This document shows, piece by piece, positions 1-64,000 of a stretch of DNA of 64,000 bases. Origin of the DNA: Hymenobacter edaphi. Lineage in GTDB: Bacteria; Bacteroidota; Bacteroidia; Cytophagales; Hymenobacteraceae. The notes under the pieces were generated by a model. It saw only the letters and a program-made list of their open reading frames with translations, did no database searches and was not told the DNA's origin. Within the stretch, counting starts at the first letter, position 1. Each line of letters opens with the position of its first letter. Location of the stretch: the NCBI RefSeq assembly GCF_003258365.1, contig NZ_QHKM01000006.1:186001-250000 (forward strand), in the 5' to 3' direction. A program made the translations under genes and the position numbers.

Positions 1-40
1 AGTAGGAGAGGAGCAGCCGTCTTTGTCGGGCCGTGGCGGC

Positions 41-757
41 CTAGCGCCCCAGCAGGCGCAGCAGGTTGCGGCTTTCGGTGAGCAGCACGCGCACGTTGAG
101 CGGGGAAAGAACCACGCCCGGTTTCAGCGCGACGGGCACTGGCTCGGTGCGCACCGCGGGCTGGCGAGAGGCCAGCAGCAGCAGCTCCAGGTCGAAGAGG
201 TAGCGGTCGGTGGTGGTTTGTAGAAACAGCGCCCGGCCCTTGGCGTTGAAGCCCTTCAGCCCGCACTGGGTGTCGTCGATGGGTAGGCGCAGCAGGGTGC
301 GGGTGAGGCGGCGCAGCAGACGCGACACCCGCCGACGGGCGGCGGGCACCTGGGCGTAGTAGGCGTCGTCGCGCACGCCCACGGCCAGGTCGCAGCGCTG
401 GCTGTGCAGGGCCTGGTAGAGCGTGGCCATGCTGGTTTCCTCGTAGGGAAAGTCGATGTCGGTGAAGAGGCACAACGGCTCCTGCACCTGCTGCACGCCG
501 GTGCGCAGGGCGTGGCCCTTGCCGCGGTTGGCGGGGTAGCTGAGGTAGGTAAAGGCTTCAGCGGGCAGCGCCGCGCGCAGCAGCTGCAGGTCCGCGTCAC
601 TCACGCCCCGCGTCGAGCCGTCGTTGACCAGGTACAGGTGGACCGTGGTGCCCGCGGGCAGCGTCTGCTGCAGGCGCTGCAGGCTGCTCAGAACATTGGC
701 GGCCCACTCAGCGGGCGGGTTGTAGCAGGGCAGAACGAGGGCAAGCGCGGCGGACAT
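41..757 (-). CDS. GT2 family glycosyltransferase (dolichyl-phosphate-mannose synthase-like)
   Basis: This 238-residue protein probably moves a sugar from a nucleotide sugar to polyprenyl phosphate on the inner face of the membrane. Seen: an N-terminal nucleotide-binding strand LVLPCYNPPAEW, then VNDGS, the NRGKGHALRTG motif, an FTDIDFPYEE acidic motif in the DxD position, and DDTQCGLKGF, all in the order expected for DPM1-like GT2 enzymes. The open frame extends 38 codons further upstream, but that part is Pro/Arg-rich and the GT2 fold starts right at the ATG at 757, so I use that start. No C-terminal membrane helices are visible. It is divergent from the polytopic membrane protein at 993 and could supply lipid-linked sugar to it (inference). 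Confidence 0.88.
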   Translation of the reverse strand: MSAALALVLPCYNPPAEWAANVLSSLQRLQQTLPAGTTVHLYLVNDGSTRGVSDADLQLLRAALPAEAFTYLSYPANRGKGHALRTGVQQVQEPLCLFTDIDFPYEETSMATLYQALHSQRCDLAVGVRDDAYYAQVPAARRRVSRLLRRLTRTLLRLPIDDTQCGLKGFNAKGRALFLQTTTDRYLFDLELLLLASRQPAVRTEPVPVALKPGVVLSPLNVRVLLTESRNLLRLLGR

Positions 758-992
758 GGATGGGCAGGAGGGAGCGTGCGGGGCGAGAAAAACAGCCGGC
801 AGGGGCTGCCCGCGAAGTAGTTGGGGCTGAAAACGGCCTGGGCCGATGCGGCCGCCGTACCGGCGCGGCAACGCCGACGGAACCCCAAAACTACGGAATC
901 GGCGCGGGCCGCCCCGAGGCAGCCCGCATCCGGAAGTATCTTTAAGCCCCGGATTTGTCGGAATACCTCCGGCCGGGCCTGATACCGTACCT

Positions 993-2738
993 ATGAAGCC
1001 ATTACGCTGGCGCGAGCTGCTGCTGAGTCTGCTATTCTACGCTGTTCTGTTCGTGCTGTTCAGCTGGCCGCTGGCCGCGCACTTCAGCACCGCCTACCTG
1101 GGCCGGCCCGGCAACGACGCCAACCAGTACGTATGGAACGCCTATAATTTTCACCGGCAGGTGCTGGCCGGCCACAATCCGTTCTTCACCGACCTGCTGC
1201 TCTACCCGCGGGGCACTTCGCTGGTGATGCACACTTACACGCCCGTCATCGGCCTGCTCAACGTGCCGCTCGGCCACGAAATCCTGGCCGTCAACGTGGC
1301 TCTGCTGCTGAGCTTCACCCTCTCGGGCGTGGGCGCCTACCGGCTGTGCCGCCGTTGGGTCGACAACCCCGTGCTGTGCCTGCTGGCGGGCGTGCTCTTC
1401 GCGTTTTCGGGCTACAAGCTGGCCCACCTGCCCGACCACTACCACCTGCTGCTCACCGCCCCGGCGCCGTTTTATATCTATGCTTTCCTCGAAGCTTTCC
1501 GCTTCCGCGAGGGCCGCTTCGTGCCGCAGGTGCGCCGCTGGGGGCAGGTAGCGCTGTGCGCCGCGCTGGGCATCATCACCCTGCTCAGCGACTATTACAC
1601 CCTGTTCGGGCTGCTGTACTTCTCGCTGGGCTACGCGCTGTACTACGCGCTGCGCCTGGGCAGCATCAACTGGCGCCGGCCGCGGCCCTGGATTGTGCTG
1701 GTCGTGGTGCTGGTGGGTTGCCACATCGGCTCCAGGATGCTGAAGCTGGCCGGCGTGCCCGACAACAGCGGCTTCTGGTGGGGCGGCGACCTGGCCGGCT
1801 ACCTGCTGCCGCCCCCGCACAGCCGCTGGCTGAGCACCACCGCCACCGAGCGCCTGCTCAACAGCAGCAGGTTCAACTCACCCGGCTCGGTCGAAAACAT
1901 CATGTTCCTGGGCTACGTGCTGCCGCTGCTGGCCCTGTTCACGCTCGTGGGGCTGCGCGGCTACTCCACTTTGCGCCGCGACGAGGACCGCGGCGGCCGG
2001 GCCCTGCCCGGGTTGGCCCTGCTGTTTTTTATGCTGACGCTGCCGGCCGTGCGGGTGTTCGGCAAGGAAGTGCTGCGCTTGCCCACCGGCCTGCTGCACT
2101 ACGTCCCGTTCTTCAACAACATCCGCTGCCCCACGCGCCACGTAGCCTACCTCTCGCTGCTGCTGCCCATCGTGGTGTTTGCCGCCCTCGACCCCTGGCT
2201 GCGCGCCCGCCTGCGCCCGGCGGCCCGGCTGGGCGTATCGGTGGGGCTGCTGGGGCTGGTGCTGCTGGAGCTGCAGCCCAAAGAACAGCCCCTGCTGAAG
2301 CTCGCCGACGTGCCCGCCGCCTACCTCGCCGCCGCGCAGCTACCCGGCGACGTGCTGTTTCCCGTGCCCTTCGGCCTGCTCGACGGCTACCGCAAAGTGG
2401 GCCAGATGGACGGCGACGACCTGTTCTACCAGACGCGCCACCACAAAAAGCTGCCCGGCGCTTACATCTCGCGCGTGCCCGCCGAGGTGTTTGCCAGCTT
2501 CGACCAAGACTCCGTAATGCACACCCTGCTGACGCTGCAGGAGCACCCCGATACCACCCTACAGCGTCCCTCGGCGGCGGCGGTACGCGAATTTCTGCGC
2601 GTGTACCACCCGGCGGCGTTTATCGTAGCACCGCAGTTCCGGGGCTCGGCGGTGCACCGGTACCTGCGGGAAGCCATGCCGGCGCAGGGCTACCGCGAAG
2701 AGCAAATTGGGGAGTATGTACTGCTGCGCCGGCAGTAG
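993..2738 (+). CDS. polytopic membrane protein, GT-C glycosyltransferase-like
   Basis: 581 residues. Seen: an N-terminal hydrophobic helix after MKPLRWREL, an early luminal/periplasmic loop with GNDANQYVWN (an acidic residue in the first loop, as in GT-C enzymes), and about ten further hydrophobic segments, followed by a soluble C-terminal region from about residue 440 to the end. GT-C enzymes use polyprenyl-phosphate sugars and glycosylate substrates on the outer face of the membrane; membership is inferred from architecture, not from a catalytic signature. The ORF is open upstream to 846, but the ATG at 993 opens straight into the first membrane helix. The layout resembles the product of the gene at 5367-7685, which has the same kind of first loop (GGDGLQAYY). 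Confidence 0.8.
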   Translation: MKPLRWRELLLSLLFYAVLFVLFSWPLAAHFSTAYLGRPGNDANQYVWNAYNFHRQVLAGHNPFFTDLLLYPRGTSLVMHTYTPVIGLLNVPLGHEILAVNVALLLSFTLSGVGAYRLCRRWVDNPVLCLLAGVLFAFSGYKLAHLPDHYHLLLTAPAPFYIYAFLEAFRFREGRFVPQVRRWGQVALCAALGIITLLSDYYTLFGLLYFSLGYALYYALRLGSINWRRPRPWIVLVVVLVGCHIGSRMLKLAGVPDNSGFWWGGDLAGYLLPPPHSRWLSTTATERLLNSSRFNSPGSVENIMFLGYVLPLLALFTLVGLRGYSTLRRDEDRGGRALPGLALLFFMLTLPAVRVFGKEVLRLPTGLLHYVPFFNNIRCPTRHVAYLSLLLPIVVFAALDPWLRARLRPAARLGVSVGLLGLVLLELQPKEQPLLKLADVPAAYLAAAQLPGDVLFPVPFGLLDGYRKVGQMDGDDLFYQTRHHKKLPGAYISRVPAEVFASFDQDSVMHTLLTLQEHPDTTLQRPSAAAVREFLRVYHPAAFIVAPQFRGSAVHRYLREAMPAQGYREEQIGEYVLLRRQ

Positions 2739-2760
2739 CGCGAACTTTTAGTTCGCGTTT
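2739..2760 (+). terminator. hairpin terminator, part of a larger inverted repeat
   Basis: CGCGAACT-ttt-AGTTCGCG followed by TTTT lies directly after the stop codon of the upstream gene. The motif TAGCGCGAACTTT (2736-2748) recurs in inverted form as AAAGTTCGCGCTA (2818-2830), so the 90-bp gap between the two convergent genes is itself an inverted repeat and could terminate both. Confidence 0.65.
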
Positions 2761-2827
2761 TCCAGAGCGACAATCGGTGAGCCGTGCCGCGGCTATTTGT
2801 CCAGAGCACACGAGCTGAAAGTTCGCG

Positions 2828-4381
2828 CTACAGCTTGAAGGGCAGCACCTCGTCGGGCTGGGCCGGTGGGCGGGTGCGCTCCAGCACCAGCAGCTGGTCG
2901 TCCTCGTAGCGCACGCGGAAGTCGCCGCGGGTGCGCAGCTGCTGCTGGGCCTGTAAGTAGGCTTCGGGCGCCAGGGGCCAGGGCAGCTTGTCGGTTTTGA
3001 GCAGGGCCACCAGCTGGGCGTCGCGCAGCACCGGGAAGTGGTACAGCCTGTCGCGGTTGATCAGCCAGGGCGCCAGGTTGGCCTGGGCGCTCAGCGGCAC
3101 CTCGGCGGGCAGTTCGTCCAGGGCGCGGCGCAGGCGGCGCACGTCGAGGCCCTGGGTGGAGCGGTAGTGCTTGGCCAGCAGGAAGTTGGTGGTTTCGCGC
3201 TGGTACCACTTGCTCTGGCGCGTGTAGAGCGTGACAACGGTAGCCAGCCCCGCCAGGGCCAGCGAGGCGGCGTAGTAGCGCTGGCGCGGCGGGCCCTGGC
3301 GCAGCTGCAGCCCCAGCTCCGTGACGGCCAGGGCCAGCACCGGCGCAAACTCGATGGAATACTGCGCGTTGATGCCCCACAGGCCGTAGTCGTTGGCCAG
3401 CAGCTTCTGGGCCAGGATGGGCGCCAGCATCAGCGCGTACCAGGGGCGCAGCGCCAAGGCCAGGCCGCCCGAGAGCAGCAGCACGGCCCACAGCTCGGCC
3501 TTGATGTAGTTGTAGTTCGGGTCGGCGGTAATGTTTTCGAACAGGCACTGCCACAGCAGCGTGGGGTGGGTGGCCACGTTCAGCACGGCCGCTTCCAGCG
3601 AGCCGCCCAGGTGCTGGTAGCGCTGAATCTGCGTCAGCTGCTGGTGCGTGGCCGACAGCCCGGGCATCACCAGCTTGGTAATCACCGCGAAGTAGGCCAG
3701 CGCGGCCACGGCGCCCAACACTGCCACCAGCAGCAGCGGACGGGTGCGCCAGTGCTTCCAGGCCAGGCCCAGCATGATGGCGGCGGCCCACAGCGCCAGG
3801 TTTTCCTTGCTCACCAGCAGCAGCCCGAAGGCCAGCAGGGCCCGGCCCCAGCGGCGCTGCTCAAACCAGTGCACCAGCCACGGCACGGCCATGGCGCCCA
3901 CCACGTTGTCGTGGTAGTCGTAGCCCAGGGCCGAGTAAATGCCCCAGCTGCTGAAGAAGAAGGCCATTAGCACGTTGGCCTGCCCGTAGCTGGCGCCGCG
4001 GGCGCGGGCAAAGACGTGCACGCCCCAGCCGCCCCACAGCACGGCGGCAATCTGCACCACCAGCAGCGTCCAGGAGCCCAGCAGCCAGTACAGCGGCGAC
4101 ACCAGCAGGGGCACCAGCGCGAAGTGCAGGTTGGAGGAGAGAAAGTTGGTGGCCGGCGTATCGAGCAGCTCCGTCACGTAGTGGGCCCGCAGGTGGGCGT
4201 AGCTGCGCAGCGCGTGGGTGGCAATGCCCAGGTCGAAGGCCGCCGTGCGCATCAGGTAGTGGTTCACCAGCGACACCAGGGCGTAAATCAGCCCGAAACC
4301 GAGCAGCAGGCCCCGGGCCCCGTTGCGCTGCCGGGCCGTGCCCGGCGCTGCCTTCGTCAGTGTGCTGTGCCGATTCACCAC
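2828..4381 (-). CDS. DUF2079-type polytopic membrane protein
   Basis: 517 residues with roughly ten hydrophobic segments. Seen: a first helix (residues about 26-44), then the loop AAFDLGIATHALRSY and SSNLHFALVPLLVSPLYWL, then GYDYHDNVVGAMAVPW. These correspond to the FDLGI...HF...SP...GYDFH pattern I associate with DUF2079, a family of uncharacterised integral membrane proteins with a GT-C-like arrangement. The C-terminal 120 residues (from about QSKWYQRETTN) are soluble and would lie outside the cytoplasm. It starts 9 bp after the stop of the divergently numbered but co-oriented GT2 gene's neighbourhood: the GT2 gene (4391-5338) is immediately upstream on the same strand, so the two are almost certainly co-transcribed. 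Confidence 0.82.
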   Translation of the reverse strand: MVNRHSTLTKAAPGTARQRNGARGLLLGFGLIYALVSLVNHYLMRTAAFDLGIATHALRSYAHLRAHYVTELLDTPATNFLSSNLHFALVPLLVSPLYWLLGSWTLLVVQIAAVLWGGWGVHVFARARGASYGQANVLMAFFFSSWGIYSALGYDYHDNVVGAMAVPWLVHWFEQRRWGRALLAFGLLLVSKENLALWAAAIMLGLAWKHWRTRPLLLVAVLGAVAALAYFAVITKLVMPGLSATHQQLTQIQRYQHLGGSLEAAVLNVATHPTLLWQCLFENITADPNYNYIKAELWAVLLLSGGLALALRPWYALMLAPILAQKLLANDYGLWGINAQYSIEFAPVLALAVTELGLQLRQGPPRQRYYAASLALAGLATVVTLYTRQSKWYQRETTNFLLAKHYRSTQGLDVRRLRRALDELPAEVPLSAQANLAPWLINRDRLYHFPVLRDAQLVALLKTDKLPWPLAPEAYLQAQQQLRTRGDFRVRYEDDQLLVLERTRPPAQPDEVLPFKL

Positions 4382-4390
4382 GTTGTGCGT

Positions 4391-5338
4391 TTAGCCCCGG
4401 CCGGCGGGGGCCGGCTCGGTGATGTTGGTATCCGAAATGATGTAGAGCGGGCGGTGGCGCACGTTGGCGCCCAGCCGGGCCAGGTACTCGCCAATGACGC
4501 CGACGGCAATCAGCTGCACCCCGCCCAAGAACAGGATGCTCACCATCAGCGAGGCCCAGCCCGGCTGGTAGTCGCGGGTGATGAACCGCTCGTAAAGCGT
4601 GTAGAGCAGCACCAGGAAGGCAATGCCGGTGGCGCCGAAGCCCATGAGCGTGGCGGCCTTCAGCGGCACGTCGCTGAAGGCGGTGATGCCGTCCAGGGCC
4701 AGGCGCAGCATCTTGCGGTAGGTGTAGCCGGTTTCGCCGCCGGCGCGCTGGGCCCGGTCGTATTCCACGTAGGTCTGCCGGTAGCCGATCCACGAAATCT
4801 GCCCGCGCAGAAACTTGTTCTGCTCCGGCATCTGCTTTAGGGCCTGCACCACCTTGCGCGAAATGATGCGGAAGTCGCCGGTATCAACCGGGATGGAAAC
4901 GTTGGTGATTTTGGCCAGAATGCGGTAGAACAGCTTGGCCGTGAACAGCTTCATGGCGCTTTCGCCCTCGCGGCGGCGGCGCTTGGCGTACACCACCTCG
5001 TAGCCCTCGCGCATCTTGCGGTACAGCTCCGGAATCAGCTCCGGCGGGTCCTGCAGGTCGGCGTCGATGATGGCCACGGCCTGCCCCTGCGAGAGGTCGA
5101 GGCCGGCCGTCACGGCAATCTGGTGGCCGAAGTTGCGGCTCAGGTCGATAAAGCGCACGTCCGGGTGCTGCGCGGCCAGCGCCAGAATCAGTGCCAGCGA
5201 GTTGTCGCGCGAGCCGTCGTTGATAAAGATGAACTCGCACCGGACGCCCATCGGGTCGATGACGCCGCGCAGGCGCTGGTACAGCGCCGGGATGTTCGCT
5301 GCCTCGTTGTAGATGGGAATGACGACGGAGAGGTCCAC
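4391..5338 (-). CDS. GT2 polyprenyl-phosphate glycosyltransferase with two C-terminal TM helices (GtrB/ArnC-like)
   Basis: 315 residues from a GTG start at 5338; no ATG precedes the conserved domain, and the frame further upstream runs into the preceding gene. Seen: VVIPIYNEAANIPALYQRL, FINDGSRDNSL, RNFGHQIAVTAGL, the DADLQDPPELI metal/nucleotide motif, then DTGDFRIISR and FLRGQISWIGY, ending in two hydrophobic helices (about residues 228-250 and 262-288). This is the standard layout of enzymes that load glucose or another sugar on undecaprenyl phosphate for a GT-C partner. The gap to the upstream co-oriented membrane protein gene is only 28 bp, and the gap to the downstream DUF2079 gene is 9 bp, which gives a three-gene operon. 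Confidence 0.9.
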   Translation of the reverse strand: MDLSVVIPIYNEAANIPALYQRLRGVIDPMGVRCEFIFINDGSRDNSLALILALAAQHPDVRFIDLSRNFGHQIAVTAGLDLSQGQAVAIIDADLQDPPELIPELYRKMREGYEVVYAKRRRREGESAMKLFTAKLFYRILAKITNVSIPVDTGDFRIISRKVVQALKQMPEQNKFLRGQISWIGYRQTYVEYDRAQRAGGETGYTYRKMLRLALDGITAFSDVPLKAATLMGFGATGIAFLVLLYTLYERFITRDYQPGWASLMVSILFLGGVQLIAVGVIGEYLARLGANVRHRPLYIISDTNITEPAPAGRG

Positions 5339-5366
5339 GGGCGGGTGGCAAGGGAGTGGGAAGGGG

Positions 5367-7685
5367 TCAGGGGGCGAGGCGGTAGCCGTTGAGCACGGGG
5401 CGGCGCTGCTCGTCGGACCAGTACACGTCGGTATCGAGCGGGCGGATGAGCAGGTCGTCGATGAGCTGGTCCTGGCAGGCGTAGCGCACCTCCAGGCGGG
5501 CGGCATTGGGCCGGATGCGCACCTGCACCGGCACCCGCAGCCAGTCGCCGTCGACGTCGGTGCAGATGCGGCCGTCGGTGTACTGGTAGTCCAGCTCGGC
5601 GCCGGCCGCGTCGTACTGCCGCACCAAGATGGCACCGTAGCCGAAGTCGGTCTTGCCGTTGACCCACACGCTGATTTCGTAGCGGCCGGTGTCGGCCGGC
5701 GCCGGAATCGGGCCGTTGTAAAGGGTTATCTGGGCCTCCTTGCGCTGGTGCACGGCGCCGGCACCCAGGCGGCCGCGGCGGTCGGGGCTCTTGGCAAAAT
5801 CGTCGTAGAACACGCCCTTGGCCGTGGTGGCACGCAGGCCACCGGGGCGCTCGGGCAGGGTGGGCAGCAGGGCCGCGGCCTTGGCGCGCTCCTGCGCGGT
5901 GGTGGTGGCCGCCAGCGCCGCCAGCGGCAGCTCGTAGAGCGACACCGTGGGCGTGGTCACCAGCCGCTTGGCCAGGCTGAGCACGCGCTGCTCGGCCAGG
6001 GTCAGCGACTGTGGCGTGGTCAGGATCAGAATGGGCTTCTGGTTCGGAAAATCCTGCAGCAGCGTCTTGGGCAGCAGCGGGCCGCTCAGCAGTTGCACGT
6101 GGCGCATCACCTGCCCGATGGAGGGGCGCGACACGTAGGCCGACAGCTCGGGCAGGCCCGTGGCCAGCGAGAGGCGGTGAATCTCGCGGATGGACTGGGC
6201 GCTGCCTTCCAGCAGAAACCGGTCGCTGCCCAGGTTGAAGTAGGGCAGGGGTAGAATGGCCTGGAAGTCGGACGGCTTGCGGTTGGCCCACGACAGCTGG
6301 TGAATCAGCGGGTGGGTGCCCTGCATGTACTCCACGGCGCCCGCGCCGCCGGCGGCCACCTTGGCCCGGGAGCTGAGGTTGATCCAGCACTCCCCGGCCC
6401 AGATGAGCAGCAGCAGCGGCAGCCAGGGCAGCGTGCGCAGGGCCACGCGCTGCCGGTGCTGGTGGCGCCACACCCCGTGCAGGTAGTAGGCCACGTAGGT
6501 GGTGTATACGAAATAGAACGGCCAGGCAAAGCGGCCTAGGGCGCGGAACTGCCGCAGCGGCCCGAGGTGCTCCACCAGCTTGTCGAGGGGCGGGAAGATA
6601 AACGGCACGCCCGCCGCAAACAGCAGCAGCAGGCCCGCGGCCCAGAGGCTGGTACTCAGGTTTACGGGCACGATGCGGCGCAGCGCCAGCGGCTGCCGGT
6701 GGCGCCGCACCACGTGGGTGAGCACCCGCAGCAGCGTGGCCAGCAGCACGCCGCCCGCCACCAGTCCCACGTAGGCCATCGATTCAAACTCGAACCCCTG
6801 GCTGTCGGTGCCGAAAATCTGGTTCCAGAGCGGGCGCAGCGGCTCCAGGTAGGGCGTAAACACGCCCTCGGGCGTGGTCACGTACACGAGGAAGCCGTAG
6901 GGGTTGGGCGGGCGGTCGGTGGTGGGGTCCGTCAGCCACAGCCAGGTGCGAAACACCAGCAGCGGCAGCAGGGCCGCGGCCACCATGTAGCCCAGCTCGC
7001 GCCAGGTGTAGCCGCTGCGCTGGCGGCGCACCGCCAGCACCAGCACGTGGCCCAGCAGGAAAAAGCTGGCGCAGGCCAGGAAGTAGGCCATGAAAAAGCC
7101 CATCACCAGGCTGCTCACCCCGAAGATGACGTACCAGCGCCAGCGGCGCGGCGCCTCCAGCATGCGCAGGATGCAGTACCACAGCCAAGGCACGAAGCAC
7201 GGGTAGCTCAGGGACATATGGTCGCCCAGGCGCTGAATCTGCGGGGCCAGAAAGCCGATAAGCAGGGCCAGCAGCACGGCGTACCACGCCGGCAGCCGCA
7301 GCCGCCGCAGAATCACGTACATGATCAGCGGCGTGAGCCACACGCCCAGCAGCGCCAGCAGGTTGGTGATGCCCACCGCGTGCGCCGCCGCCGGGATACC
7401 CATGCGCTCGAGCAGGCCCATGGTCCAGGCCACGGCGGGCTGCAGGTTGGGGTAGGTGAAGTTTTCCCCGTAGGGATAGTTCATGCCCGAAAAATGCGCG
7501 CCGTGGTCGTAGTGCGCGTAAAACGAGGTGGCGTAGTAAGCCTGCAGGCCGTCGCCGCCAGGCTGCATGAAGTACTCATCGGGGTGCTCGAAAATGAAGG
7601 AGTACCCCAGGAAGAGCACGAGGGCCGCTACCAGGGCCACCACGCCCAGGCCCAACCAATGCCGCAACGGGCCAGATAAAGTCAT
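5367..7685 (-). CDS. polytopic membrane protein with C-terminal jelly-roll-like domain
   Basis: 772 residues. Residues 1-450 carry an N-terminal helix, a first external loop with PGGDGLQAYYATSF and the aromatic NYPYGENFTYPNLQP stretch, and about nine further hydrophobic segments. From about residue 480 the protein is soluble. The last 150 residues (from VFYDDFAKSPD to the end) read as a beta-sandwich: YEISVWVNGKTDFGYGAI, DVDGDWLRVPVQVRI, DQLIDDLLIRP. The ending resembles carbohydrate-binding jelly-rolls and the two lipoproteins just downstream of this gene's promoter side. Assigning it to glycan transfer is inference from architecture and from the GT2 gene it precedes. It is the first gene of the operon 7685 to 2828. 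Confidence 0.78.
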   Translation of the reverse strand: MTLSGPLRHWLGLGVVALVAALVLFLGYSFIFEHPDEYFMQPGGDGLQAYYATSFYAHYDHGAHFSGMNYPYGENFTYPNLQPAVAWTMGLLERMGIPAAAHAVGITNLLALLGVWLTPLIMYVILRRLRLPAWYAVLLALLIGFLAPQIQRLGDHMSLSYPCFVPWLWYCILRMLEAPRRWRWYVIFGVSSLVMGFFMAYFLACASFFLLGHVLVLAVRRQRSGYTWRELGYMVAAALLPLLVFRTWLWLTDPTTDRPPNPYGFLVYVTTPEGVFTPYLEPLRPLWNQIFGTDSQGFEFESMAYVGLVAGGVLLATLLRVLTHVVRRHRQPLALRRIVPVNLSTSLWAAGLLLLFAAGVPFIFPPLDKLVEHLGPLRQFRALGRFAWPFYFVYTTYVAYYLHGVWRHQHRQRVALRTLPWLPLLLLIWAGECWINLSSRAKVAAGGAGAVEYMQGTHPLIHQLSWANRKPSDFQAILPLPYFNLGSDRFLLEGSAQSIREIHRLSLATGLPELSAYVSRPSIGQVMRHVQLLSGPLLPKTLLQDFPNQKPILILTTPQSLTLAEQRVLSLAKRLVTTPTVSLYELPLAALAATTTAQERAKAAALLPTLPERPGGLRATTAKGVFYDDFAKSPDRRGRLGAGAVHQRKEAQITLYNGPIPAPADTGRYEISVWVNGKTDFGYGAILVRQYDAAGAELDYQYTDGRICTDVDGDWLRVPVQVRIRPNAARLEVRYACQDQLIDDLLIRPLDTDVYWSDEQRRPVLNGYRLAP

Positions 7686-7925
7686 AAGTGCCAGATTGCA
7701 TTATGGCCGCCGCCACCGCCAGGGTTGCGCGGCCCACATAAAGCCAAAACTACACGGTTTGGCGCAGATTCGGGTCTGGCCGGGGCAACGGGCCGGTGGG
7801 GCGGGGCCGGCCGAGGGCCCGGCCCGGACCGCGGGGAAAACTACGCGCCGACGCCGCCAAACATGCTGGCAGCGAGTCAGGCGCGTGCTATATTTGCCCC
7901 TTCCAGAATTTACATTCGCCCCTTT
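7686..7925. promoter_or_regulatory. divergent promoter region with -7 box
   Basis: This 240-bp gap separates the divergent membrane protein and lipoprotein genes. TATATTTG at 7889-7896 fits the Bacteroidota sigma-A -7 consensus TAnnTTTG exactly and lies 30 bp before the lipoprotein ATG. I see no clear -33 TTG at the usual distance. Nothing else was recognised here. Confidence 0.55.
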
Positions 7926-8456
7926 ATGCGTACTCCTTTGCTTGGTGCCGCCCTAGTTGCGCTGCTGGCTGCCTGCTCATCCGACAAGTCTGCTGACTCG
8001 GCGGATCAAATTATGTCCACGGGTTTCGAGGACCTGGAAGGCTGGGTGCCGCCGTCCCCCTCCCTGACCAAGGAAAAGGCTCACTCCGGCAAATATGCCA
8101 TCAAAGTCGATCCGACCATTGAATACAGCATGACCTACATCAACGTGATGGGCAAGGTGATGCCGTCCAAACCCAATAAGCTGCACCTGACCGCCTGGGT
8201 CATGGGCGCCAGCAAGGAAGCGGATGCCGTGCTGACGGTGCAGATGCTTAACCCCAAGGACGGGACTTCGCTGATGAACGAGCAGATGCACGTCAAGGAG
8301 AAGATAAAGAAGCCGGGGGAGTGGGAGAAAGTGGAGATGGAGTTTGCCGTGCCCGAAAAAGCCACCTTTACCGACGAGATGCGCGTGTACCTGTGGCGCG
8401 TCGGCAGCGGCGAGCCCGTCTATATGGACGACATTGAGCTGAGCATCGTTCGGTAA
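7926..8456 (+). CDS. lipoprotein with carbohydrate-binding-like jelly-roll domain
   Basis: 176 residues from the ATG at 7926, chosen because it gives a clean lipoprotein signal (MRTPLLGAALVALLAAC, lipobox LLAAC) and lies 30 bp after a consensus -7 box. The mature part opens FEDLEGWVPP, then HSGKYAIKV, KLHLTAWVMG, GEWEKVEMEF and ends VYMDDIELSIVR. This order (FE..GW, SG.Y.., strand-turn-strand, GEW..., DD..L) is that of CBM-like beta-sandwich domains. It is a paralog of the next gene (8631-9230), with the same landmarks. Its ligand is unknown; the setting suggests a surface glycan. Confidence 0.8.
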   Translation: MRTPLLGAALVALLAACSSDKSADSADQIMSTGFEDLEGWVPPSPSLTKEKAHSGKYAIKVDPTIEYSMTYINVMGKVMPSKPNKLHLTAWVMGASKEADAVLTVQMLNPKDGTSLMNEQMHVKEKIKKPGEWEKVEMEFAVPEKATFTDEMRVYLWRVGSGEPVYMDDIELSIVR

Positions 8457-8630
8457 ACATGCCTTTGCGGCCGAAGTGCATGGCGTGGGAAGCCGGTTAT
8501 GGCCGCCCGCGCCATGCGCTGTTGGCGGCACCCCGGCGCGTTGGCGGGGCAGCGGGAGCCCTCGCTGCGTCGCTGCTTTCCTTCTTTATTGCTTCCGTTT
8601 TGCCGTAGCGTTGCTGCAGTCAACATCGTC

Positions 8631-9230
8631 ATGCGCCGCCCTTTTCTGTCCTTGATTGCGTTTTCATTCAGCCGGCTGACACGGGGGCGGATGCTGGGCG
8701 GGGTCTGCTCGTCACTGCTCATCGGCTGCGCCCCGCAGCAGCCCGAGCTGCCGCCCTTGCCCCCCGACCGGCAGCCGCTGATGAGCAGCAGCTTCGAAGG
8801 CGTGGCCGGCTGGAGCGCGCCGGCCAACCTGCCGCTGCTCAGTTTGGAGCACGCGCGCACCGGGCGCTATTCCCTGAAGGCGGGCCGCGGCCTGGAATAC
8901 AGCTTGAGCTACGGCGCCGCCCTGGGCGCGGTGGTGCCCGCCGGCACCCGCCGCCTGCGCCTGACGGCCTGGGCCTACACCGAGCGCCCTACCGACGCTA
9001 TGCTGGTGCTGCAGCTGCTCGACCCGGCCCAGGAAGGCCGCAGCCTGGTGTACGAGAAAATCGAGCTGGGACGCTACGTCACCAAGTCCGGGGAGTGGAC
9101 GCCGGTGGCCATTTCGACCCAGCTGCCCGCCGATGCCCGGCCCGAAAGCCAGCTGAAGATTTACCTCTGGTATCCGAACGCGCTCAACAACATTTACCTC
9201 GACGACGTGGCGCTCTTCAGCGAAGAGTAG
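8631..9230 (+). CDS. lipoprotein paralog with jelly-roll domain
   Basis: 199 residues from the ATG at 8631. It shares with the preceding gene FEGVAGW, ARTGRYSLK, LRLTAWAYT, KSGEWTPVAI, LKIYLWYP and a terminal IYLDDVALF. The lipobox is LLIGC at about residues 29-33. The start is not certain: ATG 8631 gives an unusual signal with charged residues (RLTRGR) between two hydrophobic runs, while an in-frame ATG at 8691 would give a very short signal. The gap to the paralog upstream is 174 bp, so it may be co-transcribed or have its own promoter. Likely surface-anchored or outer-membrane. Confidence 0.76.
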   Translation: MRRPFLSLIAFSFSRLTRGRMLGGVCSSLLIGCAPQQPELPPLPPDRQPLMSSSFEGVAGWSAPANLPLLSLEHARTGRYSLKAGRGLEYSLSYGAALGAVVPAGTRRLRLTAWAYTERPTDAMLVLQLLDPAQEGRSLVYEKIELGRYVTKSGEWTPVAISTQLPADARPESQLKIYLWYPNALNNIYLDDVALFSEE

Positions 9231-9313
9231 ACGGGGCTGGCCCGGGTGCCCCGGCCCACTGGCCGCACCCGCCGCCGTGCCCCGGCTGCTTCACGGCAAC
9301 TTTCCCTCCGCAC

Positions 9314-10804
9314 ATGAATAGCATCCGCGCCGGTTTCTGGACCCGCAGGTACCGCAGCAAGTGGTATTTCGTTGCCACGTTCCTGCTCTACGCCGTGTAC
9401 TTGCTGACGTCGCATTTCCAGATTCAGCACTACGACTCCGGGTACTACTGGATGCTGGCGCAGAACTATTACAAGTACGACTTCTTCTCCCTGTTGCACT
9501 TCAAGAGCGCCTTCCGGGGGTACCTGCTGCCGCTGCTCTACTACCCGCTGGCCTGGCTGGAACGCGCCACCTCGGCGACCTACTCCAACGACATCATCAA
9601 GCTGCTGGGCGCGGCCTGGGCGGCGGGGCTGTTCGGGGTGGTGGCGCCCAAGCTCTGGGAGCGGGTGGCGGGCACGTCGCTGGGCACGGGGCGCCGGCTG
9701 GCGTTTATCCTGCTGGGCTTCTGGTTCTGGCGCGAGCATTTCAACTTCCTGCTCTCGGATTTTCCCAGCGTGCTGATGCTGGCCAGTGCCCTGCTGGCCG
9801 CCACCTACGCCCCGCGGGCCTGGGCCGGTGCCGTAGCCGGGGCCTGCATTGCCGCCGCGCTCTACATCCGGCCGCTGAACCTGATAGCCCTGCCGCTGCT
9901 GCTCGTGCTGCTGGGCTGGCAGGCACGGCGCACGGCCGGGCCGCTGGCCTTCCGCTCCCTGGCCACGACGTTCGGCTGCTTCGCCGTGGCGTTTGCCCTG
10001 GTGGCCCTGCCGCAGTGGCTGATCAACCGCAATAACTTCCAGGCCAGCAGCCCGTTCGTGCTCGGCCTTGGCGACGGGGACGAATTCAAAATCAACGGCG
10101 TCGACAACCTGTACCTGTTTCACCTCAACGAGGGTATCCGGATGCAGAAGTACGAGTCGAACGTGGGCCACGACTACGAGAAGCTGCAGGTATTCTACCG
10201 CGACCCGTCGGGGCTGGCCCTGTTCGAGCAGACGGGCAAGCCCATGTTCGACACCTACGGCAAGTACTTCCGCTTCGTGGCGCGCCACCCCTTCGACATG
10301 GCCGCGCTCTACACGCGCCACGTCTTCAACGGCCTGGACGTGCTTTACCCCGGCCCCTACATCGAGGAAGTGTTCATCCCGACGCTGCCACTGGCCGTGC
10401 CCAACTACCTGGTGCTGTTTCTGGCGCTGGTGGTCATCATCGGGCGCATGGGCCGCCTACGGGCCTGGCAGTGGGTGGTCGTGGCCGCCATCCTGGCCAC
10501 CTGCGCGGGCTCGGTGCCCCTGGTCGTGGAGCCCCGCTTTTTCCTGCCGCTGGCGCTGCTCTTCTACGCGGTGGTCTGCTTCGGCTGGCCCGCCGACTGG
10601 ACGTGGCGCCGCACCGACCCCGGGCTGCGCTCGGCGCTGACCATCAGCGGAGTGGTGTGGGTGCTGCTGTGCCTGACGCTGTCGGCCAACGTGCAGACCT
10701 TCCAGGAAGCCAAGCCCAAAACCCTGCAGCGCCTGGAGCCGCCCACCCCGGCCGAGCTGCGCGACCTGCAGCCCGAGCCCAACCCGACCCTGCCCACCTG
10801 GTAG
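9314..10804 (+). CDS. polytopic membrane protein, GT-C glycosyltransferase-like
   Basis: 496 residues from the ATG at 9314 (the frame is open to 9095 but only overlaps the preceding gene). Seen: first helix YFVATFLLYAVYLLTS, followed at once by an external loop HYDSGYYWMLAQNYY; an acidic residue plus aromatic cluster in the first loop is the usual GT-C position. At least nine further hydrophobic segments follow, with a soluble insert around residues 245-340 (GDGDEFKINGVDNLYLF) and a short polar tail. It follows the two lipoprotein genes on the same strand with an 83-bp gap. The donor and acceptor cannot be read from the sequence. Confidence 0.8.
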   Translation: MNSIRAGFWTRRYRSKWYFVATFLLYAVYLLTSHFQIQHYDSGYYWMLAQNYYKYDFFSLLHFKSAFRGYLLPLLYYPLAWLERATSATYSNDIIKLLGAAWAAGLFGVVAPKLWERVAGTSLGTGRRLAFILLGFWFWREHFNFLLSDFPSVLMLASALLAATYAPRAWAGAVAGACIAAALYIRPLNLIALPLLLVLLGWQARRTAGPLAFRSLATTFGCFAVAFALVALPQWLINRNNFQASSPFVLGLGDGDEFKINGVDNLYLFHLNEGIRMQKYESNVGHDYEKLQVFYRDPSGLALFEQTGKPMFDTYGKYFRFVARHPFDMAALYTRHVFNGLDVLYPGPYIEEVFIPTLPLAVPNYLVLFLALVVIIGRMGRLRAWQWVVVAAILATCAGSVPLVVEPRFFLPLALLFYAVVCFGWPADWTWRRTDPGLRSALTISGVVWVLLCLTLSANVQTFQEAKPKTLQRLEPPTPAELRDLQPEPNPTLPTW

Positions 10805-10848
10805 GGCGCGGCGGGCGGCCCGGGGCCGGCGCGGGGCCGCCCGCCGTC

Positions 10849-11640
10849 CTACAGGCTGCCGGTGCGCCCGCCGTCCACCGGCACGTTGATGCCGTTGATG
10901 TAGCCGGCCAGCGGCGAGGCCAGAAACGCAATGGCCGCCGCCACTTCTTCGGCCTCGCCGAAGCGCCCGGCCGGAATCAGCCGCTGCATCTGGGCTTCCA
11001 GCTCCTGCACGGGCGTGCCAGTGCTGGCCGAGCGGGCTTCCACCAGGCTGTGGTGGCGCTGGGTGAGCGTGGCGCCGGGCAGCACATTGTTGACGGTAAT
11101 GCCCGAGGGGCCCAGCTCGTTGGCCAGCGTTTTGGCCCAGCTGGCCACCGCCCCGCGCGTGGTGTTCGACACACCCAGGTTGGGCAGCGGCTGCTTCACC
11201 GAGGTGCTGATGACGTTGATGATGCGCCCGTAGCCGGCCGCCTTCATGCCCGGCACCAGGGCCTGGGCCAGCAAATGGTTGCAGACGACGTGCTGCTCGA
11301 ACGCCGCCCGCAGGTCGTCGATGGAGGCCGCGAGCAAAGGGCCGCCGGCCGGGCCGCCGGTGTTGTTCACCAGGATGTGGGTGGCCGGGTTCTTGGCCAC
11401 ATATTCGGCCAGGCGCTCGGCTAGCTCGGCGGGCCGGCTGAAATCGGCCACCAGGTAATCGTGCTGCTGGCCGTGCTCGGCGGGCAGGGCGGCGGCGGCT
11501 TCGCGCAGGGCGTCTTCGTTGCGGGCAATGAGCGTGACGTGGGCGCCGCGGGCGGCCAGCGCCTCGGCGGCGGCCCGCCCGATGCCCTGGGTGCTGCCGC
11601 ACACCACGGCGCGGCGGTCGGTGAGTTGGTCGGTAAGCAT
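10849..11640 (-). CDS. short-chain dehydrogenase/reductase, atypical active site
   Basis: 263 residues from the ATG at 11640. Seen: the NAD(P)-binding motif VVCGSTQGIGRAAAEALA, HILVNNTGGPAG (the NNAG position reads NNTG), IINVISTSV supplying the catalytic Ser region, and ITVNNVLPGAT after it. Where classical SDRs have YxxxK, aligned on the following GAVASWAKTLANEL helix, this protein has SNTTR, so both Tyr and Lys are replaced. That pattern occurs in a subset of bacterial SDRs often labelled FabG-like. It is divergent from the 3-hydroxyanthranilate dioxygenase gene with a repeat-filled 231-bp gap, and may act in the same pathway, but the substrate is unknown. Confidence 0.85.
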   Translation of the reverse strand: MLTDQLTDRRAVVCGSTQGIGRAAAEALAARGAHVTLIARNEDALREAAAALPAEHGQQHDYLVADFSRPAELAERLAEYVAKNPATHILVNNTGGPAGGPLLAASIDDLRAAFEQHVVCNHLLAQALVPGMKAAGYGRIINVISTSVKQPLPNLGVSNTTRGAVASWAKTLANELGPSGITVNNVLPGATLTQRHHSLVEARSASTGTPVQELEAQMQRLIPAGRFGEAEEVAAAIAFLASPLAGYINGINVPVDGGRTGSL

Positions 11641-11871
11641 GGCCGAAAGGTAGTTAGGTGACAGGTAACACGGGGAGGGTGACGGGTAACACGTGACACG
11701 TGGCAGGGAAGAGGAGAGCAGTGCAGACGCAGCTTGACTTCGGCCCGGCCGCTGGAAATCCGGCGGTTCCGGTGGCAGTTTATAACTTGTCCCCGGGCAC
11801 GCATCACGTGTCACCCCAAACCTATCCACCCACCACGTGTCACCCGGCACTTGTTACCCGTCACCCCCAAT
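11641..11871. repeat. inverted and direct repeats between divergent genes
   Basis: GTGACGGGTAACACGTGACACGTGG (described in parts: GTGACGGGTAACAC, then GTGACACGTGG) at 11679-11703 recurs in inverted form at 11833-11864, and a shorter piece (CACGTGTCACCC) at 11805-11816. The arms are about 25-32 bp with a few differences. The element fills the shared promoter region of the SDR and dioxygenase genes and could fold into a long hairpin or act as an operator. Confidence 0.6.
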
Positions 11872-12399
11872 ATGCCCGTCACGCGCCCTTTCAACTTCCA
11901 GCAGTGGATTGACGAACACCGCCACTTGCTCAAGCCGCCCGTCGGCAACCAACAGGTGTTCAAAGGCAACGACGACTTCATCGTCATGGTGGTGGGCGGC
12001 CCCAACGCCCGCAAGGACTACCACGTCGACGACAGCGAGGAGTTTTTCTTCCAGCTGGAAGGCGACATGACGCTGAAAATCATCGAGGACGGCAAGCCGG
12101 TGGATTTACCCATCCGGGCCGGCGAGATATTTCTGCTGCCCGCGGGCGTGCCCCACTCCCCGCAGCGCCCGGCCGGCACCGTGGGCCTGGTGGTGGAGCG
12201 CTACCGCAAGCCCGGCGAGCTGGACGGCTTTCAGTGGTACTGCGAAAACTGCGGCACCAAGCTCTACGAGGAGTTTGCCGAAGTCACCGACATCGTGAAG
12301 CAGCTGCCCGTCATCATGGGCAACTTCTGGCAGAGCGAGGAGCGCCGCACCTGCAAAAACTGCGGCACCGTGATGCAGCCGCCCGCCCCGGTGCAGTAA
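11872..12399 (+). CDS. nbaC: 3-hydroxyanthranilate 3,4-dioxygenase
   Basis: 175 residues. It opens the ring of 3-hydroxyanthranilate with O2 to give 2-amino-3-carboxymuconate semialdehyde (ACMS), a non-haem Fe(II) cupin reaction in the cytoplasm. Seen: Fe ligands H51 and E57 in HVDDSEEFFFQLEGD, H95 in LLPAGVPHSPQRP, substrate-side R47, R99 and E110, and two CxxC pairs (C124/C127, C161/C164) that form the rubredoxin-like second metal site found in the bacterial type and not in the mammalian enzyme. The numbering matches the Cupriavidus/Ralstonia enzyme within one residue. The ATG at 11872 is chosen for length. It is followed by a strong terminator, so it is probably monocistronic. Often named haaO or nbaC. 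Confidence 0.95.
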   Translation: MPVTRPFNFQQWIDEHRHLLKPPVGNQQVFKGNDDFIVMVVGGPNARKDYHVDDSEEFFFQLEGDMTLKIIEDGKPVDLPIRAGEIFLLPAGVPHSPQRPAGTVGLVVERYRKPGELDGFQWYCENCGTKLYEEFAEVTDIVKQLPVIMGNFWQSEERRTCKNCGTVMQPPAPVQ

Positions 12400-12423
12400 G
12401 CCTCGCCCCCGGATTTTCGCCGC

Positions 12424-12470
12424 CAGCCGGTCGGCGCGCATGGCCTGTGCGCGCCGACCGGCTTTCTTTG
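12424..12470 (+). terminator. rho-independent terminator after the dioxygenase gene
   Basis: A perfect 16-bp stem AGCCGGTCGGCGCGCA / TGCGCGCCGACCGGCT with a 7-nt loop, then TTTCTTTG. Confidence 0.85.
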
Positions 12471-12502
12471 TGCCCTGAATCCTGCTAAGTGGCCTGCTGT
12501 TA

Positions 12503-13789
12503 ATGAAATCTAACGTCGTATTCTGGCTGGCGGCGGCGCTGCTGACCCTGGCCATGTTTCAGGATAAGCGCTGGAAGGCCATGGAAGTCCTCGACTCCGA
12601 CCCCGGCGGCTATTACGTGTACCTGCCCTCGGCCTTTATCTACGGCGACCTGGGCCGCCCCGATTCGCTCAGCGCCCTGCGCCAGCTCTACCGTCCCGCG
12701 GAGGCCCCGGCCGAAATCGGGCTCAAGCCCCTGCCCGGCAAGCGGTTCATGAGCAAGTACACCCTCGGCAAGGCCCTGGCCGACCTGCCCTGGTTTCTCG
12801 GCGCCCACGCCTGGGCCGGCGCTAGCACCAAGTACAAAGCCGACGGCTTCAGCCGGCCCTACCAGCAAATCATCATGATTGCGGGCTTGTTTCACGGCAT
12901 TCTGGGCCTCTGGATCCTGCGCAAGCTGCTGCGCCGCTACTACGACGACGGCACCACGGCCTGGGCGCTGGCCGGCATCGGCCTCGGCACCAATCTGTTC
13001 TGCTACGCCAGCTACGACGCCAACATGGCCCACGCCGTGCTCTTTCTCTGGCAGGCGGCGCTGCTCTACTGCTCGGCGCGCTGGTACGAAACCGGCCGCC
13101 CCGGTTTTGCCGCCGGCATCGGCCTGTTTCTGGGTCTGGCCATTCTCACCCGCCCTTCCGAAGCCATGTACGGGCTGGTGCCGCTCACCTGGGGCCTCAC
13201 CCTGGCTGCGCCGGTCCTGCGGCAGCGGGCCCGGTGGTGGTGGGAGCGGCGCGGGCAGCTGCTGCTGGCGGCGGTGCTGCTACTGGCCGTGTGCAGCCTG
13301 CAGATGCTGTTCTGGCACGCCGTCAGCGGGCACTGGGTGGTGTATTCCTACACCGGCGAGAAGTTCGATTTCCTGCACCCCCACCTCGTCGAAGGCCTGA
13401 TCAGCTTCCGCAAGGGCTGGTGGCTCTACACCCCGATGGCCCTGCTCAGCCTGGGCGGCCTGTGGTGGCTGCGCCGCGACGTGCCCGCCGCCTGGCTGAT
13501 GGTGCTGCTGATGGTGCCGGTGGCCATCTACGTGACCTTCAGCTGGCGCACCTGGACCTACGGCGGCAGCTTCAGCTGCCGGCCGCTGGTGAGCCTCTAT
13601 CCGGTGCTGGCCCTGCCACTGGCCAGCCTGCTGGCCCACGCCCGCTGGCGCCGAACCCTGCGCACGGTGGTGGTGACCTTCATCCTGCTGAACATCTGGC
13701 AGAGCTGGCAGTACGCGGCCAGCGTGCTGCACTGGGACGGCATGACGCGCGACATGTATTTTCGTAACTTTTTCCGCCGCAAGTTCTAA
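12503..13789 (+). CDS. polytopic membrane protein, mannosyltransferase-like
   Basis: 428 residues. Seen: an N-terminal helix ([13 protein letters not shown]), then a polar external segment with [19 protein letters not shown], where the acidic residues and aromatic run occupy the first-loop position of GT-C/PMT enzymes; next [21 protein letters not shown] and about eight hydrophobic segments. The end is short and basic (NFFRRKF). Between two kynurenine-pathway genes it looks out of place; function is more likely linked to the glycan genes at 1-10.8 kb. Its start at ATG 12503 lies about 30 bp after the dioxygenase terminator, so it needs its own promoter, which I could not identify. Confidence 0.78.
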
Positions 13790-13856
13790 GCCGCGGCGGT
13801 TCATTCCTTTCCCTCCACCGGCCGCCACCCACGGCCTCCCGACGCCCACCCCCGCC

Positions 13857-14879
13857 TTGCTGACCGTCGACATTCACACCCACATCCTGCCCAAACAGTG
13901 GCCCGACCTGCGCGAGCGGTACGGCTACGGCGGCTTCATCCGGCTGGAGCACCACAAGCCCTGCTGCGCCCGCATGATGCAGGACGACAAGTTCTTCCGC
14001 GAAATCCAGGACAACTGCTGGGACCCCGCCGTGCGCCTGCACGAGTGCGGGCACTTCGGCGTCGACGTGCAGGTGCTGAGCACGGTGCCCGTCATGTTCA
14101 GCTACTGGGCCAAGCCCCACGACGCGCTGGACCTGAGCATGCTGCTCAACGACCACATTGCCGGCGTGGTGGCCGACTACCCCGACCGCTTTGCCGGCTT
14201 GGGCACCATCCCGCTGCAGGCCCCCGACCTGGCCGTGCGGGAGCTGGAGCGCTGCGTGAAGGAGCTGGGCCTGATCGGGGTGCAGATCGGCTCCCACGTC
14301 AACGACTGGAACCTCGACGCCCCGGAACTGTTCGAGGTGTTTCAGGCCGCCGAGGAGCTGGGCGCGGCCGTGTTCGTGCACCCCTGGGACATGATGGCCC
14401 AGCAGAAAATGCCCAAGTACTGGCTGCCCTGGCTGGTAGGCATGCCCGCCGAAAGTACCCTGGCGCTTTGCTCGCTCATCTTCGGTGGGGTGCTGGAGCG
14501 CCTACCCAGGCTGCGCGTGGCCGTGGCCCACGGCGGGGGCACCTTCGCCAGCACCATCGGCCGCATCGAGCACGGCTTCCAGGTGCGCCCCGACCTCTGC
14601 GCCGTCGACAACCCGGTGAACCCGCGCGAGTACCTGGGCAGGTTCTGGGTCGACTCGCTGGTGCACGACCCGCTGATGCTCGACTACCTGGTGAAAACCC
14701 TCGGTGCCGACAAAATCACGCTCGGCACCGATTACCCCTTCCCGCTCGGCGAGCTGGAGCCCGGGCAGCTGATCCGCAGCATGGCCTACCCCGACGAGGT
14801 GAAGGCCCGCATGCTCGGCCAAAACGCCCTGGACTGGATGGGCGTGCCGGTAAGCCAGTTCCGGCGCCAGCTGGTCTGA
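13857..14879 (+). CDS. nbaD: 2-amino-3-carboxymuconate-6-semialdehyde decarboxylase (ACMSD)
   Basis: 340 residues from a TTG at 13857; no ATG exists upstream of the conserved start, and the metal motif DIHTH begins at residue 5. It decarboxylates ACMS to 2-aminomuconate semialdehyde, steering the pathway away from quinolinate/NAD. Seen: zinc ligands H7 and H9 ([14 protein letters not shown]), [11 protein letters not shown], the metal ligand in [25 protein letters not shown], and the Asp of [15 protein letters not shown]. The match to vertebrate and Pseudomonas ACMSD is nearly continuous. The gap to the next gene, kynureninase, is 52 bp, though that gene seems to have its own -7 box. Confidence 0.95.
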
Positions 14880-14889
14880 TGCCGCTGCG

Positions 14890-14897
14890 TACCTTCG
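14890..14897 (+). promoter_or_regulatory. putative -7 box for kynureninase
   Basis: TACCTTCG differs from TAnnTTTG at one position, lies 35 bp before the chosen ATG, and resembles the TACTTTCG boxes before kmo (20872) and uvrA (35124). No clear -33 element. Confidence 0.35.
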
Positions 14898-14931
14898 CGC
14901 CGTGCCCACCCAGCCTTTCCCGTTGCCGCCG

Positions 14932-16233
14932 ATGAGCTTCCAGAATACCCCCGACTTCGCCCGCCAGCTCGACGCGCAGGACCCGCTGCGCGCGTTCCGC
15001 GACCGGTTTCACCTGCCGCTGGCCCCCGATGGCCGCGAGGCCGTGTACTGCTGCGGCAACTCCCTGGGCCTGCAGCCCCGGGCCGCCCGCGCCGCCGTCG
15101 AAGCCGAGTTCCAAAGCTGGCAGGAACACGCCGTGGAAGGCCACTTCCGCGAGCCTTCCTGCTGGATGCACTACCACGAAACGCTCACCGAGGCCTCGGC
15201 CCGGCTGGTGGGCGCCCGGCCCGTGGAGGTGGTGGTGATGAACAACCTCACCGTCAACCTGCACCTGCTGCTCATCAGCTTCTACCGCCCCGAAGGCCGC
15301 CGCTACAAGGTGCTGATGGAAGGCGGCGCGTTTCCCTCCGACCAGTACGCGCTGGAAAGCCAGGTGAAGCTGCACGGCTACCAGCCCGACGACACCATCG
15401 TGGAGCTCGTGCCCCGCCCCGGCGAGCATACCCTGCGCACCCAGGACATCGAAGCCCGGATTCAGGCACTGGGCGAGGAGCTGGCCCTGGTCATCCTCGG
15501 CGGCGTCAACTACTACACCGGTCAGGCCTTCGACCTGGCCGCCATCACCCGCGCCGGCCACGCCGTGGGCGCCACCGTGGGCTTCGACCTGGCCCACGCC
15601 GCCGGCAACCTCGCGCTGCAGCTGCACGACTGGGACGTGGATTTCGCCTGCTGGTGCACCTACAAGTACCTCAACTCCGGCCCCGGCGGCACCTCGGGCG
15701 TGTTTGTGCACGAGCGGTTTGCCGAGCGCCCCGACCTGCCGCGCCTCGCCGGTTGGTGGGGCCACGATGCCTCGGTGCGCTTCCAGATGCAGAAGGGCTT
15801 CCGGCCCATGCCCGGCGCCGCCGGCTGGCAGCTCTCGAATGCCCAGATTTTTCCGATGGCCATTCACCGCGCCGCCCTGGCCCTGGTCGACGAGGCCGGC
15901 GGCATGGCCGCGCTGCGCCGCAAGAGCGAGCAGTTGACCGGCTACCTGGAATTTGTGCTGCAGCAGGCCGGGCTGCCCGCCGAAGTGCTCGAAATCATCA
16001 CGCCCGCCGACCCCGCCCAGCGCGGCTGCCAGCTGTCCTTGCTGGTGCACCGCCAGGGTCGGCAGCTGTTCGAGTTTCTGGCCGAGCGCGGCATCATGGC
16101 CGATTGGCGTGAGCCCAACGTCATTCGCCTCGCGCCGGTACCGCTCTACAATTCTTTCGAGGACGTATGGCGCATCGGGCAGGGCGTGGCCGCGTGGAGC
16201 GCGGAACTGGCGGCCGCCCCGGCCAACCAATAG
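14932..16233 (+). CDS. kynU: kynureninase
   Basis: 433 residues. A PLP enzyme that cleaves kynurenine or 3-hydroxykynurenine to (3-hydroxy)anthranilate plus alanine. Seen: YCCGNSLGLQPRAAR near the N-terminus, LTVNLHLLLISFYRP, GGVNYYTGQ, the cofactor-binding GFDLAHAAGNL, and the Schiff-base lysine K245 in CTYKYLNSGPGG, then AGWWGHD and a C-terminal PNVIRLAPVPLYNSFED. All are in the family order and the length is typical. A GTG at 14902 in frame would add ten residues, but a -7 box at 14890-14897 would put the transcript start at about that point, so I prefer the ATG at 14932. Confidence 0.95.
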   Translation: MSFQNTPDFARQLDAQDPLRAFRDRFHLPLAPDGREAVYCCGNSLGLQPRAARAAVEAEFQSWQEHAVEGHFREPSCWMHYHETLTEASARLVGARPVEVVVMNNLTVNLHLLLISFYRPEGRRYKVLMEGGAFPSDQYALESQVKLHGYQPDDTIVELVPRPGEHTLRTQDIEARIQALGEELALVILGGVNYYTGQAFDLAAITRAGHAVGATVGFDLAHAAGNLALQLHDWDVDFACWCTYKYLNSGPGGTSGVFVHERFAERPDLPRLAGWWGHDASVRFQMQKGFRPMPGAAGWQLSNAQIFPMAIHRAALALVDEAGGMAALRRKSEQLTGYLEFVLQQAGLPAEVLEIITPADPAQRGCQLSLLVHRQGRQLFEFLAERGIMADWREPNVIRLAPVPLYNSFEDVWRIGQGVAAWSAELAAAPANQ

Positions 16234-16326
16234 CCGCCCCGCGCTGTTTTTCGTATTGCTGATGATGGAGCACGCGCGCCGGCCAGGGGGCCAGGCGCGG
16301 CCCTGCGCTCCGCTTGCCTGACTGGA

Positions 16327-16968
16327 ATGGAAGACTACGCGGCCAAAATGGCCGGCAAACCCGACGCGGAGCTGCAACGCTACCTGGACCGCCGCGCCGA
16401 GTACCGCGAAGAAGCGGTGCTGGCCGCCCTGACGGAGCTGGAGCGGCGCGGCCACGTCGTGCCCGGGGTGGCCGCCCTGCGCCCCGAGCTGGAGGCCGCC
16501 GCCCGGGTGGCGGCCTCCGCCGCGCCGCCCGCCGCCCCGTCGTGGGCCCGGGCCGAAGAACCCGAGGAGCCCGAAGCGGCCGACAACGGCCCCGCCCTCT
16601 ACTCGCCCGGCACCATTGCCATCCTTTCGGTGCTGTCGTACCCGGTCGGGGCCGTGCTGATGCTGCTGAACCTGCTGCGCCTGCGCCGCTACGGCGGCGC
16701 GGCCCTGCTGCTGGCGCTGTCCGTGGTTATGTTCTCGGCCCACCTCTGGCTGCTGTTCAACCTCGGGCTGAATCCCAACGTGGTGGGCCTGTGCAGCAAC
16801 ATCGCCGCCGCGCTGATCTACGTGTTCGTGCTCTGGCCCTACTTTATCGGGGCCCGCACCTACCAGGCGCGCAGCTGGCTGCCCCCGCTCATCATCACCT
16901 TCGCCCTGGTGCTGCTGCTGATGATGCTGGCCCAGTCGATGGGCGTGCCCATGCCGGGGCTGAAGTAG
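16327..16968 (+). CDS. hypothetical membrane protein
   Basis: 213 residues. Residues 1-50 form a charged helical segment (DAELQRYLDRRAEYREEAVL, AALTELERRG), residues 50-92 are Ala/Pro/Glu-rich and probably flexible, and four hydrophobic helices follow between about residues 95 and 207. I do not recognise a family. It ends 3 bp before the AlkB-like gene, so the two are probably co-transcribed. A short N-terminal helical region of this kind is common in Bacteroidota membrane proteins of unknown role. Confidence 0.7.
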   Translation: MEDYAAKMAGKPDAELQRYLDRRAEYREEAVLAALTELERRGHVVPGVAALRPELEAAARVAASAAPPAAPSWARAEEPEEPEAADNGPALYSPGTIAILSVLSYPVGAVLMLLNLLRLRRYGGAALLLALSVVMFSAHLWLLFNLGLNPNVVGLCSNIAAALIYVFVLWPYFIGARTYQARSWLPPLIITFALVLLLMMLAQSMGVPMPGLK

Positions 16969-16971
16969 CGT

Positions 16972-17580
16972 ATGGCCCTCCGGTTGTTGGCGTTGCCCCA
17001 GGCCGATGTACGCCTCGACGAGCAGTTTCTCGCGCCCGCCGCGGCCGCCGCGCTGCTGCAGGCGCTGACGGCCACCGCCGCCTGGCGCCACGAGTCCATC
17101 ACGCTTTTCGGCAAGCCGGTGCTGCAGCCCCGCCTCACCGCCTGGCACGGCGACGCCGGCGCCCGCTACCGCTACTCCGGCCTGCTGCTGACGCCCGAGC
17201 CCTGGACGCCCGCCCTGCAGGCCCTGCGCGAGCAGGTGGAAGCGGCCACCGGCGCCCGTTTCAACAGCGTGCTGCTCAACCTCTACCGCCACGGGCAGGA
17301 CAGCATGGGCTGGCACGCCGACGACGAGCCCGAGCTGGGCCCGGCGCCCGTCATTGCCTCCGTCAGCCTGGGAGCCACGCGGCGGTTTCGGCTGCGCCCC
17401 CGGCCCGGCAGCGGCCCGCCGCACGCCCCCGTCGGCCTGGAGCTGGGCAGCGGCAGCCTGCTGCTGATGCAGGGCCCCACGCAGCGCTACTGGCAGCACG
17501 CGGTGCCCAAAACCGCCCAGGCCATCGGCCCGCGCCTGAACCTGACGTTTCGCCGCGTGCTCGGGGCGGATAGTCAGTAG
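16972..17580 (+). CDS. alkB: AlkB-like 2-oxoglutarate/Fe(II) dioxygenase, DNA/RNA repair
   Basis: 202 residues. Oxidative demethylation of alkylated bases (1-methyladenine, 3-methylcytosine) in DNA or RNA. Seen: NLYRHGQDSMGWHADDEPEL containing the HxD iron motif (H115, D117), the distal ligand H176 in YWQHAVPK, and the 2-oxoglutarate-binding RLNLTFR (R188, R194). YRYSG and SVSLGATRRFRLR also match the family. The layout is closer to the ALKBH2/3 type than to E. coli AlkB. It follows the membrane protein gene by 3 bp; a strong hairpin follows its stop codon. Confidence 0.92.
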   Translation: MALRLLALPQADVRLDEQFLAPAAAAALLQALTATAAWRHESITLFGKPVLQPRLTAWHGDAGARYRYSGLLLTPEPWTPALQALREQVEAATGARFNSVLLNLYRHGQDSMGWHADDEPELGPAPVIASVSLGATRRFRLRPRPGSGPPHAPVGLELGSGSLLLMQGPTQRYWQHAVPKTAQAIGPRLNLTFRRVLGADSQ

Positions 17581-17601
17581 CTGAGCGTACCCTCGTTGAC
17601 A

Positions 17602-17642
17602 CGCAAAACGGCCCGCTGATAACTCAGCGGGCCGTTCTTGCT
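17602..17642. terminator. bidirectional terminator between convergent genes
   Basis: ACGGCCCGCTGA-taac-TCAGCGGGCCGT, a perfect 12-bp stem, flanked by AAAA on one side and TTCTTG on the other, between the AlkB-like gene and the TonB receptor. Confidence 0.8.
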
Positions 17643-17694
17643 CAGGGGCCGATTAGCTGTCCGGGTAGACGACAAACCACCCGGGGCCAGCCGC

Positions 17695-20328
17695 TTACTT
17701 GATGTCGACCAGCAGACCCACGTAGGCCAGACGCCCGATGTTGGGGCCGCCGTACACCTGCACGTTGTTGCTGTCCAGCAGGTTGGCGCCGCCGGCCTGC
17801 ACTGTGGTGGCCAGGCGCGGAAGGGTGTAGCCCACGTAGGCATCCAGGGAGCTGTAGTTGCTCAGCTCGCCCACCGCAAACGGCGTTTCGTAGAGGTGGC
17901 CTTCGGCCCAGCGGTAGTTGGCGGAGTAGCTCAACTGCCCGGCCGTGCCGCTGGCGCCCAGGTTGAACTTGTGCTTGGGCGTGTTGAAGAACGTCTGGAA
18001 GTTCTCATCCGAGATGCGCGAGCGGTCCAGCACGTTCAGGCTGTAGTTGGCGCTCAGCGTCAGTGGTTTGTCCACGGTGTAGTTCACGCCGGCCGAGCCG
18101 CCCTGCGTTTCCACTTCCTGGCCGGCATTGGTCCACACCTGCAGCAGGCGGGTGGGTGCGGTGAGCGTGCCGTCGGGATTACCGATGAAGCGCTGCGCCC
18201 CGATAAAGTCGTTGTAGTGGCTGAGGTAATAGTTCAGGTCGATGTACAGCTTGTTGCTGAGCGTGCCGCGGTAACCCACTTCGTACGTGCTCAGGCGCTC
18301 CAGCTTCAGCGGGGCAATGTTGAACACCGTTGGCAACGGGGTAGTGCCGGGTAGGGCCTGGCCCTGGAAGCCCTTGCCCACGTTGCCGAGCAGCAGCACC
18401 GGGCCCACGTCGAGGCGGATGTACTGGTCGAGCTGGGTGGGGGAGCGGAAGGCGCGGCCGTAGCTGGCGCGGAAGCTGTGCTGGCGGTTGGCACCCACCG
18501 AGTACACCGCCGAGGCCCGCGGCGACACGGCCGGGTCGAAGTTCTTGAACCCGTCGACGCGCACGGCCAGGGCCAGCTTCAGCCGCTCGTCGAGCAGCTG
18601 CTGGCTAAGCTGGGTGTAGCCGCCCACCTCGTGGTTCTGGATGCGCTGGTCGTCGTCGGAAAAGAACTGTCCGTTCGAGCCCAGGCGGAACTTGCGGTAC
18701 GAGGCGCCCAGGATCAGGCTGGTGCTCTTGCCGAAGCGGAAGTCGTACTGGGCGTTGCCCTCGTTGAGCAGGGAGCTGGGGTTCAGGCGCGCCCCCTTGC
18801 CTGGCCGGCTATCCTTGATAATGGCCGAGCGCAACTCCCCGAACCGGGTATTGTTGGGGTCGAGCTGGGTGGCATTGGCGGCCGTTTGGGCCGCTGCCAG
18901 GGCTTGCTCTGCTGGCAGGCCGGCCGCGCGAGCCTGCTTGTAGGCGCCGTTGTAGGTGCCAAAGAACTGCTGGGCGTAAGTCGTCGCGGTGCCCTCGGCT
19001 ACCGGCGAGTTCTGAATGAACGCGCCCAGGAAGCCCAGGTCGTAGGAGTTGTTGCCGAAGTCCTGGGTGGAGGAGCCGCGCAAAAACCACCGCTCCCCGC
19101 GCAATTCGCCGCGGTACTGGTTGGTGCCGAAGTTGCGCAGGCGGTAGCGGCTGGAGCTCTGGTAGCTGGCCGTGCCCCGGTTGATGCTGGCCGCCACGGT
19201 GGCCTTCACCTTGTCGGTGAGCAGGTACGACACCGTCGGCACCACCTTGAAGGCCTTGGCCTTGTTGTCGTCGGCCACCAGAGTCGGCTCCGCGAAGCCG
19301 GGCATAAACACGGTTTTGCCGTACAGCTCGGGGCTGGTGCCGCCCGGCAGCTGCTGCGCCGGGCTGAAGGTGTTCGACACGTCGCCGTAGCGGTTCACCG
19401 CGTCGTAGCCCAGCGGCGAACCGGCCGGGTTGTTGGCCGGCGTCACGCGCAGGCTGGCCGGGCCGTAGTTGCTGGCCAGCCAGTCGTCGGCCGTCAGGTA
19501 GCTGCCGAGCACCTTAAAGGCGAAGCGCTTACCGATTTTGTGGGCGTAGCGCAACTGCCCGTCGAAGTAGCTGCGCTGCCCGCCGCGCACCCGCGCCGAG
19601 AAGCCCTCCGTCACGAACGGGTCCTTGGAGTTGAGCAGCACCACCCCGTTGAAGGCGTTGGCCCCGTACAGCGCCGAGGCCGGCCCGTGAATCACTTCGA
19701 TGCTGGCAATGTCCAGCTCCGGCAGGCCGGTCAGGTTGCCCGAGTTGATGTTGAGCGAGGGCGACTGGGTGTCGAAGTAGTCGACCAGCTGAATCACCCG
19801 CTCCGATTTGGGCGAGTTGAACCCGCGGGTGCTGAGGCTGCTCATCACCATGCTCGACGAGTTCACGTCGATGCCCTTGAACTGGTTGAGGCCGGCCAGC
19901 ACGTCGGGCGGGGGCAGGCGCTGCACCTGGGCGGCGCCTACTTTTTCCACCGTCACCGGGGCCTGCTGCAGGGCTTCTTCCACGCGGGAAGCCGCCACCA
20001 CCACTTCGTTGAGCGTCACCGCCTCGTTCAGGGTCACCACCACGTCGGGGGTGGGCTTACTCAGCTCCAGCTCGCGGGTTTCGTAGCCCACAAAGGACAC
20101 GGAAATGACCACCGGCCCGTCGCTGAAATCGGCGGGCAGCGAGAATTGCCCTTCCCGGTTGGTGCCGGTGCCGATCAGGGTGCCTTTTAAAAATACCGTA
20201 GCGCCGGGAATGGGCTGACCGGCATCATTGCGCACGACGCCACCCACACCGGCTTCTGATTGCGCCAGGGCCGGCAGGGCCAGCACAGCGCCGCCCAATG
20301 CCAGAAGGCAGGGGTACAGTTGCCGCAT
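17695..20328 (-). CDS. TonB-dependent receptor
   Basis: 877 residues from the ATG at 20328 (signal peptide MRQLYPCLLALGG...ALAQ). Seen: an N-terminal carboxypeptidase-D-regulatory-like domain (GVVRNDAGQPIPGATVFLKG, VSFVGYETREL), an LNEVVVAASRVEE TonB box/linker, a plug domain with RGFNSPKSERVIQLVDYFDT and VIHGPASALYGANAFNGVV, then a long barrel ending in LAYVGLLVDIK. It imports an unknown large ligand across the outer membrane with energy from TonB. No SusD partner, sigma factor or FecR lies next to it, so it is not a classical PUL. It sits alone between the AlkB-like gene and kynurenine monooxygenase. A GAAATTTG at 20392-20399 (minus strand) could be a -7 box, one base off consensus. Confidence 0.93.
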   Translation of the reverse strand: MRQLYPCLLALGGAVLALPALAQSEAGVGGVVRNDAGQPIPGATVFLKGTLIGTGTNREGQFSLPADFSDGPVVISVSFVGYETRELELSKPTPDVVVTLNEAVTLNEVVVAASRVEEALQQAPVTVEKVGAAQVQRLPPPDVLAGLNQFKGIDVNSSSMVMSSLSTRGFNSPKSERVIQLVDYFDTQSPSLNINSGNLTGLPELDIASIEVIHGPASALYGANAFNGVVLLNSKDPFVTEGFSARVRGGQRSYFDGQLRYAHKIGKRFAFKVLGSYLTADDWLASNYGPASLRVTPANNPAGSPLGYDAVNRYGDVSNTFSPAQQLPGGTSPELYGKTVFMPGFAEPTLVADDNKAKAFKVVPTVSYLLTDKVKATVAASINRGTASYQSSSRYRLRNFGTNQYRGELRGERWFLRGSSTQDFGNNSYDLGFLGAFIQNSPVAEGTATTYAQQFFGTYNGAYKQARAAGLPAEQALAAAQTAANATQLDPNNTRFGELRSAIIKDSRPGKGARLNPSSLLNEGNAQYDFRFGKSTSLILGASYRKFRLGSNGQFFSDDDQRIQNHEVGGYTQLSQQLLDERLKLALAVRVDGFKNFDPAVSPRASAVYSVGANRQHSFRASYGRAFRSPTQLDQYIRLDVGPVLLLGNVGKGFQGQALPGTTPLPTVFNIAPLKLERLSTYEVGYRGTLSNKLYIDLNYYLSHYNDFIGAQRFIGNPDGTLTAPTRLLQVWTNAGQEVETQGGSAGVNYTVDKPLTLSANYSLNVLDRSRISDENFQTFFNTPKHKFNLGASGTAGQLSYSANYRWAEGHLYETPFAVGELSNYSSLDAYVGYTLPRLATTVQAGGANLLDSNNVQVYGGPNIGRLAYVGLLVDIK

Positions 20329-20494
20329 AAAAAGAGAAGAAAGAGGAAAAAAAGACGCAGCATAACGTTCCGGGTATATGCTGCATGCCGACAAATTTCC
20401 GTAATCTTTCCGGATTTATAATACGCTGATTAATATAATGCTAGCCAAATCCTGCTGGGGTAGAAATAAATGCAGTTCTGGACCAATCGGGCCA

Positions 20495-20761
20495 CTAATA
20501 GCGAATGTCCGGGTGCCCCGTCAGGCTGGGGCAATCCAGGTCGCCCAGGGTAAAATCACCAATCTGCAGCTGGCCCTGCCCCGCATCGGCCGGCTGCGCT
20601 GGCTGAGCTGCTTCGGGAGATGGAGCCGGCGCGGTAATTTCTTGAGATACAGCCTTGAACACAGGATTGAAGGCGGTAATCAGCGGAGTGGTAAAGGCAA
20701 GCATGTTGGGCGGAGGTGGTTTGGTACTTAAGGCAGAATTAATGGTAAGGTAGGCAATCAT
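20495..20761 (-). CDS. small Pro-rich protein with conserved C-terminus LTGHPDIRY
   Basis: 88 residues from the ATG at 20761 (a later ATG at 20704 is possible). There is no signal peptide. Residues about 45-60 are Pro/Ala/Gln-rich, and the end reads LQIGDFTLGDLDCPSLTGHPDIRY (shown here in parts: LQIGDFTLGDL, DCPSLTGHPDIRY). The last 24 residues align without gaps to the small protein at 44235-44432 (MQVGEYLVGEA, PDPRLTGHPGIRY). TATTATTG at 20783-20790 is a one-mismatch -7 box about 22 bp upstream. It lies upstream of the TonB receptor on the same strand, 166 bp away. Function unknown; the conserved C-terminus suggests a recognition tag or binding motif. Confidence 0.65.
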   Translation of the reverse strand: MIAYLTINSALSTKPPPPNMLAFTTPLITAFNPVFKAVSQEITAPAPSPEAAQPAQPADAGQGQLQIGDFTLGDLDCPSLTGHPDIRY

Positions 20762-20782
20762 ACGGGGTTTGCTGTATTAAGG

Positions 20783-20790
20783 CAATAATA
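20783..20790 (-). promoter_or_regulatory. putative -7 box for the small LTGHPDIRY protein
   Basis: On the minus strand TATTATTG, one base from TAnnTTTG, 22 bp before the ATG at 20761. The spacing is like that of the box before the related gene at 44235. Confidence 0.4.
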
Positions 20791-20871
20791 CTTGTGCATT
20801 TTTTGGTAAACCGCCCGGCCGGCTCGCCTTTCGGGGCGGCGGCGAAATGCGCGCTTGTAAGCGGAATGCCT

Positions 20872-20879
20872 TACTTTCG
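20872..20879 (+). promoter_or_regulatory. putative -7 box for kmo
   Basis: TACTTTCG, one base from TAnnTTTG, 19 bp before the kmo ATG. A TTG at 20855-20857 is closer than the usual -33 spacing. Confidence 0.35.
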
Positions 20880-20897
20880 GACCCACCCATTCCCTGT

Positions 20898-22295
20898 ATG
20901 ACGACTTCCGCCTCCCCCGCGCCGGGGCTCCCGACTCCGGCCGCCGCCCCCAACCGCCTCACCATTACCGGCGCCGGACTGGTCGGCTCCCTGCTTGCCC
21001 TGTACCTGGCCCGCCGCGGCTACTCGGTGGATGTGTACGAGCGGCGCCCCGACCCGCGCCGCGCCGGCGCCGATTCCGGCCGCTCCATCAACCTCGCCCT
21101 GTCGGACCGCGGCTGGCGGGCCCTGGAGGGCGTGGGCATTGCCGAGGCGGTGCGCGAGGTGGCCATTCCGATGTACGGGCGGGTGATGCACGACGCGCAC
21201 GGCAACCTCAGCCAGCAGCCCTACGGCCAGCCTGGGCAGGGTATCTACTCCGTGTCGCGGGGCGGGCTGAACCGCCGCCTGCTGGAGCTGGCCGAAGCCG
21301 AAGCCGGCGTGCGGCTGTTCTTCGGCCAGCAGTGCCTCGATGTGAACCTGCGCCAGCAGGAGCTGCACCTGCGCGACATCGAAACCGGCCAGGAACTGCA
21401 CCAGCCCTACCAGCACCTGTTCGGCACCGACGGCGCCTTCTCGGCCGTGCGCAGTGCCTTGCAGCGGACCGAGCGGTTCGACTACTCGCAGTCTTACCTC
21501 GAATACGGCTACAAGGAGCTGACCATTGCGGCGGCGCCCGACGGCGGCTGGGTGCTGGAAAAGCACGCGCTGCATATCTGGCCGCGCGGCAGCTACATGA
21601 TGATTGCCCTGCCCAACCTCGACGGCACCTTCACCTGCACGCTGTTTTTCCCCTTCGAGGGCGCCGACTCGTTTGCCTCGCTGCAGACGCCCGCCGACGT
21701 GACGGAGTTTTTCGGGCGCGTCTTCCCCGACGCGCTGCCGCTGATGCCGGAGCTGACCGACGACTTCTTCCACAACCCCACTTCCTCGCTGGTGACGGTG
21801 AAGTGCTTTCCCTGGTCGCTCGAAGGCGAGGCGCTGCTGCTCGGCGACGCGGCCCACGCCATCGTGCCCTTCTACGGGCAGGGCATGAACGCCGGCTTCG
21901 AGGACTGCACCGTGCTCGACGAGCTGATGGAGCGGCACGGCGCCGACTGGCAGACGGTGTTCCGCGAGTTTCAGCAGCTGCGCAAGCCCAACACCGACGC
22001 CGTGGCCGACCTGGCCGTGTACAACTTCGTGGAAATGCGCGACAAGGTGGCCGACCCGCGCTTCCTGCTGCAAAAGAAAATTGAGGGCAAAATCTCGGCG
22101 CAGTACCCCGGGCAGTGGACCTCGCTCTACTCCCAGGTCACGTTCTCGCACCGCCCCTACGCCGAGGCCTGGGCCAACGGCCAGCGCCAGGACGCCATCA
22201 TGGCCCGCCTGATGAAGCACATCGATACCGAAGCCGACTACGACCGGCCCGAGGTGCAGGCAATGGTGGGAAAAGAGCTGGAGCGGGCTGGGTAA
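20898..22295 (+). CDS. kmo: kynurenine 3-monooxygenase
   Basis: 465 residues. An FAD-dependent hydroxylase that converts kynurenine to 3-hydroxykynurenine with NADPH and O2. Seen: the dinucleotide fold ITGAGLVGSLLALYLARRGY, VDVYERRPDPR, GRSINLALSDRGWRAL, MYGRVMHD, the FAD-contact motif LLLGDAAHAIVPFYGQGMNA, and GFEDCTVLDEL. Length and motif order match bacterial KMO. The first 18 residues (Ala/Pro-rich) precede the fold. The ATG at 20898 is chosen because a -7-like box lies 19 bp before it. It ends 7 bp from a convergent PAP2-like gene. The other kynurenine genes are 5-9 kb away on the same strand, so regulation is probably separate. Confidence 0.95.
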   Translation: MTTSASPAPGLPTPAAAPNRLTITGAGLVGSLLALYLARRGYSVDVYERRPDPRRAGADSGRSINLALSDRGWRALEGVGIAEAVREVAIPMYGRVMHDAHGNLSQQPYGQPGQGIYSVSRGGLNRRLLELAEAEAGVRLFFGQQCLDVNLRQQELHLRDIETGQELHQPYQHLFGTDGAFSAVRSALQRTERFDYSQSYLEYGYKELTIAAAPDGGWVLEKHALHIWPRGSYMMIALPNLDGTFTCTLFFPFEGADSFASLQTPADVTEFFGRVFPDALPLMPELTDDFFHNPTSSLVTVKCFPWSLEGEALLLGDAAHAIVPFYGQGMNAGFEDCTVLDELMERHGADWQTVFREFQQLRKPNTDAVADLAVYNFVEMRDKVADPRFLLQKKIEGKISAQYPGQWTSLYSQVTFSHRPYAEAWANGQRQDAIMARLMKHIDTEADYDRPEVQAMVGKELERAG

Positions 22296-22302
22296 CAGGG
22301 CG

Positions 22303-22923
22303 TTAAAACGCGCTGAACGCCAGCCATATCACGGTGCCCAGCATCAGCCCGGCCAGCACTTGCGCGCGGGTGTGGGCGCGCAGCTGCAGCCGGGCCCAGC
22401 CCACGGCCGCAGCCAGCAGTAGTACGGCCAGCAAGGTGAGCGGGGCGGCGCTGCCCCTTCCCGGGGCCGTCAGCAGCCACAGGCCTAGCCCGACGGCCCC
22501 CCCCATGCCCACGCCGTGCGCGCTGATTTTCCACCATAGCGTAATAAGCGTAGTCAGCAGCACCGATACGGTGATGCCGGCGAACAGCCGACTCAGCAAC
22601 TCGGCCTGCGGGGCGTAGCTGGCCAGCAGCACGGCGGCGGCCGCAAAGCCGCCGGCGGCCAGCAGCAGCGGCGCGGTGCGTTGGCGCCGGTCGGGCAGCT
22701 CCACCGAACTGATGAGGCCGAAGCGGGCCATCAGGCCAATCAGCAGGCTGGGCAGCCAGAAACTCAGCGCCCAGGCCTGCAGCAGCAGTGTGGCCGGTAC
22801 CGGGGCCACGCCAGGCACCGGCAGCCGGCTAGGCCAGCCGTAGCAGAGCAGCAGCACCAGGTACGTGGGCACCAGCAGCGGGTGGAAGACGATGGAGAGC
22901 AGCTGGGCCAAACGGTGGGACAC
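22303..22923 (-). CDS. PAP2-related integral membrane protein
   Basis: 206 residues from a GTG at 22923. Seen: LSIVFHPLLVPTYL near the N-terminus, about six hydrophobic helices, KISAHGVGMGG, and the end ARLQLRAHTRAQVLAGLMLG, which corresponds to the last phosphatase motif of PAP2 proteins. The earlier KxxxxxxRP motif is not clear, so activity is uncertain. The frame is open to an ATG at 23019, but that would overlap the end of the next lipoprotein gene by 53 bp. TATTTTTG on the minus strand at 22929-22936 is a perfect -7 box; it sits so close that the transcript would start at or next to the GTG, that is, nearly leaderless. Alternatively the true start is the upstream ATG. Confidence 0.72.
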   Translation of the reverse strand: MSHRLAQLLSIVFHPLLVPTYLVLLLCYGWPSRLPVPGVAPVPATLLLQAWALSFWLPSLLIGLMARFGLISSVELPDRRQRTAPLLLAAGGFAAAAVLLASYAPQAELLSRLFAGITVSVLLTTLITLWWKISAHGVGMGGAVGLGLWLLTAPGRGSAAPLTLLAVLLLAAAVGWARLQLRAHTRAQVLAGLMLGTVIWLAFSAF

Positions 22924-22928
22924 AGCGG

Positions 22929-22936
22929 CAAAAATA
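22929..22936 (-). promoter_or_regulatory. -7 box TATTTTTG upstream of the PAP2-like gene
   Basis: Exact TAnnTTTG on the minus strand, 6 bp before the GTG. Either the mRNA is nearly leaderless, or the match is chance inside a longer coding region. Confidence 0.35.
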
Positions 22937-22966
22937 GACGTTGCCGCGGGCCGCTGCGTCAGTCCA

Positions 22967-23470
22967 TTACATTCCTGGCAAGAGGCGTAGCCGGAAGCGG
23001 GAATCGGCATTGCTAACACCCAGCCGGTAAGCGGGAGTTAAAAAGAGGCGAGTGCGCCAGCCCGCACTTGCCGGGCGGTATTGCAAGTGAAAACGCAGCG
23101 TGTCTTGTGAGGTATAATCGACCAAGCTGATGAGCAGGGGCTGCCCGGTCCAGAAGAACGGTGCGGTGGTATCGGCCGACCAGGTGCCGGATGGGGATGG
23201 TGCGACTCCCGGTCGTTGCTGAACACGGGGAGAATACAAATACTCGGTAGCAGATACAAAATCGACATCGGTCTGGGTACTGTCGCCGTCCGCGGTGGGC
23301 AAGTACCCCGCAAATGCACACCCACGCAACGGCGGTGGGGGAGGCGAAACCGAATTAGAGGTAAAAGCAAAATGGGACGGAGCAGTCTGCTCGCATCCCA
23401 TTGCTGTTGGTATCAGTAGAAGCCCAGTTATAGGCCGAAAGAAGGCTGCTTTTGCGCAGAGGAGTGGCAT
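22967..23470 (-). CDS. hypothetical lipoprotein
   Basis: 167 residues. The N-terminus (FFRPITGLLLIPTAMGC) is a lipoprotein signal with lipobox TAMGC at residues 22-26. The mature region has a polyproline run (SPPPPPLRGC), then FVSATEYLYSPRV, FFWTGQPLLISLVDYTS and LRFHLQYRPASAGW, consistent with a small beta-rich domain. I do not recognise a family. The local GC content is lower than in neighbours. Its end overlaps the 5' extension of the PAP2-like gene. It starts 36 bp after the stop codon of rpoN on the same strand, so it may be read from rpoN transcripts. Confidence 0.6.
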   Translation of the reverse strand: MPLLCAKAAFFRPITGLLLIPTAMGCEQTAPSHFAFTSNSVSPPPPPLRGCAFAGYLPTADGDSTQTDVDFVSATEYLYSPRVQQRPGVAPSPSGTWSADTTAPFFWTGQPLLISLVDYTSQDTLRFHLQYRPASAGWRTRLFLTPAYRLGVSNADSRFRLRLLPGM

Positions 23471-23506
23471 AGATGCGGGGCTGATGCGCCAATCTATTGG
23501 GGCCGA

Positions 23507-25090
23507 CTACAGCTCCTTGCGCAGCCGCGCCACCGGAATGTTCAACTGCTCGCGGTACTTGGCCACGGTGCGCCGGGCAATGTTGTAGCCGCGGGTGTTG
23601 AGCATCTTTTCCAGCTTGTCGTCCGAGAGCGGGCGGCGCTTGTCCTCGGCTTCGATGATTTCCTTCAGGATGTGCTTCACCTCGCGCGAGCTGGCGTCCT
23701 CCCCCGAGTCGGTGGCAATGCCTTCGGAGAAGAAGTACTTCAGCGGGTAGATGCCGAATTCGGTCTGCACGGCCTTGGAGTTGGCCACCCGGCTCACGGT
23801 GCTGATGTCCATGCCGATTTCGGTGGCTATGTCCTTCAGAATCATCGGGCGCAGCTTGCTTTCGTCGCCGTCGAGGAAAAACTCGCGCTGGTAGCGTACG
23901 ATGGAGTCCATGGTGCGCAGCAGGGTGTTCTGGCGCTGCTTGATGGCGTCGATAAACCACTTGGCCGCGTCCAGCTTCTGCTTCACGAAAGTCACGGCTT
24001 CCTTAAGCTTCTTGTCCTTGCGGGCGCCCTTGTCGTAGGCCTGAAACATCTCCTGGTAGTCGCGGCTCACGCGCAGGTCGGGGGCGTTGCGCGCGTTCAG
24101 CGTCAGGTTCAGGTCGCCGTTGTCGTTGGTCAGGATGAAGTCGGGGATGATGTACTGCACCCGGCCGCCGCCGGTGGGGCCCGAGCCGCCAGGCTTGGGA
24201 TTGAGCTTCAGAATCAGGCTGATGGCGTCTTTCAGCTCGTCGTCTTCCAGGTCCAGCTTCTGCTGAATGCGCTGGTAGTGCTTCTTGGTGAACTCGTCGA
24301 ACGTGTCCATCAGAATGTGCTGGGCGTGGTCCACCACGTCGTCGTGGGGGCGGCGGTCCAGCTGCAGCAGCAGGCACTCGCGCAGGTCGCGGGCGCCGAT
24401 GCCAGGCGGGTCGAAGGTCTGAATCAGGCGCAGCACCAGCTCGATTTCGGCCTCCGAGGCGTCGATGTTCTGCGAGAAGGCCAGGTCGTTGACGATGGCG
24501 CCCAGGTCGCGGCGGATGTAGCCGTCGGCGTCGATGGAGCCGATGAGCTGCCGCCCGATGGCCTCTTCCTTGTCGTCGAGGTCCATGAAGCGCAGCTGCT
24601 CGAACAGCGAGTCGGTGAGCGTGCTGCTGGTATCGGCCAGGGGCATGTCGCGCTCCTCCTCGTCGCCGCCGTTGTCGCCCTGCATCTTGTAGCCGGCTAT
24701 TTCGTCGTCGTTGAGGTAGTCGTCGATGTCGAGGTCGTCGGAGTCCTTGGTTTCACTGGTATCCTCGTCCTTGGGCAGCTCGATTTCGGGCTCCGGCACC
24801 TCGTCAAAATCCTCGTCGAGAATGTTTTCCTCGTTGTCGTACTCTTCGCCCTCGGCCGGCTCGTCGGGGGTATCGTCGTCCGCGTCGTCGTCGCCGAACT
24901 CGTCGTCCGCGTCCTCGTCGGCCAGGTCGGCTTCCTCCGCGTCGCCTTCTTCCAGCGCCGGATTCATTTCCAGCTCTTCCTTGATGCGCATTTCCAGCTC
25001 CGCCGTAGGAATTTGGAGGAGCTTGATGAATTGGATCTGTTGGGGGGACAGCTTCTGCGAGAGAAGCTGCTTCATGTCCAGTCTTTGCAT
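23507..25090 (-). CDS. rpoN: RNA polymerase sigma-54 factor
   Basis: 527 residues from the ATG at 25090. Seen: region I MKQLLSQKLSPQQIQFIKLLQIPTAEL (quoted in parts: QKLSPQQIQFIKLLQ), NPALEEGD, then a very acidic stretch to about residue 140 (DDEFGDDDADDDTP), a core-binding region with DPPGIGARDLRECLLLQL, the HTH region DISTVSRVANSKAVQTEFGI, and the canonical RpoN box ARRTVAKYRE at about 505-514. It directs RNA polymerase to -24/-12 promoters and needs an AAA+ enhancer-binding activator, none of which is in this window. The acidic region II is longer than in E. coli RpoN. A 105-bp upstream extension of the frame is rejected because the RpoN fold starts at MQRLDMKQLL. Confidence 0.96.
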   Translation of the reverse strand: MQRLDMKQLLSQKLSPQQIQFIKLLQIPTAELEMRIKEELEMNPALEEGDAEEADLADEDADDEFGDDDADDDTPDEPAEGEEYDNEENILDEDFDEVPEPEIELPKDEDTSETKDSDDLDIDDYLNDDEIAGYKMQGDNGGDEEERDMPLADTSSTLTDSLFEQLRFMDLDDKEEAIGRQLIGSIDADGYIRRDLGAIVNDLAFSQNIDASEAEIELVLRLIQTFDPPGIGARDLRECLLLQLDRRPHDDVVDHAQHILMDTFDEFTKKHYQRIQQKLDLEDDELKDAISLILKLNPKPGGSGPTGGGRVQYIIPDFILTNDNGDLNLTLNARNAPDLRVSRDYQEMFQAYDKGARKDKKLKEAVTFVKQKLDAAKWFIDAIKQRQNTLLRTMDSIVRYQREFFLDGDESKLRPMILKDIATEIGMDISTVSRVANSKAVQTEFGIYPLKYFFSEGIATDSGEDASSREVKHILKEIIEAEDKRRPLSDDKLEKMLNTRGYNIARRTVAKYREQLNIPVARLRKEL

Positions 25091-25189
25091 GGCAGCGGTA
25101 AGCGGTGCGGGGCGCCAAAAGTAGCAGGCGCAGCCCTGCCAAATATAGCCTACTGTGTACTTGAGTTGGGGCGGAAAGGTTGGTAGGGC

Positions 25190-25268
25190 TGTCATGTCGA
25201 GCGAAGCGAGACATCTGGGGCAATGTCAATGTCGTTCACCCAGATGTCTCGCTTCGCTCGACATGACA
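25190..25268. repeat. REP-like palindrome, 30-bp perfect arms
   Basis: The left arm at 25190-25219 (TGTCATGTCGAGCGAAGCGA then GACATCTGGG) is exactly the reverse complement of 25239-25268, with a 19-bp loop. A third, degenerate copy (GAGATGTCTCGACAAGCTCG) follows at about 25291-25310. It lies between divergent rpoN and asnS. It belongs to the GAGCGAAGCG class of dispersed intergenic palindromes and is related in its core to the element at 41685-41850. Confidence 0.85.
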
Positions 25269-25373
25269 ATACCACAAGCCGTCAGCACGCGAGATGTCTC
25301 GACAAGCTCGACATAACGGTCTGATTTGCTCGGAATGACCGGCGGGGGAGGCGGGAATGACATGCAAGCCGCG

Positions 25374-25381
25374 TATTTTTG
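25374..25381 (+). promoter_or_regulatory. -7 box for asnS
   Basis: TATTTTTG, an exact TAnnTTTG, 26 bp before the asnS ATG. There is no obvious -33 TTG. Confidence 0.6.
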
Positions 25382-25406
25382 CCGGCTCAACTTCATTGCT
25401 AAGACG

Positions 25407-26801
25407 ATGTCCGTCAGAAGATCAAGCGTAGAGGCGCTGCTGACCAGCCAGGAGCTGGACCGCGAAGTGCTCGTAAAAGGCTGGGTGCGAACCCGCCGCG
25501 GCAACAAATACGTGCAGTTTATTGCCGTCAACGACGGCTCGACCATCAATAATCTGCAGGTAGTAGCCGACGCTGAGAAGTTTCCGGAAGAGACGCTCAA
25601 GGACGTCACCACCGGTTCGTGCATCGCCGTGCGCGGCAAGCTGGTGGCCTCGCAGGGCAAGGGCCAGGCCACCGAAGTGCAGGCTCTCGAAATCGAGGTG
25701 CTGGGCAAGGCCGACCCCGAAACCTACCCGCTGCAGAAAAAAGGCCACTCGCTGGAGTTCTTGCGCGAAATTGCCCACCTGCGCCCCCGCACCAACACCT
25801 TCGGGGCGGTGCTGCGCCTGCGCCACGCGCTGGCCTTTGCCGTGCACCAGTACTTCAACGACCGGGGCTTCTTCTACGTGCACACGCCCATCATCACCGG
25901 CTCCGACGCCGAGGGCGCCGGCCAGATGTTCCGCGTGACCACCCTGCCCGACCAGAACCCGCCCCTCACCGAAGCCGGGCAGGTGGATTACTCGGAGGAC
26001 TTCTTCGGCAAAGCCACCAACCTGACCGTTTCGGGGCAGCTGGAGGGCGAGCTGGCCGCCATGGCCCTGGGCCAGGTGTATACCTTCGGGCCGACTTTCC
26101 GCGCCGAAAACTCCAACACGGCCCGCCATTTGGCCGAGTTCTGGATGATCGAGCCGGAAATGGCCTTCTACGACCTGCAGGACAACATGGACCTGGCGGA
26201 GGATTTCCTGCGCTACCTCGTGCGCTACGCCCTGGAGAAGTGCCCGGCCGATCTGCAATTCCTCAACGACCAGTACGACAAGGAGCTGCTCACGCGCCTG
26301 CGCTTCGTTATCGACAACGACTTCCAGCGCCTGACCTACACCGAGGCGGTGGACATCCTGAAAACGGCCAAGCAGAAGTTTGAATTCCCGGTGGACTGGG
26401 GCACCGACCTGCAGTCGGAGCACGAGCGGTACCTGGTGGAGAAGCACTTCAAGAAGCCGGTTATCCTGACGAACTACCCGAAGGACATCAAGGCCTTCTA
26501 CATGAAGCTCGACGAGGACGGTCGCACCGTGCGCGCCATGGACGTGCTCTTCCCCGGCATCGGCGAAATCATCGGCGGCTCGCAGCGCGAGGAAGACCTG
26601 GAGAAGCTGGAGCAGCGGATGCAGGAAATGCACGTGCCCGCCGAGGAACTGTGGTGGTACCTCGATACGCGCCGCTTTGGCACGGCCCCGCACTCGGGCT
26701 TCGGCCTGGGCTTCGAGCGCCTGGTGCTCTTCGTGACCGGCATGACCAACATCCGCGACGTAATTCCCTTCCCGCGCTTCCCCAAGAACGCGGAGTTTTA
26801 A
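25407..26801 (+). CDS. asnS: asparaginyl-tRNA synthetase
   Basis: 464 residues. A class II synthetase that charges tRNA-Asn. Seen: an N-terminal OB fold anticodon-binding domain ([19 protein letters not shown]), a motif 1 region ([20 protein letters not shown]), the motif 2 sequence [20 protein letters not shown], and motif 3 [17 protein letters not shown]. The insertion [20 protein letters not shown] is typical of bacterial AsnRS. The ATG at 25407 is chosen; the frame upstream to 25326 is within the promoter region. A strong terminator follows, though it sits just inside the repeat-bounded accessory segment. Confidence 0.97.
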
Positions 26802-26817
26802 GCGCTCAGGCGCTAAA

Positions 26818-26852
26818 CAACAACGCCCGGCTATGATAGCTTATCCTTAGCC
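26818..26852 (+). repeat. 35-bp inverted repeat, left copy
   Basis: AACGCCCGGCTATGATAGC within 26818-26852 matches the reverse complement of 29326-29360 at 31 of 35 positions. It starts 17 bp after the asnS stop codon. The pair bounds a 2.5-kb accessory segment. Confidence 0.7.
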
Positions 26853-26860
26853 AACACTCA

Positions 26861-26896
26861 AAGCCGCCCGGTCACTTGACCGGAGCGGCTTTTTTG
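26861..26896 (+). terminator. rho-independent terminator downstream of asnS
   Basis: Stem AAGCCGCcCGGTCA / TGACCGgAGCGGCTT with loop CT, followed by TTTTT. Confidence 0.85.
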
Positions 26897-26922
26897 CATG
26901 TTGTGGGCATGAGGGTATCAAC

Positions 26923-27042
26923 TGATTTTGGGATGCCCTAATCTGGGCGCAGCGGCATTTCGGCGCCGTGCAGTTGGGAGACGTTCGTCGTACGCGCCGC
27001 GTCTACCGCTTGGCCGCCGGCTGGGCGCGGCAGCCAGGATGA
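26923..27042 (+). pseudogene. IS4/Tn5-type transposase N-terminal remnant (left)
   Basis: A 40-codon open stretch reads IWAQRHFGAVQLGDVRRTRR then VYRLAAGWARQPG and stops. The WAQ-HFG-LGD-RRT-R pattern is that of the DNA-binding N-terminus of IS4/Tn5-like transposases (FGxAxLGDxRRTxRLVxLA). No ATG and no catalytic domain remain. It aligns in direct orientation to the fragment at 29123-29284. Confidence 0.65.
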
Positions 27043-27052
27043 CTGGCCATGG

Positions 27053-27348
27053 ATGAATGTATATTGGACGCTTGAGCTTTACTTGCTGCTCGGTATGTCC
27101 TTAAGGCATACTGCCGAGTTTCCTGCCAGAATCCGCGCCGGAGCATGGCGTTTCAACGGCATCGTGTGGGGCCTCCGGCTCGTGGACGGGCTGGCCGTGG
27201 CCGTTATGTTGGGTCGCTATGCGGCCTTGATGCCGCTCATGATCCTGCTACCCGTGACGGGCATCGGATTGGTTTCGAGATACTGGCCGTGTTCTTTGTC
27301 GGGATATACCTCTTTTTAAATACTATCCGCATAGAAAAGTCTTGGTGA
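27053..27348 (+). pseudogene. small membrane protein gene with probable frameshift
   Basis: From the ATG at 27053 the frame encodes a helix-rich start (YWTLELYLLLGMSLRHTAEF, then LRLVDGLAVAVMLGRYAALM and PLMILLPVTGIG), then goes on as an unlikely Ser/Trp-rich end to 27319. In the +1 frame the same place continues as FEILAVFFVGIYLFLNTIRI-EKSW to 27348, a proper final membrane helix with a basic end. A 1-bp change near 27265-27275 (GGATTGGTTTCG) would join the two. No family recognised. If it is not a frameshift, the gene is the 88-residue ORF 27053-27319. Confidence 0.45.
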
Positions 27349-27366
27349 GCTTACCTAACTGCCCGT

Positions 27367-27651
27367 TTGCCTGAACCCGACGGGCGACAGGAGCGGCAAG
27401 ACACACTAGTGGTAGTGGTCAAACCACAAGACCAGGTGCTGTTCTACGCTGCTGGAAAGTTGAACCAAGCCGTCCCAATCCATGCCTTAGCGACCCGTCG
27501 CCGCAGCCGCGGAGCAGCCGGGCCAGCGGGAGCGGAGGATATAGTGTGTTTTCAAGAAGGGAAGATAAACGACTGGGTGATACCCCCGCTGCATGCGTCC
27601 TGGCTGGCTAAGAAAGCTCAGGCCACCGAACCCGTGCCCGCTGCTGCGTAA
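27367..27651 (+). CDS. hypothetical small protein (weak)
   Basis: 94 residues from a TTG at 27367. Seen: TLVVVVKPQDQVLFYAAGKL near the start and DIVCFQEGKINDWVIPPLHA near the end, with an Ala/Gly/Arg-rich middle (RRRSRGAAGPAGAED). No known family. It lies in the accessory segment after the frameshifted gene, with no promoter in sight. It could be a fragment of a longer protein or a chance frame. Confidence 0.3.
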   Translation: MPEPDGRQERQDTLVVVVKPQDQVLFYAAGKLNQAVPIHALATRRRSRGAAGPAGAEDIVCFQEGKINDWVIPPLHASWLAKKAQATEPVPAAA

Positions 27652-27729
27652 CGAGCGGCCCCGCCGCGCGGGCTTTACCGGAAGTCCGCCCGCCGTGCCC
27701 GCCCAAGCCCGTCCTGCTGCACCTAGGGC

Positions 27730-27767
27730 GGGCGGTTTTGTCGCATCAACATGCGACAAAACCGCCC
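27730..27767. terminator. 17-bp perfect hairpin
   Basis: GGGCGGTTTTGTCGCAT-caac-ATGCGACAAAACCGCCC, followed by TCTTATCC. Between the weak ORF and the adhesin-like gene; it may terminate upstream reading or sit in the leader of the downstream gene. Confidence 0.6.
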
Positions 27768-27839
27768 TCTTATCCGCTTTACCTTTATCGTGCCCGTGTA
27801 TCGGGGTCACCATCACGCTCTACCTCCACACCTCTTGCC

Positions 27840-29006
27840 ATGATTCATAAGTACCTGCTAGCAGCCCTGCTGCTGACGGCTGCCGCGCCCGCCGCGCTGG
27901 CCCAGACCACCGGCTCGGTGGGCATTGGCACGGCCACTCCCAATGCCAAAGCCGCCCTCGACGTAACGGCCACCGACAAGGGCGTGCTGGTGCCGCGCCT
28001 GACCCAGGCCCAGCGCACCGCCATTGCCGCACCCGTGCCCGTGGGCCTGCTGGTGTACCAGACTGATGGCACGCCCGGCTTCTGGTACTACGAAGCCACT
28101 GCCGGCTGGACTTCCCTCAGCGCCGGCAGCAGTACTGGCGACAACCTGGGCAACCACTCGGCTACCCAGACCCTCAACCTGAACGAGCAGCGCCTGCTGG
28201 GCACCGTGGGCACCTCCCTGGGCGACTCTACCGCCCAGGTGGAGCTGAACGCCAGCGTGGGCACGCAGAGCACGGCGCTCATCACCCGCAGCAGTTTCGG
28301 GGCCCGCTACTCCCGCGTTATACTCTCGGGCTACGGCAAGCTGCCCGAGGGCACCAGCACCGCTAACGACTACGGCATCTGGGCCACTGCCTACCGCGGT
28401 GGGGGCTGGGCCGGCTTTTTCTCCGCGGGCAGCACCACCACGCCGCTGCGCTGGGTGGGCATCTGCCAGAACCCGGGCTACAACGGCACCGGCTCGGCCA
28501 TTCGCATCGTCGATGGCACCCAGGGCGCGGGCAAGGTGCTGATGTCGGACGGCAGCGGCTACGGTACCTGGCAGCCGGTGCCCGCCCCCACGACGGCCGG
28601 GGGCAACTTCAACTTGGGCTCGTACTCCCTGGTGGGCAACGGCGGCAGCGCGGGCATTGCCATCAGCAACACCGGCAACGTGGGCATCGGCGCTGCCGGC
28701 CCCACCAGCACGTTGCAGGTGGCCGGCTCGGTGGCCGCCCGCATTCGCACCCTCAGCAGCGGCTCGGTGGCCGACAATGACTATACCGTGCTGGTGGGCG
28801 GCAGCATTGCCCTACCTGCTCCGAGTGCTGCTAACACTGGCCGGATCCACAATCTGTTGACCACGGGCGGCGGCTATGTGGTAACAGGGGTCTTCCGCGA
28901 CGCGAGCGGCGCCTTTGGCACCTACGGACTGAACAACAGTGCCGGTGCCCGGGGCATCGTCGTGCAAAGTGACGGCACCAACTGGTGGATTATCAGCCGG
29001 CAATAA
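27840..29006 (+). CDS. secreted tail-fibre/adhesin-like surface protein
   Basis: 388 residues from the ATG at 27840, which gives a signal peptide (MIHKYLLAALLLTAAAPAAL then AQ). The mature start QTTGSVGIGTATPNAKAALD, VTATDKGVLVPRLTQAQR, VGLLVYQTDGTPGFWYY is a sequence class common in Bacteroidota exported proteins that resemble phage tail-fibre N-termini. A Gly/Ser/Thr-rich beta-repeat middle follows; SNTGNVGIGAAGPTSTLQVA at about residues 275-295 repeats the VGIGxxxPxxxLxV motif of the start. The end (SDGTNWWIISRQ) is Trp-rich. No chaperone domain is seen. It is the only intact gene in the repeat-bounded segment and is followed by a clear terminator. Confidence 0.8.
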   Translation: MIHKYLLAALLLTAAAPAALAQTTGSVGIGTATPNAKAALDVTATDKGVLVPRLTQAQRTAIAAPVPVGLLVYQTDGTPGFWYYEATAGWTSLSAGSSTGDNLGNHSATQTLNLNEQRLLGTVGTSLGDSTAQVELNASVGTQSTALITRSSFGARYSRVILSGYGKLPEGTSTANDYGIWATAYRGGGWAGFFSAGSTTTPLRWVGICQNPGYNGTGSAIRIVDGTQGAGKVLMSDGSGYGTWQPVPAPTTAGGNFNLGSYSLVGNGGSAGIAISNTGNVGIGAAGPTSTLQVAGSVAARIRTLSSGSVADNDYTVLVGGSIALPAPSAANTGRIHNLLTTGGGYVVTGVFRDASGAFGTYGLNNSAGARGIVVQSDGTNWWIISRQ

Positions 29007-29067
29007 CCGTTCTACTACCCGCCGATATAAAGCGCCGACCAACCGGCCTTGTTCTTACCCCAAAGGC

Positions 29068-29100
29068 GAAAAGCGCTGGCCCACGGGCCAGCGCTTTTTG
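29068..29100 (+). terminator. rho-independent terminator
   Basis: AAAAGCGCTGGCC-cacg-GGCCAGCGCTTTTT, a near-perfect stem running into a T tract, 62 bp after the surface protein stop. Confidence 0.88.
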
Positions 29101-29122
29101 TTGGTCATGGGTAGCTTGCAGG

Positions 29123-29284
29123 ATGAGCATATCAGCAGGTTTTGGCGCAGCGCAGCAGCGGGCGCAGACGCATGTTGGTGGGGCGTCGTTGGGCGACGTG
29201 CGACGCACGCGGCGGGTGGTGCGGCTGGCAGCGGGCTGGGTGCGGCAGCCCGGGGCCCATTTGCGCGCCGACGTAACCATGTAA
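29123..29284 (+). pseudogene. IS4/Tn5-type transposase N-terminal remnant (right)
   Basis: A 53-residue open frame containing RAQTHVGGASLGDVRRTRRV then VRLAAGWVRQPGAHLRADV. It aligns to the fragment at 26923-27042 over VQLGDVRRTRRVYRLAAGWA/RQPG with about five differences. No DDE catalytic part follows. The region 29101-29391 contains nothing else I recognise apart from the right inverted repeat. Confidence 0.62.
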
Positions 29285-29325
29285 ATAGGCAGCGCCGGCC
29301 GGTAGGCCGACGTGGCTTAAGTTTT

Positions 29326-29360
29326 GGGTAAGGACAAGCTATGATAGCCGGGCGTTGCTG
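29326..29360 (-). repeat. 35-bp inverted repeat, right copy
   Basis: Reverse complement of the left copy at 26818-26852 with four mismatches (core AACGCCCGGCTATCATAGC on the minus strand). No target-site duplication is visible outside either copy. Confidence 0.7.
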
Positions 29361-29391
29361 TTCACACGCAGGTTGAAGTCTGCGCTGCGGG

Positions 29392-29847
29392 TCATGCGCT
29401 TAGGCGCTGTGGCCGGTCGAAGAAGTAGTACACGGCTCCGCCGAACAGTAGCCCGAACACGGCCATCAGCAAGCAGCCGCCCGCCACGCCATACTTCTCC
29501 GCATTGTCGTCGATGCGCCCGTCGGCCGGGTCCTCGGGCAGGTACACGACCCGAGCCATCTGTCCTCGGTAGTATCGGTGGCCCAGAGTGTTGAAGTGGC
29601 TCTGCACGGTATAAGTCTGCTGGTCCTGAGCCCTGAACTGCACCACGTACAGTCGGGTGTCGCCTTCGGTCATGGAGTCGTTGACCACTACGGCCGGCGC
29701 AACAACGCCACGGGAGTAGCGGCGGTAGGAATGGTGGCCTTCGCAGCCGGCAGCGCAGAGCACAATGATTTCCCAAAATGCAATAAAGGCGTACATGTAG
29801 TATCGGCCGGTGTGGTTTGTTTCGGCGGAATGTGTAGAGCCAGACAT
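29392..29847 (-). CDS. DUF3592-like membrane protein
   Basis: 151 residues. Seen: an N-terminal hydrophobic helix (YMYAFIAFWEIIVLCAAGC), an extracytoplasmic beta domain with RLYVVQFRAQDQQTYTVQSH and YYRGQMARVVYLPEDPADGR, and a C-terminal helix (VAGGCLLMAVFGLLFGGAVYYFF). The pattern of a beta domain between two helices, with a strand reading 'G..V.V.Y.P..P....', is that of DUF3592. The next gene upstream on the same strand (29925) has the same plan, so the two are probably paralogs. The role of the family is unknown. Just downstream is the right inverted repeat of the accessory segment. Confidence 0.68.
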   Translation of the reverse strand: MSGSTHSAETNHTGRYYMYAFIAFWEIIVLCAAGCEGHHSYRRYSRGVVAPAVVVNDSMTEGDTRLYVVQFRAQDQQTYTVQSHFNTLGHRYYRGQMARVVYLPEDPADGRIDDNAEKYGVAGGCLLMAVFGLLFGGAVYYFFDRPQRLSA

Positions 29848-29924
29848 AACGAGCGTAACTAGAGCATTAAAGCTAATGTGGAACAGTCTGTAGGTTAGTG
29901 GCTTGAATAATGCAACACCGACTG

Positions 29925-30458
29925 TCAGCGCGTACTACCTGGCCGCTTAGGCGAGTCGGCAAACAGCGCCCCGGCAGTAACCCGGCGCAGCCACAGCAGC
30001 GCCGCCGCAAAGCCGCTCAGCAGGCCAAAGCCCGTGAGCTGCAGCAGCTGCCCGTACTGCTCGGTGGTGGTGGCCAGGCGGCTGTGCTCGGGCTGAGTCT
30101 GTACATATATAATGGGCACTTTGTCGCCTACCTGGTAAGTCGCCGAGGAATGGTGGAAGCGGTTGACCAGCCGCACCTCCTGCCCTTGGTAGCTAGCCGC
30201 GACGGTGTATTCAATGGTGGCGTCGCCGGGCTTGCGGGTGGTGGCGCGCTTGCCGTTTTTATCGGGAGCAGGGGGAATTACGCGCCGTTGCGTAACGGTG
30301 CCGATGAGCGGTACTCCCTCGGTGCGCCGGACCAGCACGCCCCGGGCCTCCCGCGCCGCCAGATAGAGCAGCACCACGCAGAACCCCGCCGCCACCAAGG
30401 AGGCAATGTAGTGCGCCGCGTGGGGGCGGCCGGCGGGAGGAGTGGGGCTGGGGGCCAT
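29925..30458 (-). CDS. DUF3592-like membrane protein (paralog)
   Basis: 177 residues. Seen: a helix YIASLVAAGFCVVLLYLAA, then VPLIGTVTQRRVI, IEYTVAASYQGQEVRLVNRF, YQVGDKVPIIYVQTQPEHSR, and a second helix LLQLTGFGLLSGFAAALLWL. This is the DUF3592 arrangement: helix, exported beta domain with a 'G..V.V.Y....P' strand, helix. It is 78 bp from the paralog downstream and 10 bp from the Rof-like gene upstream, all on the minus strand, which suggests a three-gene transcript. Confidence 0.75.
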   Translation of the reverse strand: MAPSPTPPAGRPHAAHYIASLVAAGFCVVLLYLAAREARGVLVRRTEGVPLIGTVTQRRVIPPAPDKNGKRATTRKPGDATIEYTVAASYQGQEVRLVNRFHHSSATYQVGDKVPIIYVQTQPEHSRLATTTEQYGQLLQLTGFGLLSGFAAALLWLRRVTAGALFADSPKRPGSTR

Positions 30459-30468
30459 GCCGCCAAAG

Positions 30469-30714
30469 CTAGCAGTAGTTGCGCAGCTCCCGGTCGTCGA
30501 CGGCCGCCAGCTTGTCGAGGCGCAACTCGAAACCGTCGGTCAGGCGCAGGTACTCCACTTTGGCGCGGATGTAGAGGTCCTGAATGACGCCTTCGCGGGT
30601 GCTGAGCGGGGCATCGGGCGTCTCGCGGTAGTGCAGGACGCAGGGCTGCCGGGTGGTGGCGCGGGCTTCCAGCTCGTCGTAGAAGGAGCAGCTGATGGGG
30701 CGGTAGTCGCTCAT
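30469..30714 (-). CDS. rof: Rof-like Rho-binding antiterminator family protein
   Basis: 81 residues. The start MSDYRPISCSFYDELEARAT, followed by QPCVLHYRE, GVIQDLYIRAKVEYLRLTDG and LRLDKLAAVDDRELRNYC, follows the Rof/YaeO family: an Sm-like barrel that binds Rho and inhibits termination, with the signature YxPIxCxxYDxLE and a final RLDxIxxVD. Whether this version acts on Rho in Bacteroidota is inference. It is the first gene of a minus-strand group with the two DUF3592 proteins and is divergent from the Rieske-AIF gene. Confidence 0.8.
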   Translation of the reverse strand: MSDYRPISCSFYDELEARATTRQPCVLHYRETPDAPLSTREGVIQDLYIRAKVEYLRLTDGFELRLDKLAAVDDRELRNYC

Positions 30715-30796
30715 GGCGGTAGCTATTTAGCTGCTTAACCCGGGCGGGCCGGAAAACGTTGGGAGTAGCAGTTGTCACCCCTGCCGCCCCGTTCTC

Positions 30797-32452
30797 ATGG
30801 CCGATTCCCCGGAGTTTGATCTGGCCCCCGCCGACGCCCTGCGCGACGGGGAGCTGAAAGCCTTTCCTGCCGCCGACACCCAGGTGCTGCTGCTGCGCCA
30901 CCACGGGCAGTACCACGCCTTCGCCGCGCACTGCCCGCACTACGGCGCCCCGCTGGAAAAGGGTCGGCTGGTGGGCGAGCAGCTAGTCTGCCCCTGGCAC
31001 CACGCCTGCTTCCGCGCGGCCGATGGCAAGCTCTGCGAACCGCCGGCTCTGGACGATTTGCCCCGCTACCCGCTGCGCGAAGCCGATGGCCGCCTGTGGG
31101 TGACGCTGCCCGCCGCCGCGCCCCGCGTGCCCGAGTCGCCCGACGCCACGCCAACGGCCGAAACCGGCGGAGCCGCACCCGCCTTGCGCCAGGGCCGCCC
31201 CACCGACGCCAGCGTGTTCGTCATCGTGGGAGCCGGGGCTGCTGGGCAAATGGCCGCCCAGACGCTGCGCACCGAGGGCTTCGCCGGGCGCGTGGTGCTC
31301 GTCGGGGCCGAGGCCAGTGCGCCCTACGACCGCACCAAGCTCAGCAAAGCCTACCTCGCCGGCAAGACCGACGACGCGCACCTGCCGCTGCGCTACGATT
31401 CGTTTTACCGCGACTACCACATCGAGCGCCTCACTGAGGCATCCATCAGCGGGCTGGATGCGGCCAGACGCGAGCTGCACTTCGCCGATGGCCGGGCGCC
31501 GCTCCATTACGACGCGCTGCTGCTGAGCCCCGGCAGCACGCCGCGCACCCTGCCCGCCGCCGTGTCCGGTCACGACCTGCCGGGCCTGTTCGTGCTCCGC
31601 AGCCATGCCGACGCGCAACGGCTGCGCGACGCGGCCAAAGACGCCCGGCACGTGGTGGTAGTCGGTGGCAGCTTCATCGGCATGGAAGCAGCGGCCAGCC
31701 TGGCCGGGCAGCCAGGGCGCACCGTGACGGTGGTGGCCCAGGAAGCCGAGCCGTTCGAAAAGGTGCTGGGGCCGCGCATCGGGGCCATGTTCCGCCAGCT
31801 GCATCAGCAGAAGGGCGTATCGTTTCGCGGGGGCGACGGGCTGGCGGAGCTGCGCACCGCGCCGGGCGGGCAGTTGGGCACGGTGGTGCTGAAATCGGGC
31901 GACTCGCTGCCGGCCGATGTGGTCGTGCTAGGCATCGGCGTACGCCCCGCCACCGATTTTCTGCGCGAGGTGCTGCCGCTGGAACCCGACGGCGGCTTGG
32001 CCGTCGACGAGCAGTTGCGCGTTGGCGACGCCATCTGGGCCGCCGGCGACGTGGCCACGTTCGAGCTGCACCCGGCCGGCGGCCGCACGCGCATCGAACA
32101 CTGGCGCGTGGCGCAGCAGCAGGGCCGCGTGGCCGCGCTGAACATGCTGGGCCGGGGCGTCCGGTTCGACAAGGTGCCCTTTTTCTGGACGCAGCAGTTC
32201 GGCAAAAGCCTGCGCTACGCCGGCCATGCCAAGCACTGGGACGACATCATCTACCACGGCCCGGTCGAGCAACAGAACTTCCTGGCCCTGTACGTGGGCG
32301 AAGGCCGCATTCTGGCCGCCGCCGGCATGAACCGTGACCCGGACCTGATTTGCATCGAAGCGCTGCTGGCACTGGACCGCATGCCCGCGCCCGCCGAAGC
32401 CCGCCACGAGGTCGACTGGGCCGGGCGGCTGAAGGCGGCGCAGGCGCAGTAG
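30797..32452 (+). CDS. Rieske-type, AIF-like FAD-dependent NAD(P)H oxidoreductase
   Basis: 551 residues. Residues 1-105 form a Rieske domain: C46 and H48 in AAHCPHYGAPL, C65 and H68 in LVCPWHHACF. A Pro/Ala/Thr linker follows (about 106-135). Residues 140-551 are a pyridine nucleotide-disulphide oxidoreductase: FAD motif VIVGAGAAGQMAAQTL, PYDRTKLSKAYLAG, NAD motif VVVVGGSFIGMEAA, and IWAAGDVATFE for the second FAD contact. The C-terminal reductase-type domain (VPFFWTQQFGKSLRYAGHA) ends it. The plan equals AIFM3/AIF-like proteins and rubredoxin/ferredoxin reductases of oxygenase systems. It stands alone; the electron partner is not visible. Confidence 0.9.
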   Translation: MADSPEFDLAPADALRDGELKAFPAADTQVLLLRHHGQYHAFAAHCPHYGAPLEKGRLVGEQLVCPWHHACFRAADGKLCEPPALDDLPRYPLREADGRLWVTLPAAAPRVPESPDATPTAETGGAAPALRQGRPTDASVFVIVGAGAAGQMAAQTLRTEGFAGRVVLVGAEASAPYDRTKLSKAYLAGKTDDAHLPLRYDSFYRDYHIERLTEASISGLDAARRELHFADGRAPLHYDALLLSPGSTPRTLPAAVSGHDLPGLFVLRSHADAQRLRDAAKDARHVVVVGGSFIGMEAAASLAGQPGRTVTVVAQEAEPFEKVLGPRIGAMFRQLHQQKGVSFRGGDGLAELRTAPGGQLGTVVLKSGDSLPADVVVLGIGVRPATDFLREVLPLEPDGGLAVDEQLRVGDAIWAAGDVATFELHPAGGRTRIEHWRVAQQQGRVAALNMLGRGVRFDKVPFFWTQQFGKSLRYAGHAKHWDDIIYHGPVEQQNFLALYVGEGRILAAAGMNRDPDLICIEALLALDRMPAPAEARHEVDWAGRLKAAQAQ

Positions 32453-32713
32453 CGCGGGCTTCCGGGGTGCGGAGCCTGGAGGAGTACGACGGATACATAA
32501 TCTGCTTGTGCATAGCTATTTGGGTGATGATTGGCCGTTGGGGCACTACGCTGCCGCGCGGCCAGCCCCCAAGCTGGAACTGCCTCGCTGGCACAGCCGG
32601 TGGGCCGTGGGTGGGCGTTTCTGCATCGTTCGACGGTTTGAGCAGGGACCATAAAAAAGCCGCCCCGGCCAAATGGCCGAAGCGGCTTTTCTTACGCGGA
32701 GTACGTGGCGGAC
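32453..32713. other. intergenic region with terminator
   Basis: The 261-bp gap between convergent genes. The first 200 bp show no recognised gene. A hairpin at 32653-32693 is annotated separately. Confidence 0.5.
32653..32693 (-). terminator. terminator for the Gly-rich secreted protein gene
   Basis: AAGCCGCcccGGCCA-aa-TGGCCgaaGCGGCTT with A and T tracts on either side; works for the minus-strand gene and possibly for the plus-strand one. Confidence 0.75.
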
Positions 32714-33445
32714 TTAGCGCACGCGGCCCCGACCACCCCCGGGGCCGTTGCCACCGTTGCTGTTGCCGCCGAAGCCGCCCTGGCCCCGGCCGGGTTGGCC
32801 CTGCCCGTAGTCGGGGCGGCCACCGCCGTTGGGCTGGTCGCGGCGGCCGTCGTAGCCCCCGCCGCGGCGGTCATCGTTGTCGTAGCGGCCGCCCGGCGCG
32901 TTGCCGCCCTGGTAGCCGCCGCGGCCGCCCGGCGCGTTGCCGCCCTGGTAGCCGCCGCGGCCGGGCCCGTTTTGGGCGTAGGGCTGGTTGTCGTAGCGGC
33001 CGTCTCCCTGACTGCGGTAGCCGTTGCCGCCGTAGCCGCCCTGCCAGCGCGGGCCGGGTGCCGAGCGGTAGTAGCCGGGGCGCCAGCCGCGCGTGTTGCA
33101 GTAGGAGCGGTGGTCGTAGATCCGGCCCCAGGGCTGTCGGCCCACGTACTGCACCACCACCGGATGGAAATAGCGCGGGTCGTAGCCGGCGTAGTAGGCG
33201 GCCGGCAGGGCCGGGGCGCTGACCCAGGTGTTGTAGTAGGGGTCGAAGTACACGTACGACTGGGTGTAGAGGTCGTAGTAGCCGTCGATTTCGGGAATGT
33301 AGTAGTACTGCACCCCGGGGCCGATGGGCGGGCCCCAGGCGGGTGCGCCTACGTTCACGTTGACCTGCACCTGGGCCTGCGCAGGGCCGCCGTAGAGCAG
33401 CGCCAGCAGAAACAGCGGCAGGGCTGATTTGAGCAATGGTTTCAT
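32714..33445 (-). CDS. secreted protein with QYYYxPE/FHPVVxxYVG domain and Gly/Arg-rich tail
   Basis: 243 residues from the ATG at 33445 (signal MKPLLKSALPLFLLALLYGG then PAQAQ). The mature part starts VQVNVNVGAPAWGPP, then PGVQYYYIPEIDGYYDLYTQ, YDPRYFHPVVVQYVGRQPWG. From about residue 135 it is very rich in Gly, Arg, Asn and Gln, with a tandem GRGGYQGGNAPG repeat. The N-terminal domain is shared with the gene at 34403-34882: QVNVN, YYYxPExxGYYDL, YDPRxFHPVVxxYVGxQPW. Probably periplasmic or surface; function unknown. The two copies flank a lipoprotein gene. Confidence 0.78.
   Translation of the reverse strand: MKPLLKSALPLFLLALLYGGPAQAQVQVNVNVGAPAWGPPIGPGVQYYYIPEIDGYYDLYTQSYVYFDPYYNTWVSAPALPAAYYAGYDPRYFHPVVVQYVGRQPWGRIYDHRSYCNTRGWRPGYYRSAPGPRWQGGYGGNGYRSQGDGRYDNQPYAQNGPGRGGYQGGNAPGGRGGYQGGNAPGGRYDNDDRRGGGYDGRRDQPNGGGRPDYGQGQPGRGQGGFGGNSNGGNGPGGGRGRVR
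32887..32960. repeat. tandem repeat inside the Gly-rich tail
   Basis: Two nearly identical 36-bp units encoding GYQGGNAPGGRG, in the gene at 32714-33445. Likely a replication-slippage product that varies in copy number. Confidence 0.7.
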
Positions 33446-33620
33446 GAGCTGAGAAAACAAAGAAGTTGTTCACCGTCAACGCAAAAACGGCACCACAATT
33501 TTCCACCCGCGAATGGAGCGTTCAAAGCAAGATACCACCCTGCCGTTGGCTTTCGTATGAAGACTCGCTCGGACCGGCCGCCGTGCGCCGGGTCATGCTA
33601 CTTATTGCTGATAATCAACC

Positions 33621-34334
33621 ATGTTTCGCTCATACCTGCTCCGGCTGAGCAGCTGCCTGCTGCTGGCCTGCTCCCCGGAAAAGCCCGCTGATTCCGTCGT
33701 CGATAGCGGCCCGCCGCCCGTACCCGCCGATTCCGCGGTTTCCGCCCCCGATTCGCCGGTTGCGCCGGTGCCGCCCGCCATCAGCAGCGGCACCGCCGAC
33801 TCCGCGGCGGCCGTTGCGTGGCCCGCTCCGTTTCAGCTCGCTGCTGGTAGCCAATGCCAGCGGGTGGCCACGCGGGCCGTTACCATTTACCAGCGGCCCG
33901 GGATGAAAGCCCCAAAGTTTGGCCAGGTGACGAGCGGCGAGAAACTGACGCTGACCGCCCGCACTGCCGATGGCTGGGTGGGCTTCGACCCGGCCACGGC
34001 CCAGGCCGCCAACGTGGGCATTTTCCGCCTGCGCTGGGTGCGGGCCGCCGAGGCCTTCGGAGCCGCCGACCAGGCCTGCGCCGACCTGCCGCTGGTGCAG
34101 GCTCCGCCCGCTGGGTGCCTGCTGATGGCTACGCACCCGGTCCCGGTGCATGCCCGCCCGGCGGGTAACTCCCCGCAGATAAGCATGATACCGACCGGTA
34201 GCTACGCCCGCATCCGGCCGCAGGCCAGCGCAGCGGGCAAGGGCTGGACGGAAATCGAGGTGCCCGGCCGGGCTGCCCCCGGCTACGTGGCCGAGGTTGA
34301 TGCAAACCGGAACGGCCCTTGTTCGGGGCAATAA
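33621..34334 (+). CDS. lipoprotein with two SH3-like domains
   Basis: 237 residues. The signal MFRSYLLRLSSCLLLAC ends in lipobox LLAC. The next 60 residues are Pro/Ala/Ser/Asp-rich (a flexible spacer). Then two bacterial SH3-like repeats follow: AVTIYQRPGMKAPKFGQVTS to WVGFDPATAQ, and PVPVHARPAGNSPQISMIPT to PGYVAEVDAN. Each shows the 'xVxxRPxxxSxxxxxxxxGxxxxI' pattern. SH3b domains of this sort often bind peptidoglycan peptides. It sits on the plus strand between two minus-strand paralogs. Confidence 0.72.
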   Translation: MFRSYLLRLSSCLLLACSPEKPADSVVDSGPPPVPADSAVSAPDSPVAPVPPAISSGTADSAAAVAWPAPFQLAAGSQCQRVATRAVTIYQRPGMKAPKFGQVTSGEKLTLTARTADGWVGFDPATAQAANVGIFRLRWVRAAEAFGAADQACADLPLVQAPPAGCLLMATHPVPVHARPAGNSPQISMIPTGSYARIRPQASAAGKGWTEIEVPGRAAPGYVAEVDANRNGPCSGQ

Positions 34335-34337
34335 AAA

Positions 34338-34369
34338 AACCGGCGCTACCTGAGCAGGCAGCGCCGGTT
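34338..34369. terminator. bidirectional terminator between convergent genes
   Basis: AACCGGCGCT / AGCGCCGGTT stem with a 12-nt loop, preceded by A tracts and followed by TGATT. Confidence 0.75.
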
Positions 34370-34402
34370 TGATTATCAGCCAAGGAGCAGGAACCGCAGG
34401 GC

Positions 34403-34882
34403 TTAGTGCTTGCCGTGGCCTTTGCCCTTGCCGTTCCCATTGCCTTTGCCCTTGCCGCCGTGGTCGTCCACCACGATAACGTTGCCGCCGGCGGGCACCA
34501 CGTAGGCGCCTTTCATTTTCTTGGCCTGGCCGGGAGGCATGCCGTGCGGGTGGCCGTACTTGGCCTTGTGCTGGGTCACGTACACCCACGGCTGCGCCCC
34601 CACGTAGTCGATGACGACGGGGTGGAAGCCACGCGGGTCGTAGCCGTTGACGGAAGCCACGCGGGCCCACTGCCCGTTGCGCTGAACGATGTACTGCTGG
34701 GCGCGCAGGTCGTAGTAGCCGCCGTACTCGGGCACGTAGTAGTACTGGGTGCCGGCCGGGGCGGCCACGCCCCAACTCGGCACGTTGATGTTCACGTTGA
34801 CCTGGGCCTGCGCCGGGGTGCCGGCGGCTAGCGCGCCGGCAAGCAGCAGGGCGGCCAAAAAACCTTGGGAAGTGCGTTTCAT
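34403..34882 (-). CDS. secreted protein, paralog of the 32714 gene, basic tail
   Basis: 159 residues. Signal MKRTSQGFLAALLLAGALAA then GTPAQAQ. Then VNVNINVPSWGV, PAGTQYYYVPEYGGYYDLRA, YDPRGFHPVVIDYVGAQPWV, so the core of about 80 residues matches the gene at 32714. Here the tail is short and consists of GGKGKGNGNGKGKGHGKH (18 residues), rich in Gly, Lys and His. A conserved start with diverged tails suggests that the tail gives each copy its own binding property. It begins 272 bp before uvrA on the other strand. Confidence 0.75.
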   Translation of the reverse strand: MKRTSQGFLAALLLAGALAAGTPAQAQVNVNINVPSWGVAAPAGTQYYYVPEYGGYYDLRAQQYIVQRNGQWARVASVNGYDPRGFHPVVIDYVGAQPWVYVTQHKAKYGHPHGMPPGQAKKMKGAYVVPAGGNVIVVDDHGGKGKGNGNGKGKGHGKH

Positions 34883-35123
34883 GGGAAATGAGTGGGGTAG
34901 AGAAAACGAAGCTGGGGAGCAGTTGACAAGAACAGCGCCAAACCAGACAGCAACGGGTACGTAGCTCTAACGTCCGGCGGCTGAAACCGCTGGGAAGCAA
35001 CTCGGAAAGCCCGAACGAAAATCCCGGCAACAGGGTTAAATCCTTCTGCAACCCGCTTAGCCAACCTGGCTAATTCCGCTAGCAAATAACTTGTTGCGGC
35101 TGGCATGCGGGAGGCTTTTAACG

Positions 35124-35131
35124 TACTTTCG
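35124..35131 (+). promoter_or_regulatory. putative -7 box for uvrA
   Basis: TACTTTCG, one base off TAnnTTTG, 24 bp before the uvrA ATG. It is identical to the box before kmo. The rest of the 272-bp gap 34883-35154 shows nothing else recognised. Confidence 0.4.
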
Positions 35132-35154
35132 CGGGCTTATCTGCTACGCACTGC

Positions 35155-38253
<3,099 letters not shown>

Positions 38254-38280
38254 CGGCGGTGGCCCTTCGGCCCCGACAAA

Positions 38281-38320
38281 CGCCACCAGCTACCGCGCGG
38301 TAACTGGTGGCGTTTTTTTA
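38281..38320 (+). terminator. terminator of uvrA
   Basis: CGCCACCAGcTACCGCGCGGTAaCTGGTGGCG then TTTTTTT. Confidence 0.9.
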
Positions 38321-38384
38321 TTGCCCCGAATGGTCGAGCTTCTTATTTTGGGCGCTTCGTTCTCTGCCTACCCGCCCACCGTTC

Positions 38385-38792
38385 ATGAAAGTTCTTGTAT
38401 TTCCCCTGCTGCTCGGCGTAGCCGTGGTAACCGCCCCGCCCAAACCTACCCGCTGGACCGGCACGTTCAGCAACGGCATGAAAGGCGCCAAAATCAGCTT
38501 CGACGTGTCCCCCGACGGCAAGAGCCTGTCCGATCTGACGTTTCAGGGGTACTGGCGCTGCGCCGGCAAACTGGAGCTAACCACCGCCGGCCCCACGCAC
38601 CGCTTCCCGATTCAGAACGGCCGGGCCAGCGGCGTAGTCGTGGACCCGCCCAACGGCGGAGCCACCGCCTGGCGCTTCGAGTTCGACGGCGACATTGGCA
38701 GGAAGGCCGCCAAAGGCACGTTTCGCATGAATATCAACGCCCTGAACTGCGACTCCTACAAGCTGGAGTGGACGGCCGCCCCAACGCCCTAA
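38385..38792 (+). CDS. hypothetical secreted protein
   Basis: 135 residues from the ATG at 38385 (a frame open to 38307 starts inside the terminator). A short N-terminal hydrophobic stretch (MKVLVFPLLLGVAVVTA) is a likely signal. The rest, WTGTFSNGMKGAKISFDVSP, DLTFQGYWRCAGKLEL, GRASGVVVDP, WRFEFDGDIG, GTFRMNINALNCDSYKLEW, has alternating hydrophobic residues in short strands, as in a small beta-barrel or lipocalin-like fold. The family is not recognised. Two cysteines may form a disulphide. Single gene between two terminators. Confidence 0.68.
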   Translation: MKVLVFPLLLGVAVVTAPPKPTRWTGTFSNGMKGAKISFDVSPDGKSLSDLTFQGYWRCAGKLELTTAGPTHRFPIQNGRASGVVVDPPNGGATAWRFEFDGDIGRKAAKGTFRMNINALNCDSYKLEWTAAPTP

Positions 38793-38831
38793 TTGCGGCG
38801 GCCCACTCGTTGCAGCCATCGAGTCAGCCTG

Positions 38832-38894
38832 CGCCCCGGCCCCAAAAAAGCCGCCCCGACTCCAGGTCGGGGCGGCTTTTTTGGGGCCGGGGCG
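38832..38894. terminator. 29-bp perfect palindromic terminator
   Basis: Arms 38832-38860 and 38866-38894 are perfect reverse complements with a 5-nt loop; the inner part has AAAAAAGCCGCCCCGAC / GTCGGGGCGGCTTTTTT, so it works in both directions between the convergent secreted-protein and DUF4142 genes. Confidence 0.9.
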
Positions 38895-38965
38895 GCAACG
38901 AGCGGCCGGTAAAGGTGCGGGCGGCCGCGCAGAAAGACTGGCCCTGCGGCGGGGCCGGTCCGGCA

Positions 38966-39616
38966 CTACATCTTCATTTTCTGAAACATATCCAGGTGGC
39001 CCTGCACCACCGGGGTCACCTTGCCGATGAAGCCCCGCAGGTCCGCGTCCTGGGTCATGGTGCTGTGCGCCTTCATGGTGTTCAGCGTCTTCTGGTGGTC
39101 CAGCACCATCTGCTGCATGTAGCGCTGCTCCAGCTCTTTGCCCGCAAGGGTTTTCATCTGCTCCGCAATAGCCTTGTGCTCGGCGTCCATGTCGGTGGGC
39201 AGCGTCACGCCTTTTTTCTTGGCAATGGGCATGAGGTCAGCCGTGGACTTGGTGTGGTCCTTCACCATCATGTTGGCGTGGTCCTTTGCCATGCCCGTGG
39301 CGCCCTTGTCGAGCACCAGCTTGCTGAGCTGAATTTCGTTCTGGTCGCTGTGGGCTGCCGACTCCATGAACTCCTGGTCGGTGGCGTGCGGCGCGGTGGC
39401 GGTAGCATCGGCGGGTGGCATGGCCGAAGTCGAACCGGTGGTGTCGCCGTCGTTGGTGGCAGTGGCTTCGCCGCTGGTGGCGTTGCGCATGTAGTTGTCG
39501 TTGGCCTCGTTATTAGCCGTTTCCGTGTTGTCTGCCGTGGTTTTGTTGTCGGTGCAGGCGCTGGTGCCGGCTAGCAGCAACGCACAACACAGCAGGGGCA
39601 AGAGGGTCTTTTTCAT
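38966..39616 (-). CDS. DUF4142 lipoprotein
   Basis: 216 residues. The signal MKKTLLPLLCCALLLAGTSAC ends in a lipobox TSAC. Residues 22-75 are Thr/Asn/Ala/Asp-rich and flexible. Then DQEFMESAAHSDQNEIQLSK, LVLDKGATGMAKDHANMMVK, DHTKSTADLMPIAKKKGVTL, QRYMQQMVLDHQKTLNTMKA match DUF4142, a four-helix ferritin-like bundle family, often rich in Met and His. The role is unknown; in many species it is stress-induced. The gene 39953 carries a second, shorter-linker DUF4142 domain. Confidence 0.88.
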   Translation of the reverse strand: MKKTLLPLLCCALLLAGTSACTDNKTTADNTETANNEANDNYMRNATSGEATATNDGDTTGSTSAMPPADATATAPHATDQEFMESAAHSDQNEIQLSKLVLDKGATGMAKDHANMMVKDHTKSTADLMPIAKKKGVTLPTDMDAEHKAIAEQMKTLAGKELEQRYMQQMVLDHQKTLNTMKAHSTMTQDADLRGFIGKVTPVVQGHLDMFQKMKM

Positions 39617-39672
39617 GGGTGTTTGGGAATGGTTAGGAATGGCGCGGCAACAATAGGAACTGGCAAATCGGG

Positions 39673-39912
39673 TTAGCGGGCCGAATCGGCGGGCGTGGCG
39701 GCGGCCGAGTCGGAATTGGCCGTCACGGTCGGGCCGGCGTCGTTGTCGATAACCACCGCATCGGATTGCACGCCGCCTTCTTCGCGGGCCTTGTCGATGT
39801 CGGTGACGGCGTCGCCGGCGGTGGCGTCGTCGCGCTTGGCGCCGTCGGAGCAGGCGCTGAAGGTCAGCAGGGCGGCCATCGGCAGGGCCAACAGCAAAGC
39901 AGAGCGTTTCAT
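39673..39912 (-). CDS. small lipoprotein, Asp/Ala-rich
   Basis: 79 residues from the ATG at 39912. Signal MKRSALLLALPMAALLTFSAC, then a short acidic, Ala/Thr/Asp-rich tail (DDATAGDAVTDIDKAREEGG). No domain recognised. It is between two DUF4142 genes on the same strand (gaps of 56 and 40 bp), so it is likely part of one operon. Confidence 0.72.
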   Translation of the reverse strand: MKRSALLLALPMAALLTFSACSDGAKRDDATAGDAVTDIDKAREEGGVQSDAVVIDNDAGPTVTANSDSAAATPADSAR

Positions 39913-39952
39913 AGGAAAGGTGTCTTGGTTGAAGTAAGAAAAGGAGCCGGCT

Positions 39953-40525
39953 TCAAGGCTTGAGCTGGTCGTGCAGCTCATCGGCCTGCTCGTAGTGCTG
40001 TTTGAGAATGGGGGCGTACTTGGCCGCCACTGCCCGGATGTCGCCGTCGTAGGCATCGTCGCCCATGTCGTCGAAATCGTCGCGGGCGTCGTCGAGGTAG
40101 TCGGTGGCAGCCTCCAGCAGGCGGCGGTCAAACTCCGGCCCGTTCAGGGTAGTGAGCTTGCTGATGACGTCCTGCTGCTCGGTGCTCAGGCCTTCGGGCA
40201 GGGTGAGGGCCTTCTGCTCGGCCACGGTGCGCAGCGCGGCGCCGAGGGCTGCGGCGTCGCGCGTGAGCTGCGGGGCCCAGGCGCGCAGGGCCGGGCTGCT
40301 ACCACGGCGTTGGGCCAGCTGACCCAGCTCGACCCCGAGGCGGCTGCCGGTGGCAGCTTCCACCATAAAGTCGGCGTCGCGTTGCTGGCGCTTGGTAATG
40401 TCTTCGCGCCCGATGCGCTGCTCGTTGGCAAACTTGGCATCGGCCACGGGGTCCCGCTCGCCCTGGCCGCATGCCAGCAGCAGGGCAAGAGGAGCGAATA
40501 GCAGGGCACGAACGGGGATGGACAT
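39953..40525 (-). CDS. DUF4142 lipoprotein
   Basis: 190 residues from the ATG at 40525 (signal MSIPVRALLFAPLALLLAC, lipobox LLAC). Seen: RDADFMVEAATGSRLGVELG, QLAQRRGSSPALRAWAPQLT, RDAAALGAALRTVAEQKALT and LNGPEFDRRLLEAATDYLDD: the helix pattern of DUF4142 with fewer Met/His residues than its neighbour. The end (YDGDIRAVAAKYAPILKQHY) is the last helix. It is the first gene of the minus-strand trio DUF4142 - small lipoprotein - DUF4142. Confidence 0.82.
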   Translation of the reverse strand: MSIPVRALLFAPLALLLACGQGERDPVADAKFANEQRIGREDITKRQQRDADFMVEAATGSRLGVELGQLAQRRGSSPALRAWAPQLTRDAAALGAALRTVAEQKALTLPEGLSTEQQDVISKLTTLNGPEFDRRLLEAATDYLDDARDDFDDMGDDAYDGDIRAVAAKYAPILKQHYEQADELHDQLKP

Positions 40526-40721
40526 GGAGAGAGGCGGCCCGGAGCCGCGGCAGTGAACCGACAATCAAGGCTATACGACGGGCGGCGGCGGCGGTTGGAA
40601 GAAGAAGTTCCCGCCCCGGAAAATTTTTTTGCGCGGGCGCTTAAACTCTGACCGGCCGTGTGCTTCCAAGCCAACGAAACCCGGGACCTCACTTTCTTCA
40701 CCGCTACACCGCTCCTCTCCC

Positions 40722-41570
40722 ATGAAACGCTCCCTTTACCGCTCCCTGCTCCTCTCGGCCCTGGGGACCAGCCTGTTGGCCGGGCTGGCCAGCTGCAACA
40801 AAGACCGGGATTTCGGCCCCGACAGCAGCTATTCGGCCGAAGACAACTCCGACGCCGAAGGGGCCGACGCGGCCACTTACGAGTACGTGGATGCCAACGC
40901 CCCGGAAGACGTAAACCGCGGTACCTCCGCGCCTTATGCCCCGGCCACCGACCTGGCCGCCATCGGCAGCGGCTGCGCCACCCGCACCTACGACGCGGCC
41001 ACCCGCACGCTCACCATCACCTTCGATCCGAACGGCTGCACCGGCCGCGACGGGCGCGTGCGCCGCGGGCAAATCGTGGCCGTGTTCAACGGGCAGCACC
41101 GGCAGGCGGGCTCGTCGGTGGTGATTTCGCTGGTTGGCTACTCCGTCAACGGCAACGCCCACACCGGCACCCGCACCATTACCTACCTCGGCAACGGCAC
41201 CTATACCCTTGATGTGCAGGCCGCCAGCGTGGTCACTGCGCAGGGCACGTTCACCTGGGCCTCACAGCGCACCTACACCCAGACGGCCGGCCAGGCTACC
41301 CGCACCATCCTCGACGACGAGTACTCCGTGACGGGCCTGGCCTCGGGCACCAACCGCAAGGGCGTCTCGTTCACGGCCACCATTCAGCAGCCGCTCAAGA
41401 AAGTGTTTCAGCGCGGCTGCGCCCGCCTGTTCGTGGCTGGCACCGTCGAAATCACCACCTCCAAGGAGAAAACCCTGCTGCTGAACTACGACCCCACCGG
41501 CACCGAAGCCTGCGACAACCTCGTGTCGGTGACGGTGAACGGCCGCACCCGCACCATCCGGATTCGCTAA
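40722..41570 (+). CDS. hypothetical lipoprotein
   Basis: 282 residues from the ATG at 40722 (signal MKRSLYRSLLLSALGTSLLA then GLASC; lipobox LASC). The mature part has an acidic spacer (residues 26-60, SYSAEDNSDAEGADAATYEY), then beta-rich runs: CATRTYDAATRTLTITFDPN, GCTGRDGRVRRGQIVAVFNG, GTRTITYLGNGTYTLDVQAA, GTFTWASQRTYTQTAGQATR, and CARLFVAGTVEITTSKEKTL. The alternating Thr/Val pattern suggests a beta-sandwich or barrel. Six or more cysteines in the mature region may form disulphides. I do not recognise a family. A terminator follows at 41620. Confidence 0.75.
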   Translation: MKRSLYRSLLLSALGTSLLAGLASCNKDRDFGPDSSYSAEDNSDAEGADAATYEYVDANAPEDVNRGTSAPYAPATDLAAIGSGCATRTYDAATRTLTITFDPNGCTGRDGRVRRGQIVAVFNGQHRQAGSSVVISLVGYSVNGNAHTGTRTITYLGNGTYTLDVQAASVVTAQGTFTWASQRTYTQTAGQATRTILDDEYSVTGLASGTNRKGVSFTATIQQPLKKVFQRGCARLFVAGTVEITTSKEKTLLLNYDPTGTEACDNLVSVTVNGRTRTIRIR

Positions 41571-41619
41571 TCTGCCGCCTTTTACTACCAGCAGCGTCCT
41601 CCACCCGCTGCCACTACCT

Positions 41620-41655
41620 CAAGCCCCGGCGTCTCGTCGGGGCTTGTTTGTTTTG
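41620..41655 (+). terminator. terminator after the lipoprotein gene
   Basis: CAAGCCCCG-gcgtctcgt-CGGGGCTTG then TTTGTTTT. Confidence 0.8.
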
Positions 41656-41684
41656 AAGGGACGGCAGGCGGCAGCGCCAGCCGT

Positions 41685-41850
41685 CCTTGCGAGCGAAGCG
41701 CGGCAATCCTTCCTCTAATAGCACCGCCGCTACCACTGGCAGAAGCCGAAAAACGACACCGCCCGCACTTGTTCAACGACGGTTTCGGGCGGTGCTGCTT
41801 GTGGCGTTGTGTCGCGAGGGAAAGATTGCCGCGCTTCGCATGACCGAGGG
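41685..41850. repeat. nested REP-like palindrome
   Basis: GCGAAGCGCGGCAATC (41693-41708) is inverted at 41824-41839, and an inner CACCGCCCG / CGGGCGGTG pair (about 41757-41795) nests inside. It shares the GCGAAGCG core with the element at 25190. Region 41571-41932 otherwise holds only the two terminators. Confidence 0.75.
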
Positions 41851-41871
41851 CGCTGCCGCCGGCGCAGCGCT

Positions 41872-41908
41872 CAAACGAAAAGCGCCGTGGCTTGGGGCCA
41901 CGGCGCTC
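41872..41908 (-). terminator. terminator of the protease gene
   Basis: AGCGCCGTGGC-ttggg-GCCACGGCGCT, preceded by an A-rich stretch that reads as TTTTCGTTT on the minus strand. Confidence 0.8.
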
Positions 41909-41932
41909 GGCTGTTTATGTGAGGCGGAAAGC

Positions 41933-43093
41933 TTAGTCGCGGTCAAATACTTTCACCACGAACACAAAGTCCTGGAGCTTGCGGATCTGCTGGGGGCGTG
42001 TCTGGCCTACCAGTTGGTTCTGTTTGGGCAGGTTGTAGGTATGCGGGTGCGGCGCGGCCGATAGCGAATCGACCAGGCGGGCCAGGTACGACGACTTGGT
42101 GGCGAAGGCCGTGCTCAGCACGTCCATCTGCCGGCTGCTGATAACGCCGATGAGGTTACCCCGATCATCCAGCACCGGGCCGCCCGAGTTGCCGGGGTTC
42201 ACGGGGATGCTGATCTGGTAGAAGCCCGTGTCGCCCTCGAAACCGGAGCGGGCACTCAGCGAGCCGTCGTTATATACCTGGTCTTCACGCGGGTAGCCCA
42301 GGGTATAGATTTTCTCGCCCAGCTCGGCCTGCCGGCGCTTTACCGTATAAGGCAGGCGGCCGAAGCCGCGGAAATTGCGGTCGATGACGCGCATGATGGT
42401 CAGGTCGTGGGCCGCATCGGAGAAAACCGGCTCCACGCGCAGGCGCTGCTTGTCGCGGCCCTCGATGATGACCGAGTCGGCCCCGTCGATGACGTGGTAG
42501 CTGGTCACCACGTAGCCATCGGCCGTCAGGGCGAAGCCGGTGCCGCTGAACTTGCCGGGGTTTACGGGCGTAGCCGGCGTGCTACCGATCTGGTTGATAA
42601 CCTGGTTCATTACGCGGCGGTCCTTCTGCTGGGCCTTGGCCAGCTTGTCCACCTTGCTGCTGAGGTACTGCACGGCGCGGGTGGTGGGCTGGGTGTGGGC
42701 GTTCCACCACTGCAGGCCCAGCAAGGTGGCAAACACGGCCAGCACCGCCACCGAAGCGGCCACGCCCATGGTGGCGCGGTGCCCGTGCCAGAACTCGCGC
42801 AGCCACTGCTCGGTGCGCGAGATGCGCATGACGGGCATCTCGGGACGGCCCGTTTCCAGCACCTGCTCCTGCTCCGCGTCGATTTCGGCCTGAATGGCGC
42901 GCAGCTTCTCGCTCACGCGCAGGCGCTGACCGTAGGCGTTTAGCGTGCCGGTCAGGCGCTGGTAATCGGCCAGGCGCTCGGCCAATACCGGGTCGGCGGC
43001 GAGGCGGCGCTCCAGGTTCTGGCGCACCGGCGCGTCGAGCCGATCATTCAGGTAATCGTCGAAGAAGGCGTAGTAATCTGCTTCGGTCATCAT
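41933..43093 (-). CDS. anti-sigma-like membrane protein fused to a trypsin-like (S1C) serine protease
   Basis: 386 residues. Residues 1-100 form a helical cytoplasmic domain (YYAFFDDYLNDRLDAPVRQN, LERRLAADPVLAERLADYQR) with the length and position of an anti-sigma factor, without a zinc motif. A membrane helix lies at about 108-130 (TMGVAASVAVLAVFATLLGL). The exported part is a chymotrypsin-fold protease: H200 in VVTSYHVIDGAD, D230 in DAAHDLTIMRV, S303 in NPGNSGGPVLDD. There is no PDZ domain after it. The end is basic (FVFVVKVFDRD). The gene is 43 bp after the ECF sigma gene on the same strand. Inferred: the N-terminus holds the sigma factor and the outside protease senses or cuts. Confidence 0.8.
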   Translation of the reverse strand: MMTEADYYAFFDDYLNDRLDAPVRQNLERRLAADPVLAERLADYQRLTGTLNAYGQRLRVSEKLRAIQAEIDAEQEQVLETGRPEMPVMRISRTEQWLREFWHGHRATMGVAASVAVLAVFATLLGLQWWNAHTQPTTRAVQYLSSKVDKLAKAQQKDRRVMNQVINQIGSTPATPVNPGKFSGTGFALTADGYVVTSYHVIDGADSVIIEGRDKQRLRVEPVFSDAAHDLTIMRVIDRNFRGFGRLPYTVKRRQAELGEKIYTLGYPREDQVYNDGSLSARSGFEGDTGFYQISIPVNPGNSGGPVLDDRGNLIGVISSRQMDVLSTAFATKSSYLARLVDSLSAAPHPHTYNLPKQNQLVGQTRPQQIRKLQDFVFVVKVFDRD

Positions 43094-43136
43094 AGCGGTA
43101 GGGCGGGGGTGAGTCCCGCCAGGGGAGGGGCGTCGG

Positions 43137-43724
43137 TCAGGAAAGCGGCTCTTCCTTGTACTGGGTGAAAAACAACTTCTTCAAACGCACCAAGCATTTG
43201 TATTTCTGATTCTTGGCGTTGTCGGCGTTGGTGTAGCCGTGCTCCGCCGTGAGCTGCTGCATGGACTTGTCGAGCAGGTAAAACCCCTCCAACAAGGACC
43301 GGCACGGTTCCCCGAGCCGGACCAGCGCCTCGCTCATCAGAGCGAATTGCCGGTCGCGTTCCTCGGCGTCGGCCAGGTCGGCCTCGGCGCCGGTTTCGAG
43401 GTAGGGCTCGAAGTCGTCGAGGCGGCCGCCGTAGCGGCCTTTCTCGGCCAACCGCTTCAGCCACAGCCGGCGGCACACGGCGTACAAGTAGGTCTTGATC
43501 TGGCAGCTCAGCTCGAGCGTGCCCTCGCGGACTTTCTCGTAAAACACCATCACGCCCTCCTGGTAAATATCCTTGGCCTCGTCCTCGGTTCCGCTGTTTT
43601 GCGTGACCAAGTGAATGACCGTGGGTAAATACTGGCGGTACATGTGTGCCAATGCCCGGTCGTCGCCGTGGCGGATACCCGCCAGCAGCTCCTCGTCGGT
43701 GTAGGAAGGTTGTCCCTTGCCCAT
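43137..43724 (-). CDS. ECF-type RNA polymerase sigma factor
   Basis: 195 residues. Seen: sigma region 2 (LAGIRHGDDRALAHMYRQYL, DIYQEGVMVFYEKVREG, CQIKTYLYAVCRRLWLKRL), a linker with FEPYLETGAEADLADAEERD, and region 4 (EPCRSLLEGFYLLDKSMQQL, AEHGYTNADNAKNQKYKCLV). It should bind a promoter of its own class. It is the first of two genes with the anti-sigma/protease fusion. Upstream, GGTAACCC (43762) and GGGTTACC (43793) form an inverted pair that could be divergent -35-like boxes for this gene and for the lipoprotein on the plus strand. Confidence 0.92.
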   Translation of the reverse strand: MGKGQPSYTDEELLAGIRHGDDRALAHMYRQYLPTVIHLVTQNSGTEDEAKDIYQEGVMVFYEKVREGTLELSCQIKTYLYAVCRRLWLKRLAEKGRYGGRLDDFEPYLETGAEADLADAEERDRQFALMSEALVRLGEPCRSLLEGFYLLDKSMQQLTAEHGYTNADNAKNQKYKCLVRLKKLFFTQYKEEPLS

Positions 43725-43761
43725 GCGCAGTTACTCGTTCTTAATGCCTTAACGCTCGTTC

Positions 43762-43800
43762 GGTAACCCGTGGAAAAAATATTTTCTTCACTGGGTTACC
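43762..43800. promoter_or_regulatory. divergent GGTAACCC boxes
   Basis: GGTAACCC at 43762-43769 faces the plus-strand lipoprotein; GGGTTACC at 43793-43800 is the same box in the minus direction, facing the sigma gene. A 23-bp A/T-rich segment (TGGAAAAAATATTTTCTT) lies between them. The pattern fits a symmetric ECF promoter pair or an operator. Confidence 0.45.
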
Positions 43801-43861
43801 TCCCCTGGATTCTGGTATGAACGGCGTTTTTCAGACCAACATTTTCAAACTTACCACTCAG

Positions 43862-44092
43862 ATGACCAATCTGCTGAAAGTAGCCGCCCTGTTCGCCGTA
43901 GTTAGCCTCGCTTCGTGCGGCGGTGACAAAGCTGCTGAAACCACCGAAGCTACGACCACCGAAACCACTACGACCGAAGCTACCACGACGGCTGTAGACA
44001 CGACGGCTGCTGCTGCCGTTGACACGACGGTTGCTGCTCCGGCTACCACCACGACCACCACGGAAGCTACCACCACGGAAGCTGCCAAGTAA
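43862..44092 (+). CDS. small Thr-rich lipoprotein
   Basis: 76 residues from the ATG at 43862 (signal MTNLLKVAALFAVVSLASC, lipobox LASC, then GGDKAAETTEAT). An ATG at 43817 is also in frame but would put 15 polar residues before the signal. The rest is a low-complexity run of Thr, Ala, Glu and Val with TTTEATTTEAAK at the end. No domain. It is divergent from the ECF sigma gene, with a GGTAACCC box upstream; it may be a target of that sigma factor (inference). Confidence 0.72.
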   Translation: MTNLLKVAALFAVVSLASCGGDKAAETTEATTTETTTTEATTTAVDTTAAAAVDTTVAAPATTTTTTEATTTEAAK

Positions 44093-44134
44093 TTGCGCTG
44101 GCTGATCGCGCGTCAGCCACTGTTGCTTTAGGCC

Positions 44135-44176
44135 ACCGCCCGGATTTCTCCTCGGAGAAGTCCGGGCGGTTTGGTT
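44135..44176 (+). terminator. terminator after the Thr-rich lipoprotein gene
   Basis: ACCGCCCGGATTTCTCC / GGAGAAGTCCGGGCGGT (one T-G pair) followed by TTGGTTT. Confidence 0.85.
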
Positions 44177-44207
44177 TACGGGCTTTTCCCAAACGCGTCA
44201 CCGCCCG

Positions 44208-44215
44208 TATTTTTG
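44208..44215 (+). promoter_or_regulatory. -7 box for the small LTGHPGIRY protein
   Basis: TATTTTTG, an exact TAnnTTTG, 20 bp before the GTG at 44235. Confidence 0.6.
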
Positions 44216-44234
44216 CGGCCTCGTTCACTTCCCC

Positions 44235-44432
44235 GTGCCCGTGCCTGCTCCCGCTACCACCGCTCCGCTCACCCAACAACCGCTTCCGTCTCCCCAGCCC
44301 AGTACCCCGCCGCCAACCGTGTCGCTTGACTTCGAAGGCACGCTCCGCGGCCGCGTAATGCAGGTGGGGGAATATCTGGTGGGAGAGGCCCCCGATCCGC
44401 GCCTGACCGGACACCCCGGCATCCGGTATTAG
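44235..44432 (+). CDS. small Pro-rich protein with conserved C-terminus LTGHPGIRY
   Basis: 65 residues from a GTG at 44235, 20 bp after an exact -7 box. The first 28 residues are Pro/Thr/Gln-rich (LTQQPLPSPQPSTPPPTV). The C-terminal part LRGRVMQVGEYLVGEA, PDPRLTGHPGIRY aligns gap-free with the end of the protein at 20495-20761 (12 or more identities over 24 residues). No signal peptide, no membrane helix, no cysteine. Only 15 bp separate it from the end of the convergent BatA-region gene. It is too short and too Pro-rich for any enzyme; the conserved end is likely the functional part. Confidence 0.65.
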   Translation: MPVPAPATTAPLTQQPLPSPQPSTPPPTVSLDFEGTLRGRVMQVGEYLVGEAPDPRLTGHPGIRY

Positions 44433-44447
44433 CCGGGGTTGCCGGAA

Positions 44448-46250
44448 TCAGCGCTTTTCGTCGAGCCACAGCCAGCCGGCCGCGGCTACGAACAGGGCAA
44501 AATACCAGCCGGCCGGCAGCCAGGGCTCGGGGTGCGCCGCCGCCGGCGGGGCGGCGGCGGCAGTGCTCCGGCCGGCCACCGCCGCCAGCCAACGGGCCTG
44601 CTGCGGGCCTGCCCAATCAGCAGCTCCGAATACGTAAAAAGCGGCCGTGTCCTGGCCGGGAGCCGTCACCGCGTGCCAGCCGGGGCGGGCGGGCCAGTAC
44701 GTGCCCTGCCACACTTCGGGCTGCGCGGGCTGCTGGCGCAGGGCTACTGACGCCGCCCCGCTGCCCGCCGTAACGACGGCCGCGGGGCGCGACGGGCGTT
44801 GCGCCGTCGTCAGCTGCAGCGGCTGGGGCTCGTCGGGGCGGGGCCAGCGCGGGGTTTGCCAGCGGGCAACGGGCGCCAGTGGGCGGGCCGCGGCGCCGAG
44901 CAGGGTGCGCCAATACGAATCGTAGCGGGTGGTGGCGCCGCTGAGCAGCCAGGGGTAAGTGCTGGCCGGCGTGGCCACCAGCACCATGCCCCAGCCCGTA
45001 CGGCGGCTGACCACGGCCGCCGCGGCGGCCGTGGGGCCGGTCACCAGCGGGCGGGTGTTGGGCGTGGGGCGTAGCACGGCCGGCAGCACTACGCTGGCTC
45101 GGTGCTCTTCCCAGCCGATGGGTTGAAGCTGCTCGGCCTGGGTGGCGGGGCGGGGCTGCAGCACAAAATCGGCACGGCCGGGCAGGCTGCGGGGCAGCTC
45201 GTTGGCCCCGATGAGCACCACGCCCAGGCCGTCGGCGGTAGCGGCGGCCAGGGCCCGGGCCTCGGCCGCGGCCAGGGTGCTGAGGCCGTCGGCATCGGCC
45301 ACCACGGCATCGAAGCGGCGCAGGACGGCGGAGGTGAGCGTCGCCGGGGCGGCCCCGGCCTGGTTCTGGGTTTCGGATTGCAGCAGGCCACGGCTGAGGT
45401 GCAGGCGCAGTGCCACCTGCTGTCCTCGCCGGGCCAAGTGGTTTTTCAGCAGATTCAGCTCGAACGACGGCGAGCCGGCCAGCAGCAGCACGCGCAGGCG
45501 GCGGGCCGGCTGCACCTGCAGCGGCACCGGTTCCGTGGCCAGCAAGGTGCGCCCCCGGCGGGCTTCGAGGCGGGCCAGCTGCCGCCCGACGTAGCGGGGC
45601 TGGTAACGCAGCGTGAACGGCCCCCCGGCCCCCGGCAGCTGCACGGAGTCGAGCGGGCGGCCGGCGACGCTCAGGCGCACCCACACCGGCTGCGGCCCCG
45701 CTCCGCGGAAATGGCCTTCGAGCCGCAGGGTTTCGCCCAGCGGCAGCTGCGGCAGCCAGGCAGCGGCAGTGAACTGCGCGCTACGCCCCGCTGGGTGCGC
45801 CACAAGCTCGAGGCCGCCGGGCAGGGCGGGTACATCGGCCACGGGCAGGCCCGTGCCCAGCACGTGGAGGCGGTGCAGGTCGGGGTAGCGGGCGCGCAGG
45901 CCCGGCAACGAGGTTAGGGCTTGCGTGTCGCCACCGGGCGTGGCCGCGGGGCGGTAGCGCAACAGCGGCACCGGGCCCAGCTGGTGCCGGAGGCGGCGCA
46001 CGGAGTCAGCAGAATAACCGGGCGTGAGCACAATGGCCGAGCCGGCCCCGGCGGAAACCGCGCGGCGCTGGGGCGGATAAGCGCTGAGCCATAGCGCCGC
46101 CGCTGCCAGCAGCCCGGCCACCAGGCGGGCCAGCCGGCGCCGGCCGGGGGCGCTGCGCCAGGCCTGCCGGGCAAGACCGGCGGCCAGCAGCACGCACAAA
46201 GCCGCGTGTGCCAGGTAAAGCAACGAGCCGGAAAAGGTGGAAAAAAGCAT
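44448..46250 (-). CDS. membrane-anchored protein at the end of the MoxR/BatA cluster
   Basis: 600 residues. Two N-terminal helices (about 4-26 and 40-58), a long extracytoplasmic part with beta-sandwich stretches (LRLEGHFRGAGPQPVWVRLS, PFTLRYQPRYVGRQLARLEA), and a middle alpha/beta section (LRVLLLAGSPSFELNLLKNH ... LRRFDAVVADADGL) that resembles a Rossmann-like/glutamine-amidotransferase-like domain seen in BatA-linked membrane proteins. A last helix (LPAGWYFALFVAAAGWLWLD) anchors the C-terminus. No vWA MIDAS motif is seen. It is the last gene of the cluster, 1 bp from the DUF4175 gene. Confidence 0.72.
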   Translation of the reverse strand: MLFSTFSGSLLYLAHAALCVLLAAGLARQAWRSAPGRRRLARLVAGLLAAAALWLSAYPPQRRAVSAGAGSAIVLTPGYSADSVRRLRHQLGPVPLLRYRPAATPGGDTQALTSLPGLRARYPDLHRLHVLGTGLPVADVPALPGGLELVAHPAGRSAQFTAAAWLPQLPLGETLRLEGHFRGAGPQPVWVRLSVAGRPLDSVQLPGAGGPFTLRYQPRYVGRQLARLEARRGRTLLATEPVPLQVQPARRLRVLLLAGSPSFELNLLKNHLARRGQQVALRLHLSRGLLQSETQNQAGAAPATLTSAVLRRFDAVVADADGLSTLAAAEARALAAATADGLGVVLIGANELPRSLPGRADFVLQPRPATQAEQLQPIGWEEHRASVVLPAVLRPTPNTRPLVTGPTAAAAAVVSRRTGWGMVLVATPASTYPWLLSGATTRYDSYWRTLLGAAARPLAPVARWQTPRWPRPDEPQPLQLTTAQRPSRPAAVVTAGSGAASVALRQQPAQPEVWQGTYWPARPGWHAVTAPGQDTAAFYVFGAADWAGPQQARWLAAVAGRSTAAAAPPAAAHPEPWLPAGWYFALFVAAAGWLWLDEKR

Positions 46251-46251
46251 A

Positions 46252-48459
46252 TCAGCGGCTGAGTTCCTGGAAATACCGCCGGGCCAGCGGCGGGGCGGGG
46301 GCGCGCTGGGGGGCGGGCGTAGGAGGCGGGAGCAGCTGCGTCAGCGCCCGCTCCACGGCATCGAGGTCGGCGGGAGCTGCGGGCCGGGCGGCCTGCACCT
46401 GGCCGAGCAGCCGGCGCCAGGCGCGTAGCGCCGGCAGGGCACGGCCGGGCTCCCGCAGGGCGGCGCTGCCCAGATCCTGGCCGGCGGGCCGCAGGCGGGC
46501 CAGGTCGGCCGGGGCGGGGCGCCGCCCGGCGCGGTAGGCGGCCAGCAGCGGCAGAGCGCGGCGGATGGCAAGGTGGGTTTCGGACACGGTTTGCTGGCCC
46601 TGGCGGCGCGGGGCGGCGGCCTTGCTCAGGTCGCCGGTGAGGCGCTTTTCGGCTTCGGGCAGCGGGGGCAGCTCCACGCCCGATTTGCGCACGTACAGGC
46701 GCGTCTGCTGCTGCACCTGCTTGAGCAGGCGCAGGGCGCGGTTTTCGTAGGGCAGAGCCTCGGGCAGCTGGGCCAGGCGCAGGCGCAGCTCGGCGTCCCA
46801 CATCTGGCTGAGCACGGCGCGCAGCTTGGCTTTCACCTGGGGTTCAAGAAAACCGGCGGTTTCGGCGTCGTCGTGCAGGTGCTGGTAGGGCGTGAGCAGG
46901 CTTTCGGCGGTGGGCAGACCGCCTTCGGCCGTGGGCGCGGCGGCGTGATGGTCGTGCCCGTCGTCGTCGGTGTGGGCGGCGGGCTCGGCGGAATCGTCTT
47001 CGGCAATGGGCAGGGTTTGGGCCGCTTCGGTCATGGCATGGTCGCCTTCCTCGCCGAGAAACTTGCCGTAGCGGAGGCGCAGGATTTTCTGGTCGTCGCC
47101 GAGGCTGTTGGCGCGGGCGCGGAACTCAGCCGGGGGCAGCGTGCGGCGCTGGGCCAGCAGCTTCTCGGTATCGATGATGATCTGGCGCTGGCTGCGGAAA
47201 TAAGCCGGCATCTGGTTGACGCCGAGCGAAATGGCGGCCACGTCGTCGGCCGTGGCGGCGGTGTCCTGCCACTGCACCAGGGCGGCATCGGTGCGGGTGC
47301 GGTGGCCGGCGGCGTCCCAGGCCTCGGCGTACACGTACAGCTCGTCGCCGTAGGTGAGGCCGAGGGCGGGCAGGCGCAGAATGGTGGCGGTGCGGTGCTG
47401 CCGGGGCTGGCTGCGCAGGCCGGGGCTGAGGTCCATTACCACTTCGCGAAACTTCACCGCCTCGCCCGTGCCCTGGGCGGTGGTGACAACCAGCCGGGCC
47501 CGGGTCAGGCCGTAGTCGTCGCGGAGCTCGGTGCGCACCGTCACCGCGGGCGGCTGGCGGCGCTCAAGCAGCGTGTAGGGCCGCGGGGCCAGCAGGCGCA
47601 GCGTCGGGGCCGCGTCGGGCTGCACGTCCACCGCGTAGTCGTCGGACGGGCGGCCGGCCACTTGCAGGCGGTACAGCGCCGAGCGGGTGAAGCGGTACTC
47701 GGCCACGTAGGTCGCCGCCTGGCCGGCCACGGCCCGAAACGACACCGGCCGCTGCCCCGCCAGCAGCAGCTGCGGCGCGGGCCCCGGGCCGCTCAGGCGC
47801 AGCGTCCAGCGCACCAAGGAGCCGTAGGGGCAGCGAAACGACAGCTGCGGCGCAGCCGCGGCGGCCCGCCGGGTGTAGGCGGGCGGCACGATGCGCACCG
47901 CGGTGCCGAGCAGACGCGGGGCCGGCACCGCTGCGGCAGGAGGCAGCGGCGCCGACGGGAAGTGGGGGGCCAAGTTCGGGGCCGCCGGTGCGGCGACGGG
48001 CGGCCACTGCCACAAGGCCGCGCCCAGCAGGGCAACCAGGGCCGTCGGCAGCAACCGCCACCGCCACGGCCCGGGCAGGGCGGCGGCCAGCGGCAACGCC
48101 ACTACCCGCTCGGCCACGCGCTGCTGCTGCAGCTGCCCCAGCAGGGTGGCCGGCTCGGTCAGCAGCAGGCCGGTGCTGTCTTCCAGCTCCGGAAAATGCC
48201 GGTCGAGGCGCCGGGCCGCCCAGGCCGCATCGACGCGCCGCAGCGGCCAGAGCGCGGCGGCCAGCAGCGCGAGCCCGGCTGTGCCAATGCCCAGCAGCAA
48301 CGGCAGCTGCGGCGGCCAGCGGTGATAGGCGCCGGTGAGGGCCCAGGCCGCGGCGGCGGTCAGCAGGCACAGGGAAAGCTGCGTTTGGGTGCGGTAGCGG
48401 CCCCGGGCCCGCTGCAGGACAAGGCGGGCCGCCACCGGCGTAGAGGGAGTCGGCGTCAT
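46252..48459 (-). CDS. DUF4175-like membrane protein
   Basis: 735 residues. N-terminal helices at about 28-46, 52-72 and 136-155, then an exported beta part (TAVRIVPPAYTRR, GLTYGDELYVYAEAWDAAGH) and, from about residue 420, a long helical coiled-coil-rich section (SQRQIIIDTEKLLAQRRTLP, PEFRARANSLGDDQKILRLR). The C-terminal 120 residues are Ala/Pro/Leu-rich. The order of two membrane helices, exported beta domain and long helical tail is that of DUF4175, found in MoxR/DUF58 clusters. Its start overlaps the stop of the upstream BatA-like gene by 4 bp, so they are translationally coupled. Confidence 0.72.
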   Translation of the reverse strand: MTPTPSTPVAARLVLQRARGRYRTQTQLSLCLLTAAAAWALTGAYHRWPPQLPLLLGIGTAGLALLAAALWPLRRVDAAWAARRLDRHFPELEDSTGLLLTEPATLLGQLQQQRVAERVVALPLAAALPGPWRWRLLPTALVALLGAALWQWPPVAAPAAPNLAPHFPSAPLPPAAAVPAPRLLGTAVRIVPPAYTRRAAAAAPQLSFRCPYGSLVRWTLRLSGPGPAPQLLLAGQRPVSFRAVAGQAATYVAEYRFTRSALYRLQVAGRPSDDYAVDVQPDAAPTLRLLAPRPYTLLERRQPPAVTVRTELRDDYGLTRARLVVTTAQGTGEAVKFREVVMDLSPGLRSQPRQHRTATILRLPALGLTYGDELYVYAEAWDAAGHRTRTDAALVQWQDTAATADDVAAISLGVNQMPAYFRSQRQIIIDTEKLLAQRRTLPPAEFRARANSLGDDQKILRLRYGKFLGEEGDHAMTEAAQTLPIAEDDSAEPAAHTDDDGHDHHAAAPTAEGGLPTAESLLTPYQHLHDDAETAGFLEPQVKAKLRAVLSQMWDAELRLRLAQLPEALPYENRALRLLKQVQQQTRLYVRKSGVELPPLPEAEKRLTGDLSKAAAPRRQGQQTVSETHLAIRRALPLLAAYRAGRRPAPADLARLRPAGQDLGSAALREPGRALPALRAWRRLLGQVQAARPAAPADLDAVERALTQLLPPPTPAPQRAPAPPLARRYFQELSR

Positions 48460-50000
48460 GCGGCGGGGCGGGAAAGGCGGCGCGAAGCCAGTACGCGTTC
48501 AAGGCCGAACAGCAGCCCGGCCGCCAGGGCAAACCAGGGGCGCAAGTCGCGGAAGCCGGGCCGTGCGGCTCCTGCGGGCGCGGCCGTCGTGGGGGCGGAG
48601 CCGGCCGTGAGCTGCCGCGCATCGAGGCTGCGCGCCTCCGGCCGGGCCGGGCCCGTTGGCGGGTCGAGCAGGGTGAGCAGCAGGGCCGGCAGCTGGCCGT
48701 CGTCGGGCAGGGTGCTCCACTGCGGGTGAAAGCGGGTGAGCAGGTAGAAATCGGCCCCGCGGCCGCGGCGTCGCCAGCTCAGCGCGGGCTGGTTGGTTGC
48801 GTCGAGCCAGCGCGGCGTGGTGCCGGCCGGCGCCGCGCCGCGGCGCAGCAGGCGGGTGGTGGCCTCCGAAAGGTCATCGAACGCCACGGTGGCGGGCGCG
48901 GCGCGGCCCGGGCCCGGGGCGTCGTGCAGCACTTGCAGGCCCCGCGGCACCTGCCGGCGCAGCTCCGCGGGCAGCGGCGCATCGGTGAGCCACAGCAGCC
49001 AGTCCAGCGAGTCGGCCGCGAAGGCGGCGGCCTGCGCGGCTGGTCGCGTGCTCAGGCGCAGGCCGGCCGGCAGCGCCGGCGCCGCGGCCCGCAGCGCCGC
49101 CTGCACGTAGCGCAGGTCGGTGCGGCGGGAGTGGTCGTAGCCGAGGCCGATGCGCAACGGCCGCGCTACCGGCACGGCCGCCGCCGGGGAATCGATGACC
49201 TGAATGACAAACCCCGCTCCGTCGGGCCGCAGCTGGTGCGGCAGCAAGCCCGGGGCGCGGAGCTGCTGCGGCAGCTGTCCGGGCCAGGCCAGGCGCTGGC
49301 GGCGGAAGCTGCTGCCGGCGGCGTCGCCCCGCCCGATGGTCAGCCACAGCGAATCGGCGGCGGGGCGGGCGGCGGCCTGCAGCCACGGGCGCGGGGCCGC
49401 GTCGGGCGGCAGCAGCTGCCAGCGCAACCGGGCCGGCAGGGCCGGGCGCGAACCGCTGAAATGCGCGAGCGAAGCCGTGGTGAACAGGTACAGCGGCTGG
49501 TCCGGGAAGCTGTCGGCAGCTTCGGCAGCCCGGGGCCAGAACCAGTCGGCCGCAACGGCGGAATCCGGGGAGGCGGCTGGCCGGCGTTGCAGGCGGGCGG
49601 CCGTCGAATCGGGGAGCGGCGGAAAGCCGGGGCCAAACAGGCGCAGCGCGGCCCCGCCCCGGCGCAGCGAATCCACCCGGGGGCGCAGCAGCGGCCAGGC
49701 CGCCGAGCCCAGCACCTCGGGGCTGACCAGCACCTGCGGCCGGGCCCGGCGGAGCGGCCGCGGCCAGCGCGGCCCCAGCAGCGCCGCAGCCAGCACCGCT
49801 ACCACGGCCAGGCGCAACAGCAGCAGGGGCCACTGCGTGAGGTGCAGGCGGCGCATGCGGCGGTTGGCCCCGGCCGTGAGCCAGCGCAGCGCCCCCACCG
49901 GGACCACGCGGCCCGGCCGCCGGTTCCAGAGGTGGATGGCCAGCGGGACCAACAGCCCCAGCAGGGCCCACACGGCGGCAGGATTGGCGAAGAACAGCAA
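48456..50000 (-). CDS. BatA-type membrane protein (N-terminal aerotolerance-regulator domain)
   Basis: 514 residues. The start MLFFANPAAVWALLGLLVPL then AIHLWNRRPGRVVPVGALRW is the BatA N-terminal domain: a first helix, then a basic 'HLWNRRPxRxVxxGxLRWL' loop, then a second helix (LLLLRLAVVAVLAAALLGP). The exported part has no visible vWA MIDAS sequence but contains LFGPGFPPLPD, LRIGLGYDHSRRTDLRYVQA and alternating beta strands; a last helix (WFALAAGLLFGLERVL) is at the C-terminus. In Bacteroidota the Bat genes are linked with envelope integrity and stress; the precise role is not known. Confidence 0.82.
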   Translation of the reverse strand: MLFFANPAAVWALLGLLVPLAIHLWNRRPGRVVPVGALRWLTAGANRRMRRLHLTQWPLLLLRLAVVAVLAAALLGPRWPRPLRRARPQVLVSPEVLGSAAWPLLRPRVDSLRRGGAALRLFGPGFPPLPDSTAARLQRRPAASPDSAVAADWFWPRAAEAADSFPDQPLYLFTTASLAHFSGSRPALPARLRWQLLPPDAAPRPWLQAAARPAADSLWLTIGRGDAAGSSFRRQRLAWPGQLPQQLRAPGLLPHQLRPDGAGFVIQVIDSPAAAVPVARPLRIGLGYDHSRRTDLRYVQAALRAAAPALPAGLRLSTRPAAQAAAFAADSLDWLLWLTDAPLPAELRRQVPRGLQVLHDAPGPGRAAPATVAFDDLSEATTRLLRRGAAPAGTTPRWLDATNQPALSWRRRGRGADFYLLTRFHPQWSTLPDDGQLPALLLTLLDPPTGPARPEARSLDARQLTAGSAPTTAAPAGAARPGFRDLRPWFALAAGLLFGLERVLASRRLSRPAA

Positions 50001-50109
50001 AGGGGCGGTGAAGAACAGTGGGGGAGGACAGACGGCCGCGCGGCGGGCGGGGCTGCTTGGGGCAGTGGCCGCCGCAAAATAGGCGTCGGCCGTTACATCC
50101 GGGAGGCGC

Positions 50110-50994
50110 TCAGCGGGCCGCGCCCTGCCGGCGGCGCAGCACCGTGCGCAGGGCCACGGCCGGCGGCTCGTCGGTCAGCAGGCGGTGGTAGTCGAGGCCG
50201 TGGCCGCGGATGGCCTGCTCGGTCTGGCGCAGCCAGGCTTGCAGCTGTTGCTGGTAGGCGGGGCGCTGGCCCGGGTCGAGCTGCAGGCGCTGGCCGGTTT
50301 CGAGGTCTTCGAGAGTGGCCGCCGCCGGATAATCGAGGGTCAACTCATTGGGCGCCAGCAGGTGCAGGGCCAGCACGTCGCCGCCGGCGGCGCGCAGCTG
50401 GGTGAGCAGGCGGTCGAGCGGGGCGGTCGGCTCCAGGTCGTAGAAGTCCGACACGACGACCGTGAGCGTGTTGCCCTGGCGGCTGAGCAGCGGCCCGGCC
50501 GTGGCGGTGTCGGCGGGCAGCAGGCCGGCGGCCGTGGTGGTGGCCAGGGCGTGAAAAAGCCGCGGCAGCTGGCCCGCGTCGGCGCGCGGCGGAATGGTGC
50601 GCAGCCCGGCCGGGCCGAGCACGTAGAGGCCGGGGGCGTCGCCCTGCTGCTGGGCCACGTGGGCGAGGCCGGCCAGCAGCAGCCGGGCGTAGGCCAGCTT
50701 GCTCACGCCGGCGGCGTCGACGTGGTTCATCGAGGCGCTGGCGTCGAGCACCAAGCGCACCGTCAGGCGCGTGTCCACGTCCGATTCGCGCAGGTAGTAG
50801 CGGTCGGAGCGGGCGGCCAGGCGCCAGTCGAGGCGGCGCAAATCGTCGCCGGGCTGGTAGGGGCGGTACTGGCTGAACTCCAGGCCCGCGCCGCGCCGCC
50901 GGCTGGGGTGCAGCCCGGCCTGGGCGCCGTCGGCCATGAGCCGGGCCACCAGGGGCAGGTTGCCAAGGGCGAGCAGGGCGGCAGCGTCGAGCAA
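50110..50994 (-). CDS. DUF58 domain protein
   Basis: 294 residues. Seen: RRRGAGLEFSQYRPYQPGDD, then LRRLDWRLAARSDRYYLRES, the family's most conserved part, followed by a vWA-like fold (VRLVLDASASMNH, an altered DxSxS motif; TLTVVVSDFYDLE). DUF58 proteins act with MoxR ATPases. It follows moxR with a repeat-rich gap of 116 bp and lies 109 bp before the BatA-like gene. Confidence 0.9.
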   Translation of the reverse strand: MLDAAALLALGNLPLVARLMADGAQAGLHPSRRRGAGLEFSQYRPYQPGDDLRRLDWRLAARSDRYYLRESDVDTRLTVRLVLDASASMNHVDAAGVSKLAYARLLLAGLAHVAQQQGDAPGLYVLGPAGLRTIPPRADAGQLPRLFHALATTTAAGLLPADTATAGPLLSRQGNTLTVVVSDFYDLEPTAPLDRLLTQLRAAGGDVLALHLLAPNELTLDYPAAATLEDLETGQRLQLDPGQRPAYQQQLQAWLRQTEQAIRGHGLDYHRLLTDEPPAVALRTVLRRRQGAAR

Positions 50995-51002
50995 AACGGT
51001 GG

Positions 51003-51110
51003 GATGGTGAAGTTGTGAGGTGGTGAGCTGGTAAACTGGTGAGTTTGATGAGCTGATGGCGCAGACTACGCGGCTTACGCAAGCAGAACGACACTCACCA
51101 GTTCACCATC

Positions 51111-51122
<12 letters not shown>
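51003..51122. repeat. degenerate inverted repeat between moxR and DUF58 gene
   Basis: GTGAGCTGGTAAACTGGTGA at 51023-51042 (continuing GT) pairs with the inverted ACTCACCAGTTCACCATCTC at 51093-51112. The perfect core is AACTGGTGAGT (51034-51044) / ACTCACCAGTT (51093-51103). The arms are built of short TGGTGA-type words, like those at 11641 and 57361. Confidence 0.65.
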
Positions 51123-52088
<966 letters not shown>

Positions 52089-52307
52089 GCGGATCAGAGC
52101 GTTAGGGCCAGCGGGTGCTGCAAAGTCAGAAAATCGGGGGGAAAGCTGCGTCGTCAAACGATATTCAAGCCAGATCAGCGCAAATAAAAGCTCCAAATTT
52201 CCCTACTATTGGGCCGGACCGCACCCCGCGCCTTGGTAAGTTACGAGCCGAAACGAGCCGGATGGGCCACTTTACAATTACCCGCGGACGCCCGCGCAAC
52301 CCTCCCG

Positions 52308-52964
52308 ATGCAACAGCTTATTATATCGTTACTCGGCGGCGGGCTGCTGGTGCTGCCGCTGGGCACCGCGGCGCAGCCGCCCGCCGCCGACCCGATGCGG
52401 GGCCGGTTCCTGGTCAAGGCCGATGCGCTGCGGCCGGGACTGATTGCGCTGGCGTCGGCCGAAGACGCTTTTCACGGCGCCTTTCCCGTACGCCTGCACT
52501 GGCTGGTGTCGGGGCAGTACTATTTCTCGGCGCGCCGCAGCCTGCAGCTCGACTGGCTGCACCGCGGGGGGCGGTGGCCCCGGCTCGTGGAAGGCTTCAC
52601 CCTGCAATACCGGTTTCACGAACTGGCTTTCGATGAGGAAAACCGCCGCCCGGGCTCCTTGTACTGGGCGCCGCTGCTCGGCTACCGGCGCTTGAGCTGG
52701 CCGACCGAACTCCCCACCGTCGACGGCCGCCACCCGCGCGCCGACCGGGTAAATGCCGGGGGCATGGGGGGCGTGGAAGTGGCCCTGACCAAGCGCCGGC
52801 CGCAGCTTACGCTGGATATGAGCCTGGGCACTTCCTACCAGTTTTTTGTGTGGAAAAACCGCGCTTTCGCCGAAACCAAGCTGTATCACCTGGACCGCAA
52901 GTCCTCCCTGGCGGCGGCGCCCGTCAACCTCGATGCGCGGCTGGCCCTGGGCCTGTGCTTCTAG
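52308..52964 (+). CDS. outer-membrane-like hypothetical protein
   Basis: 218 residues from the ATG at 52308. Signal MQQLIISLLGGGLLVLPLGT then AAQ. The body has alternating strands: HWLVSGQYYFSARRSLQLDW, LVEGFTLQYRFHELAFD, YWAPLLGYRRLSWP, GGVEVALTKRRPQLTLDMSL, GTSYQFFVWKN, NLDARLALGLCF, and ends in a hydrophobic-aromatic residue, all typical of 8-strand barrels (DUF3575-like). It is on the plus strand between moxR and DUF4159, facing away from moxR. Confidence 0.75.
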   Translation: MQQLIISLLGGGLLVLPLGTAAQPPAADPMRGRFLVKADALRPGLIALASAEDAFHGAFPVRLHWLVSGQYYFSARRSLQLDWLHRGGRWPRLVEGFTLQYRFHELAFDEENRRPGSLYWAPLLGYRRLSWPTELPTVDGRHPRADRVNAGGMGGVEVALTKRRPQLTLDMSLGTSYQFFVWKNRAFAETKLYHLDRKSSLAAAPVNLDARLALGLCF

Positions 52965-52986
52965 GCCGGCGTCGGGCGGGGCGGCT

Positions 52987-53610
52987 TCACGCCGTCAGGG
53001 CGTAGAGCAGAATATTGACCCCGAACTTGGTGTTGTCCTCGGCCAAAAAGCGCTTGTTGCGAAAGTCGTAGTCCCACTCGCAGCCGTAGTCCTTGTTGGA
53101 GTACAGCACCCCGATGCGGCCCCGGACTTCCACGGCTTTCAGGTAGTCGTGCACCAGGTCGTCGCCCCAGCCGTTGAGCTCGAAGCTGGTGTTGGGCGGG
53201 CCTTCCCGGAAGGTGAAAAACTGCGAGTAGATGGGGTGCGTGTTGGGCAGTTTCTTGAGCGCCCCCGTGCCGAAGCACTGGCGCATCTGCTCCTCGAATG
53301 AGCGGGCAAACAGCCCGTCGATGTCGTGGTTGCAGTCGTCGACGAACACGAAGCCGCCGCCGCGCACGTACTGCACGAAGTTTTTTTTCTCGGCCGCCGT
53401 GAACTGCACCAGCCGGTGGCCCGAGAGGTAGCAGAACGGGTACTGAAACAGCTCCGCCGAGTCCAGGGCCACCACCTTTTCCTTGAGGTTGACCTTGACG
53501 GTAGTGTACTCGATGAGGGAGTGCAGCAGGTTGGCGGGCATCCGCTCGTCCACGGCGTCCCAGTCGCCGGAGCGGTAGCTGAGGCGCACGAAGGTGAAAG
53601 GCGTGGGCAT
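52987..53610 (-). CDS. DUF4159 domain protein
   Basis: 207 residues from the ATG at 53610. Seen: FTFVRLSYRSGDWDAVDERM, PANLLHSLIEYTTVKVNLKE, YPFCYLSGHRLVQFTAAEKK, FVQYVRGGGFVFVDDCNHD, GDDLVHDYLKAVEVRGRIGV, CEWDYDFRNKRFLAEDNTKF. This is the glutamine-amidotransferase-like DUF4159 domain, often found alone or fused to BatA. Neighbouring moxR and tldD/E genes agree with its known genomic company in Bacteroidota. It lacks a signal peptide. Confidence 0.87.
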   Translation of the reverse strand: MPTPFTFVRLSYRSGDWDAVDERMPANLLHSLIEYTTVKVNLKEKVVALDSAELFQYPFCYLSGHRLVQFTAAEKKNFVQYVRGGGFVFVDDCNHDIDGLFARSFEEQMRQCFGTGALKKLPNTHPIYSQFFTFREGPPNTSFELNGWGDDLVHDYLKAVEVRGRIGVLYSNKDYGCEWDYDFRNKRFLAEDNTKFGVNILLYALTA

Positions 53611-53923
53611 GAAGAGGGCAGCGCGGGGAAGGTAGTCGGCGGGGCCAAGGACGCAAAAGCGGGACGGTGGTTGGCCGGCGGCCCCGGGTCGGCGGGGCAA
53701 AAGATACGCAACGCGGTCCGGCGGGGCGCCGGCCGGCCGGCAGGCGGCTGGCTTTCAGCGGGCTGGCAAAAAACCGGCCGGCCGGGCCCCGCGCCGAGGG
53801 CGCCCGTATACGGAGGCAGCGCCGGCCGGCGTTCGGTCGAAGTGACCGGGCCCCGCATGATGTGGTTGCAGGAGCCGCCCCGGCGCCGGAACTTGCCGTG
53901 ATTTTCCTCTTTTCCGTCTTCGT
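53611..53923. other. divergent intergenic region
   Basis: 313 bp between the DUF4159 gene and the first PorT-like gene. Very GC-rich (repeated CCGGCCGGC); no gene, no exact -7 box. CAAAAGATA around 53698-53706 resembles a -7 box on the minus strand with an extra base. Confidence 0.4.
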
Positions 53924-54553
53924 ATGAAACGCCTATTGTTGTCCGCTCTCGTGAGTGCCCTAGCCGCCTCGGCCGCCCAGGCGCAGTACTTCGGTATCAA
54001 GGGCGGCGTGAATGCCGCCGTGCTCGACGGGGAGCAGATTCAGCAGAATACCCGCTACAACACGTCGTGGCACGCGGGCGCGTTCTACAACTACAACCTG
54101 GTGGGCCCGCTCTCGCTGCGGCCCGAGGCGCAGTACTCCGTGCAGGGCTCCGAGTTCAAATCCAGCGACGAGGACTACACTACCCGGCTCTACTACCTGA
54201 GCGTGCCCGTGCTGCTCGACCTGAAGCTGGGCCCCGTGCACCTGCAGGGCGGGCCGCAGTTCGGCGTGCTGCTGCAGGCCGAGCAGAAGGGCACCAAGGT
54301 TGTCAGCGTCAGCAACGGCGCGCCCGAGTACGGCTCGGTGCAGCAGCAGGTCACCGATCAGTTCAAGCGCCAGGACTTCAGCCTCTGCGCCGGCGCCGAA
54401 ATCGACCTGGGCAAAACCTTCGCCGTGGGCGGCCGCTTCAACGCGGGCCTCAACGACGTGGCCGACTACCGCGACCTTCGCTCGGTGAACGACGCCCGCC
54501 TGAAAAACCGCGTCATCCAGGGCTACCTGGCCATTAAGTTCGGCGGGCGCTAG
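53924..54553 (+). CDS. PorT-family outer membrane beta-barrel protein
   Basis: 209 residues. Signal MKRLLLSALVSALAASAAQA, then QYFGIKGGVNAAVLDGEQ, YNTSWHAGAFYNYNLVGPLS, LRPEAQYSVQG, LYYLSVPVLLDLKLGPVHLQ, GPQFGVLL, CAGAEIDLGKTFAVGGRFNA, GYLAIKFGGR. The 'GxKxGxNxA...HxGxF...xPExxYS..G...YxxxPxxxxxK' plan defines PorT-like barrels (PF13568). First of three tandem genes; the stop at 54553 is 15 bp from the next ATG. Confidence 0.88.
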   Translation: MKRLLLSALVSALAASAAQAQYFGIKGGVNAAVLDGEQIQQNTRYNTSWHAGAFYNYNLVGPLSLRPEAQYSVQGSEFKSSDEDYTTRLYYLSVPVLLDLKLGPVHLQGGPQFGVLLQAEQKGTKVVSVSNGAPEYGSVQQQVTDQFKRQDFSLCAGAEIDLGKTFAVGGRFNAGLNDVADYRDLRSVNDARLKNRVIQGYLAIKFGGR

Positions 54554-54567
54554 TGGCCCCTCGGCGT

Positions 54568-55239
54568 ATGAACAACGCAACTGCCGCGCTGCTGCTCAGC
54601 GGCACGCTGCTGGCCGGCGGCGCCCGGGCCCAGGCCCCCACCACCGGGCTGCGCTTCGGGGTGCGGGCCGGCCTGAGCCTGGCCACGCTCAAGGGCACCA
54701 TCAACGAGGGCGCCCGCCACCGGCCGGGCGCGGCGGCCGGCGTGCTGATGCAGTGGCGGCCCGGCGCGCCCTTCGCGCTGCAGGCCGAGGCGCTGTTTGC
54801 GCAGCAGGGCTGCCGCAGCAAGTACGAAGTAGCGGGCACGCCCTTCGACAACCGCGTGCGGTTGAACTACCTGAACGTGCCGGTGCTGGCCAAGGTGTAC
54901 CTGGGCCCGGTGCTGCACCTGCACGTCGGCCCGCAGCTGGGCGTGCTGCTTACGGCCCGCCGCCGCGGGCAGGTGAGCTACTCCCCGATGCGCGGCTACA
55001 CCACCGTCGACGCCAATGTGCGCGACGACTACCGCAACGACGTGGCGTTCTGCGCCGGTATCGGGGCCGACCTGCCCCGGGGCCTCACCCTGACGGCGCG
55101 CTACACCCACGGCTTCACCGATATCAACAACAACGAGGTCGACCAGCTGGCCCGCCGCGCCAGCGGCATCGGCGGGCTCTACAACCGCTCGGTGCAGCTG
55201 GGGGTGGGCTACTTTTTCGGTTTCCGGCCCGTACAGTAA
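54568..55239 (+). CDS. PorT-family outer membrane beta-barrel protein (second)
   Basis: 223 residues from the ATG at 54568 (a GTG at 54553 overlaps the upstream stop). Signal ATAALLLSGTLLAGGARAQA, then GLRFGVRAGLSLATLKGTIN, RPGAAAGVLMQWRPGAPFAL, QAEALFAQQGC, LNYLNVPVLAKVYLGPVLHL, HVGPQLGVLLTARRRGQV, CAGIGADLPRGLTLTARYTH. Highly like the third gene (same DVRDDYxND, IGGLxNRS pattern). Coupled with the upstream copy. Confidence 0.86.
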   Translation: MNNATAALLLSGTLLAGGARAQAPTTGLRFGVRAGLSLATLKGTINEGARHRPGAAAGVLMQWRPGAPFALQAEALFAQQGCRSKYEVAGTPFDNRVRLNYLNVPVLAKVYLGPVLHLHVGPQLGVLLTARRRGQVSYSPMRGYTTVDANVRDDYRNDVAFCAGIGADLPRGLTLTARYTHGFTDINNNEVDQLARRASGIGGLYNRSVQLGVGYFFGFRPVQ

Positions 55240-55295
55240 AGGCCGGGTCATTAGCGGCCTTATCTTGCCGGGAAATGCATTTTTCTCGTTTCCTT

Positions 55296-55949
55296 ATGTT
55301 CAAAATTACCAGTCTACTTGCCGGCGCGCTGCTGGCGGCCGGCGCCGCGCAGGCCCAGACGACCGGCACGCAGTTCGGCCTCAAAGCCGGGCTGACCAAT
55401 GCCGTGCTCGATGGCACCATCAACACCGGGGCCGAGCCCAAGAACGGGTTCCACCTCGGCGGCTTTGTGCGGTGGCGGCCCTCCGCCCGCTTTGCCCTGC
55501 AGCCCGAGCTGGTGTACGCGCAGCAGGGGTGCGACACGCGGGTGGTCAACACAGTGCCCTTCGAGGGCCAGATCAAGCTGAACTACCTGAACGTGCCGAT
55601 TCTGGCCAAGGTCTACCTGGGCAAGGTCTTCAACCTGCAGGCCGGCCCGCAGATCGGGTTTCTGCTCGGCGCGCAGCGCGAGGGGCAGGTTATGTACTCC
55701 ACCGTGTCGGGCTACAAAAGCGAGAAAGTGGACGTGCGCGACGACTACAAAAACGACCTGGCCCTGTGCGGCGGCCTCGGCGCCGACCTGCCGTTTGGCC
55801 TGATCGTGGCCGCCCGCATCAACTACGGGCTCACCGACATCGACAAAAACCCCGTGACCCGCGCCATCCGCGACTCCGACTCCATCATCGGCGGGCTGCA
55901 CAACCGCAGCCTGGAATTCTCGCTGGGCTACGCCTTCGGGGGCAAATAG
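55296..55949 (+). CDS. PorT-family outer membrane beta-barrel protein (third)
   Basis: 217 residues from the ATG at 55296 (signal MFKITSLLAGALLAAGAAQA; an ATG at 55275 would add seven residues). Then GTQFGLKAGLTNAVLDGTIN, GFHLGGFVRWRPSARFALQP, ELVYAQQGC, LNYLNVPILAKVYLGKVFNL, QAGPQIGFLLGAQREGQVMY, DVRDDYKNDLALCGGLGADL, IGGLHNRSLEFSLGYAFGGK. It is closer to the second gene than to the first. A TATCTTGC about 30 bp upstream resembles a -7 box, so it may have its own promoter. A terminator follows. Confidence 0.86.
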   Translation: MFKITSLLAGALLAAGAAQAQTTGTQFGLKAGLTNAVLDGTINTGAEPKNGFHLGGFVRWRPSARFALQPELVYAQQGCDTRVVNTVPFEGQIKLNYLNVPILAKVYLGKVFNLQAGPQIGFLLGAQREGQVMYSTVSGYKSEKVDVRDDYKNDLALCGGLGADLPFGLIVAARINYGLTDIDKNPVTRAIRDSDSIIGGLHNRSLEFSLGYAFGGK

Positions 55950-55967
55950 CGCATTGCCGGCCATCAG

Positions 55968-56009
55968 GCAACACGCCCCGCGCTGCTCTGGCAGGGCGGG
56001 GCGTGTTGC
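55968..56009. terminator. bidirectional terminator
   Basis: GCAACACGCCCCGC / GCGGGGCGTGTTGC, a perfect 14-bp stem with a 14-nt loop between convergent PorT-like and tldE genes. No long T tract. Confidence 0.7.
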
Positions 56010-56027
56010 TGGGGGCACCCGGGGAGG

Positions 56028-57353
56028 CTAAATGGCGTCCGAGAGGCTGGTGAAGGTGAAGTCGCGGATTTTCAGCGGGGGCACCAGGTTGCCGCCCAGG
56101 CGCTGGGCCCGGCCGATGGCCTCCACGTTGTTGAGCATGATAACCGGCGACTCGTTGAAGCGCATGTTCTTGATCGGGTGCTTGATCTTGCCGTTCTCGA
56201 TGTAGAACGTCCCGTCGCGCGTCAGGCCGGTCACCAGCAGCGTCTGCGGGTCCACGTCGCGGATGTACCACAGGCGCGTGACCAGAATGCCCTTCTGGGT
56301 GCTCTTGATCAGGTCTTCCAGGCTCTGCGTGCCGCCTTCCATGATGAAGTTGCCGGTGAAGCCCGTCGGTTCGGTTTTGTTTTTCTGGGCCCAGTAGCGC
56401 GAGTAATAGAGGTTTTTGGCCACGCCCTTCTCGATGATGGGCAGCTTCTTCACCGGCAGCCCCTCGTTGTCGAAGGTGCCGCCGGGGGCCAGCGCGTTGG
56501 TCGGGTCGATGCTGATGCTGATGCGCGGGTCGAACAGCTTTTCGCCCTTGCGGGTGCCGCCGCCCTTCTTGCTCAGGAAGCTGCGCCCCTCGTCGGCTTC
56601 GCGCGCGTCGAAGGCGTACACCAGCCGGTTGATCAGCCCCTCGTCCGACACCAGGGCGGCGGGTTCCAGAATCACGGTGTACTTGCCCGGCTCGATGGCC
56701 TTGGCGCCCACCGAGGAGCTGGCCTTGGTGGCGGCGCGCTGGGTGAGGGCCTTGGCGTCGAACTTGCCGGCGTCGGTGAAGTCGGCCACGGCGTAGCCCG
56801 AGCCGGTGCCATCGGGCGTGCGCACCGTTACCGAAAAGTCGAGGTTGGTGGACTGCTGGTAAGCCTCCAGGCCCTTGGAGTTGCGGATGGCCTCGAAGCG
56901 GGTGCCGTCTTCCAGAAAGCCCGCCGCCGTGAGCTGCTTGGCCGCGCACAGCGCGATACTGTCGCCGGCGGCCTGGGCGCGGAAGTCGGGCGTGATGCCG
57001 GCCGTGCTGGCCGCGAAGGAGGGCGCCGTCAGGTACTGCTGCGGCCCGAGGCGGGGCATGTACTCGGGGTCTTCGGGGGCGAGCTTGGCAATTTCCTCGG
57101 CCCGCTGCACGCAGCGCCGCAGCGTCGCGTCGTCGAACTGGTTGCAGGTGGCCACGCCCGAGCGTTTGCCGAACCACACCTGCACGGCCAAGGACACGTT
57201 GTCGGTGCCGCCGGCGGTGGTGACGGTGTTGCGGGCGTAGCGCACGTTGCCGCGGGTGCCGCCGTAGAGGTTGGCCTCCGCTTCGTCGGCCGTGCTGAAG
57301 CTCAGAACCTTCTTCAGAATGGCCTGGGCCTCGTCTTTGGGAATAATGGGCAT
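56028..57353 (-). CDS. TldE/PmbA-type protein (copy 1)
   Basis: 441 residues. Seen: the N-terminal DEAQAILKKVLSFSTADEAE, ARNTVTTAGGTDNVSLAVQV, RSGVATCNQFD; middle EPGKYTVILEPAALVSDEGL; and the C-terminal TRDGTFYIENGKIKHPIKNM, NESPVIMLNNVEAIGRAQRL. This is the partner of TldD, lacking the HExxxH zinc motif, as TldE does. TldD/TldE cleaves and trims peptides and, in microcin and gyrase-toxin systems, processes them. It is downstream of tldD copy 1 with a repeat in the gap, and its best relative in the window is the copy at 60959-62287. Confidence 0.9.
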   Translation of the reverse strand: MPIIPKDEAQAILKKVLSFSTADEAEANLYGGTRGNVRYARNTVTTAGGTDNVSLAVQVWFGKRSGVATCNQFDDATLRRCVQRAEEIAKLAPEDPEYMPRLGPQQYLTAPSFAASTAGITPDFRAQAAGDSIALCAAKQLTAAGFLEDGTRFEAIRNSKGLEAYQQSTNLDFSVTVRTPDGTGSGYAVADFTDAGKFDAKALTQRAATKASSSVGAKAIEPGKYTVILEPAALVSDEGLINRLVYAFDAREADEGRSFLSKKGGGTRKGEKLFDPRISISIDPTNALAPGGTFDNEGLPVKKLPIIEKGVAKNLYYSRYWAQKNKTEPTGFTGNFIMEGGTQSLEDLIKSTQKGILVTRLWYIRDVDPQTLLVTGLTRDGTFYIENGKIKHPIKNMRFNESPVIMLNNVEAIGRAQRLGGNLVPPLKIRDFTFTSLSDAI

Positions 57354-57360
57354 TGGTATC

Positions 57361-57515
57361 TACTGTGCAAAATGTGGGAATGTGGATAATGTGCCAGAAA
57401 TGGTAGCATGTGGTTGAAAATGAGTTGTATAATCAGAATGCAACGCAGTGCGTCTTATTCATCATCGGTAGCGCAACTCATTTTCCACATCCTACACATT
57501 GCTCACATTGTCACA
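57361..57515. repeat. inverted repeat of short ATGTGG words between tldD and tldE (copy 1)
   Basis: GGTTGAAAATGAGTTG at about 57413-57426 inverts as CAACTCATTTTCC at 57472-57486. Flanking both sides are repeats of AATGTG (left) and CACATT (right). Similar in style to the elements at 11641 and 51003. Confidence 0.6.
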
Positions 57516-57520
57516 TTAAA

Positions 57521-59167
<1,647 letters not shown>

Positions 59168-59288
59168 GATAGAGCAGGGTTTTGGTTGGAGAGAGGAAGC
59201 GTAAAGGCAAGGGCGGCAGCGCCGCGGCCGGGGCTGCACCGGCTGGTGGGCGCCGGCAAAAAAATAGCGTTGGTGAAATATAAAGTAA

Positions 59289-59316
59289 AAGCCCGACCGG
59301 CCGGGCCGACGGGCTA
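59289..59316. terminator. hairpin between lipoprotein pair and tldD copy 1
   Basis: AGCCCG / CGGGCT with nested CGGCC/GGCCG and A/T tracts on both sides, downstream of the minus-strand lipoprotein genes. Confidence 0.55.
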
Positions 59317-59346
59317 AAAATCAAGTTAGTGGACAGCCGGGCCACG

Positions 59347-60033
59347 TCAGGGCGTTAGGTCCCACACGGTGCCGTCGCGCTGCTCGAAGCGGAGGAGGCC
59401 GTACTCGGGGGATACGTAATAGACCACAGCAGCCGAAGCGGCACCGTTGCGGGCGGCGTAGGGGTTGGTCAGCCGCAGCACCTGCTGATAGCTGCGGCCG
59501 GCCACGGTGAGGCTGAGTAGGGTTTGGGCATCGGGCAAGTCGGCATACTGCTCGGTGCGCTGGGTGGCGGGGTCGTAGTACTGCACCGGGTCGGGGCGTT
59601 GTTCGGCGAGCCGGTAATACAGCTCCGAGGTGCTATTCGCGCCTGGGCTGAGCTGTTCTTCCACGATGAGCATCGGGCCATTGGGGTACTGCGCCACCGA
59701 TACCACGAAGCTGCGGTGGTACAGGCTAGGGCGGTAGCGTAGGCTGCGCCCCAGGCTCTGGTAGCTGGTGCAGCCCCGGGGCTCCGGCATTGGAAAAGCC
59801 GCGCCGTAGGTGGCTACGTACACATCCGTATAGCTGTCGGTCAGGCCGCTGCTACTGCTGGCGGGCACCACGCGTGCGCTCTGGAAACGGCCGAAGTACG
59901 AGGTGTAGGGCGCCGCTAATTGCAGGATCTGCACATCGTTGCAGTCGTCGCGGCCGCAACGCAGGGCGCTCAGGCTCAGCGTCAGCAGCAGGCCCAGACT
60001 GCCGCGGCGCAGGCCGGTTAATAGCGCGCCCAT
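59347..60033 (-). CDS. hypothetical lipoprotein-like protein
   Basis: 228 residues. A signal-like start (GSLGLLLTLSLSALRCGRDD) with a cysteine at about residue 26. Then VQILQLAAPYTSYFGRFQSA, VYVATYGAAFPMPEPRGCTS, RPSLYHRSFVVSVAQYPNGP, SELYYRLAEQRPDPVQYYDP, VVYYVSPEYGLLRFEQRDGT. Beta-rich, with a 'Y.SPEYGLLRFE.RDG..W' end. It starts 16 bp inside the end of the next gene (60018-60779), so the two are translationally coupled. The two share the end pattern (YF.PGQG..GF.Y....W). Confidence 0.7.
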   Translation of the reverse strand: MGALLTGLRRGSLGLLLTLSLSALRCGRDDCNDVQILQLAAPYTSYFGRFQSARVVPASSSSGLTDSYTDVYVATYGAAFPMPEPRGCTSYQSLGRSLRYRPSLYHRSFVVSVAQYPNGPMLIVEEQLSPGANSTSELYYRLAEQRPDPVQYYDPATQRTEQYADLPDAQTLLSLTVAGRSYQQVLRLTNPYAARNGAASAAVVYYVSPEYGLLRFEQRDGTVWDLTP

Positions 60034-60779
60034 TCCTCGTCGTTGGTGTACGTGAAACCCACCACGCCCTGGCCGGGCTGGAAGTACAGCCGGCTCGGGG
60101 CCACCGCGCCGGCGCTCAGTCCGAAGGTGGACAGTTCGTACTGGTACACGCCGCGCAGCAATTGCCCCGCCACCCGCACCGTATCGGCGTAGCGCACCGG
60201 GCCGAAGGGCAGCCGCAGCGGGCGACGCACCACCGGAAAGCGGGCAAAGGCATGTTCGTTGAAGCTGACTACCACCACATCGGGCAGGGTATCGGCTACG
60301 GCCAGCAGCGGGAAGTAGGCCGAATTGGCATTGAGGGGCCCGCCGGGATACGAACCGCTCAGGTCGCGTACCAGGGCGTAGTCTAGGGCTACGGGCAGGT
60401 AGCGCCCCACGTAGCGCAGGCGCCGCCGCTCGGCCTGAAAAAACTCCCCGCAGGCCGGCGCAGGCTCAGGGCGGAGCAAATCAGACGTGTAATCGGGGAA
60501 GCTGTAGGGCGGCAGCGGTACGGAGTCGCCCGGTGCTTCCACGCCGGGCACGCGGTACAGGCTCAGGCGGAAGCCCCGCGAGTTGACGAACCGCACCGAA
60601 TCGGGTGGGGCAGCGGGCAGCCAGGCGCGGGAAAGGGCCGGTAGCTTTAGCCGTCCCAAGCGCTGCGGCCGGCAGAGCGGCGGAATGTCATCCAATTCGC
60701 AGGTAACGGCCAGGCAGGGCAGAGCCGCCATCAGCAACCCGGCCAGCAGGCGGTAAGGAGTAACGGGGAGTATAGCCAC
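60018..60779 (-). CDS. hypothetical lipoprotein-like protein (paired)
   Basis: 253 residues. The signal-like start (PYRLLAGLLMAALPCLAVTC) has a cysteine at residue 27. Then CRPQRLGRLKLPALSRAWLP, VRFVNSRGFRLSLYRVPGVE, PACGEFFQAERRRLRYVGRY, LPDVVVVSFNEHAFARFPVV, YQYELSTFGLSAGAVAPSRL, YFQPGQGVVGFTYTNDEEWA. I do not recognise a family. It overlaps the following gene by 16 bp, and the pair lies between two TldD/TldE operons on the same strand. Confidence 0.7.
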   Translation of the reverse strand: MAILPVTPYRLLAGLLMAALPCLAVTCELDDIPPLCRPQRLGRLKLPALSRAWLPAAPPDSVRFVNSRGFRLSLYRVPGVEAPGDSVPLPPYSFPDYTSDLLRPEPAPACGEFFQAERRRLRYVGRYLPVALDYALVRDLSGSYPGGPLNANSAYFPLLAVADTLPDVVVVSFNEHAFARFPVVRRPLRLPFGPVRYADTVRVAGQLLRGVYQYELSTFGLSAGAVAPSRLYFQPGQGVVGFTYTNDEEWARY

Positions 60780-60891
60780 GGGTATATAAGAACCGGTAGG
60801 TGTACGAGACTCAAATGCGGTCGAGGGTTGTCAGGGAGTCATTAAATGTATGATCTGTACCCTTCTATGCGCGGATTTCGGCCGCCGCGCA

Positions 60892-60926
60892 CAAAAAAAG
60901 TCCCCGCAGCCAGGGGCCACGGGGAC
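60892..60926 (-). terminator. terminator after tldE copy 2
   Basis: On the minus strand GTCCCCG-tggcccctggctgcg-GGGGAC then TTTTTTTG. Confidence 0.8.
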
Positions 60927-60958
60927 GTTGCGCAGTTTGAAATAAGGAGGCCGGCAAC

Positions 60959-62287
60959 CTACACCGCGTCCGAAAGCGAGGTGAAGGTGAAGTCGCGGAT
61001 TTTCAGCGGGGGCACCAGGTTGCCGCCGATGCGCTGGGGCCGCCCAATGGCCTCCAGGTTGTTGAGCATGATGATGGGCGACTCGTTGAAGCGGAAGTTC
61101 TTGATCGGGTGCTTGATCTTGCCGTTCTCGATGTAGAACGTCCCGTCGCGCGTCAGGCCGGTGTAGAGCAGCGTCTGCGGGTCGACGGGGCGGATGTACC
61201 ACAGGCGCGTCACCAGGATGCCCTTTTGGGTACTCTTGATCAGATCGGCGGTGCTCTGGGTGCCGCCGGTCATGATGAAGCCGCCGGGCGGGGGCACATC
61301 CGGAATGCCCTGCTTCTGGGCCCAGAAGCGCGAGCTGAACAGGTTTTTCACCACGCCCTTCTCAATCCAGGTCACCTTCTGGCGCGGGCGCCCGTCGCCG
61401 GCAAAGGCCAGGGTGGGAATGTCGGCGCTGGCCGGGTCGGAGTAGATGGTCACGCGCTCATCGAAGAGCTTTTCGCCCTTGCGGTTGCCGCCGCCCTTCT
61501 TGCTGAGGAAGCTGCGCCCCTCGTCGGCCGAGCGGGCGTCGAAGGCGTTCATCAGCGCCCCGAGCAGGGAAGCGTCGGAGTTGGCCACCAGCGCGGCGGG
61601 CTCCAGAATCACGGTGTACTTGCCCGGCTCGATGGCCTTGGCCCCCACCGAGGAGGTGGCCTTGTCGGCCGCAATCTGCGTGAGCCGGCCCGCGTCGAAC
61701 TTGCTGATGTCGGTGAAATCGGCCGTGGCGTAGCCCGAGCCGGTACCGTCGGGCGTACGCACCGTCACCGAGTAATCCAGGTTGGTAAACTGCTGGTAAG
61801 CTTCCAGGCCCTTCTTGTTGCGCTTGGCCACGAAACCGGCCTCGTCTTCCAGGAACGCCGCCGAGCTGACCTTGCGCTGCTCGCACAGGGCCATGCCCTT
61901 GCCGGCCTGGGTGGCGCGGAAGTCGGGCGTGATGCCGGCGGTGCTGGCGGCAAAAGCGGGCGTGCTCAGGTACTGCTGGGCCCCGAGCATGGGCACGTAT
62001 TCCGGGCTTTCGGGGGCGAGGCGGGCAATTTCCTCGGCCCGCTGCACGCAGCGGCGCAGCGTGGCCTCGTCGAACTGGTTGCAGGTGGCAATGCCCGCGC
62101 GTTTGCCGAAGCGGGCTTCCACCGTCAGCGCCACGTTGTCGATGGCGCCGGCGGTGCTCACCGTGTTGCGCGCCGTGCGGATGTTGCCGCCGGTGGTGCC
62201 GCTGAGCGTGGCTTCGCACTCATCGGCGGTGCTGAAGCCCAAGACCTTCTGCAAGATGCTCTGGGCTTCGTCTTTGCTTAATATCAT
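60959..62287 (-). CDS. TldE/PmbA-type protein (copy 2)
   Basis: 442 residues from the ATG at 62287 (the open frame to 62341 crosses the repeat region). Seen: MILSKDEAQSILQKVLGFST, ADECEATLSGTTGGNIRTAR, FGKRAGIATCNQFDEATLRR, EPGKYTVILEPAALVANSDA, TRDGTFYIENGKIKHPIKNF, LNNLEAIGRPQRIGG. Closely related to copy 1 along the entire length, with no HExxxH motif. It is downstream of tldD copy 2 with a short ATGTGG-word repeat in the 56-bp gap. Confidence 0.9.
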   Translation of the reverse strand: MILSKDEAQSILQKVLGFSTADECEATLSGTTGGNIRTARNTVSTAGAIDNVALTVEARFGKRAGIATCNQFDEATLRRCVQRAEEIARLAPESPEYVPMLGAQQYLSTPAFAASTAGITPDFRATQAGKGMALCEQRKVSSAAFLEDEAGFVAKRNKKGLEAYQQFTNLDYSVTVRTPDGTGSGYATADFTDISKFDAGRLTQIAADKATSSVGAKAIEPGKYTVILEPAALVANSDASLLGALMNAFDARSADEGRSFLSKKGGGNRKGEKLFDERVTIYSDPASADIPTLAFAGDGRPRQKVTWIEKGVVKNLFSSRFWAQKQGIPDVPPPGGFIMTGGTQSTADLIKSTQKGILVTRLWYIRPVDPQTLLYTGLTRDGTFYIENGKIKHPIKNFRFNESPIIMLNNLEAIGRPQRIGGNLVPPLKIRDFTFTSLSDAV

Positions 62288-62342
62288 GCTGTTAATGTGC
62301 TGAATGTGGGGATAGTGCGGGAATGGGAGGCATTCAACCACA

Positions 62343-63986
<1,644 letters not shown>

Positions 63987-64000
63987 AGGAGTAGGAGTTT

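Follow-up and report, generated by a model that had tools for sequence, protein, structure and literature searches.

RESULTS

Two short genes with a common C terminus

The window analyzed here, 64,000 nucleotides of the Hymenobacter edaphi genome, holds two short open reading frames, A and B (Table 1), whose products end in LTGHPxIRY directly before a TAG stop; it raises the questions of whether this likeness reflects kinship and what so short a conserved end might do. Both reading frames are present as first described, and the gapless alignment of their final 24 residues was reproduced, with 12 identities overall and 8 of 9 within LTGHPxIRY. Taken in the window alone, this similarity is slightly above chance (the maxima in 12 residue shuffles of the 1,019 C termini were 7/9 and 11/24), and other real pairs of reading frames outscore A and B, reaching 9/9 and 22/24. 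As judged by sequence comparison, it is relatives in other genomes, rather than window-internal similarity, that are decisive for regarding the likeness as real.

The 88 residues originally given for A are probably too many: in one orthologue (L005), the upstream ATG is absent and a 1-nucleotide gap breaks the frame before the next ATG, so that translation probably starts at the downstream ATG (position 20704), which L001, L004, and L005 have in common in the alignment and which yields 69 residues. B has no in-frame ATG, and GTG was taken as its start. The best explanation is that both are predicted protein-coding small genes, whose products would be soluble proteins of about 65 to 70 residues.

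Table 1. Features at the two loci, in window coordinates
Feature	Positions	Strand	Remarks
TonB-dependent receptor, downstream of A	17695..20394	-	
ORF A, site A1	20495..20704	-	Probable extent from orthologue alignment; ATG at 20704, 69 aa, TAG stop
ORF A, 88-aa reading of the preliminary description	upper end 20761	-	
A, 26-residue conserved C-terminal module	20498..20575	-	Ends in LTGHPDIRY
FAD monooxygenase, probable kynurenine 3-monooxygenase (from context)	20847..22295	+	PF01494
Anti-sigma-like N terminus plus trypsin-like/HtrA-type protease domain	41933..43093	-	PF13365; NF052375 below cut-off
ECF-type sigma factor, divergent upstream neighbor at site B	43137..43724	-	PF04542, TIGR02937
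Small Thr-rich lipoprotein-like ORF, immediately upstream of B	43817..44092	+	
TATTTTTG, match to TAnnTTTG -7 box	44208..44215	+	19 nt before GTG of B; aligned with L023, L024
ORF B, site B	44235..44432	+	65 aa, GTG start, TAG stop
B, 26-residue conserved C-terminal module	44352..44429	+	Ends in LTGHPGIRY
600-aa protein, convergent with B	44448..46250	-	15 nt between stops; no Pfam or NCBIfam match

An uncatalogued family in Hymenobacter and close relatives

By the preliminary description, further small proteins with the same end would count as support if a profile of the two C termini found them, and it did: many matches end exactly at the stop, with E values down to 2e-17 and members in at least 111 of the 204 Hymenobacteraceae genomes searched. 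Our census of at least 150 proteins in at least 111 genomes is a floor drawn from the matches listed, with identical last-30 residues counted once per genome. Two non-family matches (L134 and L137) were left out of the analysis. Members are mostly about 60 to 90 residues long, some with GTG or TTG starts, and 22 of the 150 listed contain no in-frame ATG. By named records, they occur in Hymenobacter, Rufibacter, and Sabulibacter. The 6.04-Mb genome of the window has no credible member besides A and B, some species carry a single copy, and among the matches listed the family was not detected in 93 of the 204 genomes, presence and absence being clean at fixed sites.

Searches of further collections, viral contigs and PLSDB among them, yielded no credible member. 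At the DNA level, a pattern encoding LxGHP[D/E/G]IRY followed by a stop has no match in viral contigs, and 65 of its 67 matching stretches in the GTDB species collection are from Hymenobacter, Rufibacter, or Sabulibacter; about 11 matches over all organisms would be expected by chance at even base composition. Of the pattern matches, the outlier L170 agrees over the last nine residues only, and L168 has no in-frame match. Protein A, in its 69-residue form, has no match in PLSDB.

That A and B lack a known domain, as first supposed, agrees with scans of Pfam (best value of 0.012, below the cut-off) and of NCBIfam, where no family, TIGR03969 included, matched either protein at E values up to 10. 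PHROGs, searched with 53 C-terminal 32-mers, gave a best value of 0.021, which is not significant, and a profile search of the PDB returned no significant relative, its one match, a loop of an acyl-CoA synthase at an E value of 1.2, being taken as chance. We found no paper on an LxGHPxIRY family in the open-access literature searched. A and B belong to an uncatalogued family of short proteins so far found only in Hymenobacter and close relatives, and the earlier suggestion of an undescribed family holds.

The last 26 codons are conserved as protein

The shared module has a strand-like segment, hxhGxYxhG[D/E], followed by LxGHPxIRY. Among the matches listed, which were retrieved with a profile built from such ends, the final Tyr-stop occurs in 150 of 150 members, Gly-7 in 150, and Leu-9 in 148. 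Conservation is confined to these last residues, as had been proposed: in 13 ortholog pairs, with N-part starts assigned manually, the pooled pN/pS is 0.07 over the last 26 codons and 0.42 upstream, and in two pairs (L042/L043 and L093/L169) the module differs by 17 synonymous changes each and no nonsynonymous change. The last 26 codons thus evolve as protein under strong purifying selection, and the frequent stops or frameshifts that would have spoken against a functional C terminus did not occur. Third codon positions in the module are nearly random when identical last-40 residues are counted once, which argues against conservation at the level of RNA. Hymenobacter members seldom end in TGA (4/88, versus 74/322 for long ORFs), as would be expected if exact ends matter, and the base after the stop is often C (45/88 versus 95/322), neither comparison being corrected for kinship; in Rufibacter, the difference in TGA stops (1/14 versus 14/70) is not significant. 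It is probably the tail itself, the last 26 residues, that does the work.

Upstream of the module, the proline-rich N termini noted at first in A and B reflect a more general trait, Ala, Pro, Ser, and Thr together making up 42% of the N-part in 100 members. A hydrophobicity scan detected no obvious hydrophobic signal in these members, a strongly hydrophobic 12-residue segment being present in 5 of the 100. In 145 loose alignments, there was no excess of gaps in multiples of three (173/560 near the module). When the test was repeated on close pairs only, multiples of three made up 29 of 43 distinct indels within 120 nucleotides upstream of the module versus 9 of 32 farther upstream (67 pairs of at least 70% identity), and 12 of 14 versus 7 of 21 at 75% identity (41 pairs), an excess suggesting that the N-part is a tether read in frame.

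Copies are old, site-specific paralogs

All but two of the 150 census members sit at one of four conserved places, which we call A1, B, A2, and C, and the nearest neighbor of a member is almost always from the same site (A1, 83/85; B, 33/34; A2, 16/16; C, 11/13; other, 0/2). The copies are old, site-specific paralogs. A recent mobile cassette was considered and rejected, the copies being orthologous by site and viral contigs and PLSDB having returned no match.

At site A1, a divergent homolog of the FAD monooxygenase adjoins all 85 members (of 150); the best NCBIfam match of the window's enzyme is VioC, below that family's cut-off, and a kynureninase lies nearby in L099. In eight aligned relatives, the gene on the other side, that of the TonB receptor, carries a separate TAnnTTTG box, so that A1 is probably not its leader. 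At site B, a terminator-like hairpin, seen by eye in aligned relatives, separates the Thr-rich lipoprotein-like ORF from the peptide gene. The neighbor at sites B and A2 is convergent, at median distances of 35 and 16 nucleotides (maxima, 263 and 157). Site C (13 of 150 members) lies 90 to 205 nucleotides downstream of an ABC permease gene whose operon also encodes a family-5 solute-binding protein; a terminator follows the ORF, and in L093 a same-strand 188-residue ORF lies beyond it.

Both A and B had been assigned a TAnnTTTG-like box. That of B is exact, lies 19 nucleotides upstream of the GTG, and is seen again in L023 and in L024, where it reads TACTTTTG; A has no exact box within 60 nucleotides of a start. 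Across members, boxes exceed shuffled expectation at A1 (21/85 versus 4.9) and hardly at B (6/34 versus 2.8), A2 (1/16 versus 0.5), or C (1/13 versus 1.6). A conserved ATG/GTG-CAA-TAT block at site B was rejected as the start and is read as promoter, because the frame breaks after it in 3 of 8 loci (L008, L054, and L057; alignment judged by eye).

DISCUSSION

The C terminus of the family is under coding selection, its end is invariant, and its paralogs are specific to their sites. The reading we tentatively favor, while stopping short of calling it probable, is that of a putative tail for docking or recognition, its C-terminal carboxylate free, carried on a flexible, locus-specific tether. The working part would be the C-terminal module, in which the carboxylate of the final Tyr would have to be exact, as the Tyr-stop end of all 150 members listed suggests; the Ala-, Pro-, Ser-, and Thr-rich N-part would be a flexible tether differing between loci. 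The module may dock by its free C terminus, perhaps as an added strand in a partner's sheet in the fashion of PDZ ligands, which add a strand to the sheet of their partner. The partner would be a protein conserved in Hymenobacteraceae that docking recruits or inhibits, and it must cope without the family, which was undetected in 93 of the 204 genomes among the matches listed. The paralogs, A and B probably each transcribed on its own, would be differently regulated supplies of one ligand. The recognition motif first proposed fits the conserved C terminus and stands as the best reading, as a putative assignment with no partner found. A precursor or a nascent-chain signal would account equally well for such sharp C-terminal conservation.

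The main rival, possible yet unlikely, is a RiPP-like precursor, whose C-terminal 9 to 26 residues would be the substrate of an enzyme encoded elsewhere in the genome, which by modification or cleavage would turn them into a cofactor, a signal, or an antimicrobial. The mycofactocin precursor ends in Tyr, as the family does. As outlined in PMC3023750, it is often unannotated and has much the same anatomy, being of variable length, with protein-level similarity limited to the last 23 residues and 7 of the last 8 invariant; conservation in the family is likewise limited to about that length and runs to an invariant end. According to the part of PMC12636315 on MNIO substrates, a subfamily of these enzymes with members in Hymenobacter recognizes its substrates by a motif conserved at the C terminus, their N terminus being free to diversify, and the position of site C behind a transport operon suits such a product. 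Against this, enzyme and precursor genes form a cluster in both precedents, but a Pfam scan of 20 neighboring proteins recognized no maturase, MNIO included, and the motif CPxCGxG is absent from the module, whose consensus end is LxGHPxIRY. Maturation of the PQQ or mycofactocin type by SPASM enzymes was rejected: SPASM radical SAM proteins (E value of at most 1e-6) occur in 13 of 204 genomes (7 carriers and 6 noncarriers), the window's own genome having none, and PqqD occurs in 31 of 200 (24 carriers and 7 noncarriers, no Rufibacter), one copy being in the window's own genome. Together with the absence of an obvious hydrophobic signal, these results weaken the peptide-precursor option of the preliminary description.

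Improbable, in our view, is a nascent-chain element acting in the ribosome tunnel to pause termination at the stop codon. A conserved C terminus abutting the stop in all members listed, behind a variable N-part, is the signature of an arrest peptide, and PMC10987492 describes Bacteroidota peptides at which stalling occurs with a stop codon in the A-site; the scarcity of TGA and the frequent C after the stop in Hymenobacter point the same way, but these statistics ignore kinship and do not extend significantly to Rufibacter. At none of B, A2, C, and A1 does the ORF appear to lie upstream of a regulated gene on the same transcript, and a leader peptide is disfavored because no co-directional gene follows directly at three of the four sites: the neighbor is convergent at B and A2, and a terminator follows the ORF at C. 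At A1, the receptor has its own box. Nor do members have an obvious N-terminal localization signal.

We consider it very unlikely that the transcript is a dual-function RNA, of which the ORF would be one part of a small regulatory RNA. In 13 aligned Rufibacter and Sabulibacter sequences, site C has a nearly invariant 3' region after the ORF, with a C6-loop hairpin and a terminator, and 10 of the 204 genomes carry the hairpin pattern (at most one mismatch), each a single time and always beside the peptide gene. No Hymenobacter genome searched, that of the window included, contains the pattern, however; Rfam matches neither the window nor the site-C element, and the ORF end is under protein-level constraint. 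Chance similarity or an antisense or noncoding artifact, which the short motif, the marginal similarity inside the window, and the members without in-frame ATG might suggest, is refuted by the profile matches in at least 111 genomes, the pN/pS of 0.07, and the conserved synteny.

The family adds to the catalog proteins that are easy to miss, being short and in some cases started by GTG or TTG. In tightness of conservation, its end is about on a par with that of the mycofactocin precursor, where the pattern prompted the proposal of a new cofactor, and clean presence or absence at fixed sites, with one-copy species, makes knock-out and pull-down tests direct. More speculatively, the tail could be a C-terminal signal, made on the ribosome, of a class not described before, either the precursor of a cofactor or signal matured by an enzyme outside the SPASM/PqqD grammar or a termination-pausing peptide acting in trans with no cis gene.

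Among known systems, the arrest peptides of Bacteroidota, in the account given by PMC10987492, are likewise small ORFs of the same phylum with a conserved C terminus at the stop; they lie upstream of sec genes, were chosen for an N-terminal localization signal, and have a Pro end, whereas the family has none of these. Substrates of ChrH-subfamily MNIO (DUF692) enzymes, HymA of Hymenobacter among them, resemble it in their conserved C terminus and variable N terminus but differ in motif and in having the enzyme gene alongside (as outlined in PMC12636315). The mycofactocin precursor (TIGR03969) shares its small, variable size and C-terminal similarity (PMC3023750, on the precursor) and differs in sequence, in its adjacent radical-SAM maturase, and in that the present family has several site-specific paralogs. 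SSB-Ct, which docks by its free C-terminal tip (as presented in PMC10164576), and PDZ ligands are unrelated in sequence, and the family has no known folded N-terminal domain, but like them it has a short conserved C-terminal tip, which a putatively disordered linker would carry.

A family defined by its C-terminal end

The two small genes singled out in the preliminary description, ORFs A and B, and the gapless alignment of their C-terminal ends, with LTGHPxIRY at the stop, were borne out on rereading the window sequence. Within the window this likeness is only marginal, barely above shuffles and exceeded by other ORF pairs there, so relatives must decide. A degenerate DNA pattern for GHPxIRY-stop matches the 6.04-Mb genome twice, only at A and B, and a 53-sequence profile, run on the same genome at E values up to 10, adds just five weak matches (E of 0.17 or worse).

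A protein search with A returned homologs from its own genus and related genera. The C-terminal profile search proposed at the outset, built in two rounds from 15 and then 53 sequences, found many relatives: of the 204 genomes representing the taxonomic family, 111 have a member detected by the 53-sequence profile at an E value of ≤0.01 (every one of the 8 from the own genus, 90 from genus g5, 13 from genus g6, and none from g2 to g4). Profile searches of 291 genomes of the order (15 sequences) and 395 of the phylum gave no credible member outside the taxonomic family, matches there (best, 0.005) being partial or interrupted by stops. When the GTDB species collection was scanned with a DNA pattern, 67 stretches matched, 65 of them named Hymenobacter, Rufibacter, or Sabulibacter; the same pattern had no matches in IMG/VR, nor protein A any in PLSDB. 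A and B belong to a real protein family, of ordinary size and with an unusually sharp C-terminal end, and it is uncatalogued, as had been proposed: no significant relative appeared in Pfam, NCBIfam (A and B only), PHROGs (C-terminal pieces), or PDB (profile). Rfam had no match in the window.

Features of the window and of related loci
Feature	Coordinates	Strand	Remarks
ORF A	20495-20761	minus	Extent as first read; site A1 copy
ORF B	44235-44432	plus	Site B copy
Near-invariant ~110-nt region past the peptide stop	L094:10054-10177, L149:6095-6218, L169:7415-7538		Plus ten more Rufibacter/Sabulibacter stretches
ECF sigma gene, then anti-sigma-like/HtrA-like protease fusion	41933-43724		
Large proteins (927, 600, 735 aa)	14716-17499 and 44448-48459		No Pfam or NCBIfam match; homologs at same places in relatives
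Tandem repeat	32885-32963		36-bp unit, 2.2 copies, 100% matches

Genomic sites and inheritance

Copy number and neighbors, a check also named earlier, were addressed by a census in which the surroundings of listed profile matches were fetched and sorted by neighbor genes. It holds at least 150 proteins in 111 genomes, 148 of those listed lying at four recurrent sites. Site A1 (85 copies) is divergent from a FAD monooxygenase gene, probably kynurenine 3-monooxygenase, at 48 to 282 nt; site B (34) has an opposite-strand ECF sigma gene upstream and, in 33 of the 34 listed copies, a convergent gene of the 600-aa type downstream; site A2 (16) is convergent with a 2OG-Fe(II) oxygenase gene, A1 always being co-present; site C (13), in g6, lies downstream of an ABC permease gene; and 2 copies are elsewhere. 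By genome, the matches listed comprise A1 (48), A1+B (21), A1+A2 (16), B (13), C (11), and C+other (2).

The nearest relative of a listed copy nearly always occupies the same site in another species (A1, 83/85; B, 33/34; A2, 16/16; C, 11/13; others, 0/2), which argues that the copies are old paralogs, vertically inherited and frequently lost. The monooxygenase and sigma genes are each present in all 28 genomes tested, peptide-less ones included, and no module (the last 26 residues) was found next to either gene in the latter. At site B, the distance from the sigma gene to the convergent gene, measured end to end, is 504 to 530 nt in six peptide-less loci (L236, L239 to L242, and L244) versus 779 to 790 nt in two carriers; in an alignment, five of these six, and L235 as well, lack the gene as a unit.

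Starts and selection

ORF A exists, but the start at 20761, which gave 88 residues, is probably too far upstream: its aligned orthologue in L005 has lost the first ATG and carries a 1-nt gap ahead of the shared second, so A probably begins at the ATG at 20704. An in-frame ATG is absent in 22 of 150 listed members, 18 of them at site B. ORF B starts with GTG, and the box described upstream, TATTTTTG, is present, 19 nt before it rather than 20 to 22 bp. In an alignment of eight loci, the TonB receptor gene that follows A1 carries a TAnnTTTG box of its own.

All 150 listed proteins end in Tyr-stop, 123 of them with IRY as the final residues; Gly-7 is present in all 150, and 148 retain Leu-9. Across 102 sequences, positions 1 and 2 of the last 26 codons are fixed wherever the residue is fixed, and third positions stay near 1 to 2 bits. 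Pooled pN/pS (13 ortholog pairs) is 0.07 there versus 0.42 upstream, in keeping with the original view that conservation is confined to the last residues. Among indels between close pairs, those in the 120 nt preceding the module are mostly multiples of three (29 of 43, versus 9 of 32 further out), so a tether of ~40 codons is read in frame; the test on looser alignments gave no signal.

One close pair of census loci has a gap inside the module whose length is not a multiple of 3, a possible sign of a frameshift in one copy or more. In the A1 copy of L059 and L060 (genomes G111 and G110), a TGA lies in frame five codons downstream of the usual ATG, and in L059 a Tyr of the module is replaced by Cys, with GHPDIRY intact; this copy is perhaps decaying, since an A2 copy is also present there.

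Candidate functions

The A/P/S/T-rich tether, invariant carboxy-terminal end, and faster-evolving remainder would fit a docking tail, which might add a strand to a partner. The main rival, a precursor peptide, is so ranked because of its mycofactocin-like anatomy and because an MNIO subfamily with members in Hymenobacter recognizes a C-terminal motif of otherwise diverse substrates (PMC12636315). However, SPASM occurs in 13 of 204 genomes and is missing from the own genome, PqqD occurs in 31 of 200, the own genome among them, neither tracks carriers, and no maturase was recognized among the neighbor proteins scanned.

An arrest peptide is attractive since the conserved end directly abuts the stop codon and, in Hymenobacter, members rarely use TGA (4/88 versus 74/322) and often have C right after the stop (45/88 versus 95/322), counts uncorrected for kinship; sites B, A2, and C, however, have no co-directional gene directly next, and TGA usage in Rufibacter (1/14 versus 14/70) does not differ significantly. 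In Rufibacter, a nearly invariant hairpin-terminator region follows the peptide gene, once per genome and nowhere else, hinting at an RNA function there; it comprises, in order, a hairpin with a CCCCCC loop, a U-rich spacer, and a strong terminator hairpin, has no match in Rfam, and offers no covariation to assess across the Rufibacter/Sabulibacter stretches.

Beside known systems, the proteins to which we ascribe a putative docking tail share their anatomy with the mycofactocin precursor, as depicted in PMC3023750.
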